Part shown: in pieces, positions 1-64,000 of the stretch
Position numbering within the stretch: position 1 is the stretch's first letter
Layout: each line of letters begins with the position of its first letter
Source: Odiellus spinosus
Taxonomy: Eukaryota; Arthropoda; Arachnida; Opiliones; Phalangiidae
Direction of reading: 5' to 3'
DNA length: 64,000 nt
Assembly (NCBI GenBank): GCA_963920705.1
Contig: OY987229.1
Coordinates: 20,961,728-21,025,727 of the forward strand
The notes under the pieces: model-generated
Told to the model about the DNA's origin: nothing
What the model saw: only the letters and a program-made list of their open reading frames with translations
Databases searched by the model: none
Translations under genes and position numbers: made by a program

Positions 1-559
1 CGATCAGTCACGGCTTTTGTTGTTGGCAGCTCTCTACTACATGTATTCGTACAAGTACATCGACGGTAACGTCACGGCGCGAGCCCGTATTTACTACAGC
101 CAAATGCTACGTACGTGGATTGAGCTAGAACTTACTGCAATTCATTTTACTCGACTCGGCATGGCGCCCAAGCTAGCTCTTATAAATGAAAACCAGCCCC
201 AAAACTCGCGTCAAAATGAAGAGTACTCTTTTCCTCCCTTAGTTTTTAGCCACATCCAAACTATTACGTCGTCCGCGGTACGTGGGGTTTGATTAAGTTA
301 TCGTTGTAGTTGTCTGCAGTCTAGAGATTAACCACCAACCTTGATTTGTCAACGGTTTATAACTAAGTTCTTCGTGGACCGCGTTATCTCTAAATTATAA
401 ATCTCATATTCTGAACACAATCAAGAATGTCTTTCGCTTTGCCTACAGTCAAGATTCTACTGCTACTAATATGGGATGCACTGAAAATGAGCAGTTTTCC
501 TAAAATAGAACTTAGAGCTCATATTTCTCAAGAGAAGTGTCTTGAAGTTGCCTAAGAAA
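1..559. other. No gene recognised
   Basis: A 91-codon frame is open at 17-292 (+) but resembles nothing I know and has no supporting signals. Confidence 0.5.
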
Positions 560-1300
560 AGGGTTTAAGAGTTTCCCCAGAGAAATGACTTAAAGTTGAC
601 CCAGAGAAATGACTTAAAGTTGACCCAGAGAAATGTCTTAAAGTTGACCCAGAGAAATGTCTTAAAGTTGACCCAGAGAAATGTCTTAAAGTTGACCCAG
701 AGAAATGACTTAAAGTTGACCCAGAGAAATGACTTAAAGTTGACCCAGAGAAATGACTTAAAGTTGACCCAGAGAAATGACTTAAAGTTGACCCAGAGAA
801 ATGTCTTAAAGTTGACCCAGAGAAATGTCTTAAAGTTGACCCAGAGAAATGTCTTAAAGTTGACCCAGAGAAATGACTTAAAGTTGACCCAGAGAAATGA
901 CTTAAAGTTGACCCAGAGAAATGTCTTAAAGTTGACCCAGAGAAATGTCTTAAAGTTGACCCAGAGAAATGTCTTAAAGTTGACCCAGAGAAATGTCTTA
1001 AAGTTGACCCAGAGAAATGTCTTAAAGTTGACCCAGAGAAATGTCTTAAAGTTGACCCAGAGAAATGTCTTAAAGTTGACCCAGAGATATGTCTTAAAGT
1101 TGACCCAGAGATATGTCTTAAAGTTGACCCAGAGAAATGTCTTAAAGTTGACCCAGAGAAATGTCTTAAAGTTGACCCAGAGAAATGTCTTAAAGTTGAC
1201 CCAGAGAAATGTCTTAAAGTTGACCCAGAGAAATGTCTTAAAGTTGACCCAGAGAAATGTCTTAAAGTTGACCCAGAGAAATGTCTTAAAGTTGCTCCAA
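560..1300. repeat. 24-bp minisatellite
   Basis: About 30 copies of gacttaaagttgacccagag+aaat. Since 24 is divisible by three, long ORFs appear on both strands and are artefacts. Units differ mainly by a/t in aaatg[a/t]ctt, with the two types in blocks, and two adjacent units have gatatg. Edge units are degenerate. Confidence 0.95.
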
Positions 1301-3580
1301 AGATATGTCTTGAAGGTGCCAAAGATAACTGCGCAAGGTGTCTTGTATCTGCGCAAGAGATGACTTGAACCAACCTATTCTAAACTGTCAAACATTTTAA
1401 TGAAACTATCTTGGATAACTCTCCGTTCGTATGAAAATTTTGTTCTTCAAGCCACAAAATCCCTCGAAAACCTATTACTACAACACTAAGGGTGTATCCA
1501 TGGTTTACGGACTGTATCAGCTTGTTTCTTTCTTATTCTATTTCTCTCTCTCTCACACTCTCTAGAACACGACTCGTCATCTTCTCCGGTTATTGATGGA
1601 TAGTGGAAAAGATGACCGTGTTATGATTTACTATACTTGGGAAAGAGCCGAAGAAAGTTTTTGAGGAATTCCTACTGGCTTAAACTCGTTTCTGGCCGCG
1701 TGAATAGAGGGGTTTCCTTTTTATATTGTGGGAGATTGGAGGAGGTAGTAGTCTTGTTCGTTTAGTTTTTGGCCGAGCTAGATCCCCCGTCATGCCTTTC
1801 ACTCAATTCTTTTATCTATTAAATATAGAAAACGGATATATATATATACGTACCGTTCAAAATCAAAATAATGGAATTTTTCGCGCCACCGAAGTCTTTT
1901 ACGCGAGAGATATATAGAAAAAAATAGGCCTATAACAGCGGCTCCAAATTGAAAATTCACTTACAGTCGAGAAGGCACGAACTACCCTACATACGTGATC
2001 GGATAATACCATTTTTTTTTTTTGAGAGAGTACATGAAAAGTTTTAATCGAACATTTTCAGATTATTTTCCAACTGACATTTTCAATTTTGTGTATAGGT
2101 TTTAGGATGCGGAATAAGTGGGTGCCTCTTTTGATTAAAAATAATACCAAAAGTCTATCATTTTATTTCATAAAAGTAAACAACGAACTGTAACTTAATA
2201 CTATTAGTAAAGGTCCGGGTTAATGTAGGGGCAGATTCTGATTCTAGACACTCTAGCGACCGAAGTTGGTGTAAATAGAGAAATTACGGAGTTGGGGGAA
2301 GACAATGTAGTTAAGCGCGGCCCGCCTAAATTCCGTCACTCTCTCCGAACTCAAAATATCGAGGAAGAGTCCAAATCACTCGAGCCAGACAGGGGTGATG
2401 ACTTTTTTGTCTATTTTTACATGGAGTGATGACGTCATCACTACACGTTATAGAAAGATAGCTCGAAATACAGATGTAGTAGCTTTCAGCGCGTTTGCTC
2501 CCCTTCGTGTTCCTCCTAAAAAATGGCAAATTTTTCGTGTTACACCCATGTTTCTCTATTTATTTATTTTTTGATTTATTTTCATTGCGCGGGTAAGAAT
2601 CATTTACATTTTTTACGCGGTTACCGAATACTCGATTGACCATCACTACACGTTTATCCAGACTTTTGCTTGAACTAATAATGAAATAGAATTCAATCAA
2701 CAAATTTATTTTGTCGTAATTTCGTTGATTAAATTACACTTCAGTAAGTTCGTTTCAAATTATCAATTAGAAATAACACGATTCATTTCATCTAAATTCT
2801 AGTCTGTAATGTCAGTTTAAAGCTGAAAATACTACAATATATCATAAAAATAAATCATCCGCTTTATTGAAAATGTCCGAGAAACCGCGAATTTTCGACA
2901 CAGTGACAGTTAGATATATTGATTTCCAAAAAATCTACAAATAAAAAGTGGCACCCTTCTCTTTCTCTTCTCCACCTCTTATCCACTCGAGAAAACAAAA
3001 TCAAAACCCCGGTATAAGTGAATAAGGCCGGATGTCTCAAATCTTTACATTTAGTCTTTATAAACATACAGTTTAAAGACGAGGAAAAAATTCTTTAGAC
3101 GGTTTCGTATCCACAAAATTTTGGGAGGGTAAAAAAAAAAAAAAAAAAAGAAACGAAGGTATATAGCCAAAGCAGTTTGTCGCCTACAAGCTTTTAGGAT
3201 GTCACTGTTAAAACGGAAATCAATCTTTTGCGCTAAAAGCCCTTTTGGTATGAAGCCAAACGAGGATTTCATGAGATTGTTTTTTTTTTTCTTTTTTCTT
3301 TCTTATTCTTCTTCCTTAAATTCTTTTCTAAGTATCACGAAAAAAGCGAATCTGCCTTCATTCTCGAACAAAACCTTTTAGTACTGTTACTGTCGCGCGG
3401 CAGGCTTCCCCGTCCTACACCCAACTCACCCAAGCGTCTTTCTTAAAGTTGTATTTGCCCGCAAATTTAGAATCTTAACCAAAAAAACCTACCCTCCGAA
3501 GGAAATCTTACCACGTGAAAATCTTTGGAACCACGTGTTTTTGAAGAAACACACTTCTGGCACACGTTAGATTATATTTC
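1301..3580. other. No gene; L1 and low-complexity tracts
   Basis: Apart from L1, I see a TC tract (about 1530-1565), an A run (3131-3149) and T runs (3281-3300). Short open frames only. Confidence 0.6.
2148..2425 (+). mobile_element. MITE family L, copy L1 (right end lost)
   Basis: Left terminus CAAAAGTCTATCATTTTATT, then the gcgcggcccgcctaaattcc core and cagacaggggtgatgac. The right inverted repeat found in L2 is missing. Confidence 0.72.
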
Positions 3581-3587
3581 CCCCTAC

Positions 3588-4005
3588 CAGAGGTATATAA
3601 TAACCCCCTTCGGGGGGAAGTATGAAAGCCCCTATACTACCAATGCTAAAAATCACGAACAACAAGAGCCCGCTGCTGACTATCTAGGCCACTAGATCGC
3701 GCTGGACTTCTCAATGTCGCTACTCTAGTAAATGGTCTTTGTATAAACAAGACGGCTCGATTTGTGTTTAGAACTTCCTGTCTCAGGAGTCAGGCTGTCT
3801 GTTAAAATGGAGTCGAAGGTTGACTTCAGCTCGCGAGTTCCGGAAGTGCGCGTAGGGAAAATTTAGTGAGGTTCAAAATGGTGTAACTATTTTTTGGGAG
3901 TAAAGCGGTGTGTCGATCCGCCGCGATTTACGCCGGGCACTTGTTGTTCGTCGATTTTGCCTACCTTTCATACTTCCCCCCGAAGGGGGTTATTATATAC
4001 CTCTG
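3588..4005 (+). mobile_element. MITE family A, copy A1
   Basis: Non-autonomous inverted-repeat element, 418 bp. Termini CAGAGGTATATAATAACC... and its reverse complement, with about 40 bp of inverted repeat including a CCCCCTTCGGGGGG palindrome. Flanked by exact 7-bp duplication cccctac (3581-3587, 4006-4012). No coding capacity; the apparent ORF starting MGVKRCVDPPRF recurs in other copies and is not a gene. Confidence 0.93.
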
Positions 4006-4971
4006 CCCCTACCAAACACTGTTACCAATCGTTAAATATCCTCATAATTTTGGTAGGTTTGGGTAGCGACTTGATATTTAAGTTTCTCTCGTTGAATTGT
4101 CGAACGGGATGATTTATGATATTACTTAACTCTGACCCTGAAAATTAAGGGTTCATCATTTCTAGTCGCGTAAAATGTGTCTTCAACTTATGGCCTTTAA
4201 AACGACTCTTAATTAAGATTATCTAATTCCAGAATTAACGTTTCGCTCTCACAAGTAATTTTTTGTTTTATACTAAAAGTCCCATCTTGTTCAGCGTAGT
4301 GAATTATTTATATGAATTGGCAAAATTTTTGCAAAAGTAGTGCATTTAGCTCTTTAAAGACTAGAACCTTAAGCGACCCTTTTGTCTTTGATGTGCCCCC
4401 GGAGTCCCGGACAGAAGCGGAAAGGGAACCGTGTACCCGGGGAGTCTTAAGCCTTTTTTCCCTCTTTTTTAAAAGAAAAAATATCGGGAGTATGATGCAT
4501 TTTAACACGCACTTTCGATTTGGTCTCTACTATTTGAAAGCGATAAAAAACCTTCTTGTAATAGCGTTCACTATCTGTATAGAAATTCGACATCGACGGC
4601 GCCTTTCAGTGAAGTATGTAGATGGATTGGCTATGACTAAGAAGGGTATCCAATTGGCAAGAAGGTCGATGAACGATGTCTGTGTCTATAGAAACTATAC
4701 TATATTTGAGACATCGTAGTCTTAATGTTAATAGTTTCCAAATCTTCATCGAACGTCTGGCCAATTATATCGGTAATAACTAAAGGCTACTTTGAAAAGG
4801 CAAATATATATTAAGAATGGGTCTTAACACTTTGACTTCCGGTTTCGAAGTATTCTCATCACCTGTCACCCTCTTACTGACTTTAAAAATCCTTTTAAAA
4901 ATGGGGGTTTCGTATCGCGATGACCGTTATTTGGCGTTAAGCCTAAAAGGAAACCACACCGGATATTATAT

Positions 4972-5262
4972 CAAGAAAGATCAGACAAGGAGAGGAAAAG
5001 TGGGGACGGCGCAGTTCCTACTGCGTCGGCCTAAACTCCCACTCTGGGAGAACGGGGGTAGAGATGTTTCGTGGTAAAATGTTGTCACGTGGTTAAAACG
5101 GATCCTTTATCAGCTTCGTAGTAGCCAACGACGCTAGTGACCACGTGACAACAGTTTACCTCGAGAATTTCCTATCCCCCTTTCCACCCGAGTGGGAGGT
5201 TGGCTCTTCTCTCACTAACTCAACGCAGCCCTACTTTTCCTCTCCTTGTCTGATCCTTCTTG
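4972..5262 (+). mobile_element. MITE family C, copy C1
   Basis: Family C: about 280-290 bp, termini CAAGAAGGATCAGATAAGGA... with long inverted repeats. The centre contains facing CACGTG-bearing arms (ttgtcacgtgg / ccacgtgacaac), so the whole element can fold into one hairpin. Left terminus here is CAAGAAAGATCAGACAAGG. Exact 7-bp duplication attatat. Confidence 0.93.
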
Positions 5263-5531
5263 ATTATATACACCCTAATTTCTGTAGGGCCTAACTCTGG
5301 CTTTAAAGATGTGTAAAACGTTTTGGCAAAAGTGAATTAATATTTGTATTCTGGTTGTCATAACGATAAACACCATGAAAAGGGTAGGTACGGGTTGTAT
5401 ATAACTTATATACGGTTGGATATAACTTAAAAGACGCCCGATTTTAAGCCAAAATTGGCGCTCATTTTAGAGCGATAGGGGTTTCAAAAGAGTGAAATGT
5501 GTGCAGCTATAAAAATAAACCTACGTAATAT

Positions 5532-5937
5532 CAGATGTATATGATAACCCCCTTCGGGGGGAAGTATGAAAGCCCCTATACTACCAATGCTAAAAATCAC
5601 GAACAACAAGAGCCCGCTGCTGACTATCTAGGCCACTAGCTCGCGCTGGACTTCTCAATGTCGCTACTCTAGTAAATGGTCTTTGTATAAACAAGACGGC
5701 TCGATTTGTGTTTAGAACTTCCTGTCTCAGGAGTCAGGCTGTCTGTTAAAATGGAGTGGAAGGTTGACTTCAGCTCGCGAGTTCCGGAAGTGCGCGTAGG
5801 GAAAATTTAGTGAGGTTCAAAATGGTGTAACTATTTTTTGGGAGTAAAGCGGTGTGTCGATCCGCCGGGCACTTGTTGTTCGTCGATTTTGCCTACCTTT
5901 CATACTTCCCCCCGAAGGGGGTTATTATATACCTCTG
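5532..5937 (+). mobile_element. MITE family A, copy A2
   Basis: 406 bp, same orientation as A1. The left terminus has point changes (CAGATGTATATGATAA) and about 11 bp are lost near the right end. Exact 7-bp duplication gtaatat on both sides. Confidence 0.93.
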
Positions 5938-6940
5938 GTAATATCCAGGATCGGTACTACCAGTTAGTTTTTAAAAGGAAAAAAGGCCCTCGAAACTTTC
6001 CTTCGTGATAATATATATGGATGAGTCTATAAAAGCGCTGATTTTATAGCGTAATAACGTGTCCAAAGTACTATTGTAATCAGGAATAAACCGAAAGGAG
6101 TTGCCCCAATATTTCTTAAAATGAAGCTTTTTGTTTCTCAATTTCGTATAAGCAACAACTTCTCCAGCTGTTCTTGAAGCGGCGAACAAGCTGTCGTTGA
6201 ATTCGCTGCTATAGATGTTCCGGTTTCAGCTCCGACGAAGTAAAAGACGCGTTCGTACTTAGGTTTTATATTAGACCGAACATAAGTCTTAATTGGACAC
6301 AATTAAACTTAGATGACAGACCCCGTTTGGGAAAAACGTCACTGTGACGTCACTTAACAATGAACGAAGACTTAACTTCAATCCGGTTTAACATGTAAAC
6401 CGTCAAAACTAATTATCACCGTTTAGTTTTGACCTACAAAACTACCAGTATATTGTAATTTCGACTTATTATTTACAACCCTTTACCGCTACCCGCTGAT
6501 TACGATTAAGAAAAGGTAGTGCGAACGTAACTGCGGAGTCGAGCCGGAAAAATCGATGCGACGATATATGTAGGTAGACCTATAGCGCCGGCCCCGCCAT
6601 TCGCAAACAACCCCGATAGCAATCTGACATAATTTTCTTCCGCCCTCATATTCTACTTCCTCCTCCTCCTCCGTCTCTATTTCCGATTTCCTTCAACCGG
6701 GCTCTTGTTCCTCGACCTCTTTCGCTCTCGCCCTCCAGCTTATACCGCCAACTCCCGGTCCTACCGTCCTACCTAGCTCGAGGCATCGCCTTCGCCTATT
6801 TCGATCTACATGCCTGGCTGCTCCAATTCCCTCAAGTCATATATTATTTTCGAATCTTCGCGTTCTACCGCCATATACCCTTTCCGCCCACCCACCGACT
6901 GCCTCGCCTCCTCACCCTAGCAAAAGTACGAACAAATATA

Positions 6941-7164
6941 GACTTTTTGCCGCGCCTTATGAAGGGGGCTACCATTTCTTCCGTTCCCCTTAGTTCCGAT
7001 CCCCCAATCCACCATTTTGGTCACCAAGGAACGAGATTATAGTTTTTTTGGTAGGCAGAGCCACTACCTCCTCGATTCTTGGTGACAAAAATGGCGGATT
7101 GGGGGGCGGAAGTATGAGGAACGGGCAAAATGGTAGCCCCCTTCATAAGGCTCGGCAAAAAGTC
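6941..7164. mobile_element. Element F, TA/TATA-flanked inverted repeat
   Basis: 224 bp with arms GACTTTTTGCCGCGCCTTAT... and complement, then ggcggattgggggg against cccccaatccacc, flanked by TATA on both sides. A TA target would fit a Tc1/mariner-type MITE. Confidence 0.7.
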
Positions 7165-8158
7165 TATAAGGTCTTGTTAAAAGTCGATGCTCCCTCTGTA
7201 TGTATGTTTCAGAAACTTTAATAAGACGTTCATACCCACGCTCTTAGGACCAGGATGCGGGCTGCCTTAAGTCGCAAGGTTTATTCGGATAAAAACAGAG
7301 AGGGACCTTCTTGCTTCATATTTAACCAAAACGGTATAACTTTACCATGATACGAAGGGCTCAACTTCACTTTAGTTCAAAACGAAGGGGCCCCGACTTC
7401 TTCACCAAATTGGCAAAAAAAAAGCGTCTCCCTTTCGTTCTAAGCTACCTGGTATTATAATTACAGTCGCAAGAACCGGGCCTAACCCTAATATAGGTCG
7501 AAACTGGCGGGTTTGAAGCCACACACATAATAGTAACTAGCCGGTGTTATTGTTATTTTATTTTTCCCGCCCTAAAACCTCTCTCCTCCAAGGTCGTACC
7601 TTTAGTAAAATTATCACAAAATTCTGAATATGCAGTGCTTTTTTCCGTCCCTTGGCCCTGACATTTAGAGTCGTCTGCTTATTTATGCAACGTGAACGTT
7701 CTGGCAAGAGCAAGTGAATAGTATATTGCATCTTATTTATTTGTCTGAAGTTTTTAGATAATTATTTCTTTTATATTTCAATTATAAATTATGTAAAAGA
7801 ATAGACAAATATTAATTATATATGCTGTCCAAGGTTTTCACAGCTTAGGGGTTAATTATATTTATTACCCTCATCCGGTTAACTCATCCATCCAAGGCTT
7901 AAGTTCTTTCTCAATTCACACAAATTTCAAGGTAGGCGTTTTAGTCTATAGTGATTATTTTCCTTTTGTTGGTTTCATTTGGGAGTATAAATTCCACTAT
8001 TGAAGGTAAACTTGGTTTAGTTAAACTAGTAAAATTATCATCACTTGACCCTGCTTGACAGATAGCCTCTGTACGGAAGCTTTGAAAATATGCTTTAGTA
8101 GACTTAAGAATCATTAATGATGTCCATCGAATTTAATTTTATTATTTTCATTTTATAG

Positions 8159-8271
8159 GGTCACCAAAGGAACCGTTGAAGCCAAGGCAACGGAAGTGGT
8201 TCATAGTGTTTTGTACCATTCGCTGTTTACGTATCATTGCGGTGCAAGTTTTCATAGACTCCGAAGGAAAG
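8159..8271 (+). other. Possible orphan internal exon
   Basis: A pyrimidine-rich tract and TTTTATAG precede 8159. The 113-nt segment is open in two of three frames and ends in a consensus donor, GGAAAG|GTGAGT. One frame reads VTKGTVEAKATEVV..., another SPKEPLKPRQRKWF.... Neither resembles a protein I know, and no partner exon was found, so this may be chance. Confidence 0.25.
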
Positions 8272-9655
8272 GTGAGTGTAAAAATATATTTCAGTATTGA
8301 TATTCTATATTTAGCGGTATCAGATTATTAAAAGTTAACAGGCTACGTACCAAAATCTAGGCTATAACCGTTATTTTGTGTGTTGATGACCGAAGACCAC
8401 GTAATGTTAGGTTAATAGAGACCAGTTGAGCAAGCTCTGATATCAATCAATATGTTAGGAATACAGGCTTAAATAGTCATTTAAAAGTTTACTATCATTA
8501 GGTAGCACAAGGGAAAATAATTTTGTGTCCTTTTGAATTTGAGTTTCATCATTTAAACGCAACCGAAGTAATAATTCAAAATTCCAACTCATCTTCTTCT
8601 TCTTTCATTCAAAATAAACCAATTTTTGGGTATACTCATATTTTACACTAGTTTTTAATGGAGATATTTTTTAGTAAATTATAATTAAATAATTAAACTT
8701 GACTTTAACTCTAATTAACTGTAATTAAACATCTAATTATATTTGAGGAAAAGTTTTTCGATTGACCAAGTGTTAGAGTAGATGTTAATTTGATTTAATT
8801 TGAACGATTAAAGGAGATTTGTTGGAATTAAATTAATTGAATTTAATTTAAATTTAAATTTTAAGTAGAATCTTTTTGCAAAGGATATGTATGTTTTTTA
8901 TTTAGGCTTTGCTTTTGTGAAACCAAAGGCTACATCAAATAAGAGCGGACGAAATTCACTCTCACCCGCGGTGTAGACACATTTTAAATGTATCTATCTA
9001 TATCATATGGTTCCTTTTAATAGATAGGAGTAAGCCTAATCACGTCTAAACCCATTACTCAAGTACCAGGTTCAACAATAATTAAGTTAAACAAATTTTA
9101 GGCTTAGTTCGAACCCTCTTTTCCAAGCTCCCTAGTAATTTCAATCCAACCCATGCACCGACCGTAAATCTAATCTCGGCGTATAAAAGTTAAACAAGCA
9201 AGCTGACAAAATCCTGTCCACGCCATTTGGTATACGCGTACCTCGGGGCAGCCTTTTCGTCGATCGATTTTAATTCTCCGAATTTAACGCAACGTCGCGG
9301 TTGAATAGAGGGAATTAATTCTTCAAGAGTAAAGGAAGACCTCCCACCCTCTTCCTTCTCTTGTAGGAGCCACCTACCCCTGCCTATAGAGGACAGTACT
9401 GAGAGATTGCCCCCGATTTTGGGTTATATATTTAAATAAAAAAAATATATATAAAAGGCTATGGGGAGGACGGACTGTAATCTGAAAATCAAAGAGTTCT
9501 TTCACCCTCTTTCCTCCTACCTCTGGTTCTACATAATATAAGCTTTGGATTAAGCATGCCTCCAAGGGATAGTTTCTGCGAAATTTTAAGTAAATTTTCA
9601 CACGCAAGAAGGAATTTTTCCTCAACATCTCTGCTTCCTTGCCATGGTCTCGATT

Positions 9656-9909
9656 CTAGGTTAGCAAAGAGACAGGTTAAGCCAAGCCACGTGACTGTCT
9701 GGAATCCTGGCTTGATTTCTAGAAAGGACTCAGGAGACATTATAAGTCTGATGGCAGTCACATTTAATGTGGTACATAATACAACTCCTGGCGCCATCTA
9801 TTCGGTTGTCAGTAGATATTAAAATGGTGGCGCTCTGGTAATCAAGCCAGGACTCCAAACAGTCACGTGACTTGGCACAGTCTGCTTAACGTGTCTCTTT
9901 GCTAACCTT
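9656..9909. mobile_element. Element E, inverted-repeat element with 9-bp duplication
   Basis: 254 bp. Arms ggttagcaaagagacaggtt and tgtctctttgctaacc, with further facing agtcacgtgact-type and caagccagga sequence, flanked by gtctcgatt (9647-9655, 9910-9918). A 9-bp duplication would suit a Mutator-like transposase. A right-half relative lies at 58990-59065. Confidence 0.7.
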
Positions 9910-10664
9910 GTCTCGATTGATATCAAGGACCAAGTGGTCAAAGTTCTTTGGAATTAAAAGACCAGTAATTTGAAAACAAAATGAGATTATATTTCTTCCT
10001 TAGTTGTTAGTGGACATGCCTTCTTATTAAGTGTGCCCTTCCATTGGCCTAAATTTAGATCTAAGACCAGATGTAGCAACATCTTATGTCATATGGTTAG
10101 TCCTTGGGGTCATGGGACCAATAGAAGACAAAATAAAATGAGCAGATCTGTCTTTCCTAGTGGTTATTGGACATCGTCTGCTTATTTCATATATGCTCTC
10201 AATTGATATCAAAGACCAGTCTTTGCAATTAAGGGATCAATGGAAAGACATCGTCTGCATATTTGATTTTGTATTCCATTGATCTCTTGATGGACTTAAG
10301 CCGTTGAACCATTTATAAGTATTTAAGATTAGACCAATTTAAGGGAAAATAAAATAAGCAGACGACGTTAATCAAAGTACAAGGGTTACATTCCATTTAA
10401 AACTCTGATGATTCCTTTATTTCTTAACCGATTTTGATGTAATTGGTATCATTTTGGAGCTTACAATGTTCTCTATACGAATCCATTCTTATTTTAATAT
10501 TAATTTTTTTCGTCAAACTAACCCTTTTAAGTAACGAATAACGCGAGAGGGATGAAGTTAGCTTAAAAACGGGGTGCCCTTTTTTTGTCGTTATAGTCTC
10601 AAGGCTTTTATACAAAACGTCAGATTAGATCCGTACAATAGACAAGCCTCTATATATATATAAC

Positions 10665-11670
10665 CAAAAGTCTGATAAGACTTCATACAAAAAGTCCTTA
10701 ACTGGCGCAGGGGCCTGAAACGTGTTGTTTTCAGTGCTTTCCCCTTTCTACGCGTAGGCAGATATCTCTGTAAAGCGGCACCTAAAATCACGTGACTTTT
10801 GCGCCACTTCACCAAACATCTAATGAAATTAGTGGCTACGCGTTGCAAAAAGTAGTTCCCCCGGTTTTTACATATAAGACATCTTTTACCACTTTTAAAG
10901 TCATGGTAACAAATAAGAAATGAAATTCAAAGCAATTTTTCCGATAGAAAGTTTTTAAGTCAAGAATTAATTAGCAATATTAATTATTAAACCATTATTG
11001 GCCTGATTTAACCACATGAATCGCTGTTGGTTGTTTCACTATGTTCGTCTGCTGCATTGTTTTGGTATTCTCACCACTATGACTCCCAAAACTTTGTAAG
11101 TAAACCTATTTTACTTTTAAACTAATTTTAAATGAAATGTAATAAGTTTTTTGAACTATTGAATTGGGTTTGAATAAAAACTTTGAAATATCAATTATTT
11201 TCCTGATGCTAAGAAATGTTTAAGGAAACATCTTGATTTAAAAAATCGTTTAAAGACGTAACGCCCGAGTTTTAATCGTTTGTTTAAATTTAAGAAACCT
11301 CACTTCGTACTATTTAAACTTTTAAATCGCAATTAATCCTTTTTAAACGTTTGTTTACATTTAAGAAACCTCCATTCCCCGAAACTTGTCAATGTTTTAC
11401 TATCCTGCCCTTCCCGTGCACTAAGGGCCTTCAAGGCCCCTTGTACGTTGTCCCCCCTAATAAATAAATAAAGAAACCTCCCTTCGTACTATTTTCAGGA
11501 CTTCCGTATAACTCGCCTAGCTATTGGCTAGTTTTGAATTTAGCTATCTCGTTCTCATTGGGTGCTGTAGACTAGCGTCGTCTGCACTGTAAATTACATG
11601 TTTTCTATAGCCAAAGGAAGAACCGGGCGCCAGTTAAGGACTTTTTGTATGAAGTCTTATCAGACTTTTG
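10665..11670. mobile_element. Element G, 1-kb with perfect terminal repeats
   Basis: Perfect 43-bp-plus inverted repeats from CAAAAGTCTGATAAGAC... to ...GTCTTATCAGACTTTTG, separated by about 0.9 kb, with exact 7-bp duplication atataac (10658-10664, 11671-11677). The interior contains three degenerate copies of aagaaacctcccttcgtac (11290-11500). No transposase-like ORF. The first eight bases match family L. Confidence 0.85.
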
Positions 11671-12470
11671 ATATAACCTTATAAAAGACTGTAGAAAGGA
11701 TGGGTACGTTAAAAAGTTCGATAAAAATTTGCATATCGATGTAGGGGTCGCGGTGGCTTTGACTACCCTCTTCCACTTGTCCCATCCACCCCAGAATTCC
11801 TCCATTATTCTTCCTTTAATGAAACCAAGTAGCTATTCAAGTAACTATGGCTGGTGTTTTACTCCTGTTCAAGAGAAGTTGGCATAAAGTCGAAAACTGA
11901 GGCGGATTGATATACAATATTAAATCTTTTAGGAAATAAAGTAGTCCTCTTAAACACTCTTTAATATATACACCGCCCAAAGGAGCTAGTTTCGATTTTA
12001 GACCAGAAATGCAGACAATGCTGTATTCAAATTCCTCTAGGTATGTGTCACGTGACACTAAAAGTTAAATTGCCCCTATTTATATCCTACACATGAGACA
12101 TTGTGACACTGGTCTTATTCGCCCATGATTTATGGTTATTTTATTATTGCCAATGATGAAACTAAATTCCTTTAACCATATATGTCACGTGGTTTTAATG
12201 ACGACAATGCGAATAAATTCTTTGTTTGTGGTTTTATATTATCATAAGTGGATAATTTCTAAAGCTAGGTGAACTCGTACTAGAGACAAAGTTTAAAAAA
12301 AGGAATTCCATATTGATCAAATCAATTTTAAATTTTTTGACGCAAAATCTCTACAATTTACCCTCAAAGGTTTAGATTTTGACCTTTCCAAAACGTTTAA
12401 AAACTTGAAAGCTCATCCAAATTTCTCTTAAAAAGCGTATAGCGAAATGATACGGTTATTTCCGTATAGA

Positions 12471-12806
12471 CAGAAGCCGATGAAACCCTCCTTTGAAGTC
12501 TACTACTCCAATGTTCCATATAGCGCTCCTCTCTGTATGGGTAAAATTCCCAATTTTACGAGTTAGAAGGGGTCCTACTTCATCCCCCCTGTCTACGGAA
12601 AATTGGAAATTCTCTCTCTCCACAAACGACGACGTTTTTGGACGAACTCCAAGGTTGCTAGAGATATTCGTTCGACGAACTCCCGCTCCGAAAATATCTA
12701 CCGTTAGGAGGCGTACGAATCGCGCCTTTTGAAAATAACCCATACAGAGAGGGGTAGACAAGACCCGGGAGTAATAGACTTCAAAGGAGGGTTTCATCGG
12801 CTTCTG
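12471..12806 (+). mobile_element. MITE family B, copy B1
   Basis: Type description for family B: about 335 bp, termini CAGAAGCCGATGAAACCCTC... and its reverse complement, inverted repeat about 30 bp. The interior has short inner inverted repeats (ctctctgtatgggt / acccatacagagag) and a CTCTCTCTCC tract. ORFs starting MKPSFEVYYS come from this element and are not genes. Exact 7-bp duplication gtataga. Confidence 0.94.
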
Positions 12807-13269
12807 GTATAGATATATACGTTTACCGAGCAGTTATTATTAGATAAGAGCCTCAATTCTGTACGTCGGCCGCAGGATGATGGCCAGGGAACTCGCGTGT
12901 ACGAAATTGGGATTTATGTTGTAATTACGAAGCTTTGAATTCTGCCAATGACAGGTGCGCATTTAACTGACATTTAATTAAAGCCTGGGCCCTGGATGCA
13001 TGGGCAGCCCCTATAGCGAGCATCGCTAGCAAACAGAAACTGTCTTTGACTCTTCTGATGGACGTTCACCGCGAGAGGGAAAGAGAGGGGAGAGTCAGGG
13101 CGGAAAAAGAATTAAAAAAAGAAGAGCCGCTTGTCAAAATGATGTTTGCTATTCTAAGAATGAAATTTAGCTTCGAGCTGTCTTAGTATCAAACCTGCAC
13201 GCCCGTAAAATGACCATGTACGGACATAAAGAAGGTAACTGAAAATAACACGAAAATAACAATATAGTA

Positions 13270-14385
13270 GGTGAATTTAGTCCAAAATTTACCTCTATCT
13301 TTAAATGGCCGTCACTTTTCACTACAAGCTCCTAGACCAAAACTGATTGCACCGTTAGAAAGTAGACATTCCGGTCATTAATTTACAATAATAAAATTGA
13401 CATGAGCCACTCGAAAAGGATGCCTCGCCACTAGATACAAATTGAGCAAAAAGTCAAAAATTTACCTAGATCTTTAAATGGCCGTAACCTTTCACTACAA
13501 GCTCCTAGACCAAAAGTTAATGCACCGTTAGAAAGTAGACATTCCGGTCATTAATTTCGAATAATAAAATTGACATGAGCCACTCGAAAAGGATGCCTCG
13601 CCACTAGATACAAATTGAGCAAAAAGTCAAAAATTTACCTCTATCTTTAAATGGCCGTAACCTTTCACTACAAGCTCCTAGACCAAAAGTTAATGCACCG
13701 TTAGAAAGTAGACATTCCGGTCATTAATTTCGAATAATAAAATTGACATGAGCCACTCGAAAAGGATGCCTCGCCACTAGATACAAATTGAGCAAAAAGT
13801 CCAAAATTTACCCCTATCTTTAAATGGCTATAACCTTTCACTACAAGCTCCTAGACCAAAACTGATTGCACCGTTAGAAAGTAGACATTCCGGTCATTAA
13901 TGTACAATAATAAAATTGACATGAGCCACTCGAAAAGGATGCCTCGCCACTAGATACAAATTGAGCAAAAAGTCCAAAATTTACCCCTATCTTTAAATGG
14001 CTATAACCTTTCACTACAAGCTCCTAGACCAAAACTGATTGCACCGTTAGAAAGTAGACATTCCGGTCATTAATGTACAATAATAAAATTGACATGAGCC
14101 ACTTGAAAAGGATGCCTCGCCACTAGATACAAATTGACTAAAAAGTCCAAAATTTACCCCTATCTTTAAATGGCCGTAACTTTTCACTACAAGCTCCTAG
14201 ACCAAAACTGATTGCACCGTTAGAAAGTAGACATTCCGGTCATTAATTTCTAATAATAAAATTGACATGAGCCACTCGAAAAGGATGCCTCGCCACTAGA
14301 TACAAATTGACCAAAAAGTCCAAAATTTACCCCTATCTTTAAATGGCGGTAACTTTTCATTACAATCTCCTAGACCAAAACTGAA
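13270..14385. repeat. 173-bp satellite array
   Basis: Seven starts spaced exactly 173 bp (acc after aaaattt at 13291, 13464, 13637, 13810, 13983, 14156, 14329). The last unit breaks off near 14385. Substitutions distinguish pairs of adjacent units. Nucleosome-scale period, typical of satellite DNA. Confidence 0.95.
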
Positions 14386-16559
14386 TATGTTTTAAGAAAA
14401 TATAATCCACAGACTTTTAAAAAACGGGGGACCATTTCACTTTAAAATAAAACAAAATACTCGAATACTGATCTTTAAAAGTTAGAAATTCGATTTTCCA
14501 CCCGATCTTGATACAAAGTTCAATATATTTCACAAGTAATAAAAACAAAACAAAACAAAACCAATGTATACCTACTCAAATATCAAGTTTGTACTGTTAT
14601 TTCGAAAATCAACATTCAGAAAAATTCACAATATATTAGTTTACGTCTTATTAACATGAACTACTTGTTTCCATACGAGTTTTTAACAATATATATCAAT
14701 ACGCGTTAGTTTTGCTTCTTTATGTAAATTTCGCTCGCAATAAACACGTGTAAATATCCTATAAATGTATATTTTCCAAGCAAGGAAAACATGGTTTTAC
14801 TGATCGCGTGATCGTGTTCTCACGACATAATGTATCACGCGCGGCAAGGCTTTATCACGCGACAACGCTTCAGAAATTAGTTCAAATAAGGCATCGAGAT
14901 TAATTGTTTCCTTAGTCGAATGAGTAATTCGCGTTTATGGTTAATTCTTTGCCTTCTTGGAGAGTGTACGCTTCTACGCGATGTGTGTTTCAGTTATGTG
15001 TGTAGAACAGAAATTAATTAACTCCGCAACTGTCCATGCTTTAATTTAAATTGCTGTTTATCGTTTATGGGCGTTTCCGCAAATTAATTTTTGAGGAATT
15101 ATTCGTGACTAGAATCTAAAAGTTAAATGGAAACTTCAAACTTAAAATGGAACAGCTTTTGAATGACAGGGTTGCCACGTTGGAAAAGGTCTGGGAATAT
15201 CGTTGGAAAAGGTCTGGGAATATCGTTGGAAAAGGTCTGGGAATATCGTTGGAAAAGGTCTGAGAATATCGTTGGAAAAGGTCTGAGAATATCGTTGGAA
15301 AAGGTCTGGGAAAATCGTTGGAAAAGGTCTGGGAAAATCGTTGGAAAAGGTCTCGGAAAATCGTTGGAAAAGGTCTGGGAAAATCGTTGGAAAAGGTCTG
15401 GGAAAATCGTTGGAAAAGGTCTGGGAATATCGTTGGAAAAGGTCTGGGAAAATCGTTGCAAAAGGTCTGGGAAAATAGTAAGGGAAAAACCTGGAAAAGT
15501 AGGGAATTTGAATCTGAAAAAACTGTGGCAACTCTGAATGAGTTTTATATTATAAATAACCATTTTTGTAATCTTAAATTACCTGGTAATTTACCGATTT
15601 CTAACTCTAGTAATATGGCTTCAATATCGAAGTGTAGAGTTATCTCGATAAATTTAATGTACGTGTTGTTTCCTCTATTCAATGGTTATTACGTATACAA
15701 TTCGGCTCAATAGGCGTATTATCTATTATCGAGGCTTGTTGTAAGCGAGCTTTATGCGACAGAATATCTATATATACATCTATAGTTAGACAAGACTCGA
15801 ATACAATGTATATATCGCAACCAATATCTGTCATTTCACACAGTTGCTTGAAAGGTCTTCGGGAGGGAAGGGGGAGCGAAATAAGGACGGAAGACCAAGG
15901 CCTAGTTCGATCGATAATCAAGACAGCGTTGAAATATAACAGACGTATAATTTAAATACTCTACGCTTCTCTACGAAGAAATAAGCCTTAACTTACCAAA
16001 ATGACGAAACCATTGACTGAATGTCTCGTAAAAATTAATATCCTAGGCCTAGTAGAGTTCAAAGAAAGCTTTAAATTGAGACTAACTACCAGGGACGGAA
16101 ATAAGGAATTTTTCTTATTGGACAATTGTCCAGTAACCCCCCTTAAAAATTCAGAAGTTATCGGACATTTAACAAAATTACCGGGCAATGCTACATTTCT
16201 TGCATTGAAATGTACTTTTTTTTATCGGACATTTGTCCAGTGACCCCCTCTTAAAAATAAAAAGTTATCGGACATTTGGAAAATTTATCGGACAATGACC
16301 AGTGACTTGTGCTTATTTCCGTCCCTGCTAACTACTTCAAAATCGAACAACAAAATTTCAAAAATGGGCCCAAATAGTCAGGAAAAAATCCAAGAATTTC
16401 AAAATGAAATAATTTCGTTACAGATCAAGGAATTTATTTTTCAATCGTAGTTATTTATTTTAATGTATATTCATTATATTTTTGGTTATATCTTACTATT
16501 AACCCAATTTTTTTTAATATGATCGGTATGCAAATTAAAGCTGAAAATATGTTTTATAG
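14386..16559. other. No gene around K1
   Basis: At 16110-16300 there are three copies of tatcggaca-type sequence with gacatttgtccagtgacc, a small irregular repeat. Nothing else supported. Confidence 0.5.
15167..15536. repeat. Element K1: inverted ends around a 23-bp minisatellite
   Basis: Begins CAGGGTTGCCAC and ends GTGGCAACTCTG. Between them are about 13 copies of gttggaaaaggtctgggaaaa (23-bp period), then a unique tail (gggaatttgaatctgaaaaa) shared with K2. A 7-mer tgaatga occurs at both edges, overlapping the last element bases. Confidence 0.8.
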
Positions 16560-16566
16560 AAAAAAC

Positions 16567-16904
16567 CAGAAGTAGATGAAACCCTCCTTTGAAGTCTACT
16601 ACTCCAATGTTCGATATAGCGCTCCTCTCTGTATGGGTAAAATTCCCAATTTTACGAGATCGGAGGGGTCCTACTTCATACCCCCCTGTCTACGGAAAAT
16701 TGGAAATTCTCTCTCTCCACAAACGACGACGTTTTTTTGACGAACTCCAAGGCTGCTAGAGATATTCGCTCGACCAACTCCCGCTCCGAAAATATCTACC
16801 GTTAGGAGGCGTACGAATCGCGCTTTTTGAAACTAACCCATACAGAGAGGGGTAAACAAGACCCGGGAGTAATAGACTTCAAAGGAGGGTTTCATCGGCT
16901 TCTG
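16567..16904 (+). mobile_element. MITE family B, copy B2
   Basis: Left terminus diverged (CAGAAGTAGATGAAACC). Exact duplication aaaaaac (16560-16566, 16905-16911). Confidence 0.93.
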
Positions 16905-17244
16905 AAAAAACATATTTCGAAATTTAAAGTCGATTATTATTTTTTATTTCCAGATACGTCGTTTTCATATTTTTTCAAGCGTGGACATTATCATCATTGG
17001 ATTTCTCTGAATATTTTATCAACGACAAAATCAAAAATAATTGGACTTTTTCACCGGCTACCAAGCTTCGAGATTTTCAAACGCGTAAGTACCATTATTT
17101 TTATCCTAAAATTGTATTTTTGTACTGGCGCCTTTTAGATTGGTGTTCGTAATTTTTGATTGAGTAATATTTGAAAATTGTTCTTACGTTTTTGCGTAAT
17201 ACTATAGTGTTAAGCTTACTTTGATTTAACAATGTGTGACTTAA

Positions 17245-18235
17245 TTTAAGGGACAACGTTTTATGCGTGACTTCAATTTTAAGGGAAATTGTAGTATGTG
17301 ACTTCAATTTTAAGGGAAATTGTAGTATGTGACTTCAATTTTAAGGGAAATTGTAGTATGTGACTTCAATTTTAAGGGAAATTGTAGTATGTGACTTCAA
17401 TTTAAGGGAAATTGGAGTATGTGACTTCAATTTAAGGGAAATTGGAGTATGTGACTTCAATTTAAGGGAAATTGGAGTATGTGACTTCCATTTAAGGGAA
17501 ATTGGAGTATGTGACTTCAATTTAAGGGAAATTGGAGTATGTGACTTCAATTTAAGGGAAATTGGAGTATGTGACTTCAATTTAAGGGAAATTGGAGTAT
17601 GTGACTTCAATTTAAGGGAAATTGGAGTATGTGACTTCAATTTAAGGGGAATTGGAGTATGTGACTTCAATTTAAGGGGAATTGGAGTATGTGACTTCAA
17701 TTTAAGGGGAATTGGAGTACGTGACTTCAATTTAAGGGAAATTGGAGTACGTGACTTCAATTTAAGGGAAATTGGAGTATGTGACTTCAATTTAAGGGAA
17801 ATTGGAGTATGTCACTTCAATTTAAGGGAAATTGGAGTATGTGACTTCAATTTAAGGGAAATTGGAGTATGTCACTTCAATTTAAGGGAAATTGGAGTAT
17901 GTCACTTCAATTTAAGGGAAATTGGAGTATGTCACTTCAATTTAAGGGAAATTGGAGTATGTCACTTCAATTTAAGGGAAATTGGAGTATGTCACTTCAA
18001 TTTAAGGGAAATTGGAGTATGTGACTTCAATTTAAGGGAAATTCGAGTATGTGACTTCAATTTAAGGGAAATTCGAGTATGTGACTTAGTTTTAAGGTTA
18101 TAGGAGTAAATGTGACTTTGTTTTAAGGGAAAGGGAGTGTGTGACTTCATTTTAAGCGAAAGATATTATGTGACTTCATTTTAAGGGAAGATAGTGCCTT
18201 CATTATATTGTGTGACTTCAATTTAAGGTAATCGG
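17245..18235. repeat. 30-bp minisatellite
   Basis: About 30 units of ttcaatttaagggaaattgg+agtatgtgac, with degenerate edges. Variants (gtcac for gtgac, ggggaatt for ggaaatt, gtacgt) cluster in neighbouring units. Open in several frames because 30 is divisible by three; not coding. Confidence 0.95.
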
Positions 18236-19731
18236 AATAACGTGCGACTTTAATGACATTAAGGACTTTAATTTTCGTTAATTTAAGCTGATGTAAATGA
18301 TATGTGACTTCAATTTAAGGTCATGTTAATAATACGCGACTTTAATTAGTATTATTATCCTGATCATATTCAATATTACGTTTTCAAAATACAATTATAC
18401 AAAGCTGTTCATCTCTCTTCCTCCGAAACCTTTTAAAAAGATTGAATTGAAACTTAGCTTTAAAATTATACGCGTATATATATTCTGATAAGTGTATGTA
18501 CGCTTCGTATACATAAATCAGTTCGTAGCTCGAAGGCAAAAGGGCAAAATTTTGAGAAGCCAATTGGGCGATATATATCGCGACGGGTTGAACGGAGTAA
18601 GCGGATTAAAACTGGCAATGACACTCTATTAAAAGAGCGTGCAATATTCAGCCCCCGCAGCTGCAATCGAAAGACCTTTATAACTCCGTTTCTGTAATGA
18701 ATTGCACCCAAAAGTCATTCGTGACCGTTTTGAGGCCCGCGAATGTCTTCGTCTCGAAATGAAGTCATGAAGAGTCTGCAATAGGTTTAATACTATATCG
18801 TCCCCGTATTTGCCTAATCATTTGATTGTTTTAAATATGAAGTCCGTAAGCCCTTGTTGATATCTCCAATGATCTTGCTCATTTTGCCCCACCTTCTAGA
18901 GTATTTCGTCTTGATTTGATACTACGCGCGAATATATCCTCCCGTTATTTCTACGGGTTGTTTAATTAAAGAAAAAGGATGATATACCTTCTCACGCGAT
19001 GCTAGTTTCAAGGTGGGATAAAATTTTGAACGAATTAAAATTAAATTTTCGCTTTCCGATGGAAATCAACAAGATAAATCTGACGCGTGGCCCGAGGACT
19101 TTACCCCTTTTCAAATGTGTATATATCAACGCCCAATCTATTCCCCCCCCCCCCCCCCTAAAGAAATAGTTGCGTTAATTTAATCTACAAAGCTTGCCCA
19201 ATTTTCAAAAATCCAAAGATTTTTGCTGACTCATTCTGAAAACCAGAGTTTAACCTTTATTTTTTGTAAAACAAATCTAACCTAACCTTTTATCCATTAC
19301 ATATTTGGTTAGCAAAATTAATTTGGGCAAACTATATAGTAATTTATGAATGGAAGTTAATATTGAATAGTTTAGCAAATGTGAGGCAACTATCCATTTA
19401 AGGGTAGCTTTATACTTATAGGGTTCAGAATATTCTCGGTATAGGGCGATTTTAAATGCTGACTTAACACGTGATTAAAGTCGTGTATTTAAAGTAATCG
19501 TATTAGAGATAATTCGGGTTTTTAGCCCAAAATGTAAAAAAATGAATAATTTTAGAATATTTAAAAACTAACCCTTTATGGTGGATAATATGCTGTTAAA
19601 GTACTTCGGTAATTGGTTAAAAAACTCTTAATACGTAATGTTTTTTGCCGTATAATTAGTTTTTAACACGATTTGAATAAAGCTAATTCACGTTTTTTGG
19701 TTTTGTTAGTAGAAGTATATAATGGAATTGA

Positions 19732-20381
19732 AGGGAGAATGCAAGTGACCTTTTATCGATTTCTTGTCGTTTAAATAGGCTTAAAAATATCAAATATTAA
19801 ACTACAAATAAATTTAAAGCAAAATTTAACAAAATAGGCTTAGCTGGATTCATGGAGATCACCTTAACTTTCCCCTATAAGGACTACCGACCAATGACAT
19901 TGATTTATGGTTCTTATACGGAGAATGTGGGATCTCCATGATCAATCTTATTGGTTGCTTATCTTTATACTAGTTAGAGATATCTCCATGAATCCAGCTA
20001 AACCTATTTTGACGGTAAGCTTTAAATTAGTTTAATCAAGAAGGATCAGATAAGGAGAGGAAATGTGGGGCTGCGTTGAGTTAGAGAGAGAAGAGCCAAC
20101 CTCCCACTCGGGTGGAAAGGGGGGATAGGAAATTCTCGAGGTAAACTGTTGTCACGTGGTCGCTAGCTAGCGCGTCTCATAAAGGATTCGTTTTACCCAC
20201 GTGACAACATTTTACCACGAAACGTCTCTACCCCCGTTCTCCCAGAGTGGGAGTTTAGGCCGACGCAGTAGGAACCGCGCCGTCCCCACATTTCCTCTCC
20301 TTATCTGATCCTTCTTGGTTTAATACTGTGGGATTAGACCTATCGATAAAAAAAAATCACATTTTAGGTTGCATTCTCCCT
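19732..20381. mobile_element. TTAA-type inverted-repeat element D1
   Basis: Termini AGGGAGAATGCAA and TTGCATTCTCCCT are flanked by TTGA (mutated TTAA) on the left and TTAA on the right. Inner inverted arms are aataggcttagctggattcat and its complement at about 19990. C2 is inserted in the right arm. TTAA targets fit piggyBac or Kolobok-type transposition, but no transposase is present. Confidence 0.82.
20037..20317 (-). mobile_element. MITE family C, copy C2 (nested in D1)
   Basis: 281 bp, exact duplication gtttaat (20030-20036, 20318-20324). It interrupts the right arm of D1. Confidence 0.93.
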
Positions 20382-21254
20382 TTAAATAAACGTTTGAATC
20401 AATCCTAAATTCTAAATACTGAGATGAACAACTTACTCAACTAAATTGTAACAGTAAAATTTAAATAAGAAAAAATTGTGGCAAGTCCGCGTCTTGGAAT
20501 AAATATCATTTCAGTCAGTTTTCCTAGTTTTTCCTGATAAAAGGGGAAAGTTATTGATATTTATTATATCTCATAGGAGAAAGGGTGCTTTCTATACGAA
20601 TTCATTGATAATGCGTCTTCTAGACGTAGACTTAAAGCCTTTCAGAGTCGGTGGTGTATATAATGTTAGGGTATACGTGATATGATGTATTAGGGCCTTG
20701 TTCTCGGTGACATATTAAGCTGGCCTTAGAATTCACGCCCGCTGTCATTACTTGATTTTATTTTTCCGCCTCGTAATTCAACGCGCGATTCAACGCGAGC
20801 ATCCCACCCGTCCAAACGAGTAAATCTTAATTTCACCGACAAGCGTAATGTCCCTGGTGACACATTATTAAACTCATTTTATTACCCATTATTTTTCCAA
20901 GCCTAGGGGTGTTGAAGGAATAAAGATTTTCTATAAGATCTCTTACACGCGTTAAAAAAAAAATCTTAGGTCTGTTTTCATGGCTTTAAAGCGTGGACAA
21001 GAACTTTTCAAATTGGATAACGACATAACCCTCTGGTACCTTCCTCGCGTACTTTGTACTCAAAATTCGTCTGCTATTTTCGCTTTCTTTGACACTAAAG
21101 TCCACTCTGGCGTTTCTTTTTCTCCTGAGGCTTATTTTCTAAACTAGGACTCTCCAATAGTTTGGTATTTAGTATTTTTAATTAAGATTCACTAATTAAG
21201 TAGGAGAGGGTGGGCTTAGAATAGCCCCACCCCCTACATTTGGGTACATAAATG

Positions 21255-22400
21255 AGTTAAAAAAGTTTAGGGAATTTTAAAATGAGCCTTAAAAGTCGGG
21301 GAATTTGAAAATGAATCCAAACAAATCCGGGGAATTTGAAAATGAACTCCAAAAAGGTTCGGGGAATTTAGAAATGAACCCAAACAAATTCAGGCGATTT
21401 GAAAATGTATCCAAAAAAGTCATGGAATTTGTAAATGAACTCAAAAATGATCACGGAATTTGTAAATAAACTCAAAAATGGTCAGGGAATTTGTAAATGA
21501 ACTCAAAAATGGTCAGGGAATTTGTAAATAAACTCAAAAATGGTCAGGGAATTTGTAAATGAACTCAAAAATGGTCAGAGAATTTGTAAATGAACTCAAA
21601 AATGGTCAGGGAATTTGTAAATGAACTCAAAAATGGTCAGGGAATTTGTAAATGGACTCAAAAATGGTCAGAGAATTTGTAAATGAACTCAAAAATGGTC
21701 AGGGAATTTGTAAATAAACTCAAAAATGGTCAGTGAATTTGTAAATGAACTCAAAAATGGTCAGGGAATTTGTAAATGAACTCAAAAATGGTCAGGGAAT
21801 TTGTAAATGAACTCAAAAATGGTCAGGGAATTTGTAAATGAACTCAAAAATGGTCAGGGAATTTGTAAATGAACTCAAAAATGGTCAGGGAATTTGTAAA
21901 TGAACTCAAAAATGATCAGGGAATTTGTAAATAAACTCAAAAATGATCAGGGAATTTGTAAATAAACTCAAAAATGGTCAGGGAATTTGTAAATGAACTC
22001 AAAAATGGTCAGGGAATTTGTAAATGAACTCAAAAATGGTCAGGGAATTTGTAAATGAACTCAAAAATGGTCAGGGAATTTGTAAATGAACTCAAAAATG
22101 GTCAGGGAATTTGTAAATGAACTCAAAAATGGTCAGGGGAATTTGTAAATGAACTCAAAAATGGTCAGGGAATTTGTAAATGAACTCAAAAATGGTCAGG
22201 GAATTTGTAAATGAACTCAAAAATGGTCAGGGAATTTGTAAATGAACTCAAAAATGGTCAGGGAATTTGTAAATTAATCCAAAAAATTCGGAAAATTCGA
22301 AAATGAACTCAAAAAAGTCGGGGAATATGAAAAAGAACAAAAAAAAAAAAAAGCCAGGGAATTTGAAAATGAACTAATAATGTCAGGGAACTTAAACAAT
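21255..22400. repeat. 31-bp minisatellite with cagggaat core
   Basis: More than 30 units of gtcagggaatttgtaaatga+actcaaaaatg, edges degenerate. Confidence 0.94.
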
Positions 22401-22929
22401 GACAAGGCTGTAGCATCTATTCCCTTTATCAAATTTTCTACTGTAAACTTACCACTTTAAATTTAAAATTTTATATAGAGCAGCGTGAAAACGTACCTTG
22501 ATCTCATTTGATTCTCGAAACATAAAACATGTCAATGTGTTTTCTTACTAAAATCATTGGCTGACTCTCCACCATAAATTTCTAACGTTTTAGGATATTA
22601 TTCATGAATGTTTTTTCTCCCTAAGTAAAGGGGGATTTTTTTGGGACCGTATTCTAAATGTCTTTCGACTTCTTTAGGGACCAAATTTTCCCCGTCTCTC
22701 TAACACACAGTCTTTATTTCTCTGTAATAAAAAAAGAAAGATTGGTGCGTTTTTTATGCTCCTTAAATTTTAATTACGCTTCGAGATTAAATTGGAAATG
22801 GGATGGCGAGTTAAGGGTATACTAGAAAATTTGCTACCTGATAATATTATATATTATAATTATTTTATATTTAAATCTCAGGCAGGTTCAGAATTTTAAT
22901 GAGAGTTCTAAAATTATAATTTGAAATTT

Positions 22930-23152
22930 GATTTGTATTTTCGGAAAGATGTTAAACAAACGATTCAATATTAGTTTACATAGATGAATGTTGTCAAGAA
23001 ATCGGAAATATTAGAGAAATTATTATATACTTGGCATAAATCAGGGAAATTTATTTAGTACCAGTTGGTGTACCTGGAAATATCAGGGAAAATTCACTAA
23101 TAAAACAAAAAATTAGGGAAATTAGGTTTTGAATTGTTGCATGAACCCTGTT
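22930..23152. repeat. Degenerate K-like repeat ending TTGCATGAACCCTG
   Basis: Irregular iterations of atcagggaaa/attagggaaa, closed by TTGCATGAACCCTG. The complement CAGGGTTCATACAA begins a similar stretch at 39306. Confidence 0.55.
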
Positions 23153-23168
23153 ATTATTATATATTATT

Positions 23169-23667
23169 CAGGGTTGCCACAGGTCAGGGAAAAGTCATGA
23201 AAAAGTCAGGGAAATTGAAAATGAATCAGAAAAAGTCAGGGAAAAATCAGGGAATTTGAAAATGAGCCAAATATGTCAGGAAAAAGCCAGGGAATTTTAA
23301 AATGAACCAAAAAAGTCAGGGAAAAGTCAGGGAATTTGAAAATGAACCAGAAAAGTCAGGGAAAAGTCAGGGAATTTTAAAATGAACCTAAAACGTCAGG
23401 GAAAATTCAGGGAATTTGAAGATCTTTCAAGAAGCTAGGAAATTACAATCATTATCTGCAGAAAAGATTCTCAGCTGACCGTGTCAGTTGTATAGATTAG
23501 AACAAAGATACGCCTGCAAAAAGTTTGGCGAACGCGATTATATAAAAAATAAAAGGTTAAAAATTGGATAGTATTAGCTTAAACGGTCAGGGAAATCGTT
23601 GGAAAAGGTCAGAAAAAAACCTGGATAAGTCAGGGAATTTGAATCTGAAAAAACTGTGGCAATCCTG
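23169..23667. repeat. Element K2: inverted ends around a 40-bp minisatellite
   Basis: Begins CAGGGTTGCCAC, ends GTGGCAATCCTG. The interior has roughly 40-bp units of gtcagggaaaagtcaggga plus atttgaaaatgaaccag. The right tail, from cgttggaaaaggtcag onward, matches K1. Confidence 0.8.
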
Positions 23668-24369
23668 TTTAAATTAGCTATAGGTTTTCTGAAATTTTTA
23701 CCGGTCTGAAGCATTTTAATTTAATGCATATTTTAACGCTTCTAATTATATATAAGTCTTAATTATCCCTTTTAATTTCGTAAGGATATATAGATTAAAT
23801 TATTATAATTAGAATTGTCAATGAAGTTGTGTTGCCTTTGCCCCCGAATGATATCTTCACCCATAACTTTGAAGCTCAGATGTTAGAACATTTCTACAGG
23901 GGTCAATATAAAATAGCACTATTTGTTTTTCCCCTAATTGTAGGCCTTTTTTAGCGCCCAGAAAACCTTAACACACGTTTAATTCTACACGAAGAATATA
24001 AAGTTAAATTTTAATTTATTAAAGTAAGGCTATCACCATTTTTTTGGGGTAAATTAAATTATTTTTATTTTTATTGGATGCTTGAAATTTAATCAACAAA
24101 ACTTGCTAATAATTAAGTTTCAAATTTTTAATAATTGTTTAAAATATATTAAAACTTTTGAATGACCAGGAAATAATATATTCCATTCTGAACTAAATTA
24201 GTTGAAGAATTATGCAAATTACTATTAGTAAAATTAACCTGAAAAGTTTTGAATGTGAAGTGCATATTTTTAAAAATCGGTAAATGCAGTAGTCTTTGAT
24301 TAAATTTGCATATTTAAGTTGTTTATATTTGTTTTTAACTTTATATTTGAAAATAAATTTTTAGAATCG

Positions 24370-24725
24370 TTAGGGAATTATAAAATGGGCCCACAAGGTC
24401 AGGGAAAAGTCAGTGAATTTTAAAATAGGTCCACAAGGTCTGGAAAAAGTCAGTGAATTTTAAAATAGGTCCATAAGGTCACGGAAAAGTCAGGGAGTTT
24501 GAAAATGGGCCCACAAGGTCTGGGAAAAGTCAGGGAATTTGAAAATAGGCCCACAAGGTCAGGGAATTTGAAAATGGGCCCACAAGGTCAGGGAAAAGTC
24601 AGAGAATTTGAAAATGGGCCCACAAGGTCAGGGAAAATTCAGGGAATTTGAAAATGGGGCCCACAAGGTCAAGGAATTTGAAAATGGGCCCACAAGGTCA
24701 GGGAAAAGTCATGGAAATAAAATAT
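24370..24725. repeat. 40-bp minisatellite with cagggaat core
   Basis: Units of gtcagggaaaagtcagggaa+tttgaaaatgggcccacaag, some lacking the first half, so spacing alternates. Confidence 0.9.
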
Positions 24726-26039
24726 TTCGATACAGATCAAGGAAATATGATAGGTTGACCTTAAATAAATTATTTTTAGATGAAAATATTCGCCTAAAGA
24801 TTCAGTTTTTTTCTCCTATACTTAGGAAAAAAAATGACCCTGATTGATAGAATGTGTCAAATCACGTCTAGATAAGTGTGCATTGTAAAATAAATCGCGC
24901 ATATGAGGCGCGTAAAATATGAAAATAAATAATTTAGAAATAACCAGGGAAAAAACTAGAAAAGTCATGGAATCTCGCTTCGAAAAACTTTTCCTAATCA
25001 TTCGGTGTGAAATTCCATACAACATAACATTAATTAATCTCAATTAAAATATAAAATTAATATAATTAAAAATATTTCATGCAAAAATATAAATCTAGAA
25101 TAAAATATTTACCTTTTTTTAAATCAAGTCTTCAATGTAGCGAAAGTTCTCTCTCAAAAAAAAAAAAACCAAAAAAACCAAAAAAAACCGACGTATATAA
25201 ATCAAATACTTTCAAAACGTCAAGTTTCTTTCCGATAATTCTACTTTCAGTTTGATTTAGTCTTTATACAACTGTATATATTAACAGTTAATACCCGTTT
25301 AATTAACTTTTAATTAAATTTAACTAAAACTAAACCGAAAAAAATATAAAAAATATTAAGTTTGTCTTCCCAAGTTCTTTTTTTTTCTTTCTTATATTGA
25401 AATCTTTTATATAAAAAAAATCAAAGAGCCGGCTTCGATTCCGAGCGAACGAAGATTAGAATTAAATGATGGTACTATGCAAACAGAAGTGTCGGTTAAC
25501 CAACCCTGTGGCCGCGAAGAACAGAGATCTAGAGAAAGAGAGAGAGATGTGTGGAAGGTTTTTGAGATCCGAATACTAGTGTGCCGAACAAAAACCCGTG
25601 TCGTTAGAAATACGGTCCCGCAACCGAAGTGAATACGATGCCGCTCTGGAATAAGGTTTTATAGAAAGAGTGGTAAGGATCGACAAATAAGGGTGTAAAA
25701 GGGGGATGGAAGGAAAACTAGGGCGCCGATCGTTGCGGCGACTGGTGGCAAACTGGCAAATTCGAAACTAAACCGGTAAAAGTATATATACGAAACGAGA
25801 TACACGCAGCCAAAAGAAGTGGATACGCTTATGCTTGGGTCATTCGTAGTTTTCTATTCCCCTTTCTGGAAATCCCAATTTTCTTATACGTAATTTTTGT
25901 ACTTCAAGTTGCGTCTTCATACGAGCTTGGCATTTATATCGTACGAGCTTACGATTATTATTATAGTCTATTGTTATACATTTTCTCCGTAGCATGCATA
26001 ATATGTAGAACTTAAGTTAGGGAAATGAGAAAACAAATA

Positions 26040-26550
26040 TTTCAAATCAAGGAATTTTGAAATTAAACTTTGCTTCCGAGATTCAGGGAATTTTTAAACT
26101 TTGCTTCCGAAATTCAGGGAATTTTTAAACTTTGCTTCCGAAATTCAGGGTTTTTTTAAAATTTGCTTCGGAAACTCCGGGAATTTTTAAAATTTGCTTC
26201 GGAAATTCAGGGAATTTTTAAACTTTGCTCCGGAAATTCAGGGAATTTTTGAACTTTGCTCCGGAAATGCAGGGAATTTTTATAATTTGCTCCGGAAATT
26301 CAGGGAATTTTTAAAATTTGCTTCGGAAATTCAGGGAATTTTTAAAATTTGCTTCGGAAATTCAGGGAATTTTTAAAATTTGCTTCGGAAATTCAGGGAA
26401 TTTTTAAAATTTGCTTCGGAAATTCAGGGAATTTTTAAAATTTGCTCTGGAAATTAGGGAATTTTTAAAATTTGCTCTGGAAATTCAGGGAATTTTTAAA
26501 ATTTGCTGCGGAAATTCAGGGAATTTTTAAAATTTTCCCTTTTAAATCAG
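26040..26550. repeat. 31-bp minisatellite, cagggaattttt type
   Basis: About 16 units of gaaattcagggaatttttaa+aatttgcttcg. Confidence 0.93.
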
Positions 26551-27209
26551 AGAGGGCCGCGCTTCCGTGTCCAGGTAGAAGCCTACAATTAGGGACTAAC
26601 TAACCCATGTATTTTCTATTAACCCCTGTAGAAATGTTTCAACTTGTGCACTCCAAAGTGTAGTATAAAACCAACATTCAGGGGCAAAAGAAAATTGATA
26701 AGGAACGGTGTAAAGCCGAAAGTTAAATTAAGAATATTTTAAACCAATTAATTAGTCTTATTCCTACACTTGTTAATTGTAATTAGTGACATTGCTAGTC
26801 TTAACCTAATCACATTGATAATAATTATTCCAATGCACTCATTTATAGAAAGGAGTTATAATTAATACTCTCGTGTTTCCTAAATTTGTTTAATTCTAGT
26901 TAATCACCTTTATGTTGGTTTTTCGTACGATTAAAACGATCATGTAGACGCTTTTTTTATTAGAAAAATATCAAGGTGGGGTTATAGCTTTTAACGTGTT
27001 GAAATACACGCCTGTTTGTATCAACAGAAGAAAGAAGGTTTGATATAAAAAAAAACGGTATCGATTAAAACTCCCTTTTTTCGGAATATCTTCCCTTTCT
27101 TCGCCAGCACCCTGGAATGTTTTATCTAATTGTAGACGAAAAGGTTTTGTATCCCCTTCTTCCACTTTTAGCTTGGTGGAGAAGGTGAAGACCTGTTGGA
27201 AAAATAATT

Positions 27210-27415
27210 TCTAAAGAAGAACCTCCGACCAATCAAAAAACTCCCTGTCTTTGGCTTAGTTAAATCCCCGCGACACGTGCTGTGACACGCTTACACTCTT
27301 TGAATCGCTTTAAATCTAATTATTGATTATATTCACGCGCACAATCGTGCTTACAAGAGCGTGTGTCGCAAAGCTGAGGGGAGTATTTTGATTGGTCGTA
27401 GGTTCTCCTTTTAAT
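27210..27415. repeat. Inverted-repeat element, ends undefined
   Basis: gaacctccgaccaatcaaaa faces ttttgattggtcgtaggttc, and inside these cgacacgtgctgtgacacgc faces gcgtgtgtcgc. Looks like a decayed MITE; no reliable target duplication. Confidence 0.6.
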
Positions 27416-28194
27416 AATATTATTCGAACTGGTTAAAAAAATCTTATTTGTTGCTCGATTTTGACGTGGCTAGTCTCATTTTGTAGCTTTCATTGAACCC
27501 TACAATAATCTGTTGTTAACCAAAACGGCATATTAAGGGGAACCTGTCATTTTATAAATAAAAACCCTCGTATCCAAAATTTTCCCACGCCTCGATAGAT
27601 TTTTATATTTTTTTATGTCGTGACTTCTTATATAAATAAAAGCTTTTGGTAATAACTATAAGAAAAGGTTATAAAGGTATATGGGGGTTATCCGTTAAGG
27701 ACGCGAGTGCTAAAAGTGACGCGAGAGAAACTCCATCATTTTGAGAGAGAAAAGTTTCGAATCTGTCTCGATGTAAGGAGAAGATAAGGGACGTCTTCTT
27801 CCATTATCTGATCTTCCGTCCGTCCGAGCGTGTTCTAGTGAAATTTTCCCGATACGGATAAGGACATCCATAGATCGTGACGGATGTGCCGAGATAAACC
27901 CGATCGGTTACCGCGAGAGGAGGCTCGAAACCTTCATAAGGACACTCTCGTCTGGCGTCTTCGTGAGATGAAGAATTTCGTCTAAAGACCCGCACGGAGA
28001 ATCTATTATTATGGAGGGAAAAAAGATCTTTATATTTTTGGGGAAATCAAAATTTTATTTAAAGCGAGACTGTCGCTGAATAGGCCTTGGAGTCGATTTT
28101 AAACGTTTCGCCGCAATCGCGCGGTCTTTTTCGTGAAAGTACTTAATCCCATCTGGTTTTGAAGTTTCTTAAAATTGCCAAATGTTGAAAGCCT

Positions 28195-29125
28195 CACTTT
28201 AGTTAGGGTCATACCAAAATATATTAATAATCAGAGAAATATCGTGGGAAAATGTATAAATTATCAGAGAAATATCATGGGAAAATGTCTAAATTATCAG
28301 ATATATCAAGGAAAAATGTCTAAATTATCAGAAATATTACGAAAAATGTCTAAATAATCAGGAATATCATGGGAAAATGTCTAAATAATCAGGAATATCA
28401 TGGGAAAATGTCTAGATAATCAGGAATATCATGGGAAAATGTCTAAATAATTAGGAATATCATGGGAAAATGTCTAGATAATCAGGAATATCATGGGAAA
28501 ATGTCTAAATAATTAGGAATATCATGGGAAAATATCTAAATAATCAGAAATAGCATAGGAAAATGTCAAAATAATCAGGAATATAATGGGGAAAATGTCT
28601 AAATAATCAGAAATATCATGGGGAAAATGTCTAAATAATCAGGAATATCATGGGGAAATGTCTAAATAATCAGAAATAGCATGGGGAAAATGTCTAAATA
28701 ATCAGGAATATCGTGGGGAAAATGCCTAAATAATCAGAAATAGCATGGGGAAAATGTCTAAATTATCAGAAATATTATGAAAATTGTCTAAATAATCAGG
28801 AATATCATGGGGAAAATGTCTAAATAATCAGGAATATCATGGGGAAAATGCCTAAATAATCAGAAATAGCATGGGAAAATGTCTAAATAATCAGGAATAT
28901 CATGGGGAAAATGCCTAAATAATCAGAAATAGCATGGGAAAATGTCTAAATAATCAGGAATATCATGGGGAAAATGTCTAAATAATCAGAAATATAATGG
29001 GGAAAATGTCAAAATAATCAGAAATATCAATTGAAAATGTCTAATTAATCAGGAATATCATGGGAAAATGTCTAAATAATCAGAAATATCATGGTAAACT
29101 CATAAAAATCTTAATAATCAGGGAT
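28195..29125. repeat. 31-bp minisatellite, caggaatatcatggg type
   Basis: About 29 units of gtctaaataatcaggaatat+catgggaaaat, with an extra g in many later units (32 bp) and ggaatatc/gaaatagc alternation in the second half. Confidence 0.93.
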
Positions 29126-29669
29126 TATTTACATGATTACCATCAAACCTCCTATTTTGAAGTAAATAGCTGTATAACTTTAGATAATGTATAAATTTGT
29201 ACTGCCACCATTAATGAAGTTTGACCTTAAGATTAATTTCCCTAGGAAACTTCCATTCCTATAGCTTGGTTTCGTATATTCTCCTTGCGTAAGAATCACG
29301 TTGGATATTTTCTAGTGTACGCGCGTGCGTACATCGTTAAAAATAAAGGGGGGTCTAACCCCGCGGAGCTCGCTGGTTGCGAGGTGTAGTTTCTCTCTTT
29401 GGCCCTTTTACTCTATAGTTTTCTAAGTAATCACGGTGAGCGTTCGACCTTACTCGCCGCCACCGCCGCCTCCGGTATCTATACTTGAATATATATGTCG
29501 TTAACATAATCCAGATGCGTTTTTCACGACGGTTTTAAGAAAATTAGTTTCTCCAGAGCTTCGGATCTCCTAGCTTTAGCCTTTTCGCCTTGTAATGTAG
29601 AAGTCTGGGGAATTCCCATGGTAGTTAACACTACTTATATCACGATTCACTCGCGGTTTGCGAACTAGT

Positions 29670-29805
29670 CAAAGCTAAGGCGGATTGATACACTTTATTA
29701 AAAACTTATATTGGATGAAAAGTATATTGGTCGAGAAAATGTTGGCAATGAGTAATATTTTTACTTTAAGTTTTAACATTGTGTATCAATCCGCCTTAGC
29801 TTTTG
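29670..29805. repeat. Family J hairpin element
   Basis: caaagctaaggcggattgat and its complement enclose about 85 bp. A relative of the right arm plus its outer flank (gcttttgttatatcgcaaa) occurs at about 49890-49950. No target duplication is seen. Confidence 0.6.
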
Positions 29806-29987
29806 TTACGCTGTAAAGTCAACCTGTATCATTCACCGTACTTTTTAAATTATTGCAATATCGTTAGTTCGTCTTTAAAGGTACATATTCAAGGGTTATA
29901 GTGGGCAAATATTTTTTTCTTCTGATGTTTCATTCCCCTTACCTGTAAACCATATTGCCAACTCCTTAGCTTGAGCAAAAGTATAAT

Positions 29988-30389
29988 CAGAGGTATATAA
30001 TAAGTATGAAAGCCCTTATACTACCAATGCTAAAAATCACGAACAACAAGAGCCCGCTGCTGACTATCTAGGCCACTAGCTCGCGCTGGACTTCTCAATG
30101 TCGCTACTCTAGTAAATGGTCTTTGTATAAACAAGACGGTTCTATTTGTGTTTAGAACTTCCTGTCTCGGGAGTCAGGCTGTCTGTTAAAATGGAGTCGA
30201 AGGTTGACTTCAGCTCGCGAGTTCCGGAAGTGCGCGTAGGGAAAATTTAGTGAGGTTCAAAATGGTGTAACTATTTTTTGGGAGTAAAGCGGTGTGTCGA
30301 TCCGCCGCGATTTACGCCGGGCACTCGTTGTTCGTCGATTTTGCCTACCTTTCATACTTCCCCCCGAAGGGGGTTATTATATACCTCTG
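29988..30389 (+). mobile_element. MITE family A, copy A3
   Basis: 402 bp. The left terminal repeat has lost the CCCCCTTCGGGGGG block. Flanks gtataat and atattat do not match, so the duplication has decayed or the ends were rearranged. Lies about 180 bp upstream of glycosyltransferase copy 1. Confidence 0.88.
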
Positions 30390-30572
30390 ATATTATATAA
30401 AACCCTTCCAATGCCGCTCTTTTGTACGCTCGCCACCTTTAATGTAGAAGAGTATATGTTGCGCTCGGTGGTTTATCCGCCCACAGCGTTCTACATTTAC
30501 ATTATTCTTCATTGTCAATTATAACGCTTTTAGTTTGAATTTTTATTCGTTGAGTCTACAGCTGGAACTACG
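30390..30572 (+). promoter_or_regulatory. Probable promoter/5' UTR of copy 1
   Basis: Segment between MITE A3 and the ATG; contains tattatataaaac. Part of it is conserved at the relic fourth copy (36929-37030), including atgccrctctttt and ttctacatttacatt, which argues for function or shared ancestry. Confidence 0.45.
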
Positions 30573-33500
30573 ATGATTCGGAAACGATTAATACGCGTTT
30601 TATTTCTTCCGTTATTCATCATTGCGGTAATTGTATTGATTATCGGTACGCATTTAAGTTTTATTTTTATCCAATCATCGTTATCATACGGATTAAGCGA
30701 TACATACCTTGGTTAAGTTATTTCAATTCGACTAAATCTGGCTAAAACCAGGGTATATTCCCATTGCGCCGAATCCCATTAGACCGAATTCCCATTAGAC
30801 CGAATTCCGCCCAAGATTTCGATGAAATTAGCCAAACGGCGGGTTTAATATTCTCCTAAACGACCGACGCGATATTCTGACCTCTCGCAAAAAATGAATA
30901 TATGTATATTTTCTACTCCTCTTGTTTTTTAATAAAGGCGTTTTAATGTATTTTAAGACCATTGTATACGTCATTATATAAGTAGCAAAAATTATAAGAA
31001 AGACTTTGCGGGATATACAAGGGTTTCAAATGTGTACAGTTTCACATTGTCAAAAGTATGTTTTTCTGAATTATTGTTAGGCTAGGTTAGGCTAGGTTAG
31101 GTTAGGTTAGGTTAGTTTAGGTTAGGTTAGTTTAGGTTAGGTTAGTTTAGGTTAGTTTAGGTTAGTTTAGGTTAGTTTAGGTTAGTTTAGGTTAGTTTAG
31201 GTTAGGTTAGGTTAGGTTAGGTTAGGTTAGTTTAGGTTAGGTTAGGTTAGAATAGGATAGAGGGTTTTTAATATGGAAATTTGAATAGCAAATACCCTAA
31301 AATTGCAGTTGAATCATTTTTACGCAATGAATATAACCTAAAAATATAAAGAAAAATCGGCAATTTTATTTTTAAAGTTAAATTTCTGTGATTTAAAAAT
31401 GTTTTGTTATTCTAAACATTACATTTTGCTTAATAATGTACCAAATATTTGGGTTTAGTGCTCATTTCACTAGGCCATTAAATTATTAAAACTCAATCAG
31501 ATTTCTTGCTTCCAAAGATTGAATCTTTGCGTTCCCGGGAATTTTTTTTAATTCCATCGGGTATATTTAAGCAAAGATTCTTGTCCCAATGAACCGAATC
31601 CTAAACCTGGATAGGTGCGGGTTTTTCGGTCGAATGGGACAGTCCCATTGGACCGAATCCGCCAAAGTGCGGAGTATTCGGTCGAATGGGAATGCGTTCG
31701 GTCCATTGGGATTCGGCGCAATGGAACTGAAGCTAAAACCAGAGGTATATAATAACCCCCTTCGGGGGGGAAGTATGAAAGGTAGGCAAAATCGCGGCGG
31801 ATCGACACACCGCTTTACTCCCAAAAAATAGTTACACCATTTTGAACCTCACTAAATTTTCCCTACGCACACTTCCGGAACTCGCGAGCCGAAGTCAACC
31901 TTCGACTCCATTTTAACAGACAGCCTGACTCCTGAGACAGGAAGTTCTAAACACAACTCGAGCCGTCTTGTTTATACAAAGACCATTTACTAGAGTAGCG
32001 ACATTGAGAAGTCCAGCGCGAGCTAGTGGCCTAGATAGTCAGCAGCGGACTCTTGTTGTTCGTGATTTTTAGCATTGGTAGTATAGGGGCTTTCATACTT
32101 CCCCCCGAAGGGGGTTATTATATACCTCTGCTAAAACCAATTGGGTACGCTAAAAATGATTCCTCTCTGTCTGGATGTCCCTTGAAATAATAGCCAAGGG
32201 TGTATTTTATAGATAAAGTTAAATACCATTTTTAATATTCGCAGTTTCGTTAAGTATGCATGATCAGTATTTTACGTATTCAATGGCGAATAAATCAAGC
32301 GAGGAAGAAGACGTCGATTCATCGAGGGATAATCGTCGCGTCATTAGGGCCATCGAAACCTCGAGCAAAACGTACCTGTATTACAGGCAAGCCTGCTCTT
32401 TGGAGTCAGCCGCTAAGTTTAATCCCAATATGGACGTGGTCCTCTACATGTTGTCCATGGATGAATCTACTTTACGAAGCGAAATAGTTCGTAATCTGTT
32501 GTCCTACGAAAATTTTAAAATCGAGGGGATAAATGCGAGCGACTTGTTTCGAGATACGGAATTGGAAAAATGGTACGGAAGCGCCAAAAGACTCAAAAGT
32601 TCTTTTCAAGTGGAACATTTGTCGGACGCCGCGAGATACGCGTTAATTTACAAGAAGGGCGGGATTTACATGGATCTTGACGTCTATTTTGTTAAGTTAG
32701 TGTGTAATTTTTCGATTCTGAAATCTGTTATACCAAAAGTCACTTTATTTCGTAAAAGTAAACAACGCCCCGTTGTTTAAAACTATCAGGTACAGTCCTG
32801 GTAAATGTACTGACAGATTCTGATTCGAGAAACTCTAGCGGTCCCAAGTAGTGAAATCGGTAGCGCCCTTCTTTTGGGAGGGAAGACAATATAGCCAAGC
32901 GCGGCCCGCCTAAATTCCATCCCTCTCTCTCTCTCTCTCGAGACCAAATCACTCGAGGCAGACAGGGGTGATGACTTTTTGGCTATTGTTTTAAGTGATA
33001 CGGGGCGGTGTTTACTTTTATGGAATAACGGAATAAACTTTTGGTTATACCAGAAGCCGATGAAACCCTCCTTTGAAGTCTATTACTCCCGGGTCTTGTC
33101 TACCCATCTCTGTATGGGTTATTCTCAAAAGGCGCGATTCGTACGCCTCCTAACGGTAGATATTTTCGGAGCGGGAGTTCGTCGAGCGAATATCTCTAGC
33201 AGCCTCGGAGTTCGTCAAAAAAACGTCGTCGTTTGTGGAGAGAGAGAATTTCCAATTTTCCGTAGACAGGGGGGTATGAAGTAGGAACCCTCCGATCTCG
33301 TAAAATTGTGGATTTTACCCATACAGAGAGGAGCGCTATATGGAACATTGGAGTAGTAGACTTCAATGGAGGGTTTCATCGGCTTCTGGTTATACTCAAA
33401 TCTTCATTCGTGTAAATAGATCCTTGGAATTTTCGGACAACTTCATTACGGTAACGATGGATGGCATTTTTAAATATTTTCTCGATAGTTATTTGTTCGG

Positions 33501-33924
33501 TTTTTCGAAAGCGAAACACCCTGTTCTTGGTTCGGCAATTGCCACGTTGGAATCAACGTACGACCCTATGGAGTATTTTACAATTGGCCCGCAGTTTTTT
33601 TGGAATAAGGCCGAATCGTATTGTTTGGGCGAAGAAATTCCGATCGCTTCGACCTCGCTTTTTGTTCCAAAGATGCTGACAGTCGATTGCGACGTCAAAT
33701 CGCATTTGATAAACAATTCCGTTTGGAAGGATTTTAGTCTTTTCATTCCGTTTTATCAAGACAAGGATTATTTAAAAAAATTGAAGGCTAGCCACATTCA
33801 CGCCAAAAATAAAGCCACGATTTTGATGCCTTTGCTAAAATCTCTGAAATCGCCTTTCATCGAGTTAATGGAGTATAGTTGCCCTAAAATATTCTCCCTT
33901 ATACCTGACTTTGAAAGAATTTAA
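30573..33924 (+). CDS. Alpha-1,4-galactosyltransferase-like (Gb3 synthase/GT32 type) glycosyltransferase, copy 1
   Basis: Predicted Golgi type II enzyme that would transfer a sugar from a nucleotide sugar to a glycan or glycolipid. Exons: 30573-30645, 32245-32695, 33420-33924 (phases 1 and 2; 342 aa). Exon 1 is too short for ORF calling; it encodes MIRKR followed by an 18-residue hydrophobic anchor and ends at G|GTACGC. Exon 2 starts after CGCAG and carries the conserved core: LSDAARYALIYKKGGIY, then the metal/nucleotide-sugar DxD motif as DLD at residues 168-170. Exon 3 begins after AATAG and encodes the Gb3-synthase C-terminal region (KHPVLGS, IGPQFFWNKAESYC, HIHAKNK). Donor AA|GTTAGT is shared by all three paralogs. 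AATAAA lies at 33940, just after the stop. Intron 1 holds elements M and A; intron 2 holds L and B. Family assignment rests on motif order and is strong; acceptor specificity cannot be read. Confidence 0.88.
30749..31732. mobile_element. Element M (intron 1 of copy 1)
   Basis: 984 bp flanked by ctaaaac (30742-30748, 31733-31739). Arms are short facing repeats of cccattgcgccgaatcccat / atgggattcggcgcaatgg and cccattagaccgaatt. The middle holds a TTAGG-type array. The outer few bases of the two ends do not match well, so the exact termini are less certain than in A, B and C. Confidence 0.72.
31077..31255 (+). repeat. Interstitial telomere-like (TTAGG)n array with TTTAGG variants
   Basis: About 180 bp of ggttaggttag mixed with gtttaggttag. 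The TTAGG unit is the arthropod telomere repeat. Because it lies inside element M and between exons 1 and 2 of an intact gene it is not a chromosome end. Confidence 0.9.
31740..32130 (-). mobile_element. MITE family A, copy A4 (intron 1 of copy 1)
   Basis: 391 bp, opposite orientation to A1, with a small internal deletion at one end. Flanked by exact ctaaaac (31733-31739, 32131-32137). The left ctaaaac is also the right target duplication of element M, so A4 entered an existing duplication. Confidence 0.92.
32734..33043 (+). mobile_element. MITE family L, copy L2 (intron 2 of copy 1)
   Basis: 310 bp, termini CAAAAGTCACTTTATTTCG and its imperfect complement; inner repeat aaaagtaaacaacgcccc / ggggcggtgtttactttt. 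The interior has the family core gcgcggcccgcctaaattcc and cagacaggggtgatgac. Flanked by exact gttatac (32727-32733, 33044-33050). Confidence 0.88.
33051..33388 (-). mobile_element. MITE family B, copy B3 (intron 2 of copy 1)
   Basis: Flanked by exact gttatac (33044-33050, 33389-33395). The left gttatac is also the right duplication of element L2, so B3 reused the same target site. Confidence 0.93.
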
Positions 33925-33939
33925 TCTTATTTCCAACGT

Positions 33940-33945
33940 AATAAA
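33940..33945 (+). terminator. Polyadenylation signal AATAAA of copy 1
   Basis: Sixteen bases after the stop codon of the gene at 30573. Copies 2 and 3 have AATAAA overlapping their stop codons. Confidence 0.6.
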
Positions 33946-33998
33946 TACTACGTTTCCACGTGATTCGGGAAATCTAAACTCGTGGAGGTGTGTCATAC

Positions 33999-34416
33999 CA
34001 GAGGTATATAATAACCCCCTTCGGGGGGAAGTATGAAAGCCCCTATACTACCAATGCTAAAAATCACGAACAACAAGAGCCCGCTGTTGACTATCTAGGC
34101 CACTAGCTCGCGCTGGACTTCTCAATGTCGCTACTCTTGTAAATGGTCTTTGTATAAACAAGACGGCTCGATTTGTGTTTAGAACTTCCTGTCTCAGGAG
34201 TCAGGCTGTCTGTTAAATTGGAGTCGAAGGTTGACTTCAGCTCGCGAGTTCCGGAAGTGCGCGTAGGGAAAATTTAGTGAGGTTCAAAATGGTGTAACTA
34301 TTTTTTGGGAGTAAAGCGGTGTGTCGATCCGCCGCGATTTACGCCGGGCACTTGTTGTTCGTCGATTTTGCCTACCTTTCATACTTCCCCCCGAAGGGGA
34401 TTATTATATACCTCTG
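33999..34416 (+). mobile_element. MITE family A, copy A5
   Basis: 418 bp with exact 7-bp duplication gtcatac on both sides. It lies in the short spacer between glycosyltransferase copies 1 and 2, about 208 bp before the copy 2 ATG. Confidence 0.93.
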
Positions 34417-34624
34417 GTCATACTTATCTATATATAACTTTAAATTATTTCCCTCCAAACCATTGCTTTTTCTTCACAGCGCACCCGCAGTACGTTCATT
34501 ATCCGAATTTTGTACTCTACATTTATATTTTAATTCTTTGACGACTACATCGCGATTAAAGCTTATACTTTTTAACCGTAGTGTTGTCATTTAAGTACAC
34601 CGCGTATTTCGAGTTAGTAAAGAG

Positions 34625-36814
34625 ATGATTTCGAAACGAATAATCAGCGGAACCAGAAGAATATTCCTCGTTTTATTATTTCTCTTATTCGTCACTGCGG
34701 TCGTATTATTAATTATCGGTATGTAATTATGTTAATTTTTAACCAATAAACTTTAATAGACACCCTTGGTTAAATTATTTCATTTCTTTCTGAAATCACC
34801 GATCGACTATTCTCTCGCGAAAGCCAATCCGTCAACCAAGGGTGTAGATTATCAAAACAATTTTAAATACTATATTTAAAATACGCAGATATGTTAAGTA
34901 CGCGCAATCAGTATGTTCCGAATCCAAAGCCGAAGAAATCAAACGTGGAAGAGGTAACCACACTGTCGAAAATTACGCCTGAATTCGTAATGACGCCTGA
35001 AGATAATCGTAGCGTCATTCGCGCCATCGAAACCTCTAGCAAAACGTATCTTTCATACCGACAAGCCTGTTCTTTGGAATCAGCCGCTAAGTTGAATCCC
35101 AATATGGACGTGGTCCTCTACATGGTGTCCATGGACGAATCTACTTTACGAAGCGAAATAGTTCGAAATCTGTTGTCCTACGAAAATTTTAAAATCGAGA
35201 GGATAAGTACGAGCGATTTATTTCGAGATACGGAATTGGAAAAATGGTACGGAAGCATGATGAGACGTTTAAGTCCTTTTCAAGTGGAACATTTGTCGGA
35301 CGCGATGCGATACGCGCTGATTTACAAGAAGGGTGGAATTTACATGGATCTTGACGTCTATTTTCTTAAGTTAGTGTAGTTTTTGTGGTATGTAGCCATA
35401 AGCGCAGTTGCCAAAAGAGCAGTTCCCATTTGCGCACTCCCATAAGAGCGGTTTCTCAAAAGCGCAGTTTTGCCAAAAGAGCAGTTTCCCAAAAGCGCGG
35501 TTGCCAAAATAGCAGTTCTCATTTGCGCATTTCCAAAAGTGTTTTTTCGTATAAACTCATATTCTTATAATTGCGGGCTCAGTTTTTGGACGTCTAATGC
35601 TAAAAATTTACAAAAATATTTTAGGTTAGGTTAAATAGCATAGGTAAGGTTAGGTTAGATTACGGTAGTGTAGGTTAGGCTATTTAATCTGTCATTCGTA
35701 TAAACTCATTTTCTTATAATTGCGGGCTCAGATTTTGGACGTCTAATGCTGAAGATTTACAAAAATATTTTAGGTAAGGTTAGGTTAGATTACGGTAGTG
35801 TAGGTTAGGCTATTTAATCTGTCATTCGTATAAACTCATTTTCTTATAATTGCGGGCTCAGTTTTTGGACGTCTAATGCTGAAAATTTACAAAAATATTT
35901 TAGGTAAGGTTAAATTACGGTAGTGTAGGCTAGGCTATTTAATCTGTCATTCGAAATTATGATTTTCGACATTATGTACCGAACTCTTTTAAAAAGAGAT
36001 TTAAAATTAACTTAAAAATTAACAATGAAAGATTTTGTCTTATGTTCAAGGTATTAGGGTCAAGTATACGAGTATTTCGTGGACGTCTCTGGTTGAGAAA
36101 TGATTTGGAGAACTGCGCTATTGGGAACTGCGCTATTGGGAACTGCGCTATTGGGAACTGCGCTATTGGGAACTGCGCTTTTGGGAAACTGCGCTTTTGA
36201 AATTGCGCTTTTAGGAACTGCGCTTTCGGGAAATGCGCTACTGGCTATAAACCGTTTTTGTTTTGGCTTCTTTGTTTTTCCAATATAAATATTCTTTCTT
36301 CGTGTATAGATCCGTCAAATTTACGGAGAACTTCATTACACTAACGCTGGATAACATTTTTGTACATTTGGTTGAAAGTTACTTATTCGGGTTTTCAAAA
36401 CCGAAACACCCGATTCTTGTTTCGGCTATCGCCAAGTTCGAATCAACGTATAACCCTTTCCACTATGGTGTAATCGGACCAGAGTTTTTTTGGAATAAGG
36501 CCGAATCGTATTGTTTGGGCGAAGAAATTCCGATCGCTTCTACATCGAGTTTTGTTTCGAAGATGCTGAAAAGCGATTGCGCGGTCAAAGTGTATACGGC
36601 GAACACTTCCATTTGGAACGATTTCAGTCTTTTCATTCCGTTTCACGAGCTTCCTGATATTATAAAAGATTTTAAGACTAGTTACGTTCACCTCAAGAAC
36701 AAAGCTTCCAGTTGGTTACCCGTGAGAAAATCTTTACACTCGCCTTTCATCGCGTTGATGGCGTCTAGTTGCCCTAAAATATTTTCCATTATCCCTGACT
36801 CTGAAGATTTTTAA
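34625..36814 (+). CDS. Alpha-1,4-galactosyltransferase-like glycosyltransferase, copy 2
   Basis: Tandem paralog of the gene at 30573. Exons: 34625-34718, 34889-35369, 36310-36814 (phases 1 and 2; 359 aa). Exon 1 encodes a basic N-terminus (MISKRIISGTRR) and a hydrophobic anchor ending LLII, then splices at G|GTATGT. Exon 2 adds a longer stem than copy 1 and has the GGIYMDLDVYF site, with DLD at residues 185-187. Exon 3 is 505 nt, exactly as in the other copies, and ends with an AATAAA that overlaps the stop codon. Intron 1 is 170 bp and clean; intron 2 (940 bp) is almost all repeat element N. A TATA-like stretch at about 34430-34440 may be the promoter, directly after MITE A5. Known for the family: the DxD coordinates the metal/UDP-sugar. 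The exact donor and acceptor sugars are unknown. Confidence 0.88.
35393..36247. mobile_element. Element N (intron 2 of copy 2)
   Basis: About 855 bp with facing repetitive arms: left, iterations of gcgcagttgccaaaagagcag; right, iterations of attgggaactgcgct. Outer ends tagcca.../...tggcta are complementary. The centre (about 35570-35960) holds three copies of a roughly 120-bp unit with ttaggttag-like sequence and cattcgtataaactcatttt. No clear target duplication. Similar design to element M. Confidence 0.68.
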
Positions 36815-36928
36815 TAAATTACTGTCGAAAGTTTGTTTTTTAAAAGTAAAGAAAGGTATGGCCCTGAGAAAAATCGAGATCACGCCTAGTAGAAATTCCT
36901 CATTTGTTAACCAGAGTGGCTATTATAT

Positions 36929-37127
36929 TCTCCTGATATTATAATAATACTTTCTAATGCCACTCTTTCATTGTTTAACGTAGAAAGGTAAAGGTTGCGC
37001 GCGTTCTACATTTACATTCTTCTTTGTCAACTACGTAATTGCTTCTAAAACTTTGTAGTTTTGAAATGTTTTTTGGTTGAAGTATAAAGCGTATATCGCG
37101 CTAGTACGGCGATGTTTTAGAAACCAG
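36929..37127 (+). pseudogene. Relic promoter and first codons of a fourth glycosyltransferase copy
   Basis: The stretch from about 36929 (gatattataataatac, atgccactctttc, then gttctacatttacatt) resembles the DNA just upstream of the copy 1 start (30389-30540). The following cgcgctagtacggcgATG (ATG at 37112) resembles the start context of copy 3 (gagctagtacagcgATG). The next bases, tttTAGaaacc, align with attcggaaacg of copy 1 exon 1 but place a stop at codon 3. MITE B4 begins at 37128 and no further exon 1 sequence is seen. This looks like a dead, truncated gene duplicate; it could also be a duplicated promoter only. Confidence 0.55.
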
Positions 37128-37465
37128 CAGAAGCCGATGAAACCCTCCTTTGAAGTCTATTACTCCCGGGTCTTGTCTACCCCTCCCTGTATGGGTTAGT
37201 TTCAAAATGCGCGATTCGTACGCCTCCTAACGGTAGATATTTTCGGAGCGGGATTTCGTCGAGCGAATATCTCTAGCAGCCTTGGAGTTCGGCAAAAAAA
37301 CGTCGTCGTTTGGGGAGAGAGAGAATTTCCAATTTTCCGTAGACAGGGGGGTATGAAGTAGGACCCCTCCGATCTCGTAAAATTGTTAATTTTACCCATA
37401 CAGAGAGGAGCGCTATATCGATCATTAGAGTAGTAGACTTCAAAGAAGGGTTTCATCTACTTTTG
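37128..37465 (-). mobile_element. MITE family B, copy B4
   Basis: Full length, right terminus diverged (CATCTACTTTTG). Flanks aaaccag and gtaaatc do not match. It abuts the relic fourth glycosyltransferase start at 37112, so a deletion or recombination probably removed the downstream gene and one duplication. Confidence 0.9.
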
Positions 37466-37472
37466 GTAAATC

Positions 37473-39305
37473 TTAGTATGTTAATCCAAATTTGAAAATT
37501 TCAATCCGTCATAATCTTAATCTTAAAATCTCGTAGACGCGACGCGATTCATCAGCTACTGGTATTGAAATTTCGCGTTTATACACGATGCCTTTAACTA
37601 ATAACTAAGAAATTTTAATAAATCAAATGGGTTTATAAATATAGGACTTGTTTCGAGGTAGTTTAAATTACGGGTTAAGGATTAGACTATACCGTGAAAA
37701 GGAAAAAGAAAAGGGTGTATTCGTTTAATCCCTTTTGTAAGAGAATTGTTTTATACTCCTCGAGAGCGTCGTAGCGCAAAAACCAAAGCTTCTTAGAAAA
37801 CAGCGTTCTTAATCCTTTTTCCATCGCTTCAAAGATTAAAAATTCATTCAAGGCGTCACATTTAATCTTCTTTCCAAAGGGAAAAAAAAATCAATAGAGT
37901 AACCTTTCATCTTCCAAGACCCCAAAAAAACACCTTACTTTGTAGGTGATGTCGTCTCGAGGTGGAATAGACTATATCTCTTCTTACCAAGGAGAAGAAA
38001 AAAATTGTTTTAAAGCTAAGCTTCTTAACATGATTTCGAAACCAAAAAATTGTAAATTTGATTTTATCTTTGGATACGGTCGATGTGGTGGGTTTTGTTG
38101 TTAGATATCGTAATGATGTAATGCGCTTAACTATAGGGTAGTTAAAGTGTTGCGCACGTGCGAGCGTGGGAACTAGTTAGCATGATGTCAAGAAAAAGCT
38201 AATAGGAATGTAAATAATCATGTCACATTAAAAATGCCCTAATCGTTTACGTCTAATCGCTTGATAGTTGCGTAAAAAATATAGATAAATTAGCAAGAAT
38301 CCATTCAGGTTCCATAAGAATATGGGAGCATAGCTTTAGCCTCTGGTACCATCCTCCCAAACTTTGTAACAAAAGTTCGTCCGCAATTTTCACAACATTT
38401 CTACGCTTAGATCTTTTTTCTGTCGGCTCCATTTTTATTACCCAAAATATTATGTCAAGGTCGTTAGTGGCGCGGGTTAATAATAGATGTCAGGAGCGAT
38501 TTACATGAAAAATCGATTCGAAGCGGACGAATTTTGCTACAAAGTTTGGGAGGATGGTAATTGAATCGCGGCCCTCCCATATTATTATGGAACCTGAATG
38601 AATTCTTGATATTAGAGAAAACTAGGCTGGATATTTTTACCCAAAAATATGTAAAAATTGGACCCTGATGACTGTGGTCCTTTAAATCAGACTCAAACCA
38701 AATATTTCGTCAATAACTCAGCATGCAATTGAATTTAATTTTAATATTATCATCCATTTCGGGAATGAAAAGGAGCCATTTGGCTAAAAAACCAGTTATT
38801 CCGATAAAGATTGAAAAGTTTGGGAGTCGAGAAACTTTCGGAGTAAGCGTTTTTCCTTAGCTATAGCTTTCCGGCCCTCTTAGAAGTTTTTTTTCGGTTA
38901 GTCAGCGCTTCCTACGTCATTTAAGTGGGTCAACTGCTTCTAATCACTTGACCGAAATAGCTATAGGGTAAAGGCTGGAGTAAGAATGGTTCTTTTCCAA
39001 TGAGAAAGTATCAGGAAACCGCGGTTTCTGCTGTTTTCTGTAAATAATGATCCGATGGATAAAAACCTAATTACTCCGTAATGTCCGCGAGAAAGCTTAT
39101 CGAAAAAGAAGAAATCGTTTAGCTCGATGCATCCCGAGTTCCTGACGGTAGTCTTGCCAAACACTTTACTCTAAGCATTATCCTGAATCCGTATACAACG
39201 ACTCTAAAGAGTTTGTGGTTGTTCAGCGAAAGATTCTTAAAAAAACCCATGGATTAGCTATGATATGGACCAATTCAATGATTTTTGAAGAGATCCATTC
39301 TAGCA
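37473..39305. other. No gene outside element I
   Basis: Spacer between the relic fourth copy and copy 3; no further glycosyltransferase exons were found here. Confidence 0.6.
38294..38608. mobile_element. Element I, inverted-repeat MITE
   Basis: 315 bp with ends CAAGAATCCATTCAGGTTCC and GGAACCTGAATGAATTCTTG; inner arms include accatcctcccaaactttgt and its complement. Flanks aaattag and atattag match at 6 of 7. A diverged relative of one arm (ctctggtaccttcctcgcgt) occurs at about 21031. Confidence 0.78.
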
Positions 39306-39400
39306 GGGTTCATACAAAACCTGGAATATCCGGGAAATATCAGGAAATTTGAATAATTGTCAAGAAACCAGAGTAATGTCAGGGAAACTCTTAAAATTTT
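39306..39400. repeat. K-like fragment beginning CAGGGTTCATACAA
   Basis: Followed by ggaatatccgggaaatatca and gtcagggaaactc; complementary in its end to the right edge of the repeat at 22930. Confidence 0.5.
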
Positions 39401-39412
39401 GACATAAATCGA

Positions 39413-39965
39413 ATAGGTTCTAATCCACCAGTAAAAAAAACTTACAAACAAATATTAAAACTAGAAATAAATTTAAAAATAGGCTTAGCTGAATTCAAGA
39501 TGATACTGAATTTATTCGTATTGATGGGTCAGCAATGAGCAAAGACCCGTCGTTAAGACGAGATCTCAATGAGATGATCTATTGATCGTCTCATTGAGAT
39601 CTCGTTGCTGACCCATGTGAAACCATGAATCCAGCCAAGAAGGATCAGATAAGGAGAGGAAAAGTGGGAACGGCGCGGCTCTTACTGCGTCGGCCTAAAC
39701 TCCCACTCTGGGAGAACGGGGGACAGACGGGGGTAGAGATGCTTCGTGGTAAATTGTTGTCACGTGGGTAAAACGAATCCTTTATGAGACGCGCTAGCTA
39801 GCGACCACGTGACAACAGTTTACCTCGAGAATTTCCTATCCCCCCTTTCCACCCGAGTGGGAGGTTGGCTTTTCTCTCTCTAACTCAACGCAGCCCCACT
39901 TTTCCTCTCCTTATCTGATCCTTCTTGATCCAGCAAAGCCTATTTTCAGGGTAAGTTTTAGACAT
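39413..39965. mobile_element. D-family element D2, partial, with C3 nested
   Basis: Carries the D interior (ctaatccaccagtaaa, ctagaaataaatttaaa, aataggcttagctg) and the returning arm (aaagcctattttcagggtaag) after C3. Its centre at about 39556-39608 is a near-perfect hairpin built from gagatctcaatgagatgatc and its complement. The outer AGGGAGAATG termini are not recognisable. Confidence 0.72.
39636..39927 (+). mobile_element. MITE family C, copy C3 (nested in D2)
   Basis: 292 bp, exact duplication atccagc. The target lies inside the inner inverted repeat of D2 (gaatccagc...), splitting it. Confidence 0.93.
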
Positions 39966-40078
39966 ATTTAAACGATAAATAATTTATAGAAAATCATTTG
40001 TTGTTTCGTTGGTGTCCACATCCAATTTTTAATTAAAATTAACTCGCTATTAATTTCCAACGAAATCGTACAAATTTA

Positions 40079-41762
40079 TTAAATACATTCAAAGAAGGGT
40101 ATAAGTGAAAATATTTTAGGACAACTTGACTCCATCAGTTTGATTATCGGCGATTTTAAAGATTTTTGTACCGGAAACCAACTTGAATATTTATTTTTGA
40201 CGTGAACGTGACTCGACTTTAATTCTTTTAAATTATCGGGAACTTTATAAAACGGAATGAAAAGACTAACGTCATTCCAAATAGAATTGTTTATTGGCTG
40301 GGCCTTGACGTCGCAATCGCTCTCGAGCATCTTTGAAATAAACTTCCAAGTAGAAGTAAAAGGGATTTCATGACCGAAACAATACGTTTCAGCCTTGTTC
40401 CAAAGATACTCTGGGCCGATTGTAAAATAATTATAGGGATTATAAGATGATTCCAAGGTGGCGAGAACCGAACCAAGAACCGGATGTTTCTCTTTTGAAA
40501 AGCCGAACATGTAATTATCAATATAATGTACCACAATGTCGTCCATCGTCATCGTGATGAAGTTCTGCGAACATTGTATGGACCTAGTACGCGAAGAACA
40601 AAGATTTAAATATGAGGGAAATTAAAAGGAGGATGTAACCTAACAACAAATCGATTCCTTATCGTTTTAAAAACCCTAATCCACCAGTAAAACAAAATCA
40701 GAAGCCGATGAAACCCTCCTTTGAAGTCTACTACTCTAATGTTTCATATAGCGCTCCTCTCTGTATGGGTAAAATTCCCAATTTTACGAGATCGGAGGGG
40801 TCCTACTTCATACCCCCCTGTCTACGCAAAATTGGAAATTCTCTCTCTCCACAAACGACGACGTTTTCTTGACGAACTCCAAGGCTGCTAGAGATATTCG
40901 CTGGGCGAACTCCCGCTCCGAAAATATCTACCGTTAGGAGGCGTACGAATCGCGCTTTTTGAAACTAACCCATACAGAGAGGGGTAGACAAGACCAGGGA
41001 GTAATTGACTTCAAAGGAGGGTTTCATCGGCTTCTGACAAAATTAAAAACAAAAATTAAACTAGAAATAAATTTAAATATAAGATCTGATACTAACTTTA
41101 CGAAATAAACATCAAGATCCGTGTAAATTCCGCCCATCTTGTAAATTAACGCGTATCTCGCTGCGTCCGACAAATGTTCCACTTGAAAAGGACTTTGTAG
41201 TCTTTTTGGGCTTAGGTACCATTTTTCCACTTCCGTATCTCGAAACAAGTCGCTCGTATTTAGCCTCTCGATTTTTATGTTTTCGTAAGACAACAATTTT
41301 CTAACTATTTCGCTTCGTAAAGTAGATTCGTCCATGGACAACATGTAGAGGACCACGTCCATGTCGGGATTAAACTTGGCGGCTGATTCCAATGAGCAAG
41401 CTTGTCGGTATGACAGATAGGTTTTGCTAGAGGTTTCGATGGCTCGAATGGCGCAACGATTATTATCTGTTGTTTGCCTTCGATCCGTCGTTCCAACTTC
41501 GGATGGTACAAGTTTTACCGGTATTGTTACATATTCCTCGCTAAATATCTTTGAATTTGTAATTAACGAAACTGCGTATGTATAAAATAGTAATTAATAA
41601 TTTTTGGAAGGAATTGAAATAACTTATCCCAAAGATGATTAACGCTCATTAGTTAATTATTAACCTACCTATAATCAATACTACTACCGCAATTACTAGT
41701 AACAGAATAAATAAAACTGGCCTTATTCCCTTGGTTGCGCGTATTACAAGTTTCGGAATCAT
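40079..41762 (-). CDS. Alpha-1,4-galactosyltransferase-like glycosyltransferase, copy 3
   Basis: Third paralog, in inverted orientation. Exons on the minus strand: 41762-41669 (94 nt), 41571-41097 (475 nt), 40583-40079 (505 nt); 357 aa. Exon 1 encodes MIPKLVIR... and a hydrophobic anchor ending VVVLII, with donor G|GTAGGT. The 5' part of exon 2 has no ATG, so simple ORF calling misses about 60 residues; read in the spliced frame it is open and runs into ETSSKTYLSYRQACSLES as in copies 1 and 2. The DLD motif is at residues 183-185 (GGIYTDLDVYF). Exon 3 has IGPEYLWNKAETYC and HVHVKNK. Polyadenylation signal AATAAA overlaps the stop region (40075-40080). Intron 2 carries a D fragment with a B MITE inside it. 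No disabling mutation is seen. Confidence 0.87.
40626..41072. mobile_element. D-family fragment D3 in intron 2 of copy 3, with B5 nested
   Basis: Begins AAGGAGGATGTAACC after TTAA (40622-40625) and contains ctaatccaccagtaaa and ctagaaataaatttaaa; a TTAA also occurs at 41073. Removing it leaves an intron of about 62 bp. Confidence 0.72.
40699..41036 (+). mobile_element. MITE family B, copy B5 (intron 2 of copy 3)
   Basis: Exact duplication acaaaat. Inserted into a D-family fragment that itself lies in intron 2 of glycosyltransferase copy 3. Confidence 0.93.
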
Positions 41763-42028
41763 CGCTGTACTAGCTCAATGTACGCGGTGTGCTTTAATGA
41801 CAAAACCAGACATCAAAAGTAAAGGTTTAATACAAAAAAAAAAATCCAACCATTGTGCGCAACTTGTCAAACGTTAAAGTACAGGCCTGCTTCAAAACAG
41901 TCTGTTTAAAACAACGTGTACTTTGCGTATCGCGTGAAGATACCAAGAGCATTTAGTGACGAAGAAAGTCACCATAACGTTAATCTACTAAATTTTAAAC
42001 AAAATATAAAAAAATTAATCATTATTAC

Positions 42029-42250
42029 CAAAAATCTATCAGCAAAGGCAGATACTCTATCGGTCGCAAACGGTGTAAATAGTGAAGGGAGGAAACGCCA
42101 CTTGGAGAAATTCCGGAGTTAGGAGAGGGAAGACAGTCAAGCGCGGCCCGCCTAAATACCGTCCCTCATTCCCGACTCAAAATATCGAGGAAGAGTCCAA
42201 ATAACTCGAGCCAGACAGGGGTGATGACTTTTTTGTTTAATTTTAAGTTA
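42029..42250 (+). mobile_element. MITE family L, copy L3 (partial)
   Basis: Left end CAAAAATCTATC, core gcgcggcccgcctaaatacc and cagacaggggtgatgac; the inner repeat is deleted and the right terminus is not recognisable. It lies about 270 bp upstream of the copy 3 start. Confidence 0.68.
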
Positions 42251-42268
42251 TAGACTAGTACGTTTACC

Positions 42269-42606
42269 CAGAAGCCGATGAAACCCTCCTTTGAAGTCAA
42301 CTACTCTAATGTTCGATATAGCGCTCCTCTCTGTATGGGTAAAATTCCCAATTTTACGAGATCGGAGGGGTCCTACTTCATACCCCCCTGTCTACGGAAA
42401 ATTGGAAATTCTCTATCTCCACAAACGACGACGTTTTTTTGACGAACTCCAAGGCTGCTAGAGATATTCGCTCGACGAACTCCCGCACCGAAAATATCTA
42501 CCGTTAGGAGGCGTACGAATCGCGTTTTTTGAAACTAACCCATACAGAGAGGGGTAGACAAGACCAGGGAGTAATAGACTTCAAAGGAGGGTTTCATCTA
42601 CTTCTG
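42269..42606 (+). mobile_element. MITE family B, copy B6
   Basis: Exact duplication gtttacc. Lies just after the right part of L3. Confidence 0.93.
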
Positions 42607-43499
42607 GTTTACCTGATAGTATTAGACTTTTGTTTATATATATCAAATTATTATTATTTTTAGCGTAAAATGGGAGATATTATAAACTCTATTAAGAACC
42701 GTAACAGCTATAACGTATGTTTTTTTATTCGATGGAGCTAGCGCGGAATATTTTCCATAAGAAAATATTCGGAAAAATGTTCAACTGGTGCTTTTTTCGG
42801 GGTAGAAATATCTTTTGAGGAGGAAATGTAGAGAGGAGAGAGAGAGATCGATAACGTGGCTGGGAGCTGACGGGTATGTGTGGCTATATTGATACGCCGC
42901 TAGCTGCTATCCGCTTGAGGGAAAGGTTGAGGTCGATGTGTGCCAGAGAGAATGAGGGGAGGAGGATGGAGCTTACTTGGCCGGAACGAAAAAGAAGACG
43001 GACGGACGCCCGCTAGGATTACGCTTAAGCTTTTTTCGACATTTCGACAAGAAGCTTCAATCCACTCGCCAACCGACGATACTTAATCTCTCTTTTTCCC
43101 TCTCAATCTTGTCTCTCCAAGTTGCAAAAATCTTTTCCGTTTTATTTCTGGGAAAGTAAAAGCTACCTTTAGGTTATCGGTTACTGTTCCCAAATTCAAT
43201 ATACCTATAACTTAATCACCCTTTAACTGTTATGGATACCATTTTTAAATATTGAAAAACGTTTGACGAAACGAATTCTATAATTATTTTGAGTTAGAAA
43301 AAAATATAAGGAGTCCAAGGTTTCCATTGATTCGCGTTTTCTATTGGCTGTTAATTGTAATAACGCCCCTTGATTGGTTACAATTCTTCTATAAGGAGCT
43401 CGAATGAATGAAACGAAAAGGATCGTGCGTTTTTGTCTATTTAAAGCTAGCCATATTAAAAATTTCACGCGTTTCTTAAGAAACTTAAAAATATATTTT

Positions 43500-43665
43500 T
43501 AATTTTTTCTGATAATGACGTAATTAAAGATAATTTCTAAACCAAATGTAGGACTTTCTAGATTAAGTCCTTTGCGAAAGCCATCTTATCGCGTGTTAGA
43601 ACGCGCGAAATCAACTGTAGGCTCTACAATAACCACGTGACCATAGTAATGATGTAGTAATGAAT
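43500..43665 (-). repeat. Dispersed repeat S, copy 1
   Basis: Shares ttgtagagcctacagttga, ggtcacgtg and acttaatctagaaa (on the minus strand) with 52475-52625. No termini defined. Confidence 0.6.
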
Positions 43666-44437
43666 TTTTATTTAAAAAATTACTTTTGTATGAGATGAAT
43701 ATATATTTTGAATCAACTTATTTATTATTTGGCCGGTAAATTTTGATCATGAAATTGAAGTCCATCTTTTATACTCTTAATTTAAATACTAGCAGTTTTA
43801 ATTAGCCACAATTTAAAACTATTCTAAGCCAAATATAATTTTTATGTAAATCGTTGGGTTAGTCAAAGTGAAATTTGAATAATTTTCAAAAATGATAACT
43901 CGCGAAATAGAGGGGGTGTGGTTGCGGGGTAAGCTAGGTATCGTCAATTACGATTTGATAAAACTTTTCCCTCAAAAGTTTTAGCGAGCGGAGAATTTAT
44001 GCTGATTCGCCCATTAGGCTTTCATTTATGTCCGAAAGAATAACAGAAAAGCACTCTAGCTTGAATTTTAAGCTCGAATGGCTAGAGTAATTTAGGCTCT
44101 GCAAATTACACGATTCGAGCGCTTCTGAAATTTAATTAGGTTAGTAAAAATCAATAATTCTAAGCCGGCCGGCTCCTGGGTAGCTCAGCGTATCCCTCAA
44201 AAAGTCCTCAATTTTTAAAAACTAGCAAAAATGGGAAGATCCGGTGGGTTGGGCCCCGAACCACACGTTTCTTTTTTTCTAACATTGGTATTTCAAATTT
44301 TTTAGGCTATTTTAAAGGATAGGTTTCGTAAAATAATATAACTTTTTGGCTAGTTTTAAGTGATGGGCGTATGTTTTTAAATTTTTTGAAGGGAGACTTT
44401 CATCCTCATCTCTGTGACGTCACTTGATTAATGATAG

Positions 44438-44775
44438 CAGAAGCCGATGAAACCCTCCTTTGAAGTCTACTACTCTAATGTTCGATATAGCGCTCCTCTC
44501 TGTATAGGTAAAATTCCCAATTTTACGAGTTAGAAGGGGTCCTACTTCATCCCCCCTGTCTACGGAAAATTGAAAATTCTCTCTCTCCACAAACGACGAC
44601 GTTTTTTTGGACGAACTCCAAGGCTGCTAGAGATATTCGCTCGACGAACTCCCGCTCCGAAAACATCTACCGTTAGGAGGCGTACGAATCGCGCCTTTTG
44701 AGAATAACCCATACAGAGAGGGGTAGAAAAGACCCGGGAGTAATAGACTTCAAAGGAGGGTTTCATTGGCTTCTG
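44438..44775 (+). mobile_element. MITE family B, copy B7
   Basis: Exact duplication atgatag (44431-44437, 44776-44782). Confidence 0.93.
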
Positions 44776-45464
44776 ATGATAGGAGTAAAAATCTCATCTG
44801 GGTGACGTCGTACTCGTTTTTCTAATTTTGATAAATTTCTTTGACGCCCCACGAAAAGTTGTATTTCAATACCTTGAAAAACAAACGTGTTTTTTTTACT
44901 AGACTTAGCCTTTAAGTAAAATTATTCAAAAACGTGTTGTACGTGGTAAGAAAGAACCTAATCTGGAGAAATTCCACCATTTTCTACCAATTTAACTTTT
45001 AAATTTTGCGCTCAACTTAGACACAAGTATGTAGATATTTTTTTATCTTCAAAAAAGAAAGTTTAATTTAATTTAAATACAAAAGTGTTCTATGGTTTTT
45101 TTTATTTTATTTTTTATTTTTTCCAAGAGTAATGGTTTTGTACCAAAGTTAGAGTATAATTACAAATTTTTAAATCGAGTTTAGAATTTAATTTATTAAT
45201 TAGTAATTTATCTTTAGAGGTAATAACGGATTTGAAAGTTTGAAAAAAAATTGGAATTATTTTACTACATTTTATTTAAATGGTGTAAATTTAAACAGGG
45301 GCTTGTTTAAGGACTTTAAAAAGATGGTGTCAGCCCGCGCATATTGGTTGAAACAAATACGACACTAATCTAAACATTGAATGTTGTTTTCCAATTTTCC
45401 AATTTTCTTCCAACCACTTTTAAAAATATTAAAATTTTTGCGTATGTTACTAACTATATAGAAT

Positions 45465-45803
45465 CAGAAGCCGATGAAACCCTCCTTTAAAGTCTATTAC
45501 TCCCGGGTCTTGTCTACCCCTCTCTGTATGGGTTAGTTTCAAAAAGCGCGATTCGTACGCCTCCTAACGGTAGATATTTTCGGAGCGGGAGTTCGTCGAG
45601 CGAATATCTCTAGCAGCCTCGGAGTTCGTCAAAAAAAACGTCGTCGTTTGTGGAGAGAGAGAATTTCCAATTTTCCGTAGACAGGGGGGTATGAAGTAGG
45701 ACCCCTCCGATCTCGTAAAATTGTGAATTTTACCCATACAGAGAGGAGCGCTATATCGAACATTAGAGTAGTAGACTTTAAAGGAGGGTTTCATCGGCTT
45801 CTG
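45465..45803 (-). mobile_element. MITE family B, copy B8
   Basis: Exact duplication atagaat. Lies about 120 bp downstream of the lectin-like gene's stop codon. Confidence 0.93.
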
Positions 45804-45924
45804 ATAGAATGCAATGCGCGCGAAGTTCCACGTAAAGGGATAACTTTTCTGTTTCGCGATTTGTAAAAAAAACTTTAATATACTTACCTCAAAAAGGGGG
45901 GAGGGGCTAGTAAATATTGTTGCT

Positions 45925-46963
45925 TCATCCAACGTAATTTTCTTGCATACAATTCATAATTAAACGAAAATAGGTTTGTTCCCCTATATCGCAATTAACC
46001 AATTCCAAAGAATTTCTCATCATTAAACCAGCAACGGGAGATCTAACGTTTCCTAAGCATTTAGCCGGGTTCTTAAAATTTCCCAACTGTATTGTAAATA
46101 ATCCTTCTACCGTCGGAGCGTTTCTTAACTTCCAGATTGGTCTTATTTCTGGAGGTACTTGCGCGATTCTATAAAACTCGTTAACACCAATAAGTAGCTT
46201 ACTGTTATCGTTTTCGATATAAAAATCGTATTGTTCCTTGGTATTTGCATCCACGAATTTAAATAATTGGTTCCGCCCGTGTATGTATGGCCAAAGATCG
46301 AGATTAGCTCCTACTTCGTGACTGGAATGTTCTACATCGAGAACAGTTCCATCCACGTTGGACATGATGATGTGATTAAAGAAGGGGTATACGTGCTGCA
46401 GTATTATTGGTCGCGGGTATTTCCTTATTACATTCCTTGGAGACATTGAAGAAATTGTCGCGGTGAATGGATCAAACTCAGAAGTGGTTTCAGTTTTGTT
46501 TGGAGACATTGAAGAAATTGTCGCGGTGAATGGATCAAACTCAGTAGTGGTTTCATTTGGATTCGTTGCGTTACTATTATCTTGTCTGAGATTATCTCGG
46601 TTTCCCTCCGTGGCTAATTTTGCCTGCTTCGGTTCGTTTTTGTTTCCTTTTAGACCAACGAGGGATACAATAATAACCAATAAAATTACGGCAATGATTA
46701 CGGCAGCAATCTAATTGAAAAAAAGGCTTAGCAAAATATTCGAGATTTCAACGAGTTTTCGAGTTCTCCGTGGGTTCTCGAAATCTAGCAAGTATTTCAA
46801 AGATTTCGTGGGTAAATAAATATCTGACCCTTCGGTAATAGCTTACCTTAGCCGCTTTAGGACTTTGATTCGATGGTTGATTTTGAGCGTTGGTTGCAGG
46901 ATTTTCATTTTCTTCTTGGAGAATTGCAAAATTGGACACATCGTTGCTTGTTTTCTCACCCAT
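45925..46963 (-). CDS. Single-pass membrane protein with ricin-type beta-trefoil lectin-like ectodomain
   Basis: Two exons on the minus strand: 46963-46847 (39 codons, phase 0, ends GCT AAG|GTAAGC) and 46710-45925; 300 aa. The ATG has a strong context (CACCATGGG). Residues 1-39 are polar, Asn/Gln/Pro-rich and probably cytosolic. Residues about 40-58 are a hydrophobic span (IAAVIIAVILLVIIVSLVG). A Ser/Thr/Asn-rich stalk follows with sequons NAT, NET and NKT and a 21-residue duplication (about 94-135). From about residue 150 the pattern GTVLDVE...G-N-DLWPY..GRNQLFKF matches the ricin/QxW-type beta-trefoil unit, so carbohydrate binding is inferred. No enzyme domain is seen. Topology (N-in, C-out) resembles the neighbouring glycosyltransferases. 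The lectin call rests on motif pattern only. Confidence 0.72.
46439..46564 (-). repeat. 63-bp coding duplication in the lectin-like gene
   Basis: Two adjacent 63-bp units encode the 21-residue stalk sequence EFDPFTATISSMSP plus a variable linker. In frame, so it lengthens the stalk without breaking the protein. Confidence 0.88.
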
Positions 46964-47524
46964 GGTGATGGTCGCTATACAGCTATGCCTTTACATACTC
47001 TCTATAATAAATAAATTAACTCTAAATAATCTAATCAATTAATCAGAGGAAACACTAGCTTCCGGGGACGTTGATTACCCAGTTCCATTATATAATTATA
47101 TTTTAATTGTATCAGATTTTATACAAATTATTCCCGCTGCTTCAGCGCACCGAAACGGGAAATGCGCACTTTTCGTTTATCACAATGTGACGTCATCTTT
47201 CACCGGCTGACAACACGGTCATATGAACAAGAGCTCGACGTCACATCGAAGTTCTCGCGACTTTACAAGCCCCGAGTCATTAAAATATTCGTGTTAATGT
47301 TATTAGTTTTCTAGGTGGTGGTTTAAATACTACCGTAAATTTCTTTTTAGTACCCGTATTGAAGATTTAATGAGAAATGGGAAAGAAAATAGTCTTAAAA
47401 GATGTCCCATTCATTTACGAGCGTATGGGGTGCGGCGGAAATAAAGAACATATACCCTGCCTTTAATTAAAATCAATATTCGACCTAAGGTTTTCTCATA
47501 AGTATATAATCTGTGATATATCAT

Positions 47525-48025
47525 GAAAGCGTAGATTTACTTACCTATTCACCGAAGCGAAAACGTAAAAATCTAAATCTATGCGGACGCAGAGAGAAGA
47601 GAGATAGTTTTTATTCACTCACCCTATTCTAAGCCTTGAGCCTTCAGCCTCGAGATATCCCGGGGAAGGATTACTTAATCGAAAACGGATTTTTATTGCG
47701 TAGATTTACTTACCTATAGACCGAAGGAAAACCTAGTAATATCCAGAGCTATGCAGGCGCAGTGAGAAGAGAGATAATTTTTACTCTCTCTCTCTCTCCC
47801 CATTCTAAGCCTTGAGAGATATCCCCTAGAAGGATTACTTAATCGAAAACGGATTTTTATTACGTAGATTTACTTACCTATTCACAGAAGTAAAAACATT
47901 AATATCCAGAGCTCTGCGGGCGCAGAGAGAAGAGAGATAGTTTTTCCTCTCTCTCTCCCCATTCTAAACCTTGAGAGATATCCCCTAGAAGGATTACTTA
48001 ATCGAAAACGTATTTTTATGGGCCA
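47525..48025. repeat. Triplicated 165-169 bp repeat upstream of the lectin-like gene
   Basis: Three copies starting gtagatttacttaccta at 47531, 47700 and 47864. Each has gcagagagaagagagata-type sequence, a TC tract and aaggattacttaatcgaaaa. On the minus strand each keeps TAGGTAAGTAAA, a good splice-donor match, about 0.6-0.9 kb upstream of the gene's ATG. Confidence 0.85.
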
Positions 48026-48849
48026 GACTTTGTTTTATTTTTATATTTAATGAATTTATATTTTGAATCATTTGAAGCTCATCAAAATCCACGACATCTT
48101 CAATTTAAATGAGTTCTTTGCTTCAAATCGTTACATTGGCCTCGTAGCCAGAATATTTGATAGATATCCAATTGATGCCCCCTAATGGCTACGAACTTGT
48201 CTTTGTACGACTTATAACATAATACTTATGATCTTATTTAATACTATATGGCGATAGGTTTTATTGAGCGATCGCCTTAACATTTATGTATATTATCCTA
48301 GAATAGATCCACCCACCGATTAGGGACTTTACGCTCCCGTACCTCTTTCTCTTTGATCCTGGCAGCTATTTACGACAAAAGATATATATAAGTATATTTT
48401 TAAAGACCACATAAAGGTCCTATACTAAAAAGAAGCTATACGTTTTTTTCTTCCATCCATCGAAGCGTCCTTGTTAATTCTAGTTGGGTTTTTTTTTTTC
48501 TGCACGCTTGGCTGACCGTTCTTTCAAAGTCTAAACCGGATACTCTATTTGGCGGAGAGACTGTTTTTGACTGTTTTTGACAAGACTTCAACACTACGGC
48601 TCCCCCTTAAAGTTACTTTTCACCTGTTAAGCCGCGATGTATTTGGTGCCTTATAGCAAAAATCAAAAGTTCATAACATATGCCTACAAAAGTAGAGTTA
48701 ACGCTAGCCGTCAATTGAAAATAAGTACTTCAGTGATAAAGCAATCGACCCACTAACATTTCTTTTTTAATGCCGTTTTTGGTACCTAAATACATCGATA
48801 AAGGGCTTCTACTTTTGTAAAAAAAATGTTGTAACAGTCTGGGCTATAT

Positions 48850-49186
48850 CAGAAGCCGATGAAACCCTCCTTTGAAGTCTATTACTCCCGGGTCTTGTCT
48901 ACCCCTCTCTGTATGGGTTAGTTTCAAAAAGCGCGATTCGTACGCCTCCTAACGGTAGATGTTTTCGGAGCGGGAGCTCGTCGAGCGAATATCTCTAGCA
49001 GCCTTGGAGTTCGTCAAAAAAACGTCGTCGTTTGTGGAGAGAGAGAATTTCCGATTTTCCGTAGACAGGGGGTATGAAGTAGGACCCCTCCGATCTCGTA
49101 AAATTGTGGATTTTACCCATACAGAGAGGAGCGCTATATGGAACATTGGAGTAGTAGACTTCAAAGGAGGGTTTCATCGGCTTCTG
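48850..49186 (-). mobile_element. MITE family B, copy B9
   Basis: Flanks gctatat and gcaatat match at 6 of 7 positions, consistent with an ageing duplication. Confidence 0.9.
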
Positions 49187-49224
49187 GCAATATTATTTTG
49201 ATGCTTCACTTATTGAACATTAAT

Positions 49225-49695
49225 GTAGTTTATTTACGTTATTATTTTTGATATTTTTAACTTATTTTTCTAGTCATTATCTGTTTGGTTTTGGTACTTA
49301 GACATTTTATCCTAGCCCTTTGTTATTTAAACTCAACATATGGACATCTTACTCACGTCTTTGTCATTTTATTTCCGCTTTTAGACATTTTACTCACGTT
49401 TTTATTTTATTTTGGCTTTTAGACCTTTAGTTCTTCGTTTTTTTGTTTCGGCACTTAGACATTTAGTTCGTGTCCTATATTTTATCGAGGTACTTAGACA
49501 TTTTCTTTACGTCATTTAGTAATTGTTCAGGCACTTAGACATTTAGCTCGTGTCCTTTGTTATTTTGTTTCAGCCTTTAGACATTAAATTCACGTAATTT
49601 ATATTTTATTTCTGCATTTAGACATTTTTATTCCATTTTTTGTTCGTTTATTTCAACACTTAGACATTTAGACCACTTTTGTTATTCTTTTTCAA
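49225..49695. repeat. Degenerate tandem repeat, roughly 35-45 bp
   Basis: Irregular copies of cttagacattt followed by a T-rich spacer with gttatttt and cgtcc/cgttt. About ten copies; spacing drifts. Confidence 0.75.
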
Positions 49696-50179
49696 AACTA
49701 AAAGCATTTTGGAGTCTAGGGCGAGTTGGCAGTAAGCGCAAAGCTAAGCTCCTTTTATCTTAATCATTATATGATAGATATAACGTGTAGCCTACCTTTG
49801 CACGTTCTGCTAACTCGAGGTGAAATATTCTATAAAATATTTAAGCCTATTTTTTAAAACTACTTTTGTTATAATATGATTTTACGTTAGATATTAATCC
49901 GCTACAGCTTTTGTTATATCGCAAATTGTCCTTGTATCAAGGTATATCAATTTTCCTCTTACGAACGCTTCTAAGAACTTTACGTAACCCTTACTCAATG
50001 GAAAGTTTGTGAAAGCTTTTATGGAAAACTGACATTCAAATTGCACGCGAGAGAAAATTGTTGAAGTTCAAGAATCTCCTTTATATAAAAACGTAGATTT
50101 ACTCGCCAAGGCTTAAGGACATTACGCGAAAATATATCATAATTATAATGTTTGTAAAAATGATTCAGACTAAAATAGA

Positions 50180-50265
50180 CAGATTTCTATAGCCTTTAAA
50201 AAACTTAACTAACAAATATTAAACTAGAAATAAAATAGGCTTAGCTGGATTCATATAAAGACTTA
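50180..50265. mobile_element. D-family fragment D5
   Basis: Short stretch with actaacaaatattaaactag and aataggcttagctggattca, identical in order to D1 and D4; no termini. Confidence 0.6.
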
Positions 50266-50761
50266 CGTCCAATGGCATTGATCGTCTGCTAAGCAATAAA
50301 AATGGCGGCTTTAAAGGTGCTTTACAAATCCCTTTTAAGGCCTTATCTGCTCTAGAATTTTCCCAATTCAAATCATGTTCCCTTAAGAACACAGTCTAGT
50401 TTTTCTTGTAAAATTAATTAAGCCTAACGTCGTCTGCTATGCAATACAGAATTGCGACTTTAAAGGCGCTTTAAGAGGAAAACATATCTACTTCTTGGTA
50501 CGTTGACTTTTCAGCTCTGTATAGAAAAATCGATAAAGAATTTGAAATTCTTTTACTGACTCGTAAGGGTTACGTAACTCGAGCCATCTTGGCATAATTT
50601 CCTGTCTACTTTGGTATTCTATTCTCTGGTAGATCGGCTCCATTTACGAATCCCAGAGCCGCATTCAACTCGCGAACTATTATAATACGCTCGTATCATA
50701 TTCTGATTGCTCTAGTCTTGTATTTTGTTTACCTAACTGTCTCAAAATATTCCGCAGTTAA

Positions 50762-51500
50762 AGGGAGAATGAAAGGCCAAAACAACCTATTTTTAATCGA
50801 TTAAGAATGCTAAAATAATGAGAAAAACAATAATATAACTCACCAAAAATACTTCGTTATTTTATAATCAATTTCCAAAGTTCCGATGCTAAGCCTTGGC
50901 CGCCTAGCTCGGCGAACTAGGCGAGCACGAGCCGTATTTTTTTTAATACTCCCGTCGCCAATCACGAGCGAGTACGCGTCTTTTTAAAATACGCGTACTC
51001 GCTCGTGATTGGCGACAAGAACAGCCGCGAATATTTAAAAAAAAAAAAAATACAGGTCGTGCTAGCCTAGTTCACCGAGCCTAGGCTTAGCATCGGAACT
51101 TTGGAAATAGTCCTGGTCGATTTGCCGGAAATGGGCGCTTGTCTCATAGCCGCGCCGCCATCTTTTTGTAGTAACAGGTTGCCAGACTATTTCTAATTTT
51201 ATTTTCCACAAACCAAATTCAAGTTGTTTGTCCAACACCTCCTATATGATAAAATGTAGGAGGCGTTGGTTAGTCTGTCGCTATTTTCACACTACAAAAA
51301 GATGGCGGACGATCACGTGACAAAAGTTTTCCCCGCCAAAATTTTCGCGAGGGTCTCTAGACTTCCGGTTTTGGAAATCGATCAGGACTATTGATTATAA
51401 AATAACGAAATATTTTTGTTGAGTTATATTATTATTTTTCTCATTATTTTAGCATTCTTAATCGATTAAAAATAGGTTGTTTCGGCCTTTCATTCTCCCT
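50762..51500. mobile_element. TTAA-type element R with long terminal inverted repeats
   Basis: 739 bp between exact TTAA sites (50758-50761, 51501-51504). Terminal inverted repeats of about 115 bp begin AGGGAGAATGAAAGGCC. A second inverted structure at about 50885-51110 holds facing copies of cgccaatcacgagcgagtac and of cctagctcggcgaactagg-like sequence. Terminal bases resemble family D, suggesting one transposase group. No ORF of note. Confidence 0.82.
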
Positions 51501-52107
51501 TTAACCCAAATATGTAAAATTATGGTAAAAGCTAAAAAAACTCATGATGCCCTTGAAAAAAATGGTGATATCCTAGCTTCAAATACAATTAACCAACTCG
51601 TACAAGGCTCTAAATAACATAACATTGTCGTACGGAAACGTCAAGCATTAATAAACGATCATCTTTATCTAAACAAAACCGTGCACAGTGTGTATATTCG
51701 CTCGAATTCATTTTTAATAAGCAACCCCTATATTTATGTGTTAACGTTTGTACACGAAGCATTCGGTTTACGGATGTAGAAAAACGAAAATCATTCGAGC
51801 CGAATAAAACAAAAGTTTGGGGTGACACTTTGCAAATTAGCGAATAATTGAAAGAACTGACCGTAAAGTGGCGTCAAAAGAAAAAAAGAAAATAACGTAA
51901 TGACGAAGGGACAAGGCTCTACTTTTGGTTAAGACCACCCCAAAAAAATTGAATGTTACATTTTTCTATCATACTCTTCACTTGTTAGTTTCAGAGTGTT
52001 AATTTAAAGGTGAAATCCAAATCAAAAAATATATTTTAAGTATATTTCAGTCGATGTTTGTCTTCAAGAAAAGAAGTTGGAACTTTCCACATTCTTCTAA
52101 GTTATAT

Positions 52108-52443
52108 CAGAAGCCGATGAAACCCTCCTTTGAAGTCTATTACTCCCGGGTCTTGTCTACCCCTCTCTGTATGGGTTATTCTCAAAAGGCGCGATTCGTA
52201 CGCCTCCCAACGGTAGATGTTTTCGGAGGGGGAGTTCGTCGAGCGATTATCTCTAGCAGCCTTGGAGTTCGTCCAAAAACGTCGTCGTTTGTGGAGAGAG
52301 AGAGTTTCCAATTTTCCGTAGACAGGGGGGATGAAGTAGGACCCCTCCGATCTCGTAAAATTGGGAATTTTACCCATACAGAGAGGAGCGCTTTATGGAA
52401 CATTGGAGTAGTAGACTTCAAAGGAGGGTTTCATCGGCTTCTG
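52108..52443 (-). mobile_element. MITE family B, copy B10
   Basis: Full length with intact termini, but flanks gttatat and ttatcgc do not form a duplication. Confidence 0.9.
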
Positions 52444-52474
52444 TTATCGCTAGTTTTATTAATTTTTAAAATAA

Positions 52475-52625
52475 TAAAATTCCCCGCAATTCTACGTCAT
52501 CACTTTATGGTCACGTGCCAATTGTAGAGCCTACAGTTGATTCTCGCGCCGTCTTTTTTGTAAAAGTACTTAATCTAGAAATTTGCATGAAAATTATCTT
52601 TAATTTAAATTGGGACTTGGGGAGG
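52475..52625 (+). repeat. Dispersed repeat S, copy 2
   Basis: Plus-strand relative of 43500-43665, running from tctacgtcatcac through ttgtagagcctacagttga to attatctttaattta. A short piece (gtgaaagtacttaatc) also occurs at about 28134. Confidence 0.6.
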
Positions 52626-54449
52626 GAACCTTAAACTTTGGTCAGACATCAAGAGATTATAATTGGGCCAATCATCGGGAAGCTTTTATACGCGATAGAG
52701 ACTTCAAAGAACCTAAAAATTGGGTCAAGGCTTAAGGAAAATTGGGCCCATCATCTAGTACTTAAATTTTACCAGACGTTGAGAACTTAATAAAAATTCT
52801 AGGACCCCAAAATAAGTCCGGATTATTTTCAACGTGGTATTTGCCTTTAATTTAAGTGGTAAATGAAAAGCCGAAAACATTTCCCGCCTTATCTGTTATA
52901 TATATAGCAGAAACACAATCAAAAGTGATTTATGAGTTGTCAACCGTATATGTCGCGTTTTAAACCTCTCCCTTTGTATAAACCTACCACCAGGCACTCC
53001 GCAAGAACTTAAGCCTAACGACCAGGGTTTGCGAAGGAGAGAGATCCTATAAAGGCATTAATTGTTGCCACCATCCCCTCGGTAGTAATGGTTCATGGCG
53101 AATTTTTCGATTTTTCTTTGGCCAAAACAGATGTTTTAATTGGAATGTTTAAAATAGCGCCAACCAATGACAGAACGTCAGGAAACTTGGGAGACGTTAT
53201 AAATTTAATTAATCAGTTATTTTTCGTTTTTACTTCTCCGGCTTCGTGCCATTTCCGGAACAGGAACCGCTCAAGAGAAAAGAGAATAAATATATACTTC
53301 AAAAAAGTTACTTTTTAAATCTTCCGAACTACTTTTATTTTACGGGGCTTTAATATTAAGTATCCCTTCGCCGTAGTTTCGCGACTGGTTCGCTGGAATT
53401 CAAATTTGTTTCCAAAAGTTTTATTTATTCCGTTGAAAATTAATTGTCTCGTTTGTTTTATTCAATTTTATTTTTCGCTAAAACTTGCATTTTATATTGC
53501 GTTTTATCCCAAAGAAAAATTCTGTAGACATTTTTCTCCATTCGAAAATTTGTAAAACTGTTTACAGAAAAATAGTTTTTGAGGAATTTTTAATTTATTT
53601 ATATAATGATATAAATGTCGTATTTAAAAATAGTTTCTGCATATTTTCAGTAATATTTATTATTGTAATAAATAATGTAATAGCCCATGCAGTTGAGCCT
53701 GGTATCTCTCATCCAGGTCAGTACAATGATCCAATTGAATGCGCCATCCGAGGGGTCAAACACTTGAGAACTTAGGGTGTTCAAAATGTTTGAACTCTTT
53801 GCACTACCAAGTCTGGACTCTTGAGTTCAGCAAGAGTTTGAACTGTTTGCATTATCAAAGCCAGACTTGCGTGAACTCAGGTGTACAAGAACATCAAGAG
53901 TGACGTCCCTCTCGGCGCCATCCCATCAGGAATTTTGGGAATTCTTTTTTTGATATTGAAATTTAAAGCATCTGGTCTTTTGCATTAAGATCAATGGATA
54001 ATAAGACAAGTTAAAATTAGCGCAATATATTCGTTGATTAATTAGTAACTTGAAGAAACATCTGAAGTTAGGATATGGTCCGTATTCCAGCTCTTTAAAT
54101 CTCATGGGAGATAAAAATAATTTTACAGTTAGGCGTGAAGTTACTTGTTAAATTGATATATTGCCCCATGATTGACGTTGCATTAGTGTAAGCTTTATAT
54201 TCAAAGGATTAACCCTTACAATAAAGCTTTCGAATTATGCCGAGTTTTCATCACGTCCACGTCCGAAGTTAATTTCTCCCCTTAGATGAATATTGTAAAG
54301 GAATAGTAATACCTTACTTTTAACTCCATATTAATACTTAAAGGATTATCCTTAAAAATGTCCCACAATCGATTTTCTAAAGAGAGGTATATTATTTAAA
54401 AATGCTTTTGAATTTGTTTTCAAAATCTTCACGCAAACATTATAATTAC

Positions 54450-54787
54450 CAGAAGCCGACGAAACCCTCCTTTGAAGTCTACTACTCCAATGTTCCATAT
54501 AGCGCTCCTCTCTGTATGGGTAAAATTCCCAATTTTACGAGTTAGAAGGGGTCCTACTTCATCCCCCCCTGTCTCCGGAAAATTGGAAATTCTCTCTCTC
54601 CACAAACGACGTCGTTTTTTGGACGAACTTCAAGGCTGCTATAGATATTCACTCGACGAGCTCCCGCTCCGAAAACATCTACCGTTAGGAGGCGTACGAA
54701 TCGCGCCTTTTGAGAATAACCCATACAGAGAGGGGTAGACAAGACCCGGGAGTAATAGACTTCAAAGGAGGGTTTCATCGGCTTCTG
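54450..54787 (+). mobile_element. MITE family B, copy B11
   Basis: Left terminus CAGAAGCCGACGAAACC; exact duplication taattac. Confidence 0.93.
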
Positions 54788-55444
54788 TAATTACGAAAGT
54801 TCTTGACAAGATCACGATGAAACTATCTCTTGAAGAGATTGATTGGATACTATACGCTTTTGTAAAAGCCGATTTTAAGCCGTTACATCCGTACCGAATA
54901 AGCTTATGCGAACGAGATTTTCCTCCCGGATTGTCTTTTGGTCTTTTGACTGGCGCGATGAATGGCTAGCTACGACTACGAGCCCAGTTGGTCGTTGAAT
55001 AGACGAACGGACCTCCTCCCAAGATAAAATTGAAGCAACCCGTAGCCGCCGATAGAGGGAGTTATCCAACAAGATGATGGATAGAGGGTTCGCGACCTTC
55101 CTCACTGAAAGAGACTACCCTTAATTACGCGCATAAATTTAGTTTCTAAAGAGATCAAACGATTTAGAATGCTTAAATTTACCCCTCTACTCCATCGTAC
55201 ACACCCCGTTTTCAGCAGCCTTTTATATAAACATAATGGAGAAATTACGCCACCATATAATTACTTAATAAATGGTGCCATTTCATCGCTAATAAGTTTT
55301 ATAATCTCTTTCAAAATGGAAAGAAAAATTGGGTTATTTTTCATAGATTCATCAAAAAATGAGCCACAGATGTGTTTAACTTATAGTACGTGTAGTAAAA
55401 ACCAGCTCACTAGGAATGCTTTTTATTTTTACATTTAGAACTAG

Positions 55445-55863
55445 CAGAGGTATATAATAACCCCCTTCTGGGGGAAGTATGAAAAGTAGGCAAAATCGAC
55501 GAACAATAAGTGCCTGACGTAAATCGCGGCGGATCGACACACCGCTTTACTCCCAAAAAATAGTTACACCATTTTGAACCTCACTAAATTTTCCCTACGC
55601 GCACTTCCGGAACTTGCGAGCTGAAGTCAACCTTCGACTCCATTTTAACAGACAGCCTGACTCCTGAGACAGGAAGTTCTAAACACAAATCGAGCCGTCT
55701 TGTTTATACAAAGACCATTTACTAGAGTAGCGACATTGAGAAGTCCAGCGCGAGCTAGTGGCCTAGATAGTCAGCAGCGGGCTCTTGTTGTTCGTGATTT
55801 TTAGCATTGATAGTATAGGGGCTTTCATACTTCCCCCCCGAAGGGGGTTATTATATACCTCTG
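55445..55863 (-). mobile_element. MITE family A, copy A6
   Basis: 419 bp, opposite orientation to A1, exact duplication gaactag (55438-55444, 55864-55870). Confidence 0.93.
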
Positions 55864-56342
55864 GAACTAGTATTATTATACTCACCACCTCTCGTAAGGG
55901 GTAAGGTTTGCTTTTAACTTGTAAACCTAGGATCCACCACTTTTCTTAAATAGTTCAAACTTTTCATTTAACTTTGTATGCATCGTCAAATCTTTTGGTA
56001 GACCTTGTAAGTGTAGTAAAATTTGTGACACCACTTATAGATAGAAAGTTTACATTTAACCAAGGATTCTGTATGTAGAATGATCTGAATTGGTAGCCTT
56101 TCCACTCTTCATAGTAAGCGTGCCAATCGAATTCTAGCAATTTTGAGAGATTGTAAAGACGCTACAGGACTTGTTCCGTGTAAATTACTGAAATTTCACA
56201 CCTAAAAGTTGTTATACTAGTCTTCAAGCGGAGTTTGCAATGCCTTTATGCGAGTTTAAACATTGCTTATCAAACCCCCTGCACAGATTTTGCAGACTTG
56301 TCTTGAACATGTTTAAAACTTTTAATTTTGTATACATCAAAC

Positions 56343-56659
56343 CAGAAATAGATGAACCGAAATTATCAACGAGCTATTCCTCTAACGCCACAGGCAAGTT
56401 CTCCGTTTCCCCTCTCTTAGACGACAGTTGTAGCCCCCTCCCCCGCGGAATTTCGCCTAGCCGAGAAACGTTGAATGCGCCACCTGGCTTGGTTTGCAGC
56501 CGTCGCTACGTGGGGCGATCAGTTTCCCAAGATCCTCCTCGGTATTTTATTGAGGCCGAGGAAGCCCATTCCCCCAGTGCTTACCCTCCCCATTCACTCC
56601 AAATAAAATGCATTTCCCAATCTAAGCTCTCGTTGATAATTTCGGTTCATCTATTTCTG
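56343..56659. mobile_element. Element O, inverted-repeat MITE
   Basis: 317 bp with termini CAGAAATAGATGAACCGAAA... and complement, about 34 bp of inverted repeat, and exact 7-bp duplication atcaaac (56336-56342, 56660-56666). The interior is richer in G+C and is open for 143 codons from 56240, but that frame runs across the element's left boundary and is not a gene. Confidence 0.88.
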
Positions 56660-57291
56660 ATCAAACCTTAATTAAGTGAAATCACAAACTTTTGTCGTCA
56701 AGATCTTCCACTTTTAATCCTTTCTTGAACTCCTTGGGAATGATGGGAATTTTAATTAAGTTCTCTTAATCTCATATGGTAGTAATTACCATAACTAAAT
56801 AATATTTTCTAGATTAAAAAAAATTGAATAGAAACGAAATCACATCCGTACTAGACTCGCCTACTGTAGAACAACAATTATTTTTAATTGCTTCGGGTGA
56901 AAAAACACGAGAACCGAATAGGTATATAATTAATTAAAATAATAATTTTATCGTGTAATTGCTAAGGGAAATGGCGCTTTCAACGCGCCCAGAGAAGCTA
57001 TGCCCATTTCTGAAAGTACACTCGCGGAGTAATGGCATTGGCTCCGAGCGGGCAAGACGAACGAACCCAATCTCTCCAGTTAATGAGAAACAGTACCTTA
57101 GAGATTTCCGCAGCTTGACTTTTCTCTAATTGTTTTTTATTTTTATTTTGGCCCCACTCTTCTTCCATCTCTTTCCACATTTGCTATTTACTTTTTACTA
57201 TTGTTGGATGAAATGGAAGGGGTGAGACCTTCCTGGTACGACTGTGGCATATATAAATATATCGGCACCAAAGACTTGAATAAGATGATGA

Positions 57292-57629
57292 CAGAAGCCG
57301 ATGAAACCCTCCTTTGAAGTCTACTACTCTAATGTTCCATACAGCGCTCCTCTCTGTATGGGTAAAATTCCCAATTTTACGAGATCGGAGGGGTCCTACT
57401 TCATACCCCCTTGTCTACGCAAAATTGGAAATTCTCTCTCTCCACAAACGACGACGTTTTTTTGCCCAACTCCAAGGCTGCTAGAGATATTCGTTCGACG
57501 AACTCCCGCTCCGAAAATATCTACCGTTAGAAGGCGTACGAATCGCGCTTTTTGAAACTATCCCATACAGAGAGGGGTAGACAAGACCAGGGAGTAATAG
57601 ACTTCAAAGGAGGGTTTCATCGGCTTCTG
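57292..57629 (+). mobile_element. MITE family B, copy B12
   Basis: Exact duplication atgatga. Confidence 0.93.
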
Positions 57630-57777
57630 ATGATGAGAGTAGATGTTTTGTGTTAGTAGTGTAAATTGGGAAGCGCATCTTCTGTGATAAAGATAATTTG
57701 ACACTCTGGATTTGAAGTACATTTTAACCAGTTTTAAAAGTTACTCGGGAAATAGGGGAGATCCTTCCATGACTTAA

Positions 57778-57938
57778 GTCGGATGCACACAGACGTTTCA
57801 CGCTCGTACGCTCATAGAAGTACCATTAGCGTGCGAGCTTGAAACGTCTGAAAACAGGTCTGTGTGAATCCGGCTTTAATCTGCGCAAGCGCGACATTTT
57901 CGCGCGAAATACAGTTGCGACGTCACTGTGTATCCAGC
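57778..57938. mobile_element. Element P, short TTAA-flanked MITE
   Basis: 161 bp between TTAA sites (57774-57777, 57939-57942), imperfect ends GTCGGATGCACACAGACG and CGTCACTGTGTATCCAGC, plus inner facing sequence gacgtttcacgctcgtacgc / cgtgcgagcttgaaacgtct. Confidence 0.65.
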
Positions 57939-58608
57939 TTAAGGTTTAGAACAATACGTTATGGTCACCCCCAAGGGTTATTATTTAGGCTTAGCGAATC
58001 AATTCCCAATATCATATATAACTTAAGTTTTCCCCCAAAACCCTGTAACTTTGTCTGTACAAAAATACCCCTACAAATAATGATGTAATGACGTAACCTG
58101 TTTTTTAAAGCGTCCGTGGAAAAGTAACTTTTTACGCGTAGACGCGAGGAAAAGTAAAGGTGCGTAGAAAAAAAAAGTAAGAAAGCAATTATACCTAAGT
58201 CAAGTTGGGGTATCCCCAAAGGTGCCCTTCTAATTAGCCGGAGAAAGCTTCCTCCATTCCATCACATTTAGCTCGACTGGCCAACCTATTCCCAGCCCCT
58301 ACCTTCAGCCATTGGGCTAGTTCTTTCTTTCTATACTCGAGTTCAAAAGAAGGCAATTACTTTTTCCCTTATGAAAGTTAATATAATGAATTAATCCGCT
58401 CCAGTATCGGTTCTTTTGTCAACACCTCTTCGAAAGAAGGTTTATAATTTGAAACAAAGATGGTGGAAACACAGGAAACTCTTATATTAGCGCGATTAAA
58501 CAGAAAAAATCAACAGAAACTCTGGACTTTTAAATTCCCTTTCGATTTCCCTCGCATTCTTTTGAGAAATTAAAAAAAGGGGACATATTAGTAATGACAA
58601 ACTTAAAC

Positions 58609-58943
58609 CAGAAGCCGATGAAACCCTCCTTTGAAGTCTATTACTCCCTGGTCTTGTCTACCCCTCTCTGTATGGGTTATTCTCAAAAGGCGCGATTCGT
58701 ACGCCTCCTAACGGTAGATATTTTCGGAGCGGGAGTTCGTCGAGCGAATATCTCTAGCAGCCTTGGAGTTCGTCAAAAAAACGTCGTCGTTTGTGGAGAG
58801 AGAGAATTTCGAATTTTCCGTAGACAGGGGGGATGAAGTAGGACCCTTTCTAACTCGTAAAATTGAGAATTTTACCCATACAGAGGAGCGCTATATCGAA
58901 CATTGGAGTAGTAGACTTCAAAGGAGGGTTTCATCGGCTTCTG
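58609..58943 (-). mobile_element. MITE family B, copy B13
   Basis: Exact duplication cttaaac. Confidence 0.93.
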
Positions 58944-58989
58944 CTTAAACTCAAAACTAATCCACGTATAGCCCCAAACCTAATTCATC

Positions 58990-59065
58990 TAAGCCTCACC
59001 CAATCTGGAAATCAAGCCTGGATTGTAAACAGCACGTGGCTTGCTTAACATGTCTCTTTACTAAC
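58990..59065. mobile_element. Element E fragment
   Basis: Contains aaatcaagcctggattg, cacgtggcttgcttaac and atgtctctttactaac in the same order as the right arm of the element at 9656. No left arm. Confidence 0.55.
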
Positions 59066-59590
59066 TTTAGGGCAGTGACGTAGGTGGAAAATTTATTTCG
59101 CTACTCGTTTTATATCTACCCGTCTTTGAACGTCTACCACGATCGTCGTCGATAGCCCAAGTTAAGCCATTTATAAGCTACGTTAAGTTTAAGGCACGTA
59201 TGAAATAAGTACGCGAGTTTCTATAAGTCGGAATTAGGTTTTGAAATTGGATTTTCGGTCGATATTTAGAATGGAAGTTTATCCCCGAAAAGCGAGTAAG
59301 ATGAATATGTTGAACCTTTTATTTGGTTTCGGGCGGTTTATTTATAAAACGGATGGAGCGCGAACCCCCTCGGTTCTTGAATCGATTATCCGTGCTCAGG
59401 CTAAATGTTAAGGTTGATCGGAAACGGTTACGTCCTATAGAAAAAAAAAAACAAGACAGAGAGAGAAGCCCTACAAAATTTGGGAAAAGAAAAGGAGTTC
59501 ACGATTCTTCGGTGAGTTGATTTTGGACGTTAGTACGAACAAATATCATTGTCCATCGAGTAGCCATCAGTATTTTTTACAAATCCTTGA

Positions 59591-59800
59591 AAGGAGGATG
59601 CAACCTAACCATTTTAGCGATTCCTCATGGTTTAAATAGGCCTAATCCACCAGTAAAATAATTTACTAACAAATATTAAACTAGAAATAAATTTAAAACT
59701 TACCATCAAAATAGGCTTAGCTGGATTCATGAAGATCCTTGACCAATGATCAAAGACCTGTCGTTAAGGCTAGATCTAAATATTGCTTTTTAAAAACACT
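59591..59800. mobile_element. D-family fragment D4
   Basis: Left half only: AAGGAGGATGCAACC after TTGA, then ctaatccaccagtaaa, aaacttaccatcaaaatagg and cttagctggattcatg. No returning arm is seen. Confidence 0.7.
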
Positions 59801-59965
59801 GGTCCATAGTTCCCAATATGAAAAAATCTGGTACCAATAGCTTCCCAATAATGATTATGATTTTTCATGTTTTTACGCCTATCCTAACCACTTTTGGCTT
59901 TATAAACCCCACGTCACAGAATCTTTTAAAAATATACTCTTTGTGCTCCGTTTAATGAACCTTAT

Positions 59966-60303
59966 CAGAAGCCTAGGAAACCCTCCTTTGAAGTCTGCTA
60001 CTCTAATGTTCCATATAGCGCGCCTCTCTGTTTGGGTAAAATTCCCAATTTTACGAGATCGGAGGGGTCCTACTTCATACCCCCCTGTCTACGCAAAATT
60101 GGAAATTCTCTCTCTCCACAAACGACGACCTTTTTTTGACGAACTCCAAGGCTGCTAGAGATATTCGCTCGACGAACTCCCGCTCCGAAAATATCTACCG
60201 TTAGGAGGCGTACGAATCGCGCTTTTTGAAACTAACCCATACAGAGAGGGGTAGATAAGACCAGGGAGTAATAGACTTCAAAGGAGGGTTTCATCGGCTT
60301 CTG
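59966..60303 (+). mobile_element. MITE family B, copy B14
   Basis: Left terminus CAGAAGCCTAGGAAACC; exact duplication accttat. Confidence 0.93.
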
Positions 60304-60998
60304 ACCTTATTAATAATTCAAATATTGTTAATTCTCGGAATCTTTATTAGCTCATGTCATTACAAAAAAGGGGGAGATTTGAATGGACAAGTCATAAATC
60401 TCCTCGTTGAAATCCATTAGATTCTTCCGACCGCGATTCTTTCAACTTTCTTTAGAGGAAAAAAGAGATTACTAGGTTTTTATCAATTTAAAGTCTTTAT
60501 TCTTATTGTCTTTTCCTTTGTATAAAGGAAATCGTATCTTTTACGCGAGAGAAAATTACATTTATTTTTAACTGTTTTAAGATTGGTCATAGTACGAAGA
60601 TTTGCCGAGAAATTTGGAATTTATTGGGTACAAAAGAACCGGTTTTCCGCTCTTTAAATAGAGGATTAATAATTGCAAAATAAAACCATTGATAATATTA
60701 TGAAACGTCACTTGAAAATATATTTGAAACTAGGACACTTATCTCACCATGTGTGGAAGAGAAATCGTCATGTGACGTTACACAAAATAAAAGGGGTTAA
60801 ACGCCTGGGTTTACGGGGATTCAATCCACCTGGTGGCTCTTTTCCTTACTCGATCACAGGGGGCGTGTACTTTTGCATCTGACGTGATGAAACCATCAAA
60901 GATGATCGAGAAATTTCTCAAAATTTGTGGCGTTAATTTCCTAGGCTTGAAGTTGTTTTTTGCCGTCCCTCTCTTCAAGATTCAAAGCTCGATAAAAT

Positions 60999-61280
60999 CA
61001 AGAAAGATCAGATAAGGAGAGGAAATGTGGGGCTGCGTTGAGTTAGAGAGAGAAGAGCCAACCTCCCACTCGGGTGGAAAGGGGGGATAGGAAATTCTCG
61101 AGGTAAACTGTTGTCACGTGGTCGCTAGCTAGCGCGTCTCATAAAGGATTCGTTTTACCCACGCGACAACATTTTACCACGAAACGTCTCTACCCCCCGT
61201 TCTCCCAGAGTGGGAGTTTAGGCCGACGCAGTAGGAACCGCGCCGTCCCCACATTTCCTCTCCTTATCTGATCCTTCTTG
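60999..61280 (-). mobile_element. MITE family C, copy C4
   Basis: 282 bp, exact duplication ataaaat (60992-60998, 61281-61287). Confidence 0.93.
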
Positions 61281-62109
61281 ATAAAATATAATAAAATTTT
61301 AAGGTTTGAAATGGCAACTATATTTCATGGAGATTCAGAGCGCTTTATAGTAAGACACTTAGCGACAAAGCGCGGGTGTTATACGTAAGGTCGAAGAGCG
61401 CTTTGTCGCAATGAACCTAACCCTTAAAATATCCTGAAACTCTATGTAATGAAGTTTAACATAACCTTAGAAAAAGATGCATTCCTGCAGACGACGTAAC
61501 TTCATTTTTTTCGCCTTAATGCGTGGTTTTTAAGAAATAAGGTTTTTCTAGAAAAATCTCTCCAAAACGATTCCCGGCGGGAGTGCTTAAAGATAATCTT
61601 CATCAATGTTTCCAGGCTGCATTCTTCAACCATTATTTTTTTTTTTTTTGGCGCAATTTTTTTCGTATACCCCTTTATGTTTTGTTGGCTCTTTCTCGTC
61701 TTAAAGTAGCACGATGGAAGGAAAAAAGTAGTTTTTTTAGGGTTTGATGCGGGATGTAGGTCACGGAATGAGTGGCGATAAATCGTTCAAATGTGTAACA
61801 CTTAAGAAGAGGTAATGCGAAATCAATAAATCCGACTGTAACACCTGTGACCGCCAACCAGAAGGGATCTTTCTCGACATCCGATTCGCGTCATCTTTCA
61901 AAAGCAAATTGTTCCTTTTCCCCATCCCCTCGTCCTTATTCCCCGACCGACAACCTTTTCATACGCGACCCGATTGCGGGACACGGTGATAAAACTTTAT
62001 TTCAACAAGTTGCGAGACTACATTTTCGAATTTTAATCTTCCTTGTCGTTTATTTGGTCGTAACCTTTCTAGATCCATCCCTGCCATAACGTCCATCTGT
62101 CCCATTATT

Positions 62110-62345
62110 GCCCATAGCCTCCCACGATTACTCCTGGAAATAACCACCTTCGACAGCTCCTGGAAATAACCACCTTTGACCCCTCTTGGAAATAACTGCC
62201 CTCGACCTCTACAGGGTCTGTCTTGGGCATGACCTTCTTATGCCCCTCCTGGACATAACCTTCCTCCACCCCTTTCAAGCCAAAAACTTGAAAGCATAAC
62301 TGCCATGGACCTTTCCTAACTATGACCTCCCTCGACCTCTCCCTT
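62110..62345. repeat. Degenerate short repeat (ctcctggaaataaccaccttcgac type)
   Basis: Eight or so diverged copies of tcctggaaataaccacc and cctcgacc-type units. ORFs on the minus strand here come from the repeat. Confidence 0.65.
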
Positions 62346-63308
62346 GAATTTTTGCGAGAAAGTTGGATCTTTCTACAATTTAAAATCTGAACGCGTTCAC
62401 GCACTGCCATTTAGTTCTTTCGCGACTTAGCGCGTATTACGGAAGACAATATACGCTCTCCCAGTCTCGCGTAGTTGGAATAGGTTGAAATTAGATTTCG
62501 GGGGTGGGCGTGGGAGATATCGAGAGAGAGTGAAGATCGGAATAGTCTCTGGAAGACGAGGCTAATTGGTAACATTTGCAACAAGAGCGTACAAGGCCTA
62601 GGGGTGGGTGAGGAGGTTGAACGCGTGCCTCGCATTCGGAACGTTTAGATTTGCCCGGGAATTGAGAAGTTTAGATGCCATGCGCGCATTCCAAATTGAT
62701 TTTAAGGAAATTTAACGCCTGGCCGATTAGGCGCTGAGGTGATTCGGCTTTTCAGGGGACGTGACGCTCCAGAAAATGAATGATTAACGGTTGACCGCCT
62801 TGATCCCTCAGATTCTGGAAACCCTTTCTCCAATTTCATAGTTCCCCCCCTCAATTTATATATTTAGAGTATATAAAGCTTTTCTTATCATCTTACAAGC
62901 TTTTGACCTCGAAGTTAACAAAGGAAAACGCGGACCCTCTTTCGAATCTGTTCAAATTTATTGTTATTTAAAACATATAGAACGAATTGGATTTCGTTTC
63001 GTCTAATTACTCTAAAGCTACGATCACACTGACATTTCTTAATCGATTTGAAATGGTAAAATCAAACCGATATTCGAATCGCCAGGAATCGTTTTAAACG
63101 TCACGTTATTATCTATATAAATCGATATATCGTAGCTTCATCTATCCGTTGTTGAAACCGAATCGGTACGAAACTGGTTCCCGAAGCAGTTTCGAGAAAT
63201 CGAATCAAATCGATTCGAGAAAAGACTGTTTCCCGTTCACACGACTCTAGCGAAACGTTTAGAAACGGTTTAAATCGATTCCAAGGCCTAGTATTAACGC
63301 GGCTTATA

Positions 63309-63795
63309 CCCTCTTCAGACGATCATAAAATAAGCAGAGTTCGGTTTATTTTAAGCCAAAATAAACTGAAGTTTAAACTGGTTTAAAAGCTTACGACCTA
63401 TGTTTTCAGACGAGAAACAAAACAAACTGAAATTTAATAGCAATATGTTTCCCGCCAAAAATATGGGATTTGATTTTTTGAAAGTAAATTACCTTTGAGA
63501 TTTATTTTCCAATATTTTCAACCTTTATTTCATAATCAGTTCGTTCACAATCATTTTTTAAAAGCGGAGAAAAGGTTGAGGCGGAGAAATTAAGCCGCGC
63601 GCGCGGGAAGAGCTAAGCCTAATTTGACATAATTAGGCTTAGCTTTTCCCGCGCGCGGATGGCGTTGGTTTATTTTTTAACCGCGGTTTCGGTTTGAATC
63701 TGGATTTTAAATTTACACCGTCTGAAACACTAACCCTGGTTTAAAAATGAACTTTGGTTTACTAAACCCAGTTTTATAGGCTCGTCTGAAGAGGG
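63309..63795. mobile_element. Element Q, TA-flanked inverted repeat with GC-rich hairpin
   Basis: 487 bp, ends CCCTCTTCAGACGA and TCGTCTGAAGAGGG, flanked by TA. Arms also pair imperfectly inside (aaactggtttaaaa / tttaaaaatgaac region). Near the centre-right, 63593-63657 is a palindrome of ccgcgcgcgcggga and agctaagcctaatt sequence. Confidence 0.68.
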
Positions 63796-63797
63796 TA

Positions 63798-64000
63798 TTA
63801 CACATATTCCGGCGTACATATAAAAATATAACCTCAGGGTGCCCTAAACCTCTATCTATCGTGTCCCTACGCCCTGTTTCTCTGTATGTAATATCCAAAT
63901 TAGTCTAAAAAATCCTAATTTTTTTAGTATTTTATTTTTGTAACAACTTGCACGTGTAATTACGTTAAATCTTATACGTCATTTACGGACGTATTGTAAA
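63798..64000. other. Window end, nothing recognised
   Basis: No features beyond short open frames. Confidence 0.5.

Follow-up and report, generated by a model that had tools for sequence, protein, structure and literature searches.

P-type transposases as the most likely movers of MITE families with 7-bp target duplications in Odiellus spinosus

The window analysed in this work is a stretch of 64,000 nucleotides from Odiellus spinosus (contig OY987229.1, positions 20,961,728 to 21,025,727) that contains several MITE families. The question raised by this locus is which transposase has moved them. Judging by the 7-bp target duplications and the CA...TG ends of these families, a single kind of transposase is at work, most likely one of the P superfamily.

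Target duplications and ends in the window

The window was scanned for inverted ends (12 or more of 14 bases matching, element size of 80-2500 bp) that are flanked by exact direct repeats of length k. At k = 7, the scan gave 23 matches, 22 of which begin with CA. At k = 8, the same type of scan gave five matches and only one of them begins with CA, namely the CAGGG element at 16090-16327. When the window was resampled five times under a first-order Markov model, no match beginning with CA appeared at k = 6, 7 or 8. The remaining k = 7 match (CG...CG, 52279-54615) is an artefact since it sits inside the interiors of two B copies. The 22 elements with CA...TG ends and exact 7-bp duplications belong to families A (five of six copies), B (11 of 14), C (4 of 4), O (1 of 1), and M (1 of 1). 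The duplication of the sixth A copy matches at 5 of 7 bases; among the remaining B copies, one matches at 6 of 7 bases and two have no duplication. The copies of families A and B are as follows.

3581..4012, plus strand, MITE A (element 3588-4005, duplication CCCCTAC)
5525..5944, plus strand, MITE A (element 5532-5937, duplication GTAATAT)
29988..30389, plus strand, MITE A (imperfect duplication, 5/7, GTATAAT/ATATTAT)
31733..32137, minus strand, MITE A (element 31740-32130, duplication CTAAAAC)
33992..34423, plus strand, MITE A (element 33999-34416, duplication GTCATAC)
55438..55870, minus strand, MITE A (element 55445-55863, duplication GAACTAG)
12464..12813, plus strand, MITE B (element 12471-12806, duplication GTATAGA)
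16560..16911, plus strand, MITE B (element 16567-16904, duplication AAAAAAC)
33044..33395, minus strand, MITE B (element 33051-33388, duplication GTTATAC)
37128..37465, minus strand, MITE B (duplication looked for, none found)
40692..41043, plus strand, MITE B (element 40699-41036, duplication ACAAAAT)
42262..42613, plus strand, MITE B (element 42269-42606, duplication GTTTACC)
44431..44782, plus strand, MITE B (element 44438-44775, duplication ATGATAG)
45458..45810, minus strand, MITE B (element 45465-45803, duplication ATAGAAT)
48850..49186, minus strand, MITE B (duplication 6/7, GCTATAT/GCAATAT)
52108..52443, minus strand, MITE B (duplication looked for, none found)
54443..54794, plus strand, MITE B (element 54450-54787, duplication TAATTAC)
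57285..57636, plus strand, MITE B (element 57292-57629, duplication ATGATGA)
58602..58950, minus strand, MITE B (element 58609-58943, duplication CTTAAAC)
59959..60310, plus strand, MITE B (element 59966-60303, duplication ACCTTAT)

The elements O, M, L, and I, with their terminal inverted repeats (TIRs), are as follows.

10658..11677, plus strand, non-autonomous element O (element 10665-11670, 1006 bp, 44-bp perfect TIR, duplication ATATAAC)
56336..56666, plus strand, MITE M (element 56343-56659, 31-bp perfect TIR, duplication ATCAAAC)
32727..33050, strand unassigned, probable element L (element 32734-33043, gapped imperfect CAAAAGT TIR, duplication GTTATAC)
38287..38615, strand unassigned, element I (element 38294-38608, CAAGAATC TIR, duplication 6/7, AAATTAG/ATATTAG)

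The initial annotation had reported at least seven families with 7-bp duplications and CA...TG ends. The shared features and its counts for A, B, C, and I were reproduced on rescanning. Exact duplications were found in six families (A, B, C, M, O, and L) and I is a seventh at 6 of 7 bases, but the element that it had named G was not located. The element at 32734-33043 is taken to be its L2. The ends of L are weaker than those of A, B, C, M, and O, its duplication is exact, and GTTATAC is common to L and to the adjoining B copy at 33051-33388.

The base that precedes the left duplication copy (A 8, C 5, G 5, T 5) and the one that follows the right copy (T 8, C 6, A 5, G 4) are mixed in the 23 elements, therefore the 7 bp cannot be an 8-bp duplication with a fixed base. 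Copies of A and O fetched from outside the window agree with this length: 9/10 have an exact 7-bp duplication, 1/10 matches at 6 of 7 bases, and none has 8 bp.

The targets of the 22 window insertions have T at position 2 in 16 cases and A at position 6 in 18 cases. The two bases occur together in 12 of 22 insertions compared with 2.2 expected, and none of 20,000 random draws reaches 12, a statistic that carries the choice of the two positions after the data were seen. The target tends to the palindromic RTNNNAY, and the full motif fits just 9 of the 22 insertions.

The first look at the genome gave 1430 candidates for family A, 117 for O, and 365 for M. The 40 scored copies of O are 98-100% identical and the 40 scored copies of M are 100% identical (rounded), thus some MITE families burst recently. 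These young copies are observed directly, as are the anatomy, ends, and duplications of the elements, and they bear out the earlier description of the transposase group as active.

Family C and the P elements of the genome

The genome of O. spinosus (443 Mb, 286 contigs) gave 386 candidates for Pfam TNP-like_RNaseH_N, with 150 scored matches and a best E of 1.9e-39. Nineteen P loci were read in depth together with a further 30 short P loci, a minority of the 386 candidates. For the tree, identical cores were merged and 37 were kept; the locus L033, where no open frame covers the match, was left out. One P element, L055, encodes RNaseH_N, GBD, and THAP domains in a Pfam scan. Its THAP domain lies at 1662-2024 (E 1.6e-10), its RNase H domain has the GTP-binding insertion (PF21787, E 2.9e-24; PF21788, E 1.6e-14), and its ORF gives a match to 6p5a, a P transposase of known structure (E 9.8e-8). 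Both L055 ends are matched by all four window copies of family C at 81-89% identity.

4965..5269, minus strand, MITE C (element 4972-5262, duplication ATTATAT; L055 ends 88.7% over 133 bp and 85.4% over 157 bp)
20030..20324, plus strand, MITE C (element 20037-20317, duplication GTTTAAT; L055 ends 84.6% and 89.1%)
39629..39934, minus strand, MITE C (element 39636-39927, duplication ATCCAGC; L055 ends 86.2% and 81.3%)
60992..61287, plus strand, MITE C (element 60999-61280, duplication ATAAAAT; L055 ends 84.5% and 87.6%)

MITE C thus consists of the two ends of a P element of the L055 clade, and since L055 carries both C ends, C is a P deletion derivative. The L055 copy has a rearranged left end, flanks that do not match, and no intact duplication; the 7-bp duplication is found in C (4 of 4 copies) and in L062, a relative of L055. 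Five complete elements of the clade have readable duplications and all are 7 bp: CTCCAAT (L051), GTAGAAT (L056), CTAGACC (L060), GTTAAAC (L061, the same place as L029), and CCCTGCT (L062). Four of these five elements have CA ends and L056 has CT ends. L062, whose core is L036 in the tree, was chosen for its clade membership, and its ends and flanks were read only afterwards.

Family C is the only family with a sequence link to a transposase. Neither the 19 P loci nor the 30 short P loci included a P element with the ends of A, B, O, M, L or I. A 97-bp B fragment near L042 lies outside its P element, and the 15-16 of 20 matches to the A end in the L043 family fall inside the element and not at its ends. 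Searches of IMG/VR with the family A end and with the P alignment A2 gave no usable match. A bacterial contig with 21 bases of the B end was rejected as chance-like (68% GC, otherwise just an 11-base B match). The assignment of A, B, M, O, L, and I to P is indirect: they have the 7-bp duplication (6 of 7 bases in I) and a palindromic GT...AC-like target. The clade P elements each have their own ends, therefore a separate P-type master is probable for each MITE family. One group serving many families had been proposed; one kind of transposase is supported, but a single transposase for all families is unlikely.

A second gene in the L055 clade

The Drosophila P element and THAP9 each have a single gene that includes the C-terminal domain on its own strand, and P duplicates 8 bp. 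L055 is similar to them in having the THAP domain, the RNase H fold, and the GTP-binding insertion. The difference is that the C-terminal domain appears to be split off into a second convergent gene here. This arrangement was found in 10 of the 19 P loci, all in the L055 clade, whereas the domain is on the same strand in 7 of 19, all outside the clade. The domain was not found in two of 19 loci, both in the clade by sequence, and no same-strand domain was found at E<=0.01 in the 12 clade loci read.

The second gene might instead be an unrelated passenger, which we consider unlikely. Second ORFs of L051, L055, L041, L050, L060, and L061 gave no Pfam family above the cut-off (for L050, NSUN5 was matched below the cut-off, E 0.0065), and a PDB profile search with the second-gene alignment returned no P transposase, only weak matches of other names (best E 0.059). 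These results would suit a passenger, as would the remote relationship with the C-terminal domain (an hhalign probability of 83% over 77 columns, at 10% identity). However, the hhalign E is 8.5e-6, with L055's pieces left out of the profile, compared with 0.44 or worse in five column shuffles and 0.2 for the reversed profile. The profiles of the two arrangements also find each other's loci. The one-gene profile (from L042, L045, L052, L053, and L054) finds opposite-strand ORFs in L059 (E 1.1e-6) and L041 (E 3.0e-5), while the two-gene profile (from L029, L040, L041, L050, and L051) recovers the C-terminus that L044 carries on the same strand (E 4.3e-4); each profile matches its own sources by construction. 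The lack of a same-strand match in the 12 clade loci read further argues against a passenger.

The clade is probably an expanded and recently active group of two-gene P elements in which a THAP9_C-like domain has moved to a convergent gene, and transposition would need, or be regulated by, two proteins that are each driven from their own end. The C-terminus of the one-gene element L045 is weakly similar to Pfam THAP9_C (E 0.0042, below the cut-off). The second gene of L056 opens with a THAP DNA-binding exon, therefore both proteins could bind the element. Both proteins would be made and would take part in transposition. MuDR of maize also has two convergent genes in one DNA transposon and it makes 9-bp duplications; this is an analogy of layout only, as its transposase class is unrelated. 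We know of no second convergent gene in 1360 or Galileo, and our literature searches turned up no paper that describes P elements with two genes of this kind.

Candidate transposases and known systems

The MITEs are probably moved by P-type transposases with a 7-bp stagger, and their masters would be the two-gene and mostly CA...TG clade of the same genome. A transposase with a THAP domain and an RNase H fold with the GTP-binding insertion would excise the MITE at its inverted ends. The cut MITE would be joined to a palindromic target that tends to RTNNNAY, and filling in of the stagger would give the 7-bp duplication. The masters of the families other than C would come from this same clade with its mostly CA...TG ends and 7-bp duplications, and their C-terminal domain would be supplied by the second gene, on the opposite strand and tail to tail with the first.

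It is improbable that A, B, M, and O (not C) form a hAT lineage with 7-bp in place of 8-bp duplications, with only C derived from P. hAT ends also begin with CA, the CAGAGGTATA of family A resembles Tol2 ends, and the T two bases outside the MITE duplication resembles the pattern of the hAT element Tol2. The window also contains the CAGGG element at 16090-16327, which we take to be hAT-like, but this element has 8 bp. Only family A shares the G that the hAT end consensus has as its fifth base. hAT elements duplicate 8 bp; all 22 exact window cases have 7 bp, and the five readable elements of the two-gene P clade share the 7 bp, four of them with CA ends. In favour of hAT, an example command in a Repbase paper filters hAT entries by '7-bp TSD', and the 8-bp target of hobo, GTNCGNAC, has the same T/A positions (PMC3276498).

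A new superfamily that is unrelated to P and serves A, B, M, and O, with a convergent likeness to 7-bp P elements, is very unlikely. These four families have no direct transposase link and their interiors are mutually unrelated, but the duplication length and the end dinucleotide are the same as in the abundant P clade of the same genome, and the target is similar. Dada, as suggested in the initial annotation, is rejected as extremely improbable: its 6-7 bp duplications are alike, but it has another transposase, lacks TIRs, and inserts into snRNA or tRNA genes (PMC3706591), whereas the TIRs of the window elements are 31-44 bp long and their targets vary, no tRNA was found in the window (by a search with bacterial settings), and C's relative L055 encodes a P transposase.

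P-type transposases remain the preferred movers. The group had been called perhaps poorly described, but 7-bp duplications are already known in the P superfamily from 1360/Hoppel and Galileo of Drosophila (PMC3276498, PMC4168063). Both have a P-type transposase and likewise a palindromic target, GTTNAAC (7 bp) for 1360 (PMC3276498) and GTANTAC for Galileo (PMC3276498, PMC4168063). These targets are similar but not identical to those found here, and the likeness drawn is one of duplication length and target. Galileo TIRs are long (PMC4168063) compared with about 31-44 bp in the MITEs here. The P-MITEs of Anopheles gambiae are alike in having two P-element ends, several families per genome, and a younger age than their masters; however, they and the P elements of that genome make 8-bp duplications, and their copy numbers are 5-310 (PMC1562414) compared with the first-look candidates for O, M, and A here.

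P elements within one genome can make duplications of different lengths, either 7 bp or 8 bp. MITE families that seemed a possible new superfamily move towards P, firmly for one family, and a split-gene architecture is pointed to in a classic transposon family. The role of the P transposase C-terminal domain is still poorly understood, and a two-protein P system would allow this role to be tested with or without one protein. With near-identical MITEs beside P elements that have long open frames, the genome of O. spinosus suits the study of a recent P invasion.

Duplications and ends of the window elements

The window was scanned for inverted ends with an exact k-bp direct repeat on either side. 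At k = 7, 23 matches were identified and 22 of them begin with CA; the 23rd match is an artefact that falls within two copies of MITE family B. At k = 8, five matches were identified and one begins with CA. In five resampled versions of the window, drawn from a first-order Markov model, no CA match occurs at k = 6, 7, or 8. The 7-bp duplications and CA...TG ends reported in the initial annotation are therefore real. The 22 exact cases are distributed among families A (5 of 6 copies), B (11 of 14), C (4 of 4), O (1 of 1), and M (1 of 1). These counts agree with the initial annotation, as does element I with 6 of 7 bases; the single element G was not located in the window. Two elements exhibit a less perfect fit.

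Window elements with a less perfect fit
32734-33043: element L, whose CAAAAGT ends are gapped and whose exact duplication, GTTATAC, is common to the adjacent B copy
38294-38608: element I, with a duplication matching at 6 of 7 bases

The three occurrences of GTTATAC at 32727-33395 are separated by L and a B copy, which are different elements with CA...TG ends; apparently one of the two landed in the duplication of the other.

The bases immediately outside the duplications are mixed in 23 elements, hence the duplication is 7 bp and not 8 bp with a fixed base. Ten A and O copies from outside the window carry an exact 7-bp duplication (nine copies) or one matching at 6 of 7 bases (one copy), and none carries 8 bp. 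The window also provides an internal control, the CAGGG element at 16090-16327, which carries an 8-bp duplication. This element has CAGGGACGG ends and spans 16082-16335 with its duplicated CTAACTAC; we take it to be hAT-like. A relative (95.7% over 140 bp) is found close to the left end of the P element L055. Dada, which had been mentioned as a group with 6-7 bp duplications, was rejected because the window elements do not fit two of its defining features as published (PMC3706591).

Other features of the window
9647-9918: inverted-repeat element whose ends are of the CTAGGTTAGCAAAGAGACA type, with 9-bp direct repeats GTCTCGATT on both sides, perhaps Mutator-like
29988-32130: two inverted A copies 1.4 kb apart, forming long inverted arms
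31076-31250: (GTTAG)n tract between the inverted A copies, a TTAGG-type repeat that hints at an arthropod host
32223-33924, 34867-36814, and 40079-41593: three copies of an alpha-1,4-glycosyltransferase-like gene. Each first exon has Gly_transf_sug; of the second exons (33304-33921, 36251-36811, and 40082-40621), the first and third were scanned and both have Gb3_synth. In genes one and three, MITE B copies separate the exons
45928-46710: protein weakly matching a ricin-type lectin, slightly below the Pfam cut-off
531-1315, 13279-14384, 17267-18189, 21295-22345, 26063-26535, and 28226-29098: long tandem arrays, unit length 24 to 173 bp

MITE C arose from a P element by deletion

The genome that holds the window (443 Mb, 286 contigs) was searched with Pfam TNP-like_RNaseH_N. 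Among 386 candidates it scored 150 matches, the best at E 1.9e-39; 14 control genomes gave no match. In the window itself, seven tblastn queries detected no P protein. We examined 19 P loci, each 7-9.4 kb long. They were selected for a long open frame, for copy number, or for the length of a domain, and so are not a random sample.

Positions 7-131 and 154-281 of C align to the two ends of locus L055 at 85% and 89%, and all four window copies of C match both ends (128-157 bp, 81-89%). L055 codes for a THAP exon, RNaseH_N, and a GTP-binding insertion, and it also gives a match to 6p5a, a solved P transposase. As L055 has C-type ends on both sides together with P domains, C is derived from a P element by deletion. 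The left end of L055 has undergone rearrangement, and an intact duplication is not visible for this element. The L058 locus contains a whole C copy (8063-8335). None of the P loci read is bounded by ends of A, B, M, O, L, or I; the B fragment that adjoins L042 lies outside its P element. Among the families for which one transposase group was proposed, C is tied directly to a transposase through L055, and for A, B, M, O, L, and I the P assignment is indirect.

Ends and duplications are readable in nine of the 19 loci.

Ends and duplications of complete P elements
L051, L060, L061, and L062: CA...TG ends, 7 bp
L056: CT ends, 7 bp
L042 and L045: CG ends, 7 bp
L043 and L044: CA ends, 8 bp

The 8-bp repeat of L043, GTTATAAC, reads the same on both strands and may belong to the inverted ends instead; the L044 repeat, GATGTGAC, is not palindromic. 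No convincing ends were found in the stretch read for another nine loci, and the remaining locus, L055, has ends without a duplication. The readable elements have 7 or 8 bp, thus the P superfamily of this genome makes both lengths. All five readable members of the L055 clade make 7 bp.

A putative second convergent gene

The second gene was defined as an ORF opposite to the transposase strand, tail to tail, that matches the profile of such ORFs. The profile was built from five of the ten two-gene loci (L061 is the same place as L029), and the other five match it independently.

Second ORF or corresponding C-terminal domain in the 19 P loci
Opposite strand, as a second ORF (10 loci): L040, L041, L050, L051, L055, L056, L059, L060, L061, and L062
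Same strand (7 loci): L042, L043, L044, L045, L052, L053, and L054
Found on neither strand (2 loci): L057 and L058

Independent profile matches
L055: E 3.6e-7
L056: E 6.1e-5 (weakest)
L059: E 7.6e-29
L060: E 3.4e-49
L062: E 3.1e-13

Profile-profile comparison of the second ORFs with the same-strand C-termini gave a probability of 83% (E 8.5e-6, 77 columns, 10% identity), against E 0.44 or worse for five column shuffles and E 0.2 for the reversed control. The one-gene profile also matches the opposite-strand ORFs in L059 and L041. No Pfam family scored above the cut-off for the six second ORFs scanned. The same-strand C-terminus of L045 weakly resembles THAP9_C (E 0.0042, below the cut-off) and that of L042 exhibits no such resemblance in the Pfam scan. 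A pattern for the motif around the last catalytic acid is found on the transposase strand in six of ten two-gene loci and three of seven one-gene loci, and Pfam RNaseH_C in L041 and L061. The opposite-strand gene of L056 starts with its own THAP exon at 7416-7715 (-) (E 2.2e-10). The stretch of the one-gene locus L054 includes a THAP-like ORF opposite to the transposase at 1198-1455 (+) (E 1.2e-7).

In the FastTree tree of 37 cores, a split with support 0.998 has every two-gene locus on the same side, where L057 and L058 also group by sequence. The nearest across the split are L042 and L045, which are CG-ended, one-gene, and 7-bp. The core of L062 (L036) was placed in the clade by the tree first; the ends, the duplication, and the second gene of this element, determined later, all fitted. 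The open-licence literature searched gave no description of a P element that carries a second, convergent gene.

Target preference and proposed working

Position 2 of the duplication is T in 16 and position 6 is A in 18 of the 22 window insertions. Both occur together in 12 of 22 (2.2 expected; none of 20,000 random draws reached 12), a figure that flatters because the positions were picked after the data were seen. The first base is R in 18 and the last is Y in 18, and all four positions agree in nine. When pooled with nine further genome copies and five complete P elements (n = 36), the counts are T 28, A 28, R 27, and Y 29, with all four together in 15. T is also found two bases outside the left of the duplication in 17 of 22 window insertions, and A at the mirror position in 15. 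The reported targets are GTTNAAC (7 bp) for 1360, GTCCGGAC (8 bp) for P, and GTNCGNAC (8 bp) for the hAT element hobo (PMC3276498), and GTANTAC (7 bp) for Galileo (PMC4168063). The motif fits the P superfamily; alone it does not separate P from a hAT variant. P elements with 7 bp are already known from Drosophila. P-derived MITEs are known from Anopheles, where they are described with 8-bp duplications (PMC1562414), whereas the window MITEs have 7 bp.

The P-type transposase would bind the element ends via THAP, cut and join with a 7-bp stagger, and mobilise MITEs that retain the ends. The putative second protein, its expression presumably driven from the opposite end, may complete the transposase in trans or regulate it. 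Family A has 1,430 first-look candidates in the genome. The 40 scored copies of O (of 117 candidates) are 98-100% identical and those of M (40 of 365 candidates) are at 100%, which points to very recent bursts of both families.
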